Translations under genes and position numbers: made by a program
Part shown: piece after piece, positions 1 through 39,938 of the stretch
Position numbering within the stretch: the stretch's first letter is position 1
How the letters are laid out: every line of letters begins with the position of its first letter
The notes under the pieces: generated by a model
What the model was told of the DNA's origin: nothing
Database searches by the model: none
Seen by the model: only the letters and a program-made list of their open reading frames with translations
DNA from: an uncultured Gemmiger sp.
Lineage (GTDB): Bacteria > Bacillota > Clostridia > Oscillospirales > Ruminococcaceae
Reading direction: 5' to 3'
DNA: 39,938 nucleotides
Assembly (NCBI GenBank): GCA_947631565.1
Contig: CANRLV010000016.1
Location: 1 to 39,938 of the forward strand

Positions 1-158
<158 letters not shown>

Positions 159-189
159 CTATCAAAAATTTTGATTTTGGTCTGTTTTA

Positions 190-215
190 TTTTCAAGGCC
201 CGGCGGGCCTGAAAA
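190..215 (-). other. Intercistronic hairpin between grpE and dnaK
   Basis: An inverted repeat (TTTTCA/TGAAAA outside, GGCCC/GGGCC inside) fills part of the short gap between grpE and dnaK. It has no clean U-run on the coding strand, so it looks more like an RNA-stability or processing hairpin than a full terminator. Its role is inferred. Confidence 0.4.
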
Positions 216-221
216 ACGGTT

Positions 222-938
222 TCACTCGGCCACGACGACCGATGCATGGCGGATAATGATATCCCCTATTTTGTAGCCCTTCTGGTACACCTGCACGACG
301 GTGCCGCTTTCCTGCCCTTCGGCGGCGGGCACCTGCTGCACGGCGTTCATCAGGTTGGGGTCGAACGGCTTGCCCAGGGCTTCGATCTCGGTGATGTTCA
401 GCCTGGTCAGCGCCTGCGCGGCCTTGTCCAGCGTCATCACCACGCCCTTTTTGTAGTTCTCGTCGGCGCAGGCGGCGTTGGCGGCCATGTCCAGCGTGTC
501 GAGGATGGGCAGGATCTGGGTCACGGCATGGGAGACGCCGTCGCTGAACTTGCGGTCGGCCTCGCGCGCGGAGCGCTTGCGGAAATTCTCGTACTCGGCG
601 GCCGTGCGCAGCAGCTGGTCTTTGATCTCGTCGGCCTTCTTCTCGGCCGCCTCCAGCTTGGCCTTCAGGCCCTCGGCCTCGCGCGCCTTGCCCTTGAACC
701 ATTCCTTTTTGGCCTTGGCATCGGCCGGGGGCTGCCCGCCGTCGGGCTTTGCTTCGGCCGGGGCTTCGGCCGGGGCGGCTTCTGCGGTCTCGGCGGCTTT
801 TGCGGGTTTGGCGGCCTCGGGCGCTTCGGGCGCCGCGGGGGCTTCCGGCTGCCCGGGCCGTTCCGCCTGCTCCGCCTCTGCGGCGGCCGGTGTCTCCGGC
901 TGCGGCGCCGCGGCGGCGCGCTTCTCTTCTTCGCTCAT
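222..938 (-). CDS. grpE: Nucleotide exchange factor GrpE
   Basis: GrpE releases ADP from DnaK and so drives the Hsp70 cycle in the cytoplasm. The protein is 238 aa, longer than the usual 190-200, because of an N-terminal tail of about 90 residues rich in Ala, Glu, Pro and Lys that looks disordered. The core follows: a coiled-coil helix including AAEYENFRKRSAREADRKF and the C-terminal beta domain with the family ending around GYKIGDIIIRHASVVV. The start codon overlaps the hrcA stop (ATGA), which indicates translational coupling, with AGGAGG as ribosome binding site inside the hrcA end. Confidence 0.96.
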   Translation of the reverse strand: MSEEEKRAAAAPQPETPAAAEAEQAERPGQPEAPAAPEAPEAAKPAKAAETAEAAPAEAPAEAKPDGGQPPADAKAKKEWFKGKAREAEGLKAKLEAAEKKADEIKDQLLRTAAEYENFRKRSAREADRKFSDGVSHAVTQILPILDTLDMAANAACADENYKKGVVMTLDKAAQALTRLNITEIEALGKPFDPNLMNAVQQVPAAEGQESGTVVQVYQKGYKIGDIIIRHASVVVAE

Positions 939-1960
939 AACGGGTCCTCCTGCTGTTTACCGGCCATGCTCTGCCCGAGCTTGGCGGCAAAATATTCCAA
1001 AATGGGGATGAGGCGGCGGTGGTCCATGCGCTGGGAGCCGATGAGGGCCGCCGTGCCGGTCAGGCCGCCGCCGGCCAGATACCGCTGGCTGACGATGCAC
1101 ACGCCGGGCAGCGCGGGGGTCAGGTCCTCGCCCAGGCTGGCGTTGACGCCGTCCCCATGGGGGGCGATGAGCTCGCCGGCCGCCGCCCCGTCCGAGAAGA
1201 TCTCCAGCAGCGTGCCGAGGTTTTGGCGCACGTCGGGCAGGCGGGCCAGGTTCTGCGGCCCCTCCAGGTACGCCCGCGGCTCGGTGCGCACCAGCGCCTC
1301 GGCCGCGCGCACCACCGGGGCCAGCCGCGCGCCGGCCGTCATCGCGAGGCCGGCAGTGAGCACGGGGCTCAGGTCCTCCGGCACCACAAAGGTCAGGCCG
1401 CTGTTGAGCAGCTGCGCCATGGCGGCGGCGTCGGCGCGGGAAAAGCCTCCCTCGACCCGGGCCACGCGGGTGCGTACCCCGCCGGCGCTGGTCACGCCCA
1501 GCACGGCGGCGGAATAGCGGCCCACCTGCACGACCTCAAAATGGGCGATGCACAGATCGGGGGCCTGCGGCGTGGTGACGGCCGCGGCGCAGCCGGTCAT
1601 CTCGGCAAGGGCCCTGGCCGCGCCCTGAGCCAGCTTTTCCGGCTCGGCATCCAGCCCTGCGAAGTGCTCGTCGATAAGGCTGCGGTCGGCCGGCGCCAGG
1701 CGCGGCGCGTCGGGGTCGGCGATCAGGGTATCGAGGTAGTAGCGGTAGCCCTGCACGCTGGGCACGCGCCCGGCGCTGGTGTGCGGCTGCTCCAAAAGCC
1801 CCAGCCGCGTCAGGGCCGCCATCTCGTTGCGCAGGGTCGCGCTGGAGAGCGCCATGTCAAAGTAGCTGGCCAGCAGGCCGCTGCCAATGGGCTCGCCCTC
1901 CATGCCGTAGAGGGCGACGATGGCCTCCAGGATGCGCTGTTTGCGGGCGTCCATCGGCAT
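935..1960 (-). CDS. hrcA: Heat-inducible transcription repressor HrcA
   Basis: HrcA binds CIRCE operators and represses class I heat-shock genes; its folding depends on GroEL. The N-terminal winged helix is clear (LSSATLRNEMAALTRLGLLEQPHTSAGRVPS), and a GAF-like C-terminal domain ends in LIGSQRMDHRRLIPILEYFA. I place the start at the ATG giving MPMDARKQRILEAIV because it lies 9 bases after AAGGGAG; an in-frame ATG nine bases upstream abuts that site and is less likely. About 341 aa, normal for the family. The gene starts a few tens of bases downstream of its own CIRCE, so it is autoregulated. Confidence 0.96.
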   Translation of the reverse strand: MPMDARKQRILEAIVALYGMEGEPIGSGLLASYFDMALSSATLRNEMAALTRLGLLEQPHTSAGRVPSVQGYRYYLDTLIADPDAPRLAPADRSLIDEHFAGLDAEPEKLAQGAARALAEMTGCAAAVTTPQAPDLCIAHFEVVQVGRYSAAVLGVTSAGGVRTRVARVEGGFSRADAAAMAQLLNSGLTFVVPEDLSPVLTAGLAMTAGARLAPVVRAAEALVRTEPRAYLEGPQNLARLPDVRQNLGTLLEIFSDGAAAGELIAPHGDGVNASLGEDLTPALPGVCIVSQRYLAGGGLTGTAALIGSQRMDHRRLIPILEYFAAKLGQSMAGKQQEDPL

Positions 1961-1984
1961 CACCGTCATCTCCCTTTTCGCTTT

Positions 1985-2011
1985 TTAGCACTCTTTGCTT
2001 TCGAGTGCTAA
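1985..2011. promoter_or_regulatory. CIRCE operator (HrcA binding site)
   Basis: A perfect TTAGCACTC-N9-GAGTGCTAA inverted repeat, matching the CIRCE consensus in all 18 arm positions. It lies just downstream of the -10 box of the hrcA promoter and overlaps the expected transcription start, so bound HrcA would block initiation of hrcA-grpE-dnaK. Confidence 0.97.
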
Positions 2012-2015
2012 TTTT

Positions 2016-2043
2016 ATTATATGCAAACTTTGCCATCTGTCAA
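2016..2043 (-). promoter_or_regulatory. Sigma-A promoter of hrcA-grpE-dnaK
   Basis: A consensus TTGACA (2038-2043) and consensus TATAAT (2016-2021) on the minus strand with a 16-bp spacer, directly upstream of the CIRCE. Confidence 0.9.
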
Positions 2044-2113
2044 GGGGTTTGGCCAAAACTTTTTCAGGTTTAACAATTTATACACAAAGCCAGCCTCATT
2101 CGGTTTTAAATAA

Positions 2114-2292
2114 GTCTGCCCTGACCGACATGTGCGGGCAGGGCAGACACTGCTAGAGCAAAAATGCCGCAGTAAGTCGCCGCAGGCATGCGCAAGGCAT
2201 TTTTGCGGCGGTGGGGGTACTAAGGGGGAGGTGCAGGCGGACCGGCGCAGCCAGTGACGCCGAACCTCCCCTTTAAAGACGCGCAGCGTCTT
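2114..2292. repeat. Structured intergenic element, copy 1 (type A)
   Basis: First of six copies of a structured repeat. Read on the plus strand it contains: hairpin A, GTCTGCCCTG (2114-2123) with CAGGGCAGAC (2139-2148) around a loop containing GACATGTG; the linker CTAGAG; hairpin B, GCAAAAATGCC (2158-2168) with GGCATTTTTGC (2196-2206); nested hairpin C, GGGGAGGT (2225-2232) with ACCTCCCC (2264-2271) enclosing GGCG/CGCC and a GCA-looped stem; and hairpin D, AAGACGC-GCA-GCGTCTT (2276-2292). Hairpin D ends one base from the spoVT stop; the other end lies about 70 bp upstream of the hrcA promoter. No coding role seen. Confidence 0.9.
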
Positions 2293-2293
2293 C

Positions 2294-2836
2294 TTACGCT
2301 TCCATCCAGCGCGAGAGGAAAGCGGCCGCCAGGCTGACCGCCCGCAGGGTGGCTTCGTCAGGGGCGGCGTCGCGCGGGGTGCCCAGCAGGCAGATACCGC
2401 CCTCGAGGTCGCCGCCGGCCACGATGGGCACGGCGCACAGCAGCTGGCGGTCGCCGCGCTCCAGCGCGCGCACGCGGCGGGCGGGGTCCGCCGGGGCCGT
2501 GTAGGGCCCGCGCATGGCCAGGATCTCTTCCAATTCCCTGGAGACCGTGCGCCCCAGCAGGTCCGCCCTGGCGGGACCGGTGGCGGCCACGACGGCGTCG
2601 CGGTCGCACACCGTGACCGGGCGGCCCAGCGTTTTGGCCAGTACCTCGGCGTAGACGGCGGACAGCTCGCCCAGCTCCGCCATCGGCGAATATTTTTTGA
2701 ACACGACCTCGCCGTCGGCGGCGGTAAAGATCTCCAGCGCGTCGCCCTGGCGGATGCGTTGGGTGCGGCGTATCTCCTTGGGGATGACCACCCGGCCCAG
2801 CTCGTCGATGCGGCGCACGATGCCCGTTGCTTTCAT
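2294..2836 (-). CDS. spoVT: Stage V sporulation protein T, transcriptional regulator
   Basis: SpoVT is a forespore regulator that tunes sigma-G-dependent genes. Residues 1-52 form an AbrB/MazE swapped-hairpin DNA-binding domain (MKATGIVRRIDELGRVVIPKEIRR), and residues 55-178 match the GAF-like C-terminal half (VCDRDAVVAATG, AVPIVAGGDLEGGICLLG). At 180 aa the length fits B. subtilis SpoVT. The GAF half separates it from short AbrB proteins. GGGAGG precedes the ATG. A candidate sigma-G-type promoter lies at 2883-2911, as expected for spoVT. It implies a spore-forming lineage. Confidence 0.92.
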   Translation of the reverse strand: MKATGIVRRIDELGRVVIPKEIRRTQRIRQGDALEIFTAADGEVVFKKYSPMAELGELSAVYAEVLAKTLGRPVTVCDRDAVVAATGPARADLLGRTVSRELEEILAMRGPYTAPADPARRVRALERGDRQLLCAVPIVAGGDLEGGICLLGTPRDAAPDEATLRAVSLAAAFLSRWMEA

Positions 2837-2882
2837 TTTTAAGTTCCTCCCTTTTTTGGCGGTATTTTCCTTGCCATGGGTT

Positions 2883-2911
2883 TAGTGTGCGGCGCGGGTC
2901 CCCAAATATAC
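2883..2911 (-). promoter_or_regulatory. Candidate sigma-G promoter of spoVT
   Basis: On the minus strand GTATA (2907-2911), 17 bases and CACACTA (2883-2889) fit the sigma-G pattern GHATR-N17/18-CATnnTA with one mismatch in the -10. It lies about 50 bases before the spoVT start. spoVT is a known sigma-G gene in Bacillus. The match is short, so this is a proposal. Confidence 0.45.
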
Positions 2912-2912
2912 G

Positions 2913-2941
2913 TTGCCAAACCGGCGCGGCGGGGGTAAAAT
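2913..2941 (+). promoter_or_regulatory. Promoter of the NUDIX gene
   Basis: TTGCCA (2913-2918), 17-bp spacer, TAAAAT (2936-2941). It begins two bases past the outer edge of the spoVT promoter on the other strand. The -10 covers the ATG at 2940, so that ATG cannot be the start of translation. Confidence 0.65.
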
Positions 2942-2963
2942 GGAAAGGCAAGGGGGTGCTTTT

Positions 2964-3509
2964 GTGGCCGAAACACTGCTCGAGACCACGCTGTGCTACA
3001 TCGAGCGCGGCGGGTGCTATCTGCTCATGCACCGTATCAAAAAGGAAAAGGACGTCAATAAAGACAAATGGGTCGGCATCGGCGGCAAATGTGAGTCCGG
3101 CGAGGACGCGCTGGCCTGCGTGCGGCGCGAGGCGCTGGAGGAGACCGGCCTTGTGTTGTCCGCGCCCGCCTACCGCGGCATCGTGGACTTCTATTGCCCG
3201 CCGTGGCCGGCGGAGCGTATGCACCTGTTCACCTGCGCCGAGGGGGCCTGGCAGGGCGACGCCGCGCACCTGCCGGTGTGCCGCGAGGGTACGCTCGAAT
3301 GGGTGCGCATCGACCGCGTTCCCGCGCTGCCCATCTGGGAGGGGGACAGGATCTTTCTGCGTCTGCTGGCCGAAAACGCGCCGTTTTTCCACCTCGAGCT
3401 GCATTATGACGGCGACTGCCTGCAGTCGGCGTGCCTCGATGGGCGGGCGCTCGCCCTGCCGGGGCGGCAGGCGGCAGAAATTTGCCCCGGCCCGGGCATT
3501 TTTGCTTGA
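2964..3509 (+). CDS. NUDIX hydrolase, MutT/8-oxo-dGTPase-like
   Basis: A cytoplasmic pyrophosphohydrolase of the NUDIX superfamily; the substrate is probably an (oxidised) nucleoside triphosphate. The full Nudix box GX5EX7REUXEEXGU is present (GKCESGEDALACVRREALEE followed by TGLV). The fold continues with IVDFYCP and LEWVRID strands. I choose the GTG at 2964 because AGGGGG lies 7 bases before it and the upstream ATG at 2940 overlaps the promoter -10. About 181 aa. The last codons double as an intrinsic terminator, and the TGA lies inside the -35 box of the rpsF promoter. MutT-type repair of the nucleotide pool is likely but not provable from sequence. Confidence 0.85.
   Translation: MAETLLETTLCYIERGGCYLLMHRIKKEKDVNKDKWVGIGGKCESGEDALACVRREALEETGLVLSAPAYRGIVDFYCPPWPAERMHLFTCAEGAWQGDAAHLPVCREGTLEWVRIDRVPALPIWEGDRIFLRLLAENAPFFHLELHYDGDCLQSACLDGRALALPGRQAAEICPGPGIFA
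3483..3503 (+). terminator. Intrinsic terminator inside the end of the NUDIX gene
   Basis: TGCCC-cggccc-GGGCA followed by five T. The hairpin is built from the last sense codons of the NUDIX gene and precedes the rpsF promoter by only a few bases. Confidence 0.6.
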
Positions 3510-3535
3510 CAAGCCGCCATCCCGTTTGCTATAAT
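3506..3535 (+). promoter_or_regulatory. Promoter of rpsF-ssb-rpsR
   Basis: Consensus TTGACA (3506-3511), 18-bp spacer, TGC-TATAAT (3530-3535) with an extended -10. The NUDIX stop codon TGA is contained in the -35 hexamer. Confidence 0.9.
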
Positions 3536-3540
3536 AAATT

Positions 3541-3678
3541 GCTATTTTGGGGCGGTGGCGCCAAAACCGCCGTTCCGGAAAATAAAATAGCTGTCCTTGC
3601 TCCGCCCGTTTCAGCGGCGGGGCCGAACGCGGGGGCCGCAGGGCGCCCGCCAATGTCCAGAAGGAGGTGTACAAAGCA
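3541..3678 (+). promoter_or_regulatory. rpsF 5' leader, candidate S6:S18 autoregulatory RNA
   Basis: A leader of about 138 bases separates the promoter from rpsF. GCTATTTT (3541-3548) pairs with AAAATAGC (3584-3591) and encloses GGCGGT/ACCGCC and an unpaired TTCCGGAA. Leaders of rpsF operons in many bacteria bind the S6:S18 complex through a CCG next to a helix. The position and an available CCG fit, but I cannot confirm the exact fold. Confidence 0.35.
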
Positions 3679-3969
3679 ATGGCCAAGTACGAAACCATGC
3701 TGGTCACCAAGGTCACTGACAATGAGGAAGCCGACAACGCTCTGGTGGAGAAGTTCAAGACCCTTATTGCCGACCACGGGACCATCGATGCCGTGCTGGA
3801 GGGCTGGGGCAAGCGCCGCCTGGCGTACCCCATCCAGGACGAGACCGAAGGCATGTATACGGTGATCCAGTTCACCAGCGGGCCGGATTTCCCGGCGGAG
3901 CTGGAGCGTATCTACGGCATCACCGAGGGCGTGCTGCGCAGCATCGTTGTTGCCATGCCCGAAGAGTAA
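3679..3969 (+). CDS. rpsF: 30S ribosomal protein S6
   Basis: S6 binds the platform of the 30S subunit as a pair with S18, which is encoded in the same operon. The 96-aa protein runs MAKYETMLVTKV to SIVVAMPEE and matches the full ferredoxin-like S6 fold (KYETM strand, WGKRRLAYPI, GIYRITEGVLR-like end GITEGVLRSIVV). The ATG at 3679 follows AAGGAGGT with 10 bases spacing; an in-frame GTG at 3667 is part of that ribosome binding site. First gene of the rpsF-ssb-rpsR operon, the standard Firmicutes order. Confidence 0.97.
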   Translation: MAKYETMLVTKVTDNEEADNALVEKFKTLIADHGTIDAVLEGWGKRRLAYPIQDETEGMYTVIQFTSGPDFPAELERIYGITEGVLRSIVVAMPEE

Positions 3970-3984
3970 GAGAGGATACCAGTT

Positions 3985-4482
3985 ATGCTGAATGTTGTTG
4001 CTATCATGGGCCGCCTGGTGGCGGACCCCCAGCTGCGCCAGACGACCACCGGCCGCAACGTGGCGAGCTTCCGCATCGCGTGTGACCGCAACCGCAAGGG
4101 CCCCGACGGGCAGAACCAGGCCGATTTTATCGACATCGTCGCCTGGGAGCGCACCGCCGAGTTCATCTGCCGCTATTTCCAGAAGGGGAGCCTGATCGCC
4201 ATTGACGGGCGCATCCAGACCCGCAATTATCAGGACAAGAACGGCAACAACCGCACCGCGTTCGAGATCGTGGCCAACAATGTCAATTTTGCCGGGCCCC
4301 GTTCCCAGAATGCCAACAACCAGGGCGCGCAGGGCCAGCAGAGCTATGCGCCCGCCCCCGCGCCCGCCCCGGCAGAGTATGCCCCCCGCCCCATCGAGCA
4401 GCAGGCCCCGGCCGCCAGCTATTCCGCCGGCAGCAATGAGGACTTTGCGCTGATCGAGGACGAGGGCGACCTGCCCTTCTAA
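3985..4482 (+). CDS. ssb: Single-stranded DNA-binding protein
   Basis: SSB coats single-stranded DNA in replication, repair and recombination. Residues 1-105 form the OB fold (MLNVVAIMGRLVADPQLRQT, DFIDIVAWERTAEFICRYFQKG). A low-complexity Pro/Ala/Gln linker (about 106-150) follows, and the protein ends in the acidic tip DEGDLPF that recruits partner proteins. Length 165 aa is typical. It starts 15 bases after rpsF in the same transcript. Confidence 0.97.
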   Translation: MLNVVAIMGRLVADPQLRQTTTGRNVASFRIACDRNRKGPDGQNQADFIDIVAWERTAEFICRYFQKGSLIAIDGRIQTRNYQDKNGNNRTAFEIVANNVNFAGPRSQNANNQGAQGQQSYAPAPAPAPAEYAPRPIEQQAPAASYSAGSNEDFALIEDEGDLPF

Positions 4483-4525
4483 ACCCAAAAAACCTGTTAT
4501 CCCATGATAAAGGAGGGAATCTGCA

Positions 4526-4768
4526 ATGCCCGTGGAACGTACCGGCCGGCCGCTGCACCGCGGCCGCAAAAAGGTCTGCAGCTTCTGCGTTGACCGCATC
4601 AAGCACATCGACTACAAGGATCTGCCCCGCCTGCGCAAATATGTGAGCGAGCGCGCCAAGATCATCCCCCGCCGCGTGACCGGCACCTGCGCCTTCCATC
4701 AGCGTGAGCTGACGGTGGCCATCAAGCGTGCCCGCACGATGGCGCTGATGCCGTATGTGTCAGACTGA
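4526..4768 (+). CDS. rpsR: 30S ribosomal protein S18
   Basis: S18 pairs with S6 on the 30S platform. The 80-aa sequence has the family core [22 protein letters not shown] and [19 protein letters not shown]. Four cysteines or histidines (CSFC near residues 18-21 and CAFH near 54-57) suggest the zinc-binding form of S18. AAAGGAGGG lies 8 bases before the ATG. Last gene of the operon, closed by the terminator at 4781. Confidence 0.97.
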
Positions 4769-4780
4769 GCACCACTGAAA

Positions 4781-4816
4781 AACAGGCTCCGCAAAAATGT
4801 GGAGCCTGTTTTTTGT
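4781..4816. terminator. Bidirectional intrinsic terminator between rpsR and the PASTA gene
   Basis: AACAGGCTCC (4781-4790) pairs perfectly with GGAGCCTGTT (4801-4810). A T-run follows on the plus strand and a run of A precedes, so it can stop both convergent transcripts. Confidence 0.9.
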
Positions 4817-4830
4817 TTGCGCTTTTTTGT

Positions 4831-6408
4831 TTACGGCGCCAGCTGCCCTGCCACAGCCATCTCGACCGTGACCTTGGTGGGGTCGATCTCGCTGCCGGCG
4901 GTGACGCTGGTGGTCACCACCTCGCCGATAAAGGAACCCACAAAGGGGGCGTCGGTGTAGATGTCGTGCTCGACAAAGCGGTACGGGATACCGGCCTCGT
5001 CCAGCAGCTCCTCGACCTCCTCGCGGTCGAGACCGACGACCTCGGGCATCTCGACGAGGCCGATGCCCAGGCTGACCGTGAGCTCGAGCACCTGGTCGTC
5101 CTTTTTCACGGTGCCGGGCATGGGGGTCTGCCGGATGATGACGCCCTGCGGCACCGTTTTGGAGTTCTCCTCGGCCACGATGATGCGATACCCGGCATAG
5201 AGGTCACTGTTTTCCACGTCCTCCCGGTAGTTTTTGCCCACCAGGTTCGGGATGAGCTCGGCGTCGTCCTCCGCCGTGTCGGTCACCGGCAGGGCGGCGG
5301 TTGTATCGGACCCGGCGTCGGCTTCCGGCTCGGCGCCCAGCAGCGCCCACAGCAGCAGCGCCACGGTCACGAACACGGCGGCCAGCGATATCGCCAATAT
5401 CTTTTTGGTGCTGACCTGGTTGTCGCCGCGGTCAAACATCTCGCCGGCCACGCCGGGGTCGGCCAGCGCGCGCTCCAGCTCCGGCACCGTCTGCATACGC
5501 TTGAGCGTGTCCAGCCGCAAAGCGCAGGTCAGCACCTGGGCAAAGTAGACCGGCACGGCGGATTCCAGGCTGTGGGCGGATTCCAGCGTATCGTGCTGGG
5601 TGCGCTGCAAAGCGTGCGGCGGCTTTTGCCCCGTGACCATGCGGTAGACGACCGCCGCCAGCGCGTAGACGTCAGTGTAGGTGCCGGCGAACTCGGCAGC
5701 CGAATACTGCTCCGGCGCCGCGTACCCGGCATAGAGCTGGCTCTTGAGCTCGCTGCCCTGCGTGCGCAGGGCCAGCGTGCCGTACCCGGTCAGGCAGGCC
5801 GGGCCCTCGACGGGCAGCAGGATGTTGTCCGGGCAGATGCCGCGGTGCACAAGCCCCGCCTTGTGCATGGCCATCACGCCGTGCATGACGGGACTGAGCA
5901 GCTCGCAGGCCTCGTTGGGGGCCATCGGCCTGGGCCGCAGCGAGAGGTAATGCGTCAGCGTCATGCCCTTGACGCTTTCCTCCACGGCATAGACGGTGTT
6001 GTTCTCCTCCCAGACGTCCAGGATCTGCGAGAGCCCCTCGGTGGGGCAGATGCCCAGCAGGTCCTCGTACAGGTCCTTGAAGTCCATCAGGCTCGTCTTG
6101 AACAGCACCTCGCGCCCCTCACGCGGGAGCAGGGCGCCGTCGCCGCTGCGCCCGTTGCACAGGGTGACGGGGAAAAACTCCTTGATGCGCACAAAGCGCT
6201 GATGCTCGTTCTCGACGCCCTGGTAGCACAGGCCGTCGCCGTCGCTGGAGAGGTAATCGCCGACGGTATAGCACCCGCCCAGCAGCGTGCCGAATGGCAG
6301 CGCGCCGGCCGGGTTGTTGTTTTCCAGCGAGCGGCCGCAGTGCGGGCAGGTGCCCGGCAGCGGCAGGTCCAGCTGCTGCAGGCAGTGCGGGCAAAGCACA
6401 TGGGGCAC
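4831..6408 (-). CDS. Zinc-ribbon / pseudokinase / PASTA membrane protein
   Basis: A 525-aa protein, GTG start after GGGAGGG. Order: zinc ribbon (CPHC at 6-9 and 21-24); a Hanks-type kinase-like domain (about 45-315) with VRIKEFFP holding the ATP-site lysine near 76 and APEQY at 231-235; one membrane helix (about 337-357); two PASTA domains (about 385-450 and 451-520), which in PrkC/StkP relatives bind muropeptides outside the cell. The catalytic loop reads HRGICPDN instead of HRDxxPxN and the metal site reads LTGYG instead of xxDFG, so both catalytic aspartates are Gly. It probably signals by binding instead of phosphorylation. It appears monocistronic and converges on rpsR. Confidence 0.85.
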   Translation of the reverse strand: MPHVLCPHCLQQLDLPLPGTCPHCGRSLENNNPAGALPFGTLLGGCYTVGDYLSSDGDGLCYQGVENEHQRFVRIKEFFPVTLCNGRSGDGALLPREGREVLFKTSLMDFKDLYEDLLGICPTEGLSQILDVWEENNTVYAVEESVKGMTLTHYLSLRPRPMAPNEACELLSPVMHGVMAMHKAGLVHRGICPDNILLPVEGPACLTGYGTLALRTQGSELKSQLYAGYAAPEQYSAAEFAGTYTDVYALAAVVYRMVTGQKPPHALQRTQHDTLESAHSLESAVPVYFAQVLTCALRLDTLKRMQTVPELERALADPGVAGEMFDRGDNQVSTKKILAISLAAVFVTVALLLWALLGAEPEADAGSDTTAALPVTDTAEDDAELIPNLVGKNYREDVENSDLYAGYRIIVAEENSKTVPQGVIIRQTPMPGTVKKDDQVLELTVSLGIGLVEMPEVVGLDREEVEELLDEAGIPYRFVEHDIYTDAPFVGSFIGEVVTTSVTAGSEIDPTKVTVEMAVAGQLAP

Positions 6409-6457
6409 GGCGCGTTCCCTCCCTTGCGCAAAATTTTGGCGCGGCCGCGCCCGTCAT

Positions 6458-6490
6458 GCAAAGCAGGGGCGCGTGCGGCGTGCCCCTGCA
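6458..6490 (-). terminator. Candidate terminator of yebC
   Basis: On the minus strand GCAGGGGC and GCCCCTGC form an 8-bp stem followed by TTTGC, 30 bases after the yebC stop. The U-run is short, so efficiency is uncertain. Confidence 0.5.
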
Positions 6491-6518
6491 AGGCGGATGC
6501 GGTGTCCCCCGGCCGCCG

Positions 6519-7256
6519 TCAGCGGTCGAGATCCTCCTCGTTTTCCAAGGAGTGCCAGGCGTTCTGCACGTCGTCATCGTCGTCCAGCGCGTCCAGCAGC
6601 TTGGCCATGTTGGTCATCTGGTCGGGGTCGGTCAGGGTGGTGGTGGTGGTGGGCACCTGCGCCACGTCGGCCGAGATAAAGGTGTAGCCCTTGGCCTCCA
6701 GCGCCTCGCACACGGCGGTGAACGCCTCCGGCGTGGTGGTCACCTCGGCGGCGTCCTCGCCGGCGTCATAGTCCTCGGCGCCGGCGTCGAGCGCATCCAT
6801 CATCAGCTGGTCAGGGTCCTTGTCCTCCAGGTCCACGACGATGACGCCCTTCTGGTTGAACAGAAAGCCCACGCAGCCCATCTGGCCCAGATTGCCGCCG
6901 AACTTGTCAAAATAATGGCGCAGGTTGGCGGCGGTGCGGTTGCGGTTATCGGTCAGCGTCTCGACCATGACGGCGATGCCGCCGGGGCCGTAGCCCTCGT
7001 AGGTGATGGCCTCGTACTCGGTCTTGTCGCCGCCCTCGGCGCGCTTGATGATGCGCTGGATGTTATCGTTGGGCACGTTGTTGGCCTTGGCCTTGGCGAT
7101 GAGCGCCGCCAGCTTGCCGTTGGAGTTGGGGTCGCCGCCGCCCTCGCGCACGGCCACGCCGATCTCACGGCCGATCTTGGTAAAGATCTTGGCGCGGGCG
7201 CCGTCGGTCTTTTCTTTCTTGCGCTTGATGTTGTTCCATTTGCTGTGTCCGGACAT
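6519..7256 (-). CDS. yebC: YebC/PmpR family regulatory protein
   Basis: A cytoplasmic YebC/TACO1-type protein. Members have been described as DNA-binding regulators and, more recently, as factors that help ribosomes through difficult proline stretches. The 245-aa sequence starts with the family signature MSGHSKWNNIKRKKEKTD and has the core GGGDPNSNGKLAALIAKAKA and YEGYGPGGIAVMVETLTDN. The C-terminus is very acidic. AGGGGTG precedes the ATG. It has its own promoter, whose -35 overlaps the end of cca. Confidence 0.93.
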   Translation of the reverse strand: MSGHSKWNNIKRKKEKTDGARAKIFTKIGREIGVAVREGGGDPNSNGKLAALIAKAKANNVPNDNIQRIIKRAEGGDKTEYEAITYEGYGPGGIAVMVETLTDNRNRTAANLRHYFDKFGGNLGQMGCVGFLFNQKGVIVVDLEDKDPDQLMMDALDAGAEDYDAGEDAAEVTTTPEAFTAVCEALEAKGYTFISADVAQVPTTTTTLTDPDQMTNMAKLLDALDDDDDVQNAWHSLENEEDLDR

Positions 7257-7305
7257 AATGTCACCCCTGAGATGGTTCGTTTTGGGAAATGCTCATACAA
7301 AATAC

Positions 7306-7334
7306 AGTATACCACAGCGCCGGGCGATTTTCAA
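7306..7334 (-). promoter_or_regulatory. Promoter of yebC
   Basis: TTGAAA (7329-7334), 17-bp spacer, TATACT (7306-7311) on the minus strand. The -35 covers the cca stop codon at 7331-7333. Confidence 0.75.
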
Positions 7335-8737
7335 GGCTGCGGGCCGGCTTTCGCGGGCGGTTTTTGCGCCATCCCGGCCAGCGCCGCCAGCAGCGCGCCG
7401 CGCTCGTTGGGCAGAGCGCCGTCCATAACACGTTCGAGCAGGCCTTGCAGCGCCTGCCCCACGGCCGGCCCGGCCGGGATGCCCTCCGCCAGTGCGTCGG
7501 CGCCGTTCACAGCCAGGCGCGCGGTGGTGTAGCAGGCATTTTGCAGGCGCTGCACGCGCCGCCAAAAACGCTTTGCCTCCTGCCGGCGGTGCTGCACGGC
7601 CGGGGTGCGGGCGTGGGCGGCCAGGTCCGCCAGCTTGACGCAGCACAGTGCCTGCACCCCCTGCGCGCCGCAGCGGTTCAGAAAATGCAGCGCGGCGGGG
7701 TCGGTGTCCGGCAAAGGGGTATCGTGCATGGCGATGAGGGCCGGCACCTGCCCGCGCAGATACGCCGGCGCCTTGAGGCGGTCGAGCACGGTTTCGGCCA
7801 GCGCGGCGCCCTGCCGGTTGTGCCCGGGGAAGCGGATGTGCCCGTCCTTGCCGATGCGGCAGCAGGCCGGCTTGGCCAGGTCATGCAGCAGCAGCGCCCA
7901 GCGCAGCACGCGGCGCTGCTTTTCGTCCAGTGTGCCGTCGGGATCGATGTCGCGCCGCAGCACCGCCGGCAGCGCACCGACGGCGGCAGCCGTGTGCTGC
8001 CACACGTCGCCGATGTGCCCCGGCCCCTGCGCGCAGCCCAGGCAGGGGGCGATCTCGGGGACGGCGCCGGCCAATATCTCGCCGCAGCGGGCCAGCGCGC
8101 GCCCGGCGGCCGGGCCGGCCAGCAGCTTGTCCAGCTCGGCGAACAGACGCTCGGCGGCGATGGTCTGCAGCGTATCGCGCGCGGCAACGGCCGCCGCGGC
8201 GGTGGCCGGGTCGATGCCGAAATCGAGCTGGGCGGCAAAGCGCACGGCGCGCAAGATGCGCAGCGCATCCTCGGCAAAGCGGGCGGCGGGGTCGCCCACG
8301 CAGCGGATGACGCCGGCGGCCAGGTCCGCCTGCCCGCCGAAATCGTCCAGCAGGCCCTCGTCCGGCGCCCAGGCCATGGCGTTGACGGTGAAGTCCCGCC
8401 GGGCCAGGTCTTGATGCACGTCGGGCACAAAATCCACGCGGTCGGGGCGGCGGTGGTCGGAGTAGGCGCCGTCCAGGCGGTAGGTCGTTATCTCGTAGGC
8501 TTTTCCGCCGCGCACCACGGCCACCGTGCCGTGCTTGGCGCCGTTCAGCAGCAGCTTGTCGGCGGCAAAAATGGCCTGCATCTGTTCCGGCGTGGCCGAG
8601 GTGCACAGGTCCCAGTCCCCCGGCGTGTGGCCGCGCAGGCTGTCCCGCACGCAGCCGCCCACCGCGTAGGCGCTGTGGCCGGCGGCGTGCAGCGCCTGCA
8701 GCAGCTGCGCCGCCGCGGTCGGCAGTTCGATGTGCAT
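7331..8737 (-). CDS. cca: CCA-adding tRNA nucleotidyltransferase with HD domain
   Basis: Adds or repairs the 3' CCA of tRNAs. The class II polymerase head has AYAVGGCVRDSLRG (residues about 23-36) and the catalytic GDWDLCTSA with the two metal-binding aspartates, then DFTVNAMAW and the RILRAVRFA motif. A C-terminal HD-like segment (RWALLLHDLAKP) is present, as in many Clostridia enzymes. I use the ATG at 8737 because GGGGG lies 9 bases upstream; the GTG nine bases earlier overlaps that site. About 468 aa. It follows the rsuA-like gene by 67 bases on the same strand. Confidence 0.93.
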   Translation of the reverse strand: MHIELPTAAAQLLQALHAAGHSAYAVGGCVRDSLRGHTPGDWDLCTSATPEQMQAIFAADKLLLNGAKHGTVAVVRGGKAYEITTYRLDGAYSDHRRPDRVDFVPDVHQDLARRDFTVNAMAWAPDEGLLDDFGGQADLAAGVIRCVGDPAARFAEDALRILRAVRFAAQLDFGIDPATAAAAVAARDTLQTIAAERLFAELDKLLAGPAAGRALARCGEILAGAVPEIAPCLGCAQGPGHIGDVWQHTAAAVGALPAVLRRDIDPDGTLDEKQRRVLRWALLLHDLAKPACCRIGKDGHIRFPGHNRQGAALAETVLDRLKAPAYLRGQVPALIAMHDTPLPDTDPAALHFLNRCGAQGVQALCCVKLADLAAHARTPAVQHRRQEAKRFWRRVQRLQNACYTTARLAVNGADALAEGIPAGPAVGQALQGLLERVMDGALPNERGALLAALAGMAQKPPAKAGPQP

Positions 8738-8770
8738 ACGGGACACCCCCTTTGGGAAGTAAAAAGTAAG

Positions 8771-8786
8771 AGTGAAAAGTGAAAAA
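8771..8786. repeat. Short AGTGAAA direct repeat
   Basis: Two back-to-back units, AGTGAAA-AGTGAAAAA, in the gap between the rsuA-like gene and cca. The same 16 bases recur at 12008-12023 in another gene gap. No function is apparent. Confidence 0.5.
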
Positions 8787-8804
8787 GTCAGCGGAACCTG
8801 TTTT

Positions 8805-9518
8805 CTATTTTTGCAGCACAGCCAGCTCTTCCTCCGTCAGCTCCCGCCACTGTCCCGGGGCCAGGGCCGGATCCAGCGCGAGTGGGCCGATGGCGACGCG
8901 GTGCAGCGCAACGACGCCGGCGCCGTAGACACCGAACATCCGCTTGATCTGGTGGTAGACCCCCTGCCGCAGCACCACCCGCGCCCGGCAGGGGTCGGGG
9001 CCTGCGGGTTCGGCCTCGGCCGGGGCCAGCACGGTGCCGTCGGCCAGCGTCACGCCGGCCGCAAAGCCGGCGCGCATCTGTGCGGTCAGCGGTGTGTCGA
9101 GCGTGACCTCGTAGACCTTGGGCACATGGCGGCCGGGGCTCAAGATGTCGTGGGCCAGTGCACCGTCGTCGGTGAGCAGGACGAGGCCGGTGCTGTCCTT
9201 GTCCAGCCGCCCGGCCGGGAACAGCTGCCGCCGGGCAAAGGCCCCGCCCAGCAGGTCGGTCACGGTTTGGGCGCGCGTGTCGCGGCTGGCCGAGACGACG
9301 CCGGCGGGCTTGTTGAGCATGATGTACACGAAGGGCCGCCACAAAAGCGGCGCGCCGTCCAGCGTGACGGCGGCAGGGTCGGGCCTGGCATCGGGCATTT
9401 TGCAAACCGCGCCCCCAGCGCACACCCGCCCGGCCGCGATGGCCGCGCGGGCCTGCTTACGGGTCAGGCCCGCGGCCTCACACACAAGGCGGTCCAGCCG
9501 CATCCCCTGCCCTGCCAT
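8805..9518 (-). CDS. Pseudouridine synthase of the RsuA/RluB family
   Basis: Isomerises a uridine in rRNA; the small-subunit (RsuA-type) position is the most likely target. The N-terminus (about 6-55) is an S4 RNA-binding domain (MRLDRLVCEAAGLTRKQARA), followed by the catalytic domain with LNKPAGVVSA and GRLDKDSTGLVLLTDDG, in which the Asp of RLDKDS is the nucleophile. The motif YHQIKRMFG near the end is also typical. 237 aa. Substrate choice between RsuA and RluB/E cannot be settled from sequence alone. Confidence 0.88.
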   Translation of the reverse strand: MAGQGMRLDRLVCEAAGLTRKQARAAIAAGRVCAGGAVCKMPDARPDPAAVTLDGAPLLWRPFVYIMLNKPAGVVSASRDTRAQTVTDLLGGAFARRQLFPAGRLDKDSTGLVLLTDDGALAHDILSPGRHVPKVYEVTLDTPLTAQMRAGFAAGVTLADGTVLAPAEAEPAGPDPCRARVVLRQGVYHQIKRMFGVYGAGVVALHRVAIGPLALDPALAPGQWRELTEEELAVLQK

Positions 9519-9619
9519 GCCTGCGCCCCCTTTTTACCGGCTATTGCTATTGTACCATATTTTGTCAACCTTGGGCGGGCATAGTGCGAAAAAATCTTGC
9601 TTTCCAGTGCCGTCGGCCC

Positions 9620-9648
9620 TTGACTTCAACGCTTTAAAGTGGTATACT
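9620..9648 (+). promoter_or_regulatory. Promoter of the DAHP synthase gene
   Basis: TTGACT (9620-9625), 17-bp spacer, TATACT (9643-9648), about 45 bases before the start codon. Confidence 0.85.
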
Positions 9649-9693
9649 GGCAGCGTTGTGCGCGCTATGCACACACAGAAAGGAAGCTTTGGC

Positions 9694-10716
9694 ATGGTCA
9701 TCATCATCAAGCCCGACGCCCCGCAGGAGGCGGTGCGCGCTTTCTGCCGGGAGCTGGAAGGCATGGGCCTGCAAATCAACGACAGTGTGGGCAGCGATAC
9801 CCACATTTTGGGGCTGATCGGCGACACCAAGGCGGTGGCGGAGAGCTGGGTGCTGGCCAACCCCGTGGTGGAGAGCTGCCGCCGCGTGAGCGAGCCCTAC
9901 AAAAAGGCCAACCGCAAGTTCCACCCCGAGGATACGGTGGTGACCCTGGGCGGCAAGGTCCGCCTGGGCGGCGGGCATTTTGCCGTGATGGCGGGCCCGT
10001 GCAGCGTTGAAAGCGAGGAACAAATAAAATTGGTGGCCGGCCGCGTGCAGGCGGCCGGGGCGAGCATTCTGCGCGGCGGGGCGTTCAAGCCGCGCACGAG
10101 CCCCTATTCCTTCCAGGGGCTGCGGGCCGAGGGGCTGGAGCTCTTGTGCGCCGCCCGCGCCGCCACCGGCCAGCCCATCGTGACCGAGCTGATGAACAAC
10201 GAGCACATCCCGCTGTTCGAGACTGCGGGCGTGGACATGATCCAGATCGGCGCGCGCAACATGCAGAACTTTGAGCTGCTCAAGGCCGTGGGACGTCTGG
10301 ACACGCCGGTGCTGCTCAAGCGGGGGCTCTCCGCCACGCTGGAGGAGCTGGTGATGAGCGCCGAGTACATCATGGCCGAGGGCAACCCCAACGTCGTGCT
10401 GTGTGAGCGCGGCATCCGCACCTTTGAGACAAGTATGCGCAACACGCTGGACCTGGCCGCCGTGCCGATGCTCAAAAAAATGACCCATCTGCCGGTGGTC
10501 GTGGACCCCAGCCACGCCGCCGGGCTGGCCTTTATGGTACCGAGCCTGGCGCAGGCGGCGGTGGCCGCCGGGGCGGACGGGCTGATGGTCGAGGTCCACA
10601 ACGACCCCGCCCGTGCCAGGAGCGACGGCGCCCAGAGCCTGACCCCCGACCAGTTCGACGCGCTGATGGCCGTCATCCGGCCGGAGCTCGGCTTCTTTGG
10701 CAAGACGCTGAATTAA
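9694..10716 (+). CDS. aroF: 3-deoxy-7-phosphoheptulonate (DAHP) synthase, AroF/KDO8P-like type
   Basis: Condenses phosphoenolpyruvate and erythrose 4-phosphate, the first step to chorismate and aromatic amino acids. An N-terminal ferredoxin-like regulatory domain (about 1-75) precedes the TIM barrel, as in the Thermotoga-type enzyme. Barrel motifs: VMAGPCSVES, LRGGAFKPRTSPYSFQG, IQIGARNMQN, LLKRGLSAT and VVVDPSHAAG. ATG after AAAGGAAG; 340 aa. A far upstream in-frame ATG would read through the promoter and antisense to the rsuA-like gene, so I reject it. Monocistronic with its own promoter and terminator. Confidence 0.94.
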   Translation: MVIIIKPDAPQEAVRAFCRELEGMGLQINDSVGSDTHILGLIGDTKAVAESWVLANPVVESCRRVSEPYKKANRKFHPEDTVVTLGGKVRLGGGHFAVMAGPCSVESEEQIKLVAGRVQAAGASILRGGAFKPRTSPYSFQGLRAEGLELLCAARAATGQPIVTELMNNEHIPLFETAGVDMIQIGARNMQNFELLKAVGRLDTPVLLKRGLSATLEELVMSAEYIMAEGNPNVVLCERGIRTFETSMRNTLDLAAVPMLKKMTHLPVVVDPSHAAGLAFMVPSLAQAAVAAGADGLMVEVHNDPARARSDGAQSLTPDQFDALMAVIRPELGFFGKTLN

Positions 10717-10730
10717 CGCACGACAGCATA

Positions 10731-10772
10731 CCGCCCCCGGACCCGCTTGCCGGGTCCGGGGGCGGCTGTTTG
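10731..10772. terminator. Intrinsic terminator after the DAHP synthase gene
   Basis: A perfect 15-bp stem CCGCCCCCGGACCCG/CGGGTCCGGGGGCGG with loop CTTGC, then CTGTTTG. It lies between convergent aroF and the aspartokinase gene. Confidence 0.8.
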
Positions 10773-10779
10773 CTGCGTT

Positions 10780-11985
10780 TCAGTGGATGAACGCGTCGTG
10801 GATGGCCGCGACGGCGCGGTCGGCGAGCTTTTCCTCAATGATGACGCTGATCTTGATCTCGGACGTGGAGATCATCTGGATGTTGATGTTCTGGGCGGCC
10901 AGCGCCTCGAACATGGCGGCGGCCACGCCGGCGTGGCTCTGCATCCCGGCGCCGACGATGGAGACCTTGGCGATGTCGGTCTCGACCGAGATGTCGCCGC
11001 CGCCGAAGCGCGCCTTGTTGGCCTCGAGCACGGCGAGGGCGTTTTCGGCGTCGTCGCGCGGGACGGTGAAGATCAGGTCCTTTTTGCCGTCACGGCCGGT
11101 CGACTGCAGAATGATGTCGACGTTGATGTTGCGCTGCCCCAGCAGGCCGAAGACCTTGAAGGACATACCGGGCACATCCGGCACTCCCAAGATCGAAACG
11201 GCGGCCACGTTGGTATCCTTGGCGACGCCCTTGATGAGCATTCCTTCCACGTCAGTCTCCTCCTTCACAACGGTGCCGGGCACCGGGTTGATGCTGGAAA
11301 GCACCTCCAGCTCGACGTTGTATTTTTTGGCCAGCTCCACGCTGCGGTTGTTGAGCACCTGCGCGCCGCAGGTCGCCAGCTCCAGCATCTCGTCAAAGGT
11401 GATGTCCTTGAGCTTTTTGGCCCGGCGTATCTTGCGCGGGTCGGCGGTGAACACGCCCTCGACGTCGGTAAAGATCTGGCAGCGGTCGGCGTGCAGGGCG
11501 GCGGCCAGCGCCACAGCGCTGGTATCGCTGCCGCCGCGGCCCAGGGTCGTGATGTCCTCGCTGCGGTTGAGGCCCTGGAACCCGGCCACCACCACGACGC
11601 GGTTGCGGGCCAGCTCGCTCTCGACGCGCTCGGTGTCCAGCCGCTTGATGCGGGCCTTGGTGTAGGCGCGGTCGGTGACGAAGCCTGCCTGCCAGCCGGT
11701 CAGGCTGACGGCCGAGACGCCCAGCTCCTGCAGCGCCATGGTCAGCAGGGCGATGGTGATCTGCTCGCCGGTGGCCAGCAGCATATCCATCTCGCGCTGG
11801 GACGGATGGGCCGAGATCTCGGCCGCCTTGGCGATGAGGTCGTCGGTGGTATCGCCCTGGGCCGAGACCACCGCCACCACCTGGTGCCCGGCGGCGCGGG
11901 CCTGCATGATGATGCGGGCGACGTTGTAGATGCGGGTGCGGTCCCGCACCGAGGTGCCGCCGAATTTCTGTACGATGAGTGCCAA
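10780..11985 (-). CDS. lysC: Aspartate kinase
   Basis: Phosphorylates aspartate at the entry to lysine, methionine and threonine synthesis. The kinase domain starts with VQKFGGTSV (residues about 5-13) and has TTLGRGGSDTSAVALAAAL and FTDVEGVFTADPR. Two C-terminal ACT domains (about 260-400, for example VSILGVPDVPGMSFKVFGLL and VSIVGAGMQSHAGVAAAMFE) are the usual site of end-product inhibition. The start is a TTG codon after GGGGGGAG. 401 aa. Last gene of pheB-hom-thrB-lysC, so it serves threonine supply; which amino acid inhibits it cannot be read from the sequence. Confidence 0.94.
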   Translation of the reverse strand: MALIVQKFGGTSVRDRTRIYNVARIIMQARAAGHQVVAVVSAQGDTTDDLIAKAAEISAHPSQREMDMLLATGEQITIALLTMALQELGVSAVSLTGWQAGFVTDRAYTKARIKRLDTERVESELARNRVVVVAGFQGLNRSEDITTLGRGGSDTSAVALAAALHADRCQIFTDVEGVFTADPRKIRRAKKLKDITFDEMLELATCGAQVLNNRSVELAKKYNVELEVLSSINPVPGTVVKEETDVEGMLIKGVAKDTNVAAVSILGVPDVPGMSFKVFGLLGQRNINVDIILQSTGRDGKKDLIFTVPRDDAENALAVLEANKARFGGGDISVETDIAKVSIVGAGMQSHAGVAAAMFEALAAQNINIQMISTSEIKISVIIEEKLADRAVAAIHDAFIH

Positions 11986-12007
11986 AAATACTCCCCCCGG
12001 GATATTG

Positions 12008-12023
12008 AGTGAAAAGTGAAAAA
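12008..12023. repeat. Short AGTGAAA direct repeat, second site
   Basis: The same AGTGAAA-AGTGAAAAA string as at 8771-8786, here between thrB and lysC. Tandem heptamers of this kind may be a dispersed short repeat of this genome. Confidence 0.5.
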
Positions 12024-12035
12024 ATGCGGCGCTTT

Positions 12036-12941
12036 TTATTCGACGACCGCGCCGACATTGTCCGCCAGCAGGCGGCGCAGCGTGAAGTGGCGCAGCTTGT
12101 CGGAGCCGGTCCTGAGCGCCGCGTCGGCGCGGTCAAAGAAATCCGCGTCGTCCTTGTGCACGACGGCCATGATGGTCGGCCCCGCGCCCGAGATGTACAC
12201 GCCCGCGGCGCCCAGGTCCTGCGCGAGGTCAAAGACCTCGTCGCCGCCCTCGATGAGGGGCAGGCGGTACTGCTGGTGCAGCGCGTCCTTGGTGGCCACG
12301 CGCAGCAGCGAGTAGCTGCCCTCGCAGAAGGCCGCGGTCGCCAGCGCCGCGCGCGACAGGTTGTAGACGGCGTCCTTGTGGGAGATCATCTGCGGCAGCA
12401 CGGCGCGGGCCTTGGCGGTGAGCAGACGGAAATCCGGGATGAAGGCGGCGAAGGCAAGGTCGGGGTCGATGTCCTTTTTGACGGTGTAGACCTGCCCCTC
12501 GTCGTACACGCTGGTCACAAAGCCGCCCAGCAGGGCCGGGGCGACATTGTCGGGGTGGCCCTCGATGGCGGTGGCCAGCGTGAGCATCTGCTGCGCGGTG
12601 AGCTTGCCGCCCAGCAGCGCGTTGGCGCCGAGGATCCCTGCCACGATGCAGGCCGAGCTGGAGCCGAGGCCGCGGGTCATGGGGATGGCGTTGGTCTGGG
12701 TGATGGCAAGGCCCTTCAGCGGCAGGCCGAGCTGGTCATACACGGCGCGGGCGCTGCGGTAGACGAGGTTGTTGGGCCCCAGCGGGATGCGGGAGCCGTC
12801 CAGCGGGGTGATGCGCACCCGGTCGGCGGCAGCGAAGGTGAACTCGTTGTACAGCGACAGCGCCAGCCCCAGTGAATCGAAGCCGGCGCCGACGTTGGCG
12901 CTGGTCGCGGGCACCGTTACCTTGACAGTCCTTTGGGCCAT
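12036..12941 (-). CDS. thrB: Homoserine kinase
   Basis: Phosphorylates homoserine, the step before threonine synthase. GHMP-kinase family: N-terminal VTVPATSANVGAGFDSLGLA, the ATP loop PMTRGLGSSSACIVAGILGA, and the C-terminal motif GVYISGAGPTIMAV. 301 aa, normal length. AAGGGGAG precedes the ATG. It sits 34 bases after hom and 50 bases before lysC on the same strand. No threonine synthase (thrC) is in the window, so it must lie elsewhere. Confidence 0.95.
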   Translation of the reverse strand: MAQRTVKVTVPATSANVGAGFDSLGLALSLYNEFTFAAADRVRITPLDGSRIPLGPNNLVYRSARAVYDQLGLPLKGLAITQTNAIPMTRGLGSSSACIVAGILGANALLGGKLTAQQMLTLATAIEGHPDNVAPALLGGFVTSVYDEGQVYTVKKDIDPDLAFAAFIPDFRLLTAKARAVLPQMISHKDAVYNLSRAALATAAFCEGSYSLLRVATKDALHQQYRLPLIEGGDEVFDLAQDLGAAGVYISGAGPTIMAVVHKDDADFFDRADAALRTGSDKLRHFTLRRLLADNVGAVVE

Positions 12942-12975
12942 CGTATGCTCCCCTTTCGGTTTGTGTGCAGGCCCT

Positions 12976-14208
12976 TCAGGCCGGCATCTGCTTGAGCATC
13001 AGCGTCAGGCGGCCGCCCAGCAGCGTGATCTTGTCGCACAAAACATCGGCGGCCTCGGCGGTGAGCGGCGCGGTCAGCACGGCGGCCGCGTCGCCGCTGT
13101 CCGCCAACGGCAGGGCGCCGGGCCCCGCCACCTGCGCGAGCACCGCGCCCGAAAGCCCCTGCACCGCCAGATAGCGGGGGCAGCAGTCGGCGTCAGGCAA
13201 AAAGCCGTCCGGCTTCGGGGCCGGGGCCCAGAACAGCGTGTCGTGGATGCGCACACCGCGCTGCAAGGCGTCGATGACGTCGGCCACGACGGCGCTGGCG
13301 GTGGGCAGCTTGCCGGCGCCGCGGCCGTAAAACACCACATCGCCCAGCATATCGCCCTGCATGAGCACGGCGTTGAACACATCGTTGACGCCGGCCAGCT
13401 GGTTCGAATCCGGCACCAGCATCGGCTCGACGCCGGCGCTGGGCCGGCCGTCCTCGCCCTCACGGTACCAGGCGATGAGCTTGATGGTACAGCCCAGGGC
13501 CGCCGCAGCCTTGATGTCGGCCACCGTCACGGCGCGGATGCCGCGGGTTGGGATGTTGTCCGGGTAGATGTGGCGGCCGCAGGCAAGGCTTGACAGGATG
13601 GCGATCTTGCGGCAGGCGTCGCGCCCGTCGACATCGTCGCCGGGGTCCTTGGTCTCGGCGTAGCCGAGCTCCTGCGCGATTTTTAATGCGGCGTCAAAGC
13701 CCATGCCCTCGTCCTTCATCTTGGTCAGGATGAAGTTGGTGGTGCCGTTGACGATACCCTGCACGGCGTGCACATGGTTGGCGGCCAGGCACTGGTGCAT
13801 GGGGGTGATGATGGGCGTTCCGCCGCCCACGCTGGCCTCGAACAGAAAGGCGACGCCGTTTTGCCTGGCCAGAGCCAGCAGCTCGGCCCCGTAGGCGGCG
13901 ACCATCTCCTTGTTGGAGGTACAGACGCTGCGCCCGCTCTGCAGGCATTGCTTGACATACGGGTAGGCAAATCTGGTGCCGCCGATGGTCTCGACCACCA
14001 CCCGCACCGACTCGTCGGCCAGGATGGTATCAAGGCTGTCGACAAACAGGGCCGCGTCCGGCGAGGCGGAAAAGTCCCGCACGTCCAGGATATACTTGAC
14101 CTCCACCGCCTCACCGACGCGGCGGGCGATGGCCGCCGCATTGCGGCGGCAGACCTCCAGCACGCCGCTGCCGACGGTGCCGAAGCCAAGGATGGCAATG
14201 TTGGCCAT
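12976..14208 (-). CDS. hom: Homoserine dehydrogenase
   Basis: Reduces aspartate semialdehyde to homoserine with NAD(P)H. Rossmann start MANIAILGFGTVGSGVLEVC; catalytic region with VASVGGGTPII-like EASVGGGTPI, GIVNGTTNFILTKM and AETKDPGDDVDGRDACRK; and a C-terminal ACT-like domain (about 340-410) for threonine feedback. 410 aa. GGGAGG precedes the ATG. Second gene of the operon, 28 bases after the PheB-type gene. Confidence 0.95.
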   Translation of the reverse strand: MANIAILGFGTVGSGVLEVCRRNAAAIARRVGEAVEVKYILDVRDFSASPDAALFVDSLDTILADESVRVVVETIGGTRFAYPYVKQCLQSGRSVCTSNKEMVAAYGAELLALARQNGVAFLFEASVGGGTPIITPMHQCLAANHVHAVQGIVNGTTNFILTKMKDEGMGFDAALKIAQELGYAETKDPGDDVDGRDACRKIAILSSLACGRHIYPDNIPTRGIRAVTVADIKAAAALGCTIKLIAWYREGEDGRPSAGVEPMLVPDSNQLAGVNDVFNAVLMQGDMLGDVVFYGRGAGKLPTASAVVADVIDALQRGVRIHDTLFWAPAPKPDGFLPDADCCPRYLAVQGLSGAVLAQVAGPGALPLADSGDAAAVLTAPLTAEAADVLCDKITLLGGRLTLMLKQMPA

Positions 14209-14236
14209 GGGGGAGTCCTCCCTTTTGCGCGGCGCT

Positions 14237-14665
14237 TTACGCGCCGCGGTGTACTTCTACTACATCGGGGTTGCGGGCCAGGCGGCGGAACAGCTCGTCC
14301 ACGGGCAGCTGCATGGTGCCGGCGCGGATGGTCAGCTCGACCTGGGCGGTGCCGTTCTTGGGCTGGAACTGGGTGATGGTCACCACCGACGCCCCCGCCC
14401 CCGAGATGCCGGACAAAAGCCCCTGCAGAGCGCCGGTGTGGTCGAGCAGGGTCGCCACCACGGTCACCGTCTCGCGCCCGCTCTCGGCGTCGAACACATA
14501 GTCCTTGTACTTATAAAACGCGCTGCGGGAGATACCGGCCGCCTGCGCGGCGGCCGAGATGCTGCCCGCCTGCCCGGAGGCCAGCAGCTTTTTGGCCTGC
14601 AGGACCTTTTCGAACACCTCCGGCAGGGCGCTGGCATCCACCAGCAAAAAACGGCGTTCCGCCAT
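14237..14665 (-). CDS. pheB: ACT domain protein, PheB/UPF0735 family
   Basis: A small protein of the UPF0735/PheB family, found beside hom and thrB in Firmicutes. The N-terminal half has a helix-turn-helix-like segment (GSISAAAQAAGISRSAFYKY), and residues about 65-140 form an ACT domain (LLDHTGALQGLLSGISGAGA). ACT domains usually bind amino acids, so a role as an amino-acid-responsive regulator of this operon is plausible. The name PheB is historical; enzymatic activity is not implied. First gene after the operon promoter. Confidence 0.88.
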   Translation of the reverse strand: MAERRFLLVDASALPEVFEKVLQAKKLLASGQAGSISAAAQAAGISRSAFYKYKDYVFDAESGRETVTVVATLLDHTGALQGLLSGISGAGASVVTITQFQPKNGTAQVELTIRAGTMQLPVDELFRRLARNPDVVEVHRGA

Positions 14666-14707
14666 ATATGTATCCCCCTTGCGAACAGTTGTTTTTGGGC
14701 GAAAACC

Positions 14708-14736
14708 AGTTTACCACGCCCAGCGCCGCTTTGCAA
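14708..14736 (-). promoter_or_regulatory. Promoter of pheB-hom-thrB-lysC
   Basis: TTGCAA (14731-14736), 17-bp spacer, TAAACT (14708-14713) on the minus strand, 43 bases before the pheB start. I see no leader peptide or T-box between promoter and gene, and there is too little room for one. Confidence 0.7.
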
Positions 14737-14817
14737 GCGCTTTTGCCGCCGCTTCCCGCTTTTTGGCAGGTTGCACAGCGCGGCCGCCGCGCGGCCGATA
14801 ATTTTTGGGGCCGCCGG

Positions 14818-14858
14818 CGCAAAAGCCGCCCCGCTCGGGGAGGACCGGGCGGGGCGGC
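14818..14858 (-). terminator. Intrinsic terminator of the penicillin-binding protein gene
   Basis: On the minus strand GCCGCCCCG and CGGGGCGGC form a 9-bp stem followed by TTTTGC, about 30 bases after the stop codon. Confidence 0.75.
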
Positions 14859-14888
14859 CGCGGGCAAGCCATACTTTGCACGGCGGGC

Positions 14889-17372
14889 TCAGTAGCTCTG
14901 GTACATATTGTCCTCGGTGTAATAGCCGACAAGGCCGCCGCCGGAGATGATGACGCCGGAGCTGGGGTCAAAGTTGGCCTGGATGACGTTCTCCGGCATC
15001 GGGAAGGCCTTGTACTCCAGGTCCGCCTGCACATCCTCCATCAGGTCTTTCCATGCCTCTTGGATGGGGGTGCCGTAATGGATGCCGTAATCGTACAGGC
15101 TGTCCGGCTTGTCAAAGCCGAACCACAGCGCCGTGACGTAGTAGGGCGTCAGGCCGACGAAGGTGAAGTCGTTGCCGTTCTGGGTGGTGCCGGTCTTGGC
15201 CACGGCCTCAAGGCCGTTTTCCAGCACCGGCGCGCGGCCGGACGCCGTGCCGCCCTGCCGGAGGACGTTCGCCAGCATACGGTTCATGATGGCGGCGGTG
15301 TCGGGCCGGATGGCCTGGGTGGTGACGATGTTCTTGGTGTTGTCAAGATAAAGGTTGCCGCTGGAGTCGTAGATCTCGGTGAAATAGTGCGGCGTGGTGA
15401 AGGAGCCGTCGTAGAAGATGGAGTAGGCACCGGCCAACTCGACCACGGTGAGACCCTCGCTCTGGCCGCCCAGCACCATGGGGGCGAGCTCGCGGTCGGT
15501 GGTGACGCCGTCGTCGCCCTTGTCGATGAGGTGCTCGCAGTGCAGCGTGCCGGTGACGAAATCAAAGATGCGGTCGGCGCCGACCACGTTGCCGATCTGT
15601 ACGGCGACGGTGTTGAGGGACTGGCGCAAGGCGTCCCACACCAGCACCATCGCGCCGTTGCCGCCGGCGCCGTTGTAGTTCTCGGGCCAGGGCTTCCAGA
15701 TATCGTCGCGGGCGCGGTTTTCGGGGTCCCAGATGTTGTTCTTGAGGCCCAGCGCCTCGACCTTTTCGGTGTCCAGCACGCGCTTGTCGCTGGCCTGGTA
15801 GAGTGGGATGTCGCACACCGGGTAGGAGTAGTTGATGATGCGGTTTTCCAGCGCCAGGCAGTAGGTGCCGATGGGCTTCATCGTCGAGCCGGTCTGGTGC
15901 GGCGTGGTGGCGCGGTTGAGGCCGAGGTCGAACTGCTTTTCGCCGAGGCCCCCGGTGATGGCGCGGATGTTGCCCTCATAGTCCAGCACGGCGGCCGAGA
16001 CCTGCGTGCGCACGCGGCGGTAGAACACCAGCTTGCCGCTTTCGTTGACGCTGGTCTTGAAGGTGTTGGCCTCCTCGTCGAGATAGACGGGGATATCGCC
16101 CTGTGAGAAGATGGCCCAGTCACGGTCGCCGTCGATGGGCCAGCCCTTGGAATCGTACAGGATATGGCCTTTCTCGGCGTCGACCGAGGAGTTGACCTCC
16201 TCCTCGTGCCAGGCGGGGGCGAAGCGCTCGTCGCCGGGGTCCAGCATCATCGTCTCGAGCTTTTCCTGCAAGACGGGGTCGACGGTGGAATAGATGTTGA
16301 GGCCGCCGTTGAACACCATGCTCTGCGCCTCGGACCGGGTCAGGCCCTTCTCCTCGACGATGGCATCGATGACGTCCTGGAACAGCGCGTCGGTGAACCA
16401 GCTGTTGCGGGAGTTGCTGGTCGAGGACACGCTGCTGTTGGCGGTGGCGCTGTTCGCCTCGACCATGGTGAGCGGCTCCGCTTGGGCAGCGGTGCACTCG
16501 GCCGCCGAGATGAGGCCCTGGTCGCGCATCAGGCCCAGCACATAGTTGCGGCGCTGGATGAGGTTCTCGGGGTTGGTGGAGGGGTTGTAGTTCTGCGGGT
16601 TTTTGGTGATGGAGGCAAGTGTGGCGCACTCGGCCAGGTCCAGCTCGCTGGCCGATTTGCCGAAATACTCGTTGGCGCCGACCTCCATGCCGCAGATGGT
16701 ACCGGTCAGCGGGATGGTGTTGAGGTAGCCCTCCAGCACCGTCTCCTTGCTGTAGCGGCGGGAGACCGCAATGGCGCGGAAGATCTCGCGCACCTTGCGC
16801 ATGACGTCCTGCTGGGAGTCGCCGGTCAGGTTTTTGATGAGCTGCTGCTCCAGTGTCGAGGCGCCCTGCCGCGCGCCGAGCAGCGCGCCGTTGGTGAACT
16901 CATTGAGGGCGGCGGCCAGCGTGCGCTTGGGGTTGATGCCGAATTCCTCGCTGTAAAAATCCTTGTCCTCGACGGCGATGACGGCGTTCTGCAGGTTTTT
17001 GGGCATCTCGGCCAGCGGCTTCCAGATGCGGTTGGAGTTGCCGTTCCAAGTGGCGTACTCGTCGCCGTTCATGTCATAGACGATGCTGGTCTGGGCCAGC
17101 TGGTAGCTGTCAAGGTCGAGCAGCTCGTCGTCGTCCGCCGTGACCTGCACCACATACATGGCCAGCAGCACGCCGGCCACGCTGCCCAGCATCACGAACA
17201 GGCACAGAATGCAGCCAATAAGGCTGAACAGAAAACGGAACGGATGCAGGCGGAAACGCCGCCTTTTTTTCTTTTTTTTCGGCACACCGGCGGGCGCGGC
17301 GGCGGGCTGCTGCTCGCCGGCGGCGCCGTCGGTGGTAAGTCTCCTGGGGCGCTTGGGGTCCAATTCGCTCAT
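14889..17372 (-). CDS. Class A penicillin-binding protein (PBP1A family)
   Basis: A bifunctional glycosyltransferase/transpeptidase that builds peptidoglycan. A basic, Lys/Arg-rich cytoplasmic tail (KKKKKRRRFRLHP) precedes one membrane helix at about 45-75. The GT51 domain has AVEDKDFYSEEFGINPKR and GASTLEQQLIKNLTG; the transpeptidase has SxxK in TGSTMKPIGTY, SxN in RQSLNTVAVQ and KTG in VAKTGTTQNGND. Start ATG at 17372 behind AAGGAGG gives 827 aa; an upstream extension reads through non-coding sequence. Monocistronic. Confidence 0.94.
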   Translation of the reverse strand: MSELDPKRPRRLTTDGAAGEQQPAAAPAGVPKKKKKRRRFRLHPFRFLFSLIGCILCLFVMLGSVAGVLLAMYVVQVTADDDELLDLDSYQLAQTSIVYDMNGDEYATWNGNSNRIWKPLAEMPKNLQNAVIAVEDKDFYSEEFGINPKRTLAAALNEFTNGALLGARQGASTLEQQLIKNLTGDSQQDVMRKVREIFRAIAVSRRYSKETVLEGYLNTIPLTGTICGMEVGANEYFGKSASELDLAECATLASITKNPQNYNPSTNPENLIQRRNYVLGLMRDQGLISAAECTAAQAEPLTMVEANSATANSSVSSTSNSRNSWFTDALFQDVIDAIVEEKGLTRSEAQSMVFNGGLNIYSTVDPVLQEKLETMMLDPGDERFAPAWHEEEVNSSVDAEKGHILYDSKGWPIDGDRDWAIFSQGDIPVYLDEEANTFKTSVNESGKLVFYRRVRTQVSAAVLDYEGNIRAITGGLGEKQFDLGLNRATTPHQTGSTMKPIGTYCLALENRIINYSYPVCDIPLYQASDKRVLDTEKVEALGLKNNIWDPENRARDDIWKPWPENYNGAGGNGAMVLVWDALRQSLNTVAVQIGNVVGADRIFDFVTGTLHCEHLIDKGDDGVTTDRELAPMVLGGQSEGLTVVELAGAYSIFYDGSFTTPHYFTEIYDSSGNLYLDNTKNIVTTQAIRPDTAAIMNRMLANVLRQGGTASGRAPVLENGLEAVAKTGTTQNGNDFTFVGLTPYYVTALWFGFDKPDSLYDYGIHYGTPIQEAWKDLMEDVQADLEYKAFPMPENVIQANFDPSSGVIISGGGLVGYYTEDNMYQSY

Positions 17373-17598
17373 GGGGTGGACCGCCTCCTTTTTGCAGATG
17401 GTGTGTCTGGCACTTCCTCGGTTTTTGTATGCGTACAGGGCCCGCGCGGGGCGCGTGCCCCCAAAATCCCGTATTGTACAGTATAACACAAAGGCCCGCC
17501 AAAAGTACAGGGCCCCCGGTAAATTGTCACACTTTTTTTGCTTATCGGGGCTGTAGGGCGGGCATACTGCAATCAGATAAAGAAAGGGGGTGGCGGCG

Positions 17599-17907
17599 AT
17601 GGAGCACAGGGTATCGGCTGTACGGCGCTGGTATTTTACGCTGCTGGGCGCTTTGGCGGCGCTGTGTGTGACGGCGGCGGTTCTGTGGTTCGCGCTGGGT
17701 CAGCCCGGGCAGGCGCAGCCCGCCTGGCTGCTCAAGGACAGCGGCGGTCGGCTGGCGCTGTACGCGGCCGACGGCAGCGGCCCGTTGGCCCGGTATGACA
17801 TCTACACCCGCCTGCTGCCGGAGGAGGACGTGCTGGCCCTGCAGGGCGGGGTGACGGTGCGCGACGCGGCCGATCTGCAGCAAAAGCTGGAGGATTATGG
17901 ACTGTAG
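17599..17907 (+). CDS. Small membrane-anchored protein, BofC C-terminal domain-like
   Basis: 102 aa, ATG after AAAGGGGG. One membrane helix (about 13-36, FTLLGALAALCVTAAVLWFAL) with a short basic cytoplasmic end, then about 60 residues outside: WLLKDSGGRLALYAADGSG, then a C-terminal YGL preceded by DAADLQQKLED. The pattern of a short beta strand (GGRLALY), an LPEEDVLALQGGVTV turn and an ELxxLLEDY-like ending resembles the C-terminal domain of BofC, a regulator of SpoIVB in sporulation. That match is from memory of the family and is tentative. It lies alone between two minus-strand genes. Confidence 0.5.
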   Translation: MEHRVSAVRRWYFTLLGALAALCVTAAVLWFALGQPGQAQPAWLLKDSGGRLALYAADGSGPLARYDIYTRLLPEEDVLALQGGVTVRDAADLQQKLEDYGL

Positions 17908-17928
17908 CCAGCAAAGCCGGCCTGCAAC

Positions 17929-17972
17929 GGGCCGCCGCATGGGGCGGCCCCTACGGGATGCCTTGTAGGGGC
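17929..17972. repeat. Double hairpin with GTAGGGGC arms between convergent genes
   Basis: Two overlapping inverted repeats: GGGCCGCC/GGCGGCCC (17929-17950) and GCCCCTAC/GTAGGGGC (17947-17972). They share bases, so the two folds are mutually exclusive. There is no U-run. GTAGGGGC-type inverted repeats are common dispersed repeats in Clostridia genomes. It separates the small membrane protein gene from the HAD gene and may block read-through. Confidence 0.6.
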
Positions 17973-17987
17973 GCCCGCAGCAGATGG

Positions 17988-18635
17988 TCATTCCAGCAAG
18001 ATACTTTGCAGCGTCGCCACCGTGTCCGCCACGGCCACGGCGCCGGCGGACCTGAGCTCCTGCCGCGTGCCGTAGCCGAAGGCCACGCCAACGCAGGGCA
18101 GGCCGTTTTGGGCGGCGCCGCGCACGTCATAGTCGCGGTCGCCGACCATGACGGCGGACGCCCTGGCGGCGGCGGGCAGCTGTGTCAGCGCGTATTCGAT
18201 GACCTCGGCCTTTTCGGTGCGGGTCTCGTCCAGCGTGGAGCCTGCCACAAGGTCAAAGTACCGCGCCAAATCAAAATGCTCCAGGATGCGCACGGCGAAC
18301 GGCTCCGGCTTGGAGGTGGCGAGCACCAGCGTTTTACCCGCCGCGCGCAGGGCTGCGAGCAGGGCCGGGATGCCGGGGTAGACCTCGTTCTCAAACATAC
18401 CGGTGGGCACGAAGTATTCGCGGTAGAGTGGGATGGCGGCGCGGGCCTCGGCCTCGGTCAGGCCGGCATAGACCCGGTAGCTGTGCAGCAGCGGCGGGCC
18501 GATGAATTTGTCGAGCTCGGCGCGCGGCGGCACCGGGCGTCCCAGCCGCCGCAGCGAATGCGCCACCGCGTTGGTGATGCCCGGCCCCGGGTCGGTCAGC
18601 GTGCCGTCCAGATCGAACAAGATCGTATCGTACAT
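17988..18635 (-). CDS. HAD-superfamily phosphatase, phosphoglycolate phosphatase-like
   Basis: A cytoplasmic HAD hydrolase of 215 aa. Motif I ILFDLDGTLTD holds the nucleophile Asp, motif II is LATSKPEP, and motif III/IV is VMVGDRDYDVRGAAQNG. The helical cap (about 15-85) makes it subfamily IA, near Gph/PpaX/YjjG-type enzymes acting on small phosphoesters. The substrate is not determinable here. It begins 18 bases beyond structured element copy 2, with no promoter visible in that gap. A GGAG at the element edge is the only ribosome binding site candidate. Its expression may therefore come through the element from the glycosyltransferase gene. Confidence 0.82.
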   Translation of the reverse strand: MYDTILFDLDGTLTDPGPGITNAVAHSLRRLGRPVPPRAELDKFIGPPLLHSYRVYAGLTEAEARAAIPLYREYFVPTGMFENEVYPGIPALLAALRAAGKTLVLATSKPEPFAVRILEHFDLARYFDLVAGSTLDETRTEKAEVIEYALTQLPAAARASAVMVGDRDYDVRGAAQNGLPCVGVAFGYGTRQELRSAGAVAVADTVATLQSILLE

Positions 18636-18652
18636 AGCTATTATTCAACTCC

Positions 18653-18829
18653 ATCGCCATCGGCGGACATGCGCCGGCGATGGCGATACCTCTAGAGCAA
18701 AAATGCCGCAGCAAGTCGCCGCAGGCATGCGCAAGGCATTTTTGCGACGGTGGGGAATCTAAGGGGGAGGTGCAGGCGGACCGGCGCAGCCAGCCGAACC
18801 TCCCTCTTAAAGCCGAGCGCAGCGAGGCT
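18653..18829. repeat. Structured intergenic element, copy 2 (type A)
   Basis: Hairpin A: ATCGCCATCG (18653-18662) with CGATGGCGAT (18678-18687) around GGACATGCG. Hairpin B is GCAAAAATGCC/GGCATTTTTGC as in copy 1. Hairpin C keeps GGAGGT/ACCTCC but lacks four bases (TGAC) in the inner 3' arm. Hairpin D is AGCC...GGCT with the inner GAGCGCAGCGAG, ending on the first base of the glycosyltransferase stop codon. Hairpin A differs from copy 1 at most positions, yet it pairs perfectly. Confidence 0.9.
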
Positions 18830-19863
18830 CAGTTGAATTTAAAGATTTTTTGCGCGAGACGATAGCCGGTGCGGGAGACGGCGCGGCCGCTTTTACCGGG
18901 CAGATAGCACGCCCCCGCCACCGAGAAGATGCAGCGCTTGAACAGGCGTTTGTCGTAGCTGCGCAGCTCGCTCCAAAGGGCCTTGCGCTTTTTGAGGGCC
19001 TCCTCGCTGCCGTCCATGGACAAAAAGATGCTGGAGATGGCCATCATCATGGAAAAGTAGTTGAGCATATAGCGCCGCAGCTTTTTCTGCTCCGGCGGCA
19101 GGGCGTAGACGTCGACGGCGCGCATCATCAGCCGGGTGACGCGCAGCTGCTGGTCGATGCGTTTGATCATGTTCTTCTCGTTGACGCTCTGGTCGTCGCG
19201 CCCGATGAAGTAGCGGTAGAGGTCCAGCGGCATATAGTAGATGGTCTTGACGCTGGGCAGCGGCTGGTAGACGAACAGGTTGTCGACGTAGAACGTGTGC
19301 TTGGGCAGCTCCAGCCCGCAGTCCCGCAGCAGTTGGGTGCGGTAGATGACGCTGTGCATCAGAATGTTCTGGCTGGGCGGGAAGACGCCGATATCCTTCC
19401 AGCCGAACACCCTGTTCTGGGGCAGGATGCCGCGGTAGCCGATGGTGTGGTGGGTGCCGTCGGCCATATGCTCGTATACATAGTTGCACATCAACAGGTC
19501 CAGCGGCGCCTCGCCGGCCTTCTCGGCGGCGGCGAACACGCGCAGGCGGGCCATGACCTGCTGCAGGGCGTCGGCGTCGAGCCAGTCATCGGAATCGACG
19601 ACCTTGAAGTACTCGCCCCTGGCATTGCGGATGCCCTGGTTGACGCCCTCGCCGTGACCGCCGTTCTCCTGGTGGATGACGCGCACCAGCTCCGGGTACT
19701 GCGCGGCGTAGCGGTCGGCGACGGCGCCGGTGTCGTCGGTGGAGCCGTCGTCGACCAGGATGATCTCGGCTTCCTCACCGGCGGGCAGCAGCGTTTCGAT
19801 GCAGCGGTCCATATAGGCGGCGGAATTGTAGCAGGGCACGGTAAAGGTAATGAGCTTTTGCAC
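18829..19863 (-). CDS. Family 2 glycosyltransferase
   Basis: Transfers a sugar from a nucleotide-sugar to a surface polymer or lipid. The GT-A fold is clear: TFTVPCYNSAAYMDRCIETL, then ILVDDGSTDDTG, HQENGGHGEGVNQGI and the metal-binding DSD of FKVVDSDDWLDAD (residues about 95-105). The C-terminal 200 residues carry helices but no clear membrane span, unlike processive synthases. 344 aa; GTG start after GGGAGGAG. It has its own promoter. Neither neighbour is a polysaccharide gene, so the acceptor is unknown. Confidence 0.88.
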   Translation of the reverse strand: MQKLITFTVPCYNSAAYMDRCIETLLPAGEEAEIILVDDGSTDDTGAVADRYAAQYPELVRVIHQENGGHGEGVNQGIRNARGEYFKVVDSDDWLDADALQQVMARLRVFAAAEKAGEAPLDLLMCNYVYEHMADGTHHTIGYRGILPQNRVFGWKDIGVFPPSQNILMHSVIYRTQLLRDCGLELPKHTFYVDNLFVYQPLPSVKTIYYMPLDLYRYFIGRDDQSVNEKNMIKRIDQQLRVTRLMMRAVDVYALPPEQKKLRRYMLNYFSMMMAISSIFLSMDGSEEALKKRKALWSELRSYDKRLFKRCIFSVAGACYLPGKSGRAVSRTGYRLAQKIFKFN

Positions 19864-19898
19864 GTTCGTCTCCTCCCGGATGGTAGTCTCTGCCTACC

Positions 19899-19927
19899 AG
19901 CATACCCGTTTTCGCCGCAAAAAGCAA
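19899..19927 (-). promoter_or_regulatory. Promoter of the glycosyltransferase gene
   Basis: TTGCTT (19922-19927), 17-bp spacer, TATGCT (19899-19904) on the minus strand. The -35 is made from the T-rich tail of the terminator just upstream. Confidence 0.65.
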
Positions 19928-19957
19928 GCGCGCGGCGGAGAAAATCCGCCGCGCGCC
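19914..19957 (-). terminator. Intrinsic terminator between the 38-aa ORF unit and the glycosyltransferase
   Basis: On the minus strand a GC-rich stem GCGCGGCGGA/TCCGCCGCGC closes on a TTTTC loop and is followed by GCTTGCTTTTTG. It ends the transcript that comes through structured element copy 3, so copy 3 would lie in the 3' untranslated region of that transcript. Confidence 0.75.
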
Positions 19958-19989
19958 GCAGGCTGTCAAAAAGGTATGTTTTAAATCTT

Positions 19990-20179
19990 ATCGCCCTCGG
20001 CTGACATGCGCAGACGAGGGCGATACCTCTAGAGCAAAAAATGTCGTTCGAGTCGCCGTCAGGCATGAGAACGATATTTTTTGTGACGGGGTGTGTCCAA
20101 GAGAGGGGTGCAGGCGGATTGGCGCAGCCAGCTTAGCCGAACCCCTCTTTTGCAGCGTGTCGAATTCTTCGACACGCTG
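19990..20179. repeat. Structured intergenic element, copy 3 (type B)
   Basis: Hairpin A: ATCGCCCTCG (19990-19999) with CGAGGGCGAT (20015-20024). Hairpin B is a different, longer stem: GCAAAAAATGTCGTTC with GAACGATATTTTTTGT (20034-20084). The linker reads GTGTGTCCAAGA. Hairpin C uses GAGGGGT/ACCCCTC in place of GGGAGGT/ACCTCCC. Hairpin D is a 12-bp stem CAGCGTGTCGAA/TTCGACACGCTG (20153-20179), 7 bases from the stop codon of the 38-aa ORF. Shares the upstream string CTGTCAAAAA with copy 5. Confidence 0.9.
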
Positions 20180-20186
20180 GCGCACT

Positions 20187-20303
20187 TCAGGCCGCCGACA
20201 GCTCCCGCCAGGCCTCAGCGACCGTGTCGGCTGAAAACAGGAACTCGCCGTTGGGGGCATATACCTCGACATGGCCGCCCACATATTTGATCTGTTCGCT
20301 CAT
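20187..20303 (-). CDS. Small protein of 38 aa, function unknown
   Basis: A short ORF encoding MSEQIKYVGGHVEVYAPNGE followed by FLFSADTVAEAWRELSAA. It reads as a real protein: balanced composition, alternating beta pattern in residues 5-23 (IKYVGGHVEVYAPNGEFLF), then one amphipathic helix (TVAEAWREL). AAGGCGG lies about 10 bases before the ATG. No cysteine, membrane helix or signal peptide. It lies alone between the small membrane protein gene and element copy 3. I do not recognise the family with certainty, and no function is proposed. Confidence 0.65.
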   Translation of the reverse strand: MSEQIKYVGGHVEVYAPNGEFLFSADTVAEAWRELSAA

Positions 20304-20422
20304 AAGAATACCGCCTTTCGTAGTTCGGGTGTGTTTCTTTGTACCCAATATACGCCAAAGGCGGGCCGATAAACCGTATCATAAAAGCGTTTGCGCAAAA
20401 GTATAGGGTGATAAACCGGATT

Positions 20423-20818
20423 TTAAGCCCGCTGCCGGGCCGTCGCGCGGCGCAGCGCGCGCAGCACGGTGAGCACCCAGGCGCACAGCGCCAGCCAGGC
20501 AAGGCTGTATTTGGGGCAGACGAGGCCGGCCAGGTCCGCCCACTCGGCGCTGTAGTCCCACACGGCGGCGTGCAGCACGCGGGTGCAGTACAGCCCCGCC
20601 GCCAGCTCGATGCCGGTCACGCCCAGCGCGCCCAGCAGCGCCCCGGCCGGCAGCGGCAGCCGGGGCCGGTCCTCCAAAAAGGCGAGCAGGCACAGCGCCA
20701 GCCCGCCGGCCGCGAACATCGTCCAGTGGGTGAAGCCGCGCCAGCCAAGCTCCAGCCCGCAGTACCCGGCCCCACCCAGGGCAAACAGGCAGGCGTATTC
20801 CAACCGCCGCACGCGCAT
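20423..20818 (-). CDS. Small integral membrane protein, putative ABC-transporter type IV (PF06541)-like
   Basis: About 131 aa with four hydrophobic segments: LEYACLFALGGAGYCGLEL, HWTMFAAGGLALCLLAFL, LPAGALLGALGVTGIELAAG and SLAWLALCAWVLTVLRAL. The motif WDYS followed by GLVCPKYSLAW near the end, and a GxxE in helix 3 (VTGIELAAG), match the PF06541 family of uncharacterised membrane proteins. Function unknown. The ATG at 20818 touches the GGGGAGGGG ribosome binding site, so the GTG at 20812 may be the true start. It ends with Arg-rich RRATARQRA. Confidence 0.62.
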   Translation of the reverse strand: MRVRRLEYACLFALGGAGYCGLELGWRGFTHWTMFAAGGLALCLLAFLEDRPRLPLPAGALLGALGVTGIELAAGLYCTRVLHAAVWDYSAEWADLAGLVCPKYSLAWLALCAWVLTVLRALRRATARQRA

Positions 20819-20871
20819 CCCCTCCCCCGCCGTTCCTGCCATTTTAGTATGCGCCGGGGCGGCGGAGCTTA

Positions 20872-20904
20872 CGCAAAACACGCCCCGCGGCAAAGCGCGG
20901 GGCG
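20872..20904 (-). terminator. Intrinsic terminator of pncB
   Basis: On the minus strand CGCCCCGCG and CGCGGGGCG (9-bp stem) followed by TGTTTTGC, about 20 bases after the pncB stop. Confidence 0.8.
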
Positions 20905-20921
20905 CGGCGTAAACCGTATGC

Positions 20922-22364
20922 TTACTGTGACATCTCCTCCAGCAGCCTGGCGCGGATGTCCCACAGCTGTTGGCTCAGGTCCACATAGTAGCGGTGGGGG
21001 TTTTCAAAGCGCTTGACCTCGTCCCAGAGATTGGCCACCTGCTGCGCGCAGTAGGCGCGGATATCGTCGAGCTGCGGGCTCTGGTAGACGCGCTTGCCGC
21101 CCGCGTAGACGGGCGTGGACAGGCATTTGGCCGTACAGCCGGTGTAGGTGCGGTGCTTCCAGGTCTCGGCGGGGTCAAACAGCGTGATGCCGTTCGCGGC
21201 ATCCACCGTCTCGCCGGCGACAGTGATGAGGTCCGCCATCGCTTTGCCGTCCGCGTCGTACAGGCGCCAGACCTGCTTTAAGCAGGGGACGGTCATCTTC
21301 TCGGCCGTCTCGGAAAGCTTTATTTTCGGCGTGTAGCTGCCGTCGGCCTGCTTGACGGCGGCCAGCTTGTACACCCCGCCGAACACGGGGTCGGACTTGG
21401 CGGTGATCATGTTCTCGCCGATGCCGAAGCTGTCGACCCTGGCGCCCTGCAGGAGCAGGTCGCGCACGATGTACTCATCGAGACTGTTGGAGGCGCAGAT
21501 GGTGCAGTCGGCATAGCCGGCGGCGTCGAGCAGCTTGCGGGCTTTTTTGGATAAGTAGGCGATGTCGCCGGAGTCGATGCGGATGCCCTTGGGCCGCTTG
21601 CCCATCGGCTTGAGCACCTCGTCAAAGACCTTGATGGCGTTGGGCACGCCGGATTTGAGCACGTTGTAGGTATCGACCAGCAGCACGCAGGCGTCCGGGT
21701 AGAGGCGGGCATACTTGGCAAAGGCGTCGTACTCAGTGGGGAACATCTGCACCCAGGAATGGGCCATGGTGCCGGACGCCGGGATGCCGAAATCCCGCGC
21801 CGCCATCACGCAGGAGGTCGAGCCGCAGCCGCCGATGTAGGCGGCGCGGGCGCCGTAGTAGGCGCCGTCATAGCCTTGCGCGCGGCGGGCGCCGAACTCC
21901 ATGACCGGGTGGCCGGCGGCCGCGCGCACGATGCGGTTCGCCTTGGTGGCGATGAGGCACTGGTGGTTGAAGGTGACGAGCAGCAGCGTCTCCAGCAGCT
22001 GGCATTCGATGGCCGGACCCTCGACGGTGACGATGGGCTCATGCGGGAAGATGGGCGTGCCCTCGGGGATGGCCCAGATGTTGCAGTGCAGCTGTAAATT
22101 TTGCAGGTAGGTCAAAAACTTCTCGTCAAAGGTACCGCCGGCGCGCAGCCAGGCGATGTCCTCGGGCATGAAGGACAGGTCCTCCAGGCTTTCGATGAAC
22201 GTTTGCAGCCCGGCCATAATGGCATAGCCGCCGCCGTCCGGCACGCGGCGGAAGAACATATCAAAGACGGCGATCTTGTCCTGATAGCCCTCGTCCAGGT
22301 AGCCGGCGGACATCGTCAGCTCGTAAAAATCCGTCATGGCGGCGAGGTTGCGCTTGAAACGCAT
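20922..22364 (-). CDS. pncB: Nicotinate phosphoribosyltransferase
   Basis: Makes nicotinate mononucleotide from nicotinate and PRPP with ATP help; NAD salvage in the cytoplasm. 480 aa. Family motifs: N-terminal MTDFYELTMSAGYL, FDMFFRRVPDGGGYAIMAGL, VEFGARRAQG-like MEFGARRAQGYDGAY, GTMAHSWVQMFPTEYDAF and the phosphate-binding region IRIDSGDIAYLSKKAR. GGAGGG precedes the ATG. It follows dac by 30 bases and is probably read from the dac promoter. Confidence 0.95.
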   Translation of the reverse strand: MRFKRNLAAMTDFYELTMSAGYLDEGYQDKIAVFDMFFRRVPDGGGYAIMAGLQTFIESLEDLSFMPEDIAWLRAGGTFDEKFLTYLQNLQLHCNIWAIPEGTPIFPHEPIVTVEGPAIECQLLETLLLVTFNHQCLIATKANRIVRAAAGHPVMEFGARRAQGYDGAYYGARAAYIGGCGSTSCVMAARDFGIPASGTMAHSWVQMFPTEYDAFAKYARLYPDACVLLVDTYNVLKSGVPNAIKVFDEVLKPMGKRPKGIRIDSGDIAYLSKKARKLLDAAGYADCTICASNSLDEYIVRDLLLQGARVDSFGIGENMITAKSDPVFGGVYKLAAVKQADGSYTPKIKLSETAEKMTVPCLKQVWRLYDADGKAMADLITVAGETVDAANGITLFDPAETWKHRTYTGCTAKCLSTPVYAGGKRVYQSPQLDDIRAYCAQQVANLWDEVKRFENPHRYYVDLSQQLWDIRARLLEEMSQ

Positions 22365-22394
22365 GGCAGGTCCCTCCTTTTTTTCAAACGGGGG

Positions 22395-23771
22395 TCAGCG
22401 GCGGCGGTTTTGCGGGCGTTTTTGCGGTCTTGTGCGCGGGGCGGGGCGGCGCGGATCCTTTTTGCCCACGTTGTTGACGGTGATGATGAGCGCCACCACC
22501 CAGAAGAAGGCGTAGACGGCGACGGCGACCATCGTCAGCACGACGACGACGCGGAAGTAGGTGCCGGAAAAGAACTCACCCGTGCGGGCCAGCGTGTACA
22601 GCACCTGGCTGCGCTCGATGTCCGCCCCGGCCACCAGGTCGACGCGGCCGATGACCTCGCCCTCGATGGACAGCGTGACGGTGCCCACCACGTCCCCCTG
22701 TTTGACGGGGGCGGTCAGGCGTTCCGGCAGCTGGAAGGTGCGCTCGGTCAGCTCGGCGCCGCCGTCCACGGGCAGCAGCGTCATCATATCGTCGGCCGGG
22801 TAGAGCAGCACGGTGTCGTCCTGGATGGAGTAGGACACCGGCAGCTCGTTGATGGGGCGGCTGGTATCCAGCGCCGGGGCGATGGCGAAGGTGGCAAAGG
22901 CCCAGTCCATGAGGGCGGCCGTCTCGCGCACGGCGGCGCTGCGGTCATTGCCGGCGCCGTAGGGGGCGTTGAGCACCACGCTGATGTAGCGCACGCCGTC
23001 CTGCTCCTCCAGCCCGGCAAAGTTCTGCCATGCGCCCAGAGACCCGGTCTTGCCGCCGCGGGAATAGCTGCGGTACAGCTCGCCCGAATAGAGCATGGCG
23101 TTGGTGTTGCGGATGATGTAGGGATAATACTCGCTGTAGCGAGCAAAGTTCTCGGTGCCCATGTCGTATTCCTGCGTGCCCATGGCCTCGATGACGGCGT
23201 CGTACTGGATGGCGGTACGCAGCAAAAGATACGCGTCGCGCGCGGTGGTCATGTTGGACTCGTTGAGGCCGCAGGGGTCATAGAACACGGTGCCGGTGCA
23301 GCCGATGGCCTCGGCCTCGGCGTTCATGCGGGCGTAGAAATCCTCCAGCCGGCCGCCGGACAGGTAGTCGGCCACGATATAGGCGGCCTCGTTGCCGGAG
23401 GGCAGCAGCATGGCGTAGAGCAGGTCGCGCAGGGTGTGGGTCTCGCCGCGCAGGATGTCGGCCGTGGAGGCGTTGAGGCCGTAGAGGTAGTCATAGATAT
23501 AGCCCGGCGCCTCGACGGAAACGGTGTCGAGCTGGTCCTGGTAGTCCTGCATGAGCAGGATGACCGTCATCAGCTTGGTCAGGCTGGCCGCCTGGTACTG
23601 GGTCTCGGCGTCCTTCTGGTAGACGACGAGGTTGGTGTCGAGGTTGACAAGGTACACCGCCGGGGCCGTGAACTCGACGTCGGGCACATAGCCGGGCACC
23701 GCCCCCGCCGGCAGGGCCAGCGCGAGCGCGCAGAGAACGGTCAGGAGCAGCGCAAGCAAACGTTTTTTCAT
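22395..23771 (-). CDS. D-alanyl-D-alanine carboxypeptidase (S11, DacF/DacB-like)
   Basis: A penicillin-binding protein that trims the terminal D-Ala of peptidoglycan. Signal peptide MKKRLLALLLTVLCALALAL ends near PAGA. Active-site motifs: SxxK in AASLTKLMTV, SxN in PSGNEAAYIV and KTG in RGGKTGSLGAW. A C-terminal beta domain and one membrane helix (about 405-430, VVVVLTMVAVAVYAFFWVVA) anchor it. ATG at 23771 gives 458 aa; the longer upstream frame crosses the promoter and element copy 4. The C-terminal anchor fits DacA/DacF; a sporulation role is possible but unproven. Confidence 0.92.
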   Translation of the reverse strand: MKKRLLALLLTVLCALALALPAGAVPGYVPDVEFTAPAVYLVNLDTNLVVYQKDAETQYQAASLTKLMTVILLMQDYQDQLDTVSVEAPGYIYDYLYGLNASTADILRGETHTLRDLLYAMLLPSGNEAAYIVADYLSGGRLEDFYARMNAEAEAIGCTGTVFYDPCGLNESNMTTARDAYLLLRTAIQYDAVIEAMGTQEYDMGTENFARYSEYYPYIIRNTNAMLYSGELYRSYSRGGKTGSLGAWQNFAGLEEQDGVRYISVVLNAPYGAGNDRSAAVRETAALMDWAFATFAIAPALDTSRPINELPVSYSIQDDTVLLYPADDMMTLLPVDGGAELTERTFQLPERLTAPVKQGDVVGTVTLSIEGEVIGRVDLVAGADIERSQVLYTLARTGEFFSGTYFRVVVVLTMVAVAVYAFFWVVALIITVNNVGKKDPRRPAPRTRPQKRPQNRRR

Positions 23772-23815
23772 CGGCAGGGGTCCCTTTGCGGTAAAATGGG
23801 CTTTCTCCAACCAAT

Positions 23816-23844
23816 AGTATAGCAAAAAATCCGGCGTGCGAAAA
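23816..23844 (-). promoter_or_regulatory. Promoter of dac-pncB
   Basis: TTTTCG (23839-23844), 17-bp spacer, TGC-TATACT (23816-23821) with an extended -10. The -35 is weak. Confidence 0.55.
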
Positions 23845-23871
23845 GGGCGGGGCGGAAAAATATATAAAGCC

Positions 23872-24052
23872 GTCAGACCTGACCGACATGTGCGGGCAGG
23901 TCTGACACCGCTAGAGCAAAAATGCCGCAGCAAGTCGCCGCAGGTATGCGCAAGGCATTTTTGCGACGGTGGGTGTCCAAGAGGGAGGTGCAGGCGGACC
24001 GGCGCAGCCAGTGACGCCGAACCTCCCTTTTGAAGCCGAGCGAAGCGAGGCT
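23872..24052. repeat. Structured intergenic element, copy 4 (type A)
   Basis: Hairpin A: GTCAGACCTG (23872-23881) with CAGGTCTGAC (23897-23906); compared with copy 1 three positions differ in one arm and the partner bases differ with them. Hairpin B GCAAAAATGCC/GGCATTTTTGC. The linker GGTGTCCAAGA is of type B, so this copy is intermediate. Hairpin C GGGAGGT/ACCTCCC. Hairpin D AGCC...GGCT ends on the first base of the recG stop codon. Confidence 0.9.
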
Positions 24053-26094
24053 CAGTTCATGGCTCCGGCGCTGGCAAAAAGCCGTTCCACCTCGTCGGCG
24101 AGCAAGCGGTGCTCGTCGGCGCGCAGCTCAGGGTCGGTCTTGAGCAGGGCTCTGGCCTCCTGCTGGGCCACGCGCAGCGTGCGGGTGTCCTGCACAAGGT
24201 CCGCCACGCGCAGCGTGGGCAGGCCGTGCTGCGCCTGGCCGAAGAAATCGCCGGGGCCGCGGGTCTCGAGGTCATATTTGGCGACCTCGAAGCCGTCCGC
24301 CGTATGGCACAGGAAGCGCAGGCGCTCGCGCACGGCGGGGGTGGGGTTGTCGGAGATCAAAATGCAGCAGCTGTCGGCGGCGCCGCGGCCCACCCGCCCG
24401 CGCAGCTGGTGCAGCGCCGAAAGGCCGAAGCGCTCGGCGTTCTCGACGACCATCACGGTGGCGTTGGGCACATCGACGCCGACCTCGATGACGGTGGTGG
24501 ACACCAGCGCGTCCAGCTCCCCGGCCTTGAACTGCGCCATCACGGCGTCCTTCTCTTTGGGCTTGAGCCTGCCGTGCAAAAGCCCCACCCGGCGCCCCGG
24601 CAGCAGCCTGCAGGCGGTGTCGGTATAATACTTTTTGACCGCCTGCATACCGGCGTCGAGCTCGTTCTCCTCGATGGCCGGGCAGACGATGTAGGCCTGG
24701 TGCCCGGCGTCCATCTGCTTTTGCAGGTAGCCGTACATATCGGCGCGCTTGTGCCCGGTGATGAACCAGGTCTTGATGGGCTTGCGCCCGGGGGGCAGCT
24801 CGTCCAAAATCGAGATATCCAGGTCGCCGTACAGCAAAAGCCCCAGCGTGCGCGGGATGGGCGTGGCGCTCATCACCAGCAGGTGCGGGCTCTGCGCCTT
24901 GCCGGCCAGCAGCCCGCGCTGGCGCACACCGAAGCGGTGCTGCTCGTCGACGACGGCGAGGCCGAGGTTTTTGAACACGACGCTCTCGGTCAGCACGGCG
25001 TGGGTGCCCACGACAAGGCCGGCGCGCCCGTCGGCGATGGCGGAGAGCGCGATGCGGCGCTCGGCGGCTTTCATGCCGCCGACGAGCAGCGTGACGTTGA
25101 TGCCGAACGGCTCCAGCAGGTCGGCCAGCGTGGCGGCGTGCTGGCGGGCCAGGATCTCGGTGGGGGCCAGGATGGCGCTCTGCCAGCCGTTCTGCGCCGC
25201 AAACCAGACGGCCGCGGCCGCGACCAGCGTTTTGCCGCTGCCCACGTCGCCCTGCAGCAGGCGGTTCATCGGCGCGGGGCGGCACAGGTCGGCCGTGATC
25301 TCGCCTGCCGCGCGCAGCTGAGCGCCGGTGGGGCGGTAGGGCAGGCTGCGCCAGAAGGGCCCCAGGTCCAGCGCCCGCATCGGCGCGCCGGTCAGCCGGC
25401 GGCCGTGGCTGCGCAGCAAAAAGATGCCCAGCTGCAAAATATACAGCTCCTCAAAGATCAGGCGGCGGCGGGCGGCGGCAGCCTCGGCCGCGTCGGCCGG
25501 GGCGTGGATGCCGCGCACGGCCTGCGCCCTGGGCGGCATCTTGTAGCGCTCGAGCAAAACGGGCGGCAGCGGGTCCGGCAGGGTGTCGGCGCAGTCCAGC
25601 ACGGCCTGCACGGCGCGGGCGATGCGCCCCGAGGGCAGGCCCTCGGTGGCCGGGTAGACGGCGACCAGCGGCGCCGCCGCCACCTGCGCCTGCGTGCGCA
25701 CGGTGGGGTGGGAGATCTCGCGCCGGGTCATGCTGCCGCCGAAGCGTCCCTCAAAATAATAGGTCTCGCCGACGCGCAGCGCGTCGGCCGCATAGCTGGC
25801 GTTGAACCACGAGAGGGCCAACAGGCCGGTATCGTCGGCGGCCTCGGCCTGCACGAGCACCCGCCCGCCGGTGATGCGCCGGGCCGGCTTTTTGCGCAGC
25901 AGCTGCGCCCTGACGCAGCAGTCGGCGTCATAGGGGGCGGCGGCGATGTCATAGGGTCGGGTATAGTCGATGTAGCGGCGGGGGTAGTGCAGCAGCAGGT
26001 CCTGCACGGTAAAAATGCCCAGTTTGGCAAATTTTTTGGCGAAGGCGGGCCCCACGCCCTTGACGTATTGGATGCTGTCCTCAAGCTTTGGCAC
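24052..26094 (-). CDS. recG: ATP-dependent DNA helicase RecG
   Basis: Remodels stalled replication forks and Holliday junctions. The N-terminal wedge domain (about 1-230) holds SIQYVKGVGPAFAKKFAKLG and an OB fold. The SF2 helicase follows: Walker A LLQGDVGSGKTLVAAAA, motif II VVDEQHRFGVRQR, MSATPIPRTL, and the C-terminal QLRGRVGRGAADSCC. I choose the GTG at 26094 because GGGGGGAGGG ends 6 bases before it; the frame is open 30 bases further to another GTG. About 680 aa. Downstream of yloU-fakA as in other Firmicutes, but separated by element copy 5. Confidence 0.95.
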   Translation of the reverse strand: MPKLEDSIQYVKGVGPAFAKKFAKLGIFTVQDLLLHYPRRYIDYTRPYDIAAAPYDADCCVRAQLLRKKPARRITGGRVLVQAEAADDTGLLALSWFNASYAADALRVGETYYFEGRFGGSMTRREISHPTVRTQAQVAAAPLVAVYPATEGLPSGRIARAVQAVLDCADTLPDPLPPVLLERYKMPPRAQAVRGIHAPADAAEAAAARRRLIFEELYILQLGIFLLRSHGRRLTGAPMRALDLGPFWRSLPYRPTGAQLRAAGEITADLCRPAPMNRLLQGDVGSGKTLVAAAAVWFAAQNGWQSAILAPTEILARQHAATLADLLEPFGINVTLLVGGMKAAERRIALSAIADGRAGLVVGTHAVLTESVVFKNLGLAVVDEQHRFGVRQRGLLAGKAQSPHLLVMSATPIPRTLGLLLYGDLDISILDELPPGRKPIKTWFITGHKRADMYGYLQKQMDAGHQAYIVCPAIEENELDAGMQAVKKYYTDTACRLLPGRRVGLLHGRLKPKEKDAVMAQFKAGELDALVSTTVIEVGVDVPNATVMVVENAERFGLSALHQLRGRVGRGAADSCCILISDNPTPAVRERLRFLCHTADGFEVAKYDLETRGPGDFFGQAQHGLPTLRVADLVQDTRTLRVAQQEARALLKTDPELRADEHRLLADEVERLFASAGAMN

Positions 26095-26125
26095 GCGGCG
26101 CCCTCCCCCCTGTGTAAAGGTCACG

Positions 26126-26146
26126 GGCCGGTTGGACCCGGCCCGT
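26126..26146. repeat. 21-bp direct repeat flanking element copy 5, left unit
   Basis: GGCCGGTTGGACCCGGCCCG plus T. An exact second unit lies at 26371-26391, so copy 5 and about 30 extra bases sit between two identical 21-mers. With adjoining bases this unit forms CGGGCCGG/CCGGCCCG (8-bp hairpin), just upstream of recG. Confidence 0.85.
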
Positions 26147-26177
26147 CAGACTGTCAAAAAAGAACTATTTCAAATCC

Positions 26178-26367
26178 ATCGTTCTCGGCGGACATGCGCC
26201 GACGAGGACGATACCTCTAGAGCAAAAGATGTCGTTCGAGTCGCCTTTACGCATGAGAACGATATCTTTTGCGACGGGGTGTGTCCAAGAGAGGGGTGCA
26301 GGCGGACCGGCGCAGCCAGTGACGCCGAACCCCTCTTTTGCAGCGTGTCGAATCTTTCGACACGCTG
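26178..26367. repeat. Structured intergenic element, copy 5 (type B)
   Basis: Hairpin A: ATCGTTCTCG (26178-26187) with CGAGGACGAT (26203-26212), one G-U pair. Hairpin B: GCAAAAGATGTCGTTC with GAACGATATCTTTTGC (26222-26271). Hairpin C: GAGGGGT/ACCCCTC. Hairpin D: 12-bp CAGCGTGTCGAA/TTCGACACGCTG (26341-26367). It is the only copy whose hairpin D does not touch a stop codon: fakA ends 45 bases further, with a 21-bp repeat unit in between. Confidence 0.9.
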
Positions 26368-26370
26368 ACA

Positions 26371-26391
26371 GGCCGGTTGGACCCGGCCCGT
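26371..26391. repeat. 21-bp direct repeat flanking element copy 5, right unit
   Basis: Exact repeat of 26126-26146, placed between hairpin D of element copy 5 and the fakA stop codon. It may be a duplicated terminator-like hairpin or a target duplication. Confidence 0.85.
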
Positions 26392-26412
26392 GGGAATGTG
26401 TTTTTGCCTGCC

Positions 26413-28107
26413 TTATTCGACGCTGATCATGTAGTAGTAGACCGGCTGGCCGCCCTTGATGTGGCTGACCTCGACGCTGTTGCCGCACTTGCTCTGCACG
26501 AGCTGGGTGGTGCGCTCGGCGTCCTCGTCGCTGACGTCGCAGCCCGAGATGACGGTGATGAACTGGCTGTCCTTCTTTTTCATGCTGCGGGCCAGGCGGT
26601 AGGTCAGCTTGGCGATGTCGGTGCCGGTGGCCACGATCTTGCCGTTCTCCAGCGCCATGATCTCGCCCTGGCGTATGGTCTTGCCGTCGAATTCACTGTC
26701 GCGCGCGGCGTAGGTGACCAGGCCGGTGCCGACCTTCTCGGCCGCCGCCATCATGTTGACGGCGTTCTCCTCGGCGGCGCAGTCGGGGTCAAAGTTGAGC
26801 ATGGCGGTCATGCCCTGCGGCACGGTGCGGGTGGGCAGCACCAGCACGGTGCGGTCGGCCAGCTTCTGCGCCTGCTCGGCGGCCATGATGATGTTCTTGT
26901 TGTTGGGCAGCACCAGCACGGTCTTGGCCGGCACGCTCTGGATGGCGGCCAAAATGTCCTCGGTGGCAGGGTTCATCGTCTGCCCGCCCGAGACCACGGC
27001 GTCCACGCCCAGGTCGGTGAACACCGACTTGAGCCCCTCGCCGGCGGCCACGGCGACAAAGCCGTAGTCCCTCTCGGGGTCGACGGCGGCGTAGGCGAAG
27101 CTCTCGGCGCCCTCGGGGGCCGCCTGCTCGGCGGCGGCCTGCTTCTCCAGCCCCTTGCCCTGCTTCTGGCGGGCGAGGAACTGCTCGTGCATATTCTCGA
27201 TCTTGAAGTTGGTCAGGTAGCCGTACTTGATGGCCTCGGTCAGCATCTTGCCGGGGTCCGAGGTATGCACATGGCAGTTGGCGACGTCGTCGTCCTCGAT
27301 GACGACGACGGAATCGCCGTTGGACTCCAGAAAGGCGCGCAGGCGGGTGATGCTGGCGCCGCCCTCTTTATGGACCAGGAACTGCGTGCAGTAGCCGTTC
27401 TTGATGTCCTCGACCTTCATCAGATCGTCGGTGAAGACGCCCTTGCCGGCGGCATCGCTCGAGACCTTGGGCTTGGCCGTGACCTCGGCGGCGGGCACGA
27501 TGCCCCGCCCCTCGAACACGCTGCGCATCCCCTCGAACACATACAGGATGCCCTGCCCGCCGGCGTCTACGACGCCGGCCTTTTTAAGCACCGGCAGCAG
27601 GTTGGGGGTATCCTCCAGCGCGGTCTGGGCGGCCGCCATCATCTCGGCCCACAGGGCCGGGACCTCGGCGGCGCTGCTCTTGACGGCGGCCTCGGCGGCG
27701 AGCCGCGTGACGGTCAGGATGGTGCCCTCGGTGGGCTTCATCACGGCCTTGTAGGCGGCGTCGACGCCCATCTGCAGGGCCTGCGCAAGATCCGCCGCCT
27801 CGGCGGTCTGCTTGCCGGCCAGCGCCTTGGAAAAGCCGCGGAACAAAAGGCTCGTGATAACGCCGCTGTTGCCGCGCGCGCCGCGCAGCATGGCGGAGGC
27901 CGCCACCTTGCTGGCCTCGGCCACGGTGCAGCTGTCGGGCAGGTTCTCAAGCTCGCGCCCGGCCGCGCCGATGGTCATGCTCATGTTGGTGCCGGTGTCG
28001 CCGTCCGGCACCGGGAAGACGTTGAGCTCATCCACGCGCACGCGCTGGTTGGCGATGTTGTTGGCGCCGGAGAGGATGGCGTCCCGCAAAGTTTTGCCTG
28101 TGATCAT
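26413..28107 (-). CDS. fakA: DAK2/DegV-partner kinase FakA (YloV) family
   Basis: ATP-binding subunit of fatty acid kinase, which phosphorylates exogenous fatty acids held by a FakB (DegV) protein. Residues 1-205 are a DhaL domain with NVFPVPDGDTGTNM (metal/ATP site) and RGARGNSGVITSLLFRG; a middle domain and a C-terminal domain (VLPNNKNIIMAAEQA) follow. No FakB gene is in the window. ATG at 28107 after GAGGTG gives 564 aa. It lies 38 bases after yloU, the usual Firmicutes pair. Confidence 0.9.
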   Translation of the reverse strand: MITGKTLRDAILSGANNIANQRVRVDELNVFPVPDGDTGTNMSMTIGAAGRELENLPDSCTVAEASKVAASAMLRGARGNSGVITSLLFRGFSKALAGKQTAEAADLAQALQMGVDAAYKAVMKPTEGTILTVTRLAAEAAVKSSAAEVPALWAEMMAAAQTALEDTPNLLPVLKKAGVVDAGGQGILYVFEGMRSVFEGRGIVPAAEVTAKPKVSSDAAGKGVFTDDLMKVEDIKNGYCTQFLVHKEGGASITRLRAFLESNGDSVVVIEDDDVANCHVHTSDPGKMLTEAIKYGYLTNFKIENMHEQFLARQKQGKGLEKQAAAEQAAPEGAESFAYAAVDPERDYGFVAVAAGEGLKSVFTDLGVDAVVSGGQTMNPATEDILAAIQSVPAKTVLVLPNNKNIIMAAEQAQKLADRTVLVLPTRTVPQGMTAMLNFDPDCAAEENAVNMMAAAEKVGTGLVTYAARDSEFDGKTIRQGEIMALENGKIVATGTDIAKLTYRLARSMKKKDSQFITVISGCDVSDEDAERTTQLVQSKCGNSVEVSHIKGGQPVYYYMISVE

Positions 28108-28145
28108 ATCTTTCAACACCTCATTGATGAGTTTTTCACGGCCTG

Positions 28146-28499
28146 TCACAGCGAGAGGATGTCGTCGACGAACACGTCGACGCATTCCACCTTGAGACCG
28201 GTGGCGTGCTCCACCTCGTCGCGCACACGGTGGGTGATGCTCTGGGTGATGGTCTTGATATTGAGCCCGTACCCAACCATGATGTGCAGCACGATGTGCA
28301 GCTGGCGGCCGTTCTCGATCACGGTCACGCCCTGCTCCGGCAGGCGGCCGTGCTTGAGCGCCGTGCGCACGTCGTGCCCGGTGGGGTTCTGCCCCATGGC
28401 GGCGATGCCGTAGCACTGCGCGGCGGCGTGGGCGGCCAGCGCCGTGAGGTAATCATTGGTCAGCGAGATGTGGCCGTAAGGATTCACCTTGGTGATCAT
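28146..28499 (-). CDS. yloU: Asp23/Gls24 family protein (YloU)
   Basis: A small alkaline-shock-type protein of 117 aa, often linked to envelope stress or lipid metabolism; biochemical role unknown. It has the family pattern GHISLTNDYLTALAAHAA, YGIAAMG and a C-terminal VRDEVEHATGLKVECVDVFV. AAGGAGG lies 6 bases before the ATG. First gene of yloU-fakA, possibly reading into recG. Confidence 0.9.
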   Translation of the reverse strand: MITKVNPYGHISLTNDYLTALAAHAAAQCYGIAAMGQNPTGHDVRTALKHGRLPEQGVTVIENGRQLHIVLHIMVGYGLNIKTITQSITHRVRDEVEHATGLKVECVDVFVDDILSL

Positions 28500-28554
28500 G
28501 CGTTTCCTCCTTCTGCCGGGCCAGACGGACCCAGGCGGCGGTCATGTACAGTAC

Positions 28555-28583
28555 ATTATACACCATTTTGCACCGTTTGAACA
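28555..28583 (-). promoter_or_regulatory. Promoter of yloU-fakA
   Basis: TGTTCA (28578-28583), 17-bp spacer, consensus TATAAT (28555-28560) on the minus strand. The -35 is poor, but the -10 and spacing are good. Confidence 0.65.
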
Positions 28584-28722
28584 GTGGTAAAATACAAAAC
28601 CGCCCCCGTTGTTTTTTGGGCAGACTGCCGGCGGAAAATTCACAAACCATTCACAAACTCCCTACCGGTATCTGCTATACTGATTTTAGGCAAAACGCAC
28701 AAACGCAAATGGGGTTTTGAGC

Positions 28723-29178
28723 ATGAATTTGTTGTTTTTCCTGACGCCCAAGCAGGATGTTCTGTTTATCTACGAGGATTTTACCCTGCGCCAGGCACTG
28801 GAAAAGTGGGCCAACCAGCGCTACGCGACCATCCCCATCCTGCGCCGCAGCGGCGAGTATGTGGGCACCATCAGCGAGGGGGACCTGCTGTGGGGCATCA
28901 AAAACCTGGCCGCCGACGGTACCGGCTTTGAGGATGTGCCCATCGCCAGGCTGCCCCGCCGCAGGGACTATAAGGCCGTGCCGGTCACCACCGACATGAC
29001 GGCGCTGCTGCGCGGGGTGCTCGATCAGAACTTTGTGCCGGTGGTCGATGACCGCAACGTGTTCATCGGCATCGTGCGCCGCACCTCGGTGCTGGATTAC
29101 GTCTACCGCAACTTTGACCACGAGGAGCTGGTGCGCAAACCGCCCCGGCCCAAAAAGGCGGCGCAGACGCAGATGTAA
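28723..29178 (+). CDS. CBS domain protein
   Basis: 151 aa made of two CBS motifs (about 10-60 and 75-130) that form a Bateman module, which usually senses adenine nucleotides or c-di-AMP. Visible signatures: TLRQALEKWANQRYATIPIL, YVGTISEGDLLWGI, TALLRGVLDQNFVPVVDD and FIGIVRRTSVLDYV. No attached enzyme or transporter domain. A basic tail RKPPRPKKAAQ ends it. The ATG at 28723 has only a weak GGGG upstream. Transcribed alone, opposite to yloU, with a strong terminator. Confidence 0.86.
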   Translation: MNLLFFLTPKQDVLFIYEDFTLRQALEKWANQRYATIPILRRSGEYVGTISEGDLLWGIKNLAADGTGFEDVPIARLPRRRDYKAVPVTTDMTALLRGVLDQNFVPVVDDRNVFIGIVRRTSVLDYVYRNFDHEELVRKPPRPKKAAQTQM

Positions 29179-29188
29179 GATTTGGAAA

Positions 29189-29226
29189 ATCCGGGGCGCA
29201 TACCGCGCCCCGGATCTTTGTTTTGG
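29189..29226. terminator. Terminator between the CBS gene and the symporter gene
   Basis: ATCCGGGGCGC pairs with GCGCCCCGGAT, followed by CTTTGTTTTG on the plus strand and flanked by AAAA on the other side, so it can serve both convergent genes. Confidence 0.85.
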
Positions 29227-29234
29227 TGAGCGTC

Positions 29235-30740
29235 TCAGGCGTTCTCTGTCTCCAGGCCGACCTCTTCCTCCGCCTGGACATCGTCAAAGACGGAGAGCAT
29301 GGGCTTGACATCCTTGTGGCGCATACGGCGGTCGACGTAGTTTTGGGTGATGCGCATGACGACGGGCGACAGCGCCAGCACGCCGATGAGGTTGGGCATG
29401 GCCATCAGACCGTTGAAGGTATCGGACAGGTCCCACGCGAGCTGCATCTTCATGGTGGCGCCGAAGATGATGAACGCCACGAAGACGATCTTGTAGTACA
29501 TGGTGGACTTCTCGCCGAAGAGGTACTCAAAGGCGGTGGAGCCGTAGTGGCTCCAGCCCAGCACGGTGGAGAAAGCGAAGAGCAGGATGGCGAGGGCGAT
29601 GAACATCGGCCCGATGGCGCCGAAGGTCTGGGCCAGCGCCTCGCCGACGAGGGCGGAATCCTCGACGTTGGCAAGCACGGCGCCGGTGTCGAGGTCGACG
29701 AGACCGGAGGTGAGCACGGTCAGTGCGGTCAGCGTGCAGACGACGATGGTGTCGGCAAAGACCTCAAAGATGCCCCACATCCCCTGGCGCACCGGCTCGC
29801 GCACGTTGGAGCTGGAATGCACCATGACCGAGGAGCCGAGGCCCGCCTCGTTGGAGAAGACACCGCGCTTCATGCCCCAGGTCAGCGCCATCTTGACGCC
29901 GCTGCCGACGATGCCGCCGGCCACGGCCTGCATACCGAAAGCGCCCTTGAAGATGGCCACGAAGGCGGGACCGATGCGCCCGGCGTTGAACACGCAGGCG
30001 ATGACGGTGCCCACCACATAGGCGATGGCCATGAAGGGGACGAGCTTTTCGGTGACGGCGGCAATGCGCTTGAGCCCGCCGATGAGCACCAACCCGGCCA
30101 CGACCATGAGCACGAAGCCGGTGACCACGGCCGGGATGCCGAAGGCGGCGGTCATGTTGCCGGCGATGGAGTTGATCTGGCTCATGTTGCCGATGCCGAA
30201 GGAGGCCATCAGGCAGAAGATGCTGAACAGCACGGCCAGCACGGCGCCGACCTGCTTCATGCCCTTTTTGCCGCCCAGGCCGTCGCGCAGGTAGTACATG
30301 GCGCCGCCCTGCCAGGCGCCGGCGCTGTCACGCCGGCGGTAAAAGATGCCCAAAACATTCTCGGAATAGTTGGTCATCATGCCGAAGAAGGCGACGATCC
30401 ACATCCAGAAGATGGCGCCGGGGCCGCCGGTCATGATGGCGGTGGCCACGCCGACGATGTTGCCGGTGCCGATGGTGGCGGCCAGCGCCGTGCACAGCGA
30501 CTGGAACTGCGAGATGGCGGCGTCGCTTTTGGCGGTGTGGGCGGTGATGTGCCTGTCGGTGAAGACCGAGCCGATGGTGTTCTTCATCCAGTAACCGAAG
30601 TGGCTGATCTGGAAGAATTTGGTCAGGCAGCTCATCAGGATGCCGGTGCCGACCAGCATGATCAGCATGGGGATGCCCCACACAAAGCTGTTGACCGCGC
30701 CGTTGACGGAAGCGACGGTATCGACGAACGCTTCAAACAT
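29235..30740 (-). CDS. Sodium:alanine symporter (AGCS family)
   Basis: A polytopic membrane protein of 501 aa, about 11 helices, importing alanine or glycine with sodium. Family motifs: GTGNIVGVATAIMTGGPGAIFWMW, here split as IGTGNIVGVATAIMTGGPGA and IFWMWIVAFFG; NYSENVLGIFYR; GAMYYLRDGLG; and FSNEAGLGSS, which carries the conserved substrate-site Asn. AGGGGAGAGG lies before the ATG. The 5' leader is about 145 bases. Monocistronic. Confidence 0.94.
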   Translation of the reverse strand: MFEAFVDTVASVNGAVNSFVWGIPMLIMLVGTGILMSCLTKFFQISHFGYWMKNTIGSVFTDRHITAHTAKSDAAISQFQSLCTALAATIGTGNIVGVATAIMTGGPGAIFWMWIVAFFGMMTNYSENVLGIFYRRRDSAGAWQGGAMYYLRDGLGGKKGMKQVGAVLAVLFSIFCLMASFGIGNMSQINSIAGNMTAAFGIPAVVTGFVLMVVAGLVLIGGLKRIAAVTEKLVPFMAIAYVVGTVIACVFNAGRIGPAFVAIFKGAFGMQAVAGGIVGSGVKMALTWGMKRGVFSNEAGLGSSVMVHSSSNVREPVRQGMWGIFEVFADTIVVCTLTALTVLTSGLVDLDTGAVLANVEDSALVGEALAQTFGAIGPMFIALAILLFAFSTVLGWSHYGSTAFEYLFGEKSTMYYKIVFVAFIIFGATMKMQLAWDLSDTFNGLMAMPNLIGVLALSPVVMRITQNYVDRRMRHKDVKPMLSVFDDVQAEEEVGLETENA

Positions 30741-30892
30741 AGATTCCTCTCCCCTTTTGCCCGTTCCTGTGTTGCGGGCGCAGTAAACTTATTCGCCGTT
30801 TACAGCAAAAATGCGAGGGGCAGCCCGTCCGCCTTTGTATCGGCCGGTCCTGCGCCCTCACACCGTTGTGAGCAGGCAAACAGTACATCTCT

Positions 30893-30920
30893 ATTGTAGC
30901 CGCGCGGGCGCCGATGTCAA
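30893..30920 (-). promoter_or_regulatory. Promoter of the symporter gene
   Basis: TTGACA (30915-30920), 16-bp spacer, TACAAT (30893-30898) on the minus strand. Confidence 0.75.
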
Positions 30921-30985
30921 GACTTTCGCAGGATTTTTGTTGGCGCCGTACATACGTTTGTGCGTGCATGGAAAACATTTTGTGC

Positions 30986-31041
30986 GTTTTGCACGCCGGG
31001 CTATGCCCGGCGCTTGCCCTGTGTACAGGGCAAGGCAAAAC
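30986..31041. other. Perfect 56-nt three-way-junction sequence
   Basis: Three stems meet with a single unpaired junction base: outer GTTTTGC (30986-30992) with GCAAAAC (31035-31041); arm 1 CGCCGGGC-TAT-GCCCGGCG (30994-31012); arm 2 CTTGCCCTG-TGTA-CAGGGCAAG (31013-31034). All 24 pairs are Watson-Crick. It lies in the 443-base gap between the rplL terminator and the symporter promoter and is explained by neither. The rest of that gap has a GAGCG/CAGCG-rich stretch (31045-31077) and no ORF I can support. Function unknown. Confidence 0.7.
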
Positions 31042-31130
31042 CGGCCGGAGCGCAGCGCAGCGGAGCGAGAGCCGTACCGAAATCGGCCAGTGCGCGCACG
31101 CGCATCATAGGCGAGGTGCTCGACTTATAC

Positions 31131-31161
31131 AAAAAGCGGTCCCCGGTGGGGACCGCTTTTT
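31131..31161. terminator. Terminator of rplJ-rplL
   Basis: AAAAAGCGGTCCCC/GGGGACCGCTTTTT with a 3-base loop, about 20 bases after the rplL stop; a U-run exists on both strands. Confidence 0.92.
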
Positions 31162-31183
31162 GTATGGCAGTTGCTTCCTGCAC

Positions 31184-31564
31184 TTATTTGAGCTCGATCT
31201 TGGCGCCGACCTCTTCCAGCTTCTTCTGGATCTCCTCGGCCTCGGCCTTGGAGACGCCCTCCTTGATCTTGGCCTCGGGGGTCTCGACCAGCTTCTTGGC
31301 ATCCATCAGGGAAGCGCCGGTGATCTCCTTGGTGACCTTGATGACCTGCATCTTCTGGGCGCCGACCTCTTTCAGGATGACGTCGAACTCGGTCTTCTCC
31401 TCCTCAGCGGGGGCAGCGCCGGCGGCGGCGACGGCGGGGCCGGCAGCAGCGGCCACGGCGGAAACGCCGAACTCCTCGCAGATGGTGTCAACGAGCTCCT
31501 TGAGCTCCAGGACGGTCATCGACTTGACAGAGTCGATGATGGCAGTGATTTTTTCAGAAGCCAT
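31184..31564 (-). CDS. rplL: 50S ribosomal protein L7/L12
   Basis: The multi-copy stalk protein that recruits translation factors to the ribosome. 126 aa: N-terminal dimer/L10-binding domain ([20 protein letters not shown]), an Ala-rich hinge ([19 protein letters not shown]) and the C-terminal globular domain ending in [15 protein letters not shown] before the ATG. Last gene of rplJ-rplL. Confidence 0.97.
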
Positions 31565-31646
31565 GATGATTTTACCTCCATATCATGTCATTTGTCGGGT
31601 GCGGCCGGCAAATTTTCAGGCCGCAAAGGGTGTGGGCAGGTTCTGT

Positions 31647-32159
31647 TTACGCAGCTTCGCTTTCGCGCTTTTCAAGCAGCTCGTTGAGGCTGACGGCCAG
31701 ACCGCCGATGATGCCGTTGAGCGAGCCGGCCAGCATGGAAAGCAGGCCCTCGCGGTTGGGCATGGTGGACAGCTCCTTGACGCCGGCGGCGTCGAGCACC
31801 TGACCGTCGCAGAAGCCGCCCTTGACGGCAAAACGCTTGGAACGGTCAGCGTCGGCATACTTGCACAGGATGCGGGCGGCGGCAGAGGGGTCGTCGGCCG
31901 AGACGGCAATGGCGGTATCGCCCTTGAACAGGTCGGTCAGGCTTTCGAGCGCCGTGCCCTTGACAGCCAGGCGGAGCATGGTGTTCTTCACGACCATATA
32001 CTCGACCCCGGCCTCGCGCAGCTCACGGCGCAGCTTGGTGTCGTTGGCCACATTGATGCCGTTGTACGACACGACCACCCCGGCCAGCGAGCCCTGCAGC
32101 TTGGCGGACAGGTCCGCCACGAACGCCTTTTTGGTCTCGAGGATTTTGGCACTGGGCAT
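31647..32159 (-). CDS. rplJ: 50S ribosomal protein L10
   Basis: L10 anchors L7/L12 dimers to 23S rRNA at the stalk base and normally represses its own operon by binding the leader. 170 aa. Recognisable parts: ILETKKAFVADLSAKLQGSL, VVVSYNGINV, REAGVEYMVVKNTMLRLA and the C-terminal L12-binding helix around SLNELLEKRE. GAGGTG lies before the ATG. Preceded by a leader with attenuator-type terminator at 32201-32236. Confidence 0.97.
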   Translation of the reverse strand: MPSAKILETKKAFVADLSAKLQGSLAGVVVSYNGINVANDTKLRRELREAGVEYMVVKNTMLRLAVKGTALESLTDLFKGDTAIAVSADDPSAAARILCKYADADRSKRFAVKGGFCDGQVLDAAGVKELSTMPNREGLLSMLAGSLNGIIGGLAVSLNELLEKRESEAA

Positions 32160-32200
32160 TTTTTGGTTTCACCTCGTTTCTGTTGGGAAAGTCTTGGTCG

Positions 32201-32331
32201 AAAAAGGCCGATCCCCCGTTTCCGAGAGATCGGCCTGCAACGCATTACAACGTATAAAAGGCGGTTTCTCGGCAGGCGGGGTGACCCTTTACGCTTGGTT
32301 AAGCACCTGCTGTCTTAAAAACAGCAACCAG
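32201..32331 (-). promoter_or_regulatory. rplJ leader with attenuator terminator (L10 leader-type)
   Basis: About 165 bases lie between the rplJ promoter and start codon. Near the end GGCCGATC and GATCGGCC (32206-32213 and 32228-32235) form a stem followed by TTTTTC on the minus strand, a terminator before the gene. The upstream part includes GGTGCTTAACCAAGCG and other pairings. Position and layout match the L10(L12)4 autoregulatory leader of Firmicutes. Confidence 0.7.
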
Positions 32332-32360
32332 AGTATACCGCACGGCGGCGGATTTGTCAA
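32332..32360 (-). promoter_or_regulatory. Promoter of rplJ-rplL
   Basis: Consensus TTGACA (32355-32360), 17-bp spacer, TATACT (32332-32337) on the minus strand. It starts 11 bases from the edge of element copy 6. Confidence 0.9.
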
Positions 32361-32371
32361 GCATTAAATCC

Positions 32372-32551
32372 ATCGGCATTGACCGACATGTGCGGGCAAT
32401 GCCGATACCGCTAGAGCAAAAATGCCGCAGCAAGTCGCCCGTAGGGCATACGCAAGGCATTTTTGCGACGGTGGGGAATCTAAGGGGGAGGTGCAGGCGG
32501 ACCGGCGCAGCCAGTGACGCCGAACCTCCCTCTTAAAGCCCGCAGGGCTTT
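32372..32551. repeat. Structured intergenic element, copy 6 (type A)
   Basis: Hairpin A: ATCGGCATTG (32372-32381) with CAATGCCGAT (32397-32406), a fourth distinct stem sequence. Hairpin B GCAAAAATGCC/GGCATTTTTGC with a longer loop (CCCGTAGGGCATA). Hairpin C GGGAGGT/ACCTCCC. Hairpin D AAAGCCC-GCA-GGGCTTT (32535-32551) directly abuts the rplA stop codon. It separates rplK-rplA from the rplJ promoter. Confidence 0.9.
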
Positions 32552-33244
32552 TTAGACGCCGTACTTGGTGGTGGAGATGCGCACGCCGGGACCCATGGTG
32601 GAGGCGACGGTCGCGCTCTTGAAATAGGTGCCCTTGGCGGCGGCCGGCTTGGCCTTGGCGATGGCGTCGAGCACGGTGTCGACGTTGGCCATCAGCTTCT
32701 CGGCGCCGAAGGACGCCTTGCCGACCGGCACATGGATGATGTTCTGCTTGTCCAGGCGGTACTCGATCTTGCCGGCCTTGGCCTCGGTGACGGCACGGCC
32801 CACATCGGGGGTGACGGTGCCGGCCTTGGGGTTGGGCATCAGGCCGCGCGGGCCCAGCAGACGGCCCAGACGGCCGACCTTGCCCATCATGTCCGGGCTG
32901 GTGACGAGCACATCGAAATCAAGGAAGCCGCCCTGGATCCGGGCGATGAGGTCATCGTCGCCGACCTCGATGGCGCCGGCCTCACGCGCGGCATCGGCCG
33001 CGGGGCCCTTGGCGATGGCGATGACGCGCACGGTCTTGCCGGTGCCGTTGGGCAGCACGACGGCGCCGCGGACCTGCTGGTCGGCGTGGCGGCTGTCGAC
33101 GCCCAGACGGACGTGCAGCTCGACGGTGGCATCGAATTTGGTGGTAGCGGTCTTGCAGCAGAGCGCAAGACCCTCGGCCGGCTCATAGACCTTGCCGCGC
33201 TCGATGAGCTTGGCGGCCTCGATATACTTCTTGCCGTGTTTCAT
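32552..33244 (-). CDS. rplA: 50S ribosomal protein L1
   Basis: L1 forms the mobile stalk at the E site and can repress its own operon. 230 aa with [34 protein letters not shown]-like [31 protein letters not shown] and the C-terminal [26 protein letters not shown] precedes the ATG, 14 bases after rplK. The stop touches element copy 6. Confidence 0.97.
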
Positions 33245-33258
33245 GTTGTGCGCCCTCC

Positions 33259-33684
33259 TTACCCTTCGACGGTGACGCCCATGCTGCGGGCGGTGCCTTT
33301 GATCATGCTGACCGCGCTCTCCAGGTTGGCGGCGTTGAGGTCCGGCATCTTGGTCTTGGCGATCTCCTCGGCCTGGGCCAGGGTGATGGAGCCGACCTTC
33401 TGCTTGTTGGGCACGCCGGAGGCCTTGTCAAGGCCGGCGGCCTTCTTGATCAGCACGGGGGCGGGCGGGGTCTTGGTGATGAAGGAGAAGGAGCGGTCGG
33501 CATAGACGGTGATGACCACCGGGATGATCATGCCGATCTGGTTCTTGGTGCGCTCGTTGAACTCCTTGGTGAAGGCGACGATGTTGACGCCCTTCTGGCC
33601 CAGGGCGGGGCCGACGGGCGGCGCCGGCGTCGCTTTGCCGGCAGGGATCTGCAGCTTGATGTAGCCAGTGATTTTCTGTGCCAT
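33259..33684 (-). CDS. rplK: 50S ribosomal protein L11
   Basis: L11 binds the GTPase-associated region of 23S rRNA at the stalk base. ATG at 33684 after GGAGGT gives 141 aa: [20 protein letters not shown], the proline-rich [16 protein letters not shown] hinge, ending in [14 protein letters not shown]. An upstream extension of the frame is not protein-like. Part of rplK-rplA; the rplJ-rplL genes follow after the element. Confidence 0.97.
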
Positions 33685-33933
33685 GATAAAACCTCCATTT
33701 GTGGTCAGTTGCGGCCGGCCGTACGGCAGGCCTCCCACGGGCAGCCCGGGGCCGCCCTCCAAGAATCCCTGAGCAAATCTCGCCTTTGGCTTGGCACGCA
33801 TCTTACCGGCTGTGCCGCACCGCTGGCGTCGTGAAAATGCTCGATAATACACAAAGTATTACCTGCGCTTTTCGCTTAGCCATCGGCATGGCTCGCTCGG
33901 CAATCTGCATACCAGATTTGTTCAGTGCTTCTT
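33685..33933 (-). other. rplK upstream region with serial hairpins
   Basis: About 250 bases without a supported gene. It holds several short perfect hairpins: AATCTG/CAGATT (33902-33918), AGCCAT/ATGGCT (33878-33893) and TAATAC/GTATTA (33845-33861). I find no convincing sigma-A promoter. It may be a leader of the rplK transcript. A frame on the plus strand is open but not protein-like. Confidence 0.4.
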
Positions 33934-33955
33934 GATAAAAACCGCATGCGGTCTT
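33934..33955 (-). terminator. Terminator of rpmG-secE-nusG
   Basis: On the minus strand ACCGCATGCGGT followed by TTTTATC, about 25 bases after the nusG stop. The stem is short, so partial read-through into rplK is possible. Confidence 0.6.
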
Positions 33956-33978
33956 TACCGAAAGTATTTTGTGCGCGT

Positions 33979-34533
33979 TCAGAACGCGCGCACCTCGTGC
34001 AGCTCGAGCTCGGCCGGCATCTCGCGGCCGAACATCGTCATCTTGATGACCACCTTGCGCTGCTCGAGGTCGATGGACTCCACCGTGCCGACGGAGCCCT
34101 CCATCGCGCCGGCGATGATCTCGACCGTGTCGCCGACCTTGTAGTCCACACGGGGCAGGGCGGCGGCCGTCTGCGCGACGGATTCCAGGCCCATCTGGGC
34201 GACCTCCGTCTCGGTCAGCGGCTCCGGCTTGGAGGCCGGCCCCACGAACCCGGTGCAGCCGCGGGTGTTGCGCACGATGTACCAGGTATTGTCGTTCATC
34301 ACCATCTTGACGAAGACATAGCCCGGGTACAGCTTGTGCTGGACTTCCTTTTCGCCGATGCGGTTGCCGTGCTTGTCCAGCTGTTCCTCCACCACCGTCT
34401 CGGTGGGGACCTTGCAGTCACAGATCAGGTCCTGGATGCGGCGGTTCTCGACCTTCGTCATCAGGTCCTGGGCGACCTTGTTCTCGTAGCCGGAATAGGT
34501 ATGCACCACATACCAGCTTGCCTGTTCAGCCAT
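33979..34533 (-). CDS. nusG: Transcription antitermination/pausing factor NusG
   Basis: Binds RNA polymerase and modulates pausing, Rho action and coupling to ribosomes. 184 aa: NGN domain (WYVVHTYSGYENKVAQDL, YPGYVFVKM, VRNTRGCTGFVG) and a C-terminal KOW domain (GDTVEIIAGAMEGSVGTVES). GGAGG precedes the ATG. Placed after secE as in nearly all bacteria. Confidence 0.97.
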   Translation of the reverse strand: MAEQASWYVVHTYSGYENKVAQDLMTKVENRRIQDLICDCKVPTETVVEEQLDKHGNRIGEKEVQHKLYPGYVFVKMVMNDNTWYIVRNTRGCTGFVGPASKPEPLTETEVAQMGLESVAQTAAALPRVDYKVGDTVEIIAGAMEGSVGTVESIDLEQRKVVIKMTMFGREMPAELELHEVRAF

Positions 34534-34552
34534 TCGTGTGCCTCCGCCTTGG

Positions 34553-34798
34553 TCAAGCGCCGATGAGCAGGTGGATGATGCCGCCGAAGCCGAGGTCCAG
34601 CGCCAGCATGAACACGGCCGAAACGGCCACCACCACCAGCACCACGCAGGTATTGTTGACGGTCTCCTTGCGGCTGGGCCACACGACCTTCTTCAGCTCG
34701 CTGCGGGTATCCTTCAGGTATTTGCCGATGCCGGCAAAAAAGCCTTTGATGTGGGCCCAGATGCCCGGCTTTTTGGCGGCGGGTTTCTTGTCAGCCAT
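34553..34798 (-). CDS. secE: Preprotein translocase subunit SecE
   Basis: Clamp subunit of SecYEG in the membrane. 81 aa: a basic N-terminus (MADKKPAAKKPG), the amphipathic stretch FFAGIGKYLKDTRSELKKVV with the conserved WPSRKETVNNT, then one membrane helix (CVVLVVVAVSAVFMLALDLG). I use the ATG at 34798 with GAGGTGG 7 bases upstream; a TTG six bases earlier is less likely. Confidence 0.95.
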   Translation of the reverse strand: MADKKPAAKKPGIWAHIKGFFAGIGKYLKDTRSELKKVVWPSRKETVNNTCVVLVVVAVSAVFMLALDLGFGGIIHLLIGA

Positions 34799-34810
34799 CG
34801 TCAAGCCACC

Positions 34811-34960
34811 TCACTTCGTCTCGCGGTGAAGCGTGTGCTTTTTGCAGAAGCGGCAGTACTTTTTGACCTCGAGACGGTCAGGGCTGTTCTTCTTGTTCTT
34901 CTCTTTGTTGTAGTTGCGCTGCTTGCACTCGGTGCAGGCGAGGGTGATCTTCACGGTCAT
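34811..34960 (-). CDS. rpmG: 50S ribosomal protein L33
   Basis: 49 aa: [20 protein letters not shown], then [17 protein letters not shown]. Two CxxC pairs (CTEC and CRFC) make it the zinc-binding form of L33. GGAGGTG precedes the ATG. First gene of rpmG-secE-nusG. Zinc-binding and zinc-free L33 paralogs often coexist; only this one is in the window. Confidence 0.97.
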
Positions 34961-35058
34961 TGTTTGGCACCTCCATACATAACGGTTTTGAGCAAAAAAC
35001 CTCCCTCTGCGCGGGGCGGACGGGACCCGCCCGCTGCGGACGTCGGCCCGGAAAATGG

Positions 35059-35115
35059 GCACAAAAAATAAAGCCCGCAAAAGAGGTGCTACCATAGTAG
35101 CACAACCCTTGCGGG
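35059..35115 (-). terminator. Terminator of addBA, containing the rpmG promoter
   Basis: On the minus strand, about 40 bases after the addA stop, CCCGCAA and TTGCGGG (35109-35115 and 35074-35080) enclose GTGCTAC-TATG-GTAGCAC (35086-35103); then CTTTATTTTTTG follows. This is an intrinsic terminator with a two-tier stem. The rpmG -10 box lies inside the inner stem. Confidence 0.75.
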
Positions 35116-35123
35116 AAAGTCAA
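35094..35123 (-). promoter_or_regulatory. Promoter of rpmG-secE-nusG
   Basis: TTGACT (35118-35123), 18-bp spacer, TGC-TACTAT (35094-35099) with an extended -10, on the minus strand. The leader to rpmG is about 125 bases. Confidence 0.8.
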
Positions 35124-35153
35124 GAGGGAAATGCAAAGCAAAACGGGATTTTT

Positions 35154-38100
35154 TCAGGCGCCGAGGGGGATGTCGACCTCCGCCCCCAGCGCGAAGGCAT
35201 AGACGGAAAGGCGGGTCACCGGCACGTCCAGCCGGCGGGCAAAGGCGTAGCGGTACAGGCGCAGCTGGGCCGCGTATTCCTTTACATAATAGGCGGGGTC
35301 GGTGCTTTGGTCGGTCTTGTAGTCGATGATCTCGGCGTGGTCGTCAAACAGCAGCACCAGGTCGGCGATGCCCTGCACCAGCACCCGCGCCTGCCCGGCC
35401 GGCACGGCGCCCAGGTCCGGCACCACCTGCGCCGCCGGCAGTGCGGTGATGAAGGGTTCCTCCCGCAAAATGCTCCTGGCCGCGCGGATACGCTGCCACA
35501 CCGTCCCGGCAAAGAACGGGCGCACGGCGTCCAGGTCCAGCTTTTCGGCCAGCACGGGGTCGAGCAGGCGCAGCGCCCGCTGGCGCTGCACCTCGGCCGC
35601 GAGGTCAGGGACGTCGGCGTCAAAGGGCACGCTCTGCAAAAAGGCGTGGATGGCGGTGCCGCGCTCGGCCCCGGTCAGGCCGTCCGCCTGCATAAAGGCG
35701 GGGCGCTGCGGCTGCTCCGGCCGGCTGCCGTGGGTGACGGCGGTCACGCTGACCTTGGCCGGCACGGCGCGCAGCGGCGCGCGCGGGTCTTGCCATGCAA
35801 AGCCGGCCTGCAGCGCCGCGCATAAGGTCTCGTCCGGGGCGGGCGCGGGCGGCGCCGGCGCTGTTCCGGGCGCGGGCGGGGCGGTGAGCAGGCGTACGGT
35901 CAGCGGCGCGGACGCCGCGCCGTACACCGGAGCCATGCCGCTGCGCTGCCATACTTCGGCGCTGGCCGGGCAGCGCAGCGCCGCCGTCAGCAGCCAGGCG
36001 CCCCAGCTGGCCAGGCCCTGCAAAAGCTCCGGGTCCCGCACGCCGGCGCGGGCATACAGCGCCGGGGCACGCAGCTCCTGCTCCGGTTTTTTGAGGGGCA
36101 CGGTAACGATGAGCGCGTCCCGCGCGCGGGTCAGCGCCACATACAAAATGCGCATCTCCTCGCTCAAGGTCTCGGTGCGGATGGCGTCGGCCACGGCGGC
36201 GTAGGGCAGCGTTTTGTAGCGCTGGGCCAGGCCCCCGGCGCGCAGGGTCACGCCCACGCCCAGCGTACGGTGCGCCAGCACCGGGCGGATGGCGTCGCTC
36301 GTGTTGAAGCGGTGCATGGTATCGGCCACGAACACGACCGGGAACTCCAGCCCCTTGGATCGGTGCACGGTCATGATGCTCACGCAGCCGGGGCGGGTCT
36401 GGCCGGCGCCCTGCCGGGTCAGGCCGCCGCTTTGCGCGGCGTCCATCGCGCGCACCAGCGCCGGCAGGCCGCTGCGCCCGGCGCCCGCTGCCCAGGCGGC
36501 AAAGGCCAGCAGCTCCTCGCGGCAGCGGGGGCCGTCCGGCAGCGCGCCGACGGCGGCCAGGTAGCCGGTGCGGGCAAACAGCTCCTCGAGCAGGGCGTCG
36601 ACCGGCCGCGTGCGGGCCAGGCGGCGCAGGGCGGTGAGCTCCTGCACAAAGTTTTTAAACTTGGGCAGGCCGCTGTGCAAAACGGCGCCGTACAGGCTGC
36701 CGCGCGGCGTCTCGCGCCGCAGAGCGACGAGGTCGTCGGGCGTGAACAGGAACATCGGGCTGAGCATGGCGGCCGCCAGCTCGACGTCCTGCGCGGGGTT
36801 GTCGAGCACGCGCAGCAGCGCCGCAAAGGGGCGGATGTGCACGGCGTCCAGCAAGTCGGCGGCAACGTCGGCGCAGACCGGGATGCCCAGCGCCTGCAGC
36901 GCCTGCTGGTAGGTAACGAAGGCGGCGCGGCCGCGCAGCAAAATGCAGAAATCCTCGTACCGGCAGGGGCGGGTCCCCTGCTCTGCGCGCACCAAAAAGC
37001 CATCGGCCACCATGGCGGCGATGCGCGCAGCCACGGCGCGGGCGTCGGCCGCGGCGGCCTCGTCGCCGGCGCAGTCCAGCACGTCCACCTCGCACAGGCC
37101 CGGATAGGCGGGGTCCGGCGCGCCGGCCACCAGCCGCTGGCCGGGACCGTACGCCACACCGCCCAGCCGCGCCGAAAAGACCGGCTCCAGCAGGGCGTTG
37201 ATGCCCGCCACCACGGCCGCAGCGCTGCGGAAGTTGGCGTCCAGTGCGATGGTGGCCGGCTGGCCGGCCGGCGCCGGCCACGGTGCCCAGGCGGCCTGCT
37301 TTTCGATAAAGACGGCCGGCTCCGCCTGGCGGAAGCGGTAGATGCTCTGCTTGATGTCCCCGACCAAAAACAGGTTGCTGCCGTCCTCGTCGGCCAGCGA
37401 GAAGTAGATGGCGTCCTGCAGGGCGTTGGTGTCCTGGTATTCGTCCACCAGCACGGCACCGCAGCGGGCGCTGACGGTGCGGCACAGCGGCGTGCGCCCG
37501 CCCTGTCCATCCCGCAGCAGGCGCAGCGTCAGGTGCTCAAAATCCGCATAGTCCAGCGTTTTTTCCTCCAGCTTGGCGGCAAAATAGCCGTCCGAAAACT
37601 GCTGCACGGCGCGCCCCAGCGCGGCGATGAGGGGGGCGGTGCGGGCGCGGTCGGCGGCAAATTCGGCCTCGGTGCACAGCAGCAGATCGGCGAGGCGGCC
37701 GGCCAGCTTTTTGGCGCGGTCGCGCAGGTCGCTGGCGAGGGCGGCGCTCGCGTTGGCCGCCTTGCCGCCGCGCACGCCGCCGGCCCGCGGCCAGCTGTTC
37801 AGCGCCGGCAGCGCCTGCACAGCGCCGTCCCAGTCATGGGCGGCGAGCCGGGCGCGCAGGGCGGCCAGGCGGTCGAGGTCAGCGTGCAAAACGCCGGTGT
37901 AGGCGGCGTCGGCCGCGGTGTCGCCGGCGGCGGCGCACAGCGCGCTTTCCAGCAGCGTGCCGACGGCGGCGGCGCGGCGCCCGGCCGCGGCCAGCAGGGC
38001 CTGCCCCCACACGGTGCCATCCACCGGACCGTCGGCCTGCCACTGGGCCACAAAGCGGTCCAGCGCCGCGTCCGGGTCGGGCAGGGTGCGCAGGAAGTCA

Positions 38101-38642
38101 TAGAGGGCGAGCACGGTGCTGCCGGCGGTGTCGTCGGTGCGGCCGCGGTCATACAGGTCGGCGAAGGCGCGGAAATCCGGGTCCGCATAGGCGGCCTCCA
38201 GCGTGGCGGCCAGCGTCTCCTGCCGCAGGCGGTACAGCGTCGCCTCGTCGGCTACGTCGAGGTCCGGCGGCAGACCGAGGGCGGAGAAGTGCTGGCGCAC
38301 GAAATGCAGGCAGAAAGCATCCACCGTGCCGATGGCGGCGCGCTGCAGGCGCAGCTGCTGGCGGCGCAGGCGGGCGTTGCCGGGCTGCGCGCGGGCGGCC
38401 AGGGCCAGGCGCTCGGTCACGTCGGCGCGCAGCTTGGCCGCGGCGGCGGTGGTGAAGGTGACGATGATCAGGCTGTCGGCCTCGACGGGATGGACCGGGT
38501 CGGTAAGCAGGCCGACCACACGCTCGACCAGCACCCGCGTTTTGCCGGAGCCGGCGGCCGCGCTGACCAGCAGGCTGCCGCCGCGCGCCGAGACGGCGCG
38601 CTGCTGGGCGGGGGTAAATCGTACGCTGGACTGTTCAGGCAT
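35154..38642 (-). CDS. addA: ATP-dependent helicase/nuclease subunit A (AddA)
   Basis: With AddB it resects double-strand DNA breaks for RecA loading, the Firmicutes counterpart of RecBCD. UvrD-type helicase: FTPAQQRAVSARGGSLLVSA then Walker A AAAGSGKTRVLVERV (about 22-38), motif II VDEYQDTNALQDAIYF, GDIKQSIYRFRQAEP, and motif V/VI IMTVHRSKGLEFPVVFV and ILYVALTRARDALIV. The C-terminal nuclease has DLVLLFDDHAEIIDYKTDQ. ATG at 38642 after GGAGG gives 1162 aa. It overlaps the end of addB by 8 bases. Confidence 0.95.
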   Translation of the reverse strand: MPEQSSVRFTPAQQRAVSARGGSLLVSAAAGSGKTRVLVERVVGLLTDPVHPVEADSLIIVTFTTAAAAKLRADVTERLALAARAQPGNARLRRQQLRLQRAAIGTVDAFCLHFVRQHFSALGLPPDLDVADEATLYRLRQETLAATLEAAYADPDFRAFADLYDRGRTDDTAGSTVLALYDFLRTLPDPDAALDRFVAQWQADGPVDGTVWGQALLAAAGRRAAAVGTLLESALCAAAGDTAADAAYTGVLHADLDRLAALRARLAAHDWDGAVQALPALNSWPRAGGVRGGKAANASAALASDLRDRAKKLAGRLADLLLCTEAEFAADRARTAPLIAALGRAVQQFSDGYFAAKLEEKTLDYADFEHLTLRLLRDGQGGRTPLCRTVSARCGAVLVDEYQDTNALQDAIYFSLADEDGSNLFLVGDIKQSIYRFRQAEPAVFIEKQAAWAPWPAPAGQPATIALDANFRSAAAVVAGINALLEPVFSARLGGVAYGPGQRLVAGAPDPAYPGLCEVDVLDCAGDEAAAADARAVAARIAAMVADGFLVRAEQGTRPCRYEDFCILLRGRAAFVTYQQALQALGIPVCADVAADLLDAVHIRPFAALLRVLDNPAQDVELAAAMLSPMFLFTPDDLVALRRETPRGSLYGAVLHSGLPKFKNFVQELTALRRLARTRPVDALLEELFARTGYLAAVGALPDGPRCREELLAFAAWAAGAGRSGLPALVRAMDAAQSGGLTRQGAGQTRPGCVSIMTVHRSKGLEFPVVFVADTMHRFNTSDAIRPVLAHRTLGVGVTLRAGGLAQRYKTLPYAAVADAIRTETLSEEMRILYVALTRARDALIVTVPLKKPEQELRAPALYARAGVRDPELLQGLASWGAWLLTAALRCPASAEVWQRSGMAPVYGAASAPLTVRLLTAPPAPGTAPAPPAPAPDETLCAALQAGFAWQDPRAPLRAVPAKVSVTAVTHGSRPEQPQRPAFMQADGLTGAERGTAIHAFLQSVPFDADVPDLAAEVQRQRALRLLDPVLAEKLDLDAVRPFFAGTVWQRIRAARSILREEPFITALPAAQVVPDLGAVPAGQARVLVQGIADLVLLFDDHAEIIDYKTDQSTDPAYYVKEYAAQLRLYRYAFARRLDVPVTRLSVYAFALGAEVDIPLGA

Positions 38643-39938
38643 GGGCATCCTCCGATGGCGCATCAGGCGCAGGCAGGTCAAAGGGGTCTGTGGTATCGGT
38701 GTCGGGCGTGCGCTCGGCCTCGCCCTCGGCGCGGCGGCAGGCTGCACGGTAGTCGCACCACTGGCAGGGCTTGCCGCCCCCGTCCGGGCAGAAGGGCGCG
38801 GCGGCGATGCGGCCGCCGTACAGGTTGCGGGTCATCTCGATGAGCATATTGTCGAGGTGGGCGCGGATGCGCCCAAGCTTGTCGGCGTCGGCCAGGTGCC
38901 GGCGCGAGGCCGCCGTCAGCGCGCCGGTGCGGGCACTGAACTCCAGCGGCACGAAATCGCCGCTGCCGGCGGCGTCCATCGCCCGCCAGACGCCCTCGTC
39001 GTCCAGCAAGAGACCGTCCAGCGGGTAGTCGGGCGCTTCCGCTTGCGGCGCCTCCCCGGCGTCGGCCGGTGTTTGCGGGCGGGCGGCGGTGGTGGGGGCG
39101 GGGTCGGCGAGCAGATACTCGACGCCGGCCGCCCTGGCGCCGGGAAACAACGCCTGCCCGTTGCGCTCGAGCGTGAACAGGTAGAGCAGCATCTGGCAGT
39201 CCAGCCCATGGTAGACCTCGCGCAGGTCGAACTTTTTGTTGCCGGTCTTGTAATCGACGACGCGGATGTACGTTTGGCCGTCCTTTTCCATCGCGTCCAC
39301 ACGGTCGACGGTGCCCACCACGCGGATGGTGTGCCCGGCCCCGTCGTCCAGCTGCACCGGCTCGATGTGCGGGGCATCCGGGTCCGCGGCGTTGGGGCGG
39401 TCGTCGATGCGCAGCTCGAACGCCACCGGCTTGAAGCCGGACTGGCGCACGTCGCGCTGGATGAAGCCCAGCAGCCCGACCAGGTTGCGCCGGATGCGCT
39501 GCAAAAGATACTGCATACGCACGGTGGCGCCGGGCAGGTTTTCGTCGACATATTCCCGCATCAGCGCGTCGACGAGGTTTTCGAGCGCCTCCGGGTCAAG
39601 GCCGGCAAAGGCATCGCCCTGCCGGCAGAGCGCCTGCTCCAGCACCCAGTGGGTAAGCGTGCCGCTGATGTTGGGCGCCAGCTCCGCCCTGGGGCGCGGG
39701 CGCACGCCCAGCACATACTGCATAAAATAGCCGAACGGGCAGACGGCGTAGCGCTCGAACCGGGTGGGGCTGATGCGCAGCCCGCCCCCCAGCAGCGCGG
39801 CCAGGGCGGCGGTGTCCAGCACGGCGGCGGGCTCGCCGTCGGCGGCGCGGGTCACGGCGGCGAAGCCGGGCGCGGCGTCCGGCGTGCCCTCCAGCGCCTG
39901 CAGCGCCGCGTGCACGGCGGCGCGCTGCGGCGTCGGCT
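38635..39938 (-). CDS. addB: ATP-dependent nuclease subunit B (AddB), C-terminal part
   Basis: The frame is open to the right edge, so this is the last 434 codons or so of AddB; the helicase-like N-terminus is outside. It contains the RecB-family nuclease with the catalytic DYK of IRVVDYKTGNKKFDL, and the cysteines of the 4Fe-4S cluster: one in ERYAVCPFGYFMQYVLG and three in KPCQWCDYRAACRRAEG. Together with addA it forms an operon. The C-terminal tail after the last cysteine is acidic and probably flexible. Confidence 0.94.
   Translation of the reverse strand, partial: PTPQRAAVHAALQALEGTPDAAPGFAAVTRAADGEPAAVLDTAALAALLGGGLRISPTRFERYAVCPFGYFMQYVLGVRPRPRAELAPNISGTLTHWVLEQALCRQGDAFAGLDPEALENLVDALMREYVDENLPGATVRMQYLLQRIRRNLVGLLGFIQRDVRQSGFKPVAFELRIDDRPNAADPDAPHIEPVQLDDGAGHTIRVVGTVDRVDAMEKDGQTYIRVVDYKTGNKKFDLREVYHGLDCQMLLYLFTLERNGQALFPGARAAGVEYLLADPAPTTAARPQTPADAGEAPQAEAPDYPLDGLLLDDEGVWRAMDAAGSGDFVPLEFSARTGALTAASRRHLADADKLGRIRAHLDNMLIEMTRNLYGGRIAAAPFCPDGGGKPCQWCDYRAACRRAEGEAERTPDTDTTDPFDLPAPDAPSEDAHA

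Follow-up and report, generated by a model that had tools for sequence, protein, structure and literature searches.

IS1272, a member of the IS1182 family, has been described as targeting hairpins and transcription terminators without a sequence consensus, and as deleting or replacing the target inverted repeat without making a duplication (available portions of PMC4923244 and PMC5678879). Among pneumococcal sequences, SPRITE, BOX and RUP are small, interspersed intergenic repeats with RNA structure that have been proposed to be MITEs, BOX being modular and SPRITE terminator-like, as far as the available portion of PMC3049150 describes them. Prokaryotic MITEs in general are short, with inverted ends, flanking repeats and a predicted stably folded transcript, and are AT-rich and insert at AT-rich sites (available portion of PMC10969869, a review whose main text does not mention IS1182). 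The element of the genus Gemmiger described here shares features with each of these systems. As with IS1272 and TnSha1, its targets are hairpins or terminators and IS1182-type transposase genes with MITE-like ends are found in Gemmiger; it differs from them in often duplicating the hairpin, in having no transposase and in carrying a structured cargo. The pneumococcal repeats, compared by description only, belong to another genus and show no terminator-hairpin duplication in the available portion of PMC3049150. Compared with the MITEs covered by the available portion of PMC10969869, the Gemmiger element has a G+C content of 0.54–0.67 (98 near-complete matches, at least 100 bits) and is thus not AT-rich, which is a usual and not a defining feature of MITEs, and it enters terminator hairpins. 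The element is most probably a small mobile DNA element (MITE) of Gemmiger that settles at transcription terminators, a reading to which a probability of about 0.72 was assigned. Searches of one open-access library returned nothing on Gemmiger intergenic hairpin repeats or on hairpin target site duplication by IS1182, nothing relevant on palindromic intergenic repeats of Faecalibacterium prausnitzii and, within the available portions of the sources, nothing on point for an IS1182 MITE at a transcription terminator. New here are the hairpin duplication, the two types with one architecture, the apparent exchange of whole hairpins and the stop-codon-adjacent class.

The window, the whole stretch of 39,938 nucleotides that was analysed, contains six copies of the element, all on the + strand and all at the positions reported in the initial annotation. 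The shared order of hairpins A, B and C that it described was recovered, whereas its hairpin D is not one homologous hairpin: the terminal hairpin is AGCGTGTCGA..TCGACACGCT in the copies with cores starting at 19990 and 26178, and the other four carry short, differing hairpins. Copies 3 (19959..20179) and 5 (26147..26367) are of the complete mobile class, 221 bp each. Copy 3 consists of the left end, A-B-C (19990-20153) and the terminal hairpin; its left end is adjoined by a strong terminator-like hairpin on the - strand (19927-19957), and no exact flanking duplication was found, the longest shared stretch being 6 bases. Copy 5, with the ends CAGACTGTCAAAAA...CGACACGCTG, lies between two direct 21-bp copies of GGCCGGTTGGACCCGGCCCGT (26126..26146 and 26371..26391, +), a sequence that forms a hairpin. 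The remaining copies are of the stop-proximal class. Copy 1 (2114..2292; hairpins A, B and C at 2114-2276, plus a short terminal hairpin) is separated by 2 nt from the stop codon of a spoVT-like gene (2294-2836, - strand), the terminal hairpin of copy 2 (18653..18829) touches the stop codon of a glycosyltransferase gene (18829-19863, -), and copy 4 (23872..24052) lies at the stop of a recG-like gene (24052-26124, -). Copy 6 (32372..32551) has rplA (32552-33244, -) on one side and, on the other, a promoter-like site (-35 from 32360, -10 to 32332, -) ahead of rplJ (31647-32159, -). In relatives aligned by eye, presence of the element at the same sites varies between species: copy 3 is missing in 5/5, and copies 4 and 5 each in 7/7. 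At the site of copy 2 a fragment of hairpin A is left in one of five relatives (G017) and nothing in four; at that of copy 6 a decayed hairpin A alone is left in one of seven (G044) and nothing in six.

Complete elements of type I mostly measure 220-222 bp and those of type II about 230 bp, which is too short for a transposase, and they are bounded by CAGACTGTCRAAAA on the left and CGACACGCTG on the right, terminal inverted repeats of the kind that characterises MITEs. The left-end pattern occurs in 8/10 genomes, while its backward control gave 0 in 10/10, and identical ends are also found on unrelated interiors. In the fetched loci, 50 end pairs were recognised with one mismatch allowed per end. 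At least two of them, L063 and L096, have their right end in common, and a few (e.g. L132, L159) may be false. Direct flanking repeats of 12-36 bp, as expected of MITE duplications, accompany 25 of these pairs; 24 of the 25 repeats lie at most 10 bases from both ends, 17 of these at most 3, and such repeats occurred in 2/972 permuted flank pairs. By simple patterns, which score L128, L137 and L054 as other though they are type II-like in length, the repeats belong to type I in 13/29 pairs, to type II in 2/6 and to other elements in 10/15. A stem of at least 5 lies inside 18 of the 25 repeats. The other 25 end pairs have no exact flanking repeat of at least 12, and some pairs are flanked by two different hairpins (L116). 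Stems of at least 7 were found in 38/50 right and 36/50 left flanks, compared with 518/2000 random 45-mers and 122/500 shuffled flanks. An empty and a filled site can be compared directly: at 29189-29215 of the window stands a single terminator-like hairpin, and G044 has an element there between two copies of a like hairpin. The hairpin or terminator target of the IS1182/IS1272 mode is therefore present, whereas the absence of duplication with loss of part of the hairpin is not, duplication being seen in 25 of the 50 end pairs. For the IS1182 family, ISfinder gives direct repeats of 0-60 bp. Duplication of the target hairpin is not reported in the available portions of the IS1272 papers (PMC4923244, PMC5678879).

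Sequences related to IS1182 provide a possible source of the transposase. In the genome containing the window, PF13751 was detected at four places, and it is present in 1/6 genomes; the IS1182 model NF033551 gave 227.4 bits for a protein of half length encoded at the edge of a contig, the full-length cut-off being 270. IS1182 ends, CAGACTGTCGAGAAA, adjoin hairpins when inspected by eye. Ends matching the element were found on IS1182 copies in G000, in G017 and in viral contigs; for those in Gemmiger only one end was seen per copy, and none with both ends was seen within the genus. In an IS1182 element from IMG/VR with both ends (L205), the left end, CAGACTGTCGAAAAAG, agrees at 16/16 positions with that of the MITE copies, so that elements sharing the MITE ends do include one that can supply a transposase, as is usual for MITEs. 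Four viral-contig IS1182 elements with a readable left end have different hairpins on each side and no duplication. Transposase presence does not follow copy number: a protein search found it in 6/35 genus genomes, including the copy-less G016 and G021, and gave no match in the copy-rich G044, G012 and G007, although absence is weak evidence because draft assemblies represent repeats poorly. The ends, flanking duplications, empty sites and IS1182 relatives together give good support to the structured mobile DNA element that had been offered as one option in the initial annotation.

The A-B-C core has 61 matches in the 2.47 Mb Gemmiger draft genome, and the element occurs in 28/35 genomes of the genus compared with 0/26 genomes outside it. 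The 23-base pattern of the hairpin C loop was found in 60 stretches of genome contigs, of which 47 had Gemmiger (42 stretches) or Subdoligranulum (5 stretches) in the title; the remaining 13, among them Ralstonia, Rubrivivax, Dokdonella and Salipiger, were presumed to be chance matches and left out of later counts. Viral contigs gave 0 exact matches to this pattern. The copies fall into two divergent types with one architecture, in which hairpins B and C are unalignable by eye and the hairpin order is kept. With genes called by our own hexamer script, 0/103 copies lie within a called gene and 2/103 between two gene starts. The stop-proximal copies, 18/18 of which adjoin a stop codon, are without transposon ends.

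Base pairing is strongly maintained. Hairpin A is matched in 6/6 window copies, with the arms as originally quoted (by eye), and the folds of two copies scored z = -5.98 and -8.93 relative to dinucleotide-shuffled sequences. Two-sided changes affect 18/48 predicted pairs in 33 copies from the genome containing the window (3/43 matches were removed before alignment A1 and 7 more for an incomplete hairpin A) and 37/48 pairs in 103 distinct copies from across the genus. In the latter set 98.0% of stem cells are paired, compared with 86.8% after shuffling and at most 52.2% with partners slid, and two-sided cells number 461 compared with 112 in shuffles, 0/500 of which were as high. The covariation thus did not vanish in a larger set, the outcome that had been named as refuting it, and selection on pairing still holds there, although one-sided changes are common among close copies; the two arms of hairpin A always change in concert in the six copies, but this rule does not extend to the larger set.

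The strongest rival explanation, though unlikely, is that a multi-copy noncoding RNA is produced from the A-to-D strand and binds a partner through its conserved loops, mobility being only its means of spreading. Loops and linkers are indeed kept by sequence. On the A-to-D strand G-U cells outnumber A-C cells by 99 to 37, with two G-U-majority pairs excluded and related copies not being independent, and the excess is present in each of four subgroups; in 96/98 copies it is also the more stably folding of the two strands, by a mean of 10.8 kcal/mol. This strand asymmetry hints at an RNA, as the noncoding RNA option of the initial annotation would have it, but neither Rfam nor a promoter supports one: ahead of hairpin A no conserved -35/-10 pair was found, only about 10 bp, TTTTAAATCC, in 17 stop-proximal rows. 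Rfam gave 0 matches in the window at the gathering threshold, in line with the earlier failure to assign a known family; a search extended to E = 5 brought six weak matches, all lying outside the copies. In the stop-proximal class the better-folding strand runs antisense to the gene that ends next to the element, which would not be expected of a plain 3'-UTR terminator.

Somewhat less probable again is a DNA parasite without RNA function, in which stems are kept matched by template switching between arms and by exchange of whole hairpins. Near-identical copies do differ in whole matched hairpins; L003 and L008, for example, show one difference outside hairpin A and four matched pairs inside it, and whole hairpins therefore seem to have been exchanged between copies, a process that would also fit the combination of A types with several B and linker types in a crude sort (51/97 rows not fully classed). 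Between close pairs, with at most 6 differences elsewhere, two-sided versus one-sided or unpaired stem changes number 79:232 in A (a count inflated by copies whose A is interrupted), 43:40 in B and 9:39 in C, so that one-sided changes prevail in A and C, and several G017 copies have a mismatch in hairpin A. The covarying changes are accordingly not all independent, and their compensatory look is owed in part to whole-hairpin exchange. Arm copying alone, however, explains neither the conserved loops nor the one-strand excess of G-U over A-C. Ordinary strong intrinsic terminators, common by descent and non-mobile, would account for copies lying nearly always at the 3' ends of genes, but are very improbable given the transposon ends, the flanking duplications, the sites present in one genome and absent in another, and the same ends on unrelated interiors.

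In the preferred reading, a MITE settling at terminators, DDE transposases of the IS1182 family would move the non-autonomous element in trans, recognising CAGACTGTCRAAAA at the A end and TCGACACGCTG at the D end. The target would be an intrinsic-terminator hairpin, often left on each side as by a putative staggered cut around the hairpin base. The stop-codon-adjacent copies would then be elements fixed at 3' ends after loss of their transposon ends. With many parallel natural insertions, terminator targeting by a transposon can be read directly, and the copies make a case for studying how such elements become established as 3' ends of the genes of a gut bacterium.

The interior A-B-C may be regarded as a structured cargo, with stems kept matched and loops kept by sequence. 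A/T tracts lie at the bases of hairpins B and C, which may act as built-in terminators, and there would therefore be no read-through when the element lands in a terminator; such self-carried terminators would keep the insertion harmless and possibly benefit the host. Taken alone, this terminator role falls a little short of even odds; the RNA and DNA-parasite readings concern this role, and either can be true together with the preferred reading. A more comprehensive proposal is tentative and somewhat weaker: a transposon family with a structured RNA cargo kept by selection on one strand genus-wide in at least two types, the cargo terminating or insulating transcription at landing sites or acting in trans, the end-less copies being fixed stop-adjacent 3' elements of housekeeping genes (such as rplA and recG) and the transposase duplicating whole terminator hairpins. 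A mini-transposon interior with RNA-like covariation offers a test of whether mobile elements bring their own terminators and so stay harmless. A terminator scan restricted to loops of 3-8 flagged no A-B-C hairpin on the A-to-D strand; hairpin B is bracketed by a run of A and a run of T, each of at least 4, in 90/98 copies.

The six stretches reported in the initial annotation were found in the window on sequence inspection and all lie on the forward strand (copies 1 to 6, with copies 3 and 5 given at full element length: 2114..2292, 18653..18829, 19959..20179, 23872..24052, 26147..26367 and 32372..32551). Complete copies are mostly 220–222 bp long and begin with the left end CAGACTGTCRAAAAA, followed by hairpin A (35 nt), hairpin B (about 60 nt, outer stem included), the long hairpin C carrying GTGCAGGCGG and GCGCAGCCAG, and the terminal hairpin D (AGCGTGTCGA..TCGACACGCT(G)). 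The two window copies that were folded have energies far below those of shuffled sequence. The hairpin A loop reads GACATGYGC in some copies and GGCATGTAC or GGCGTGTAC in others (loci L025, L036, L008 and L012); A..G is thereby exchanged for G..A between the two sides of the loop, as might be seen were a purine–purine pair kept. In the draft genome containing the window (G000; 2.47 Mb, 140 contigs, 89% complete), an A-B-C covariance model gave 61 matches, 150 of 2446 first-look candidates having been scored; the window, chosen for its copies, is above this average with six per 40 kb. Matches occurred in 28 of 35 genomes of the genus and in none of 26 outside it, under stricter filters and with no more than 47 scored candidates for any genome. 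A type II element (G002, G007, G010 and others) keeps the A-B-C order and a similar hairpin A, differs in B and C, and has the same ends, with a flanking duplication in some copies (25 bp at L128).

We regard the element as a mini-transposon (MITE), with a probability of about 0.9. Copies 4 and 5 are missing by eye at the orthologous site in all seven aligned relatives, in two relatives a copy occupies a site at which the window shows a single terminator-like hairpin (also by eye), and in genome G044 a terminator hairpin with a single counterpart in the window is present twice, once on either side of the element. Flanking direct repeats of at least 12 bp accompany 25 of 50 pairs of left and right ends from fetched loci; when flanks of different loci were paired by permutation, 2 of 972 pairs had one. 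A stem of at least 5 lies inside 18 of these 25 repeats. Among ten genomes scanned, the end motif was counted 8 times in G000, 20 in G044, 80 in G017 and 26 in G047, and was found neither in G004 nor in G042; its backward control gave 0 in all ten. The same motif also bounds elements with unrelated interiors, some likewise between hairpin copies. Such short elements were seen in G047 (L160, L181, L188) and G017 (L149:10939-11090); their interiors are often palindromic, e.g. GTAGGGGCGGG...CCCCTAC, and some of them lie between duplicated terminator hairpins.

The mobility probably derives from an IS1182 transposase. PF13751 was matched at four places in G000 and nowhere in five relatives searched, and PF01609 twice, in G000 only. 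A protein search found transposase relatives, several weak or broken, in 6 of 35 genomes of the genus; their presence does not track the number of element copies, which is zero in G016 and G021 despite such relatives, while the element-rich G044, G012 and G007 gave no match. The best transposase protein fits the NCBI IS1182 model in the second half, scoring 227.4 bits where the cut-off for a full-length match is 270. Ends of the best-matching IS1182 element (CAGACTGTCGAGAAA) stand, by eye, after hairpins at L189 and L190, and another IS1182 end, at L192, is followed by a hairpin, as is one in G017. Six IS1182 relatives were fetched from viral contigs: by eye, each of the six right ends adjoins an inverted repeat, though only weakly in L210, and the left end of L205 equals that of MITE copies across 16 bases. 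All four with a readable left end have unlike hairpins on their two sides, which counts against simple duplication. As far as the excerpts of PMC4923244 and PMC5678879 describe it, IS1272 of the IS1182 family goes to terminator hairpins and removes part of them without duplication; the target is common to both, whereas the outcome differs in Gemmiger. In form, the closest analogues are the pneumococcal BOX, RUP and SPRITE, as portrayed in the excerpt of PMC3049150.

All 103 copies are located outside called genes: 37 are between two gene ends, 36 between in-line genes with the C end towards the stop, 14 likewise with the A end towards it, 2 between two gene starts, and 14 have one side without a called gene. 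Copies with the terminal transposon hairpin occur in both orientations. Those of the linker-GGTGGG class without it face the stop codon with the C end in 18 of 18 cases, at -3 to 19 nt, and before A conserve only TTTTAAATCC. Copies beside stop codons and without transposon ends make up four of the six in the window, at spoVT-like, glycosyltransferase, recG-like and rplA genes; we read this stop-proximal class as putative older copies after loss of the ends. For two of the four, a relative has a hairpin A remnant at the same site, by eye. The L10 leader family scores 35.8 bits, below its gathering threshold of 44, at 32191-32337 on the reverse strand, directly after copy 6 and before rplJ.

On the A-to-D strand, G-U cells number 99 versus 37 A-C (two G-U-majority pairs excluded); with helix 6 dropped and such pairs kept in, the ratios in four groups are 137 to 14, 42 to 5, 43 to 5 and 13 to 1. 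This strand gives the stabler fold in 96 of 98 copies, and in the stop-proximal class it is the antisense strand of the gene that ends beside the element. The hairpins would act as built-in terminators, a role proposed tentatively because of the placement and because 90 of 98 copies have A and T runs flanking B; a terminator scan of the A-to-D strand left them unflagged.

Covariation, on which the initial annotation had rested its claim of selection on pairing, is present in the larger set. Two-sided changes were found in 18 of 48 predicted pairs among 33 G000 copies; the larger alignment (114 matches, 100 sources, 103 distinct copies) has an advantage in such counts because it was fitted to the structure, whereas the smaller was not. 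Counted over related, non-independent copies (L003 and L008, for example), its paired stem cells reach 98.0% versus 86.8 when shuffled, pairs with two-sided changes 37 versus 18.4, two-sided cells 461 versus 112, and the covariation score 0.312 versus 0.118. None of 500 shuffles attained the observed covariation values, and sliding of the stem partners gave far lower pairing. That both arms change together every time proved too strong for the larger set. Between close copies, hairpin A has 232 one-sided stem changes for 79 two-sided ones, a count inflated by copies with an interrupted A, and hairpin C has 39 for 9, while in B the two kinds are nearly balanced at 40 and 43. A mismatch in hairpin A is common to several G017 copies. 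L003 and L008 differ once outside hairpin A and by four matched-pair differences inside it, and in a crude module sort, with 51 of 97 rows incompletely classed, hairpin A of type AC is combined with three B types, as is that of type GG, and short B is found with both linkers; we therefore infer that hairpins may be swapped between copies as whole units.

A second module, likewise structured and about 60 nt long (core GGCCTAAGAGCC...GGTTGGCC), lies inside the hairpin A loop in several genomes, in either orientation (L038:1465-1690, L016, L037, L097 and the type II locus L179), and looks like another hairpin-seeking repeat. It has 11 matches in G000, three of them weak; the two weak ones examined (L045, L046) are outside hairpin A. 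A different module (TTTATAGTCCGCGTTCGCGGAC...) takes the place of hairpin C at L034:2442-2493 and 2901-3015 and at L027, and at L034 a piece of hairpin C stands about 400 bp off on the other strand, perhaps through inversion between elements.
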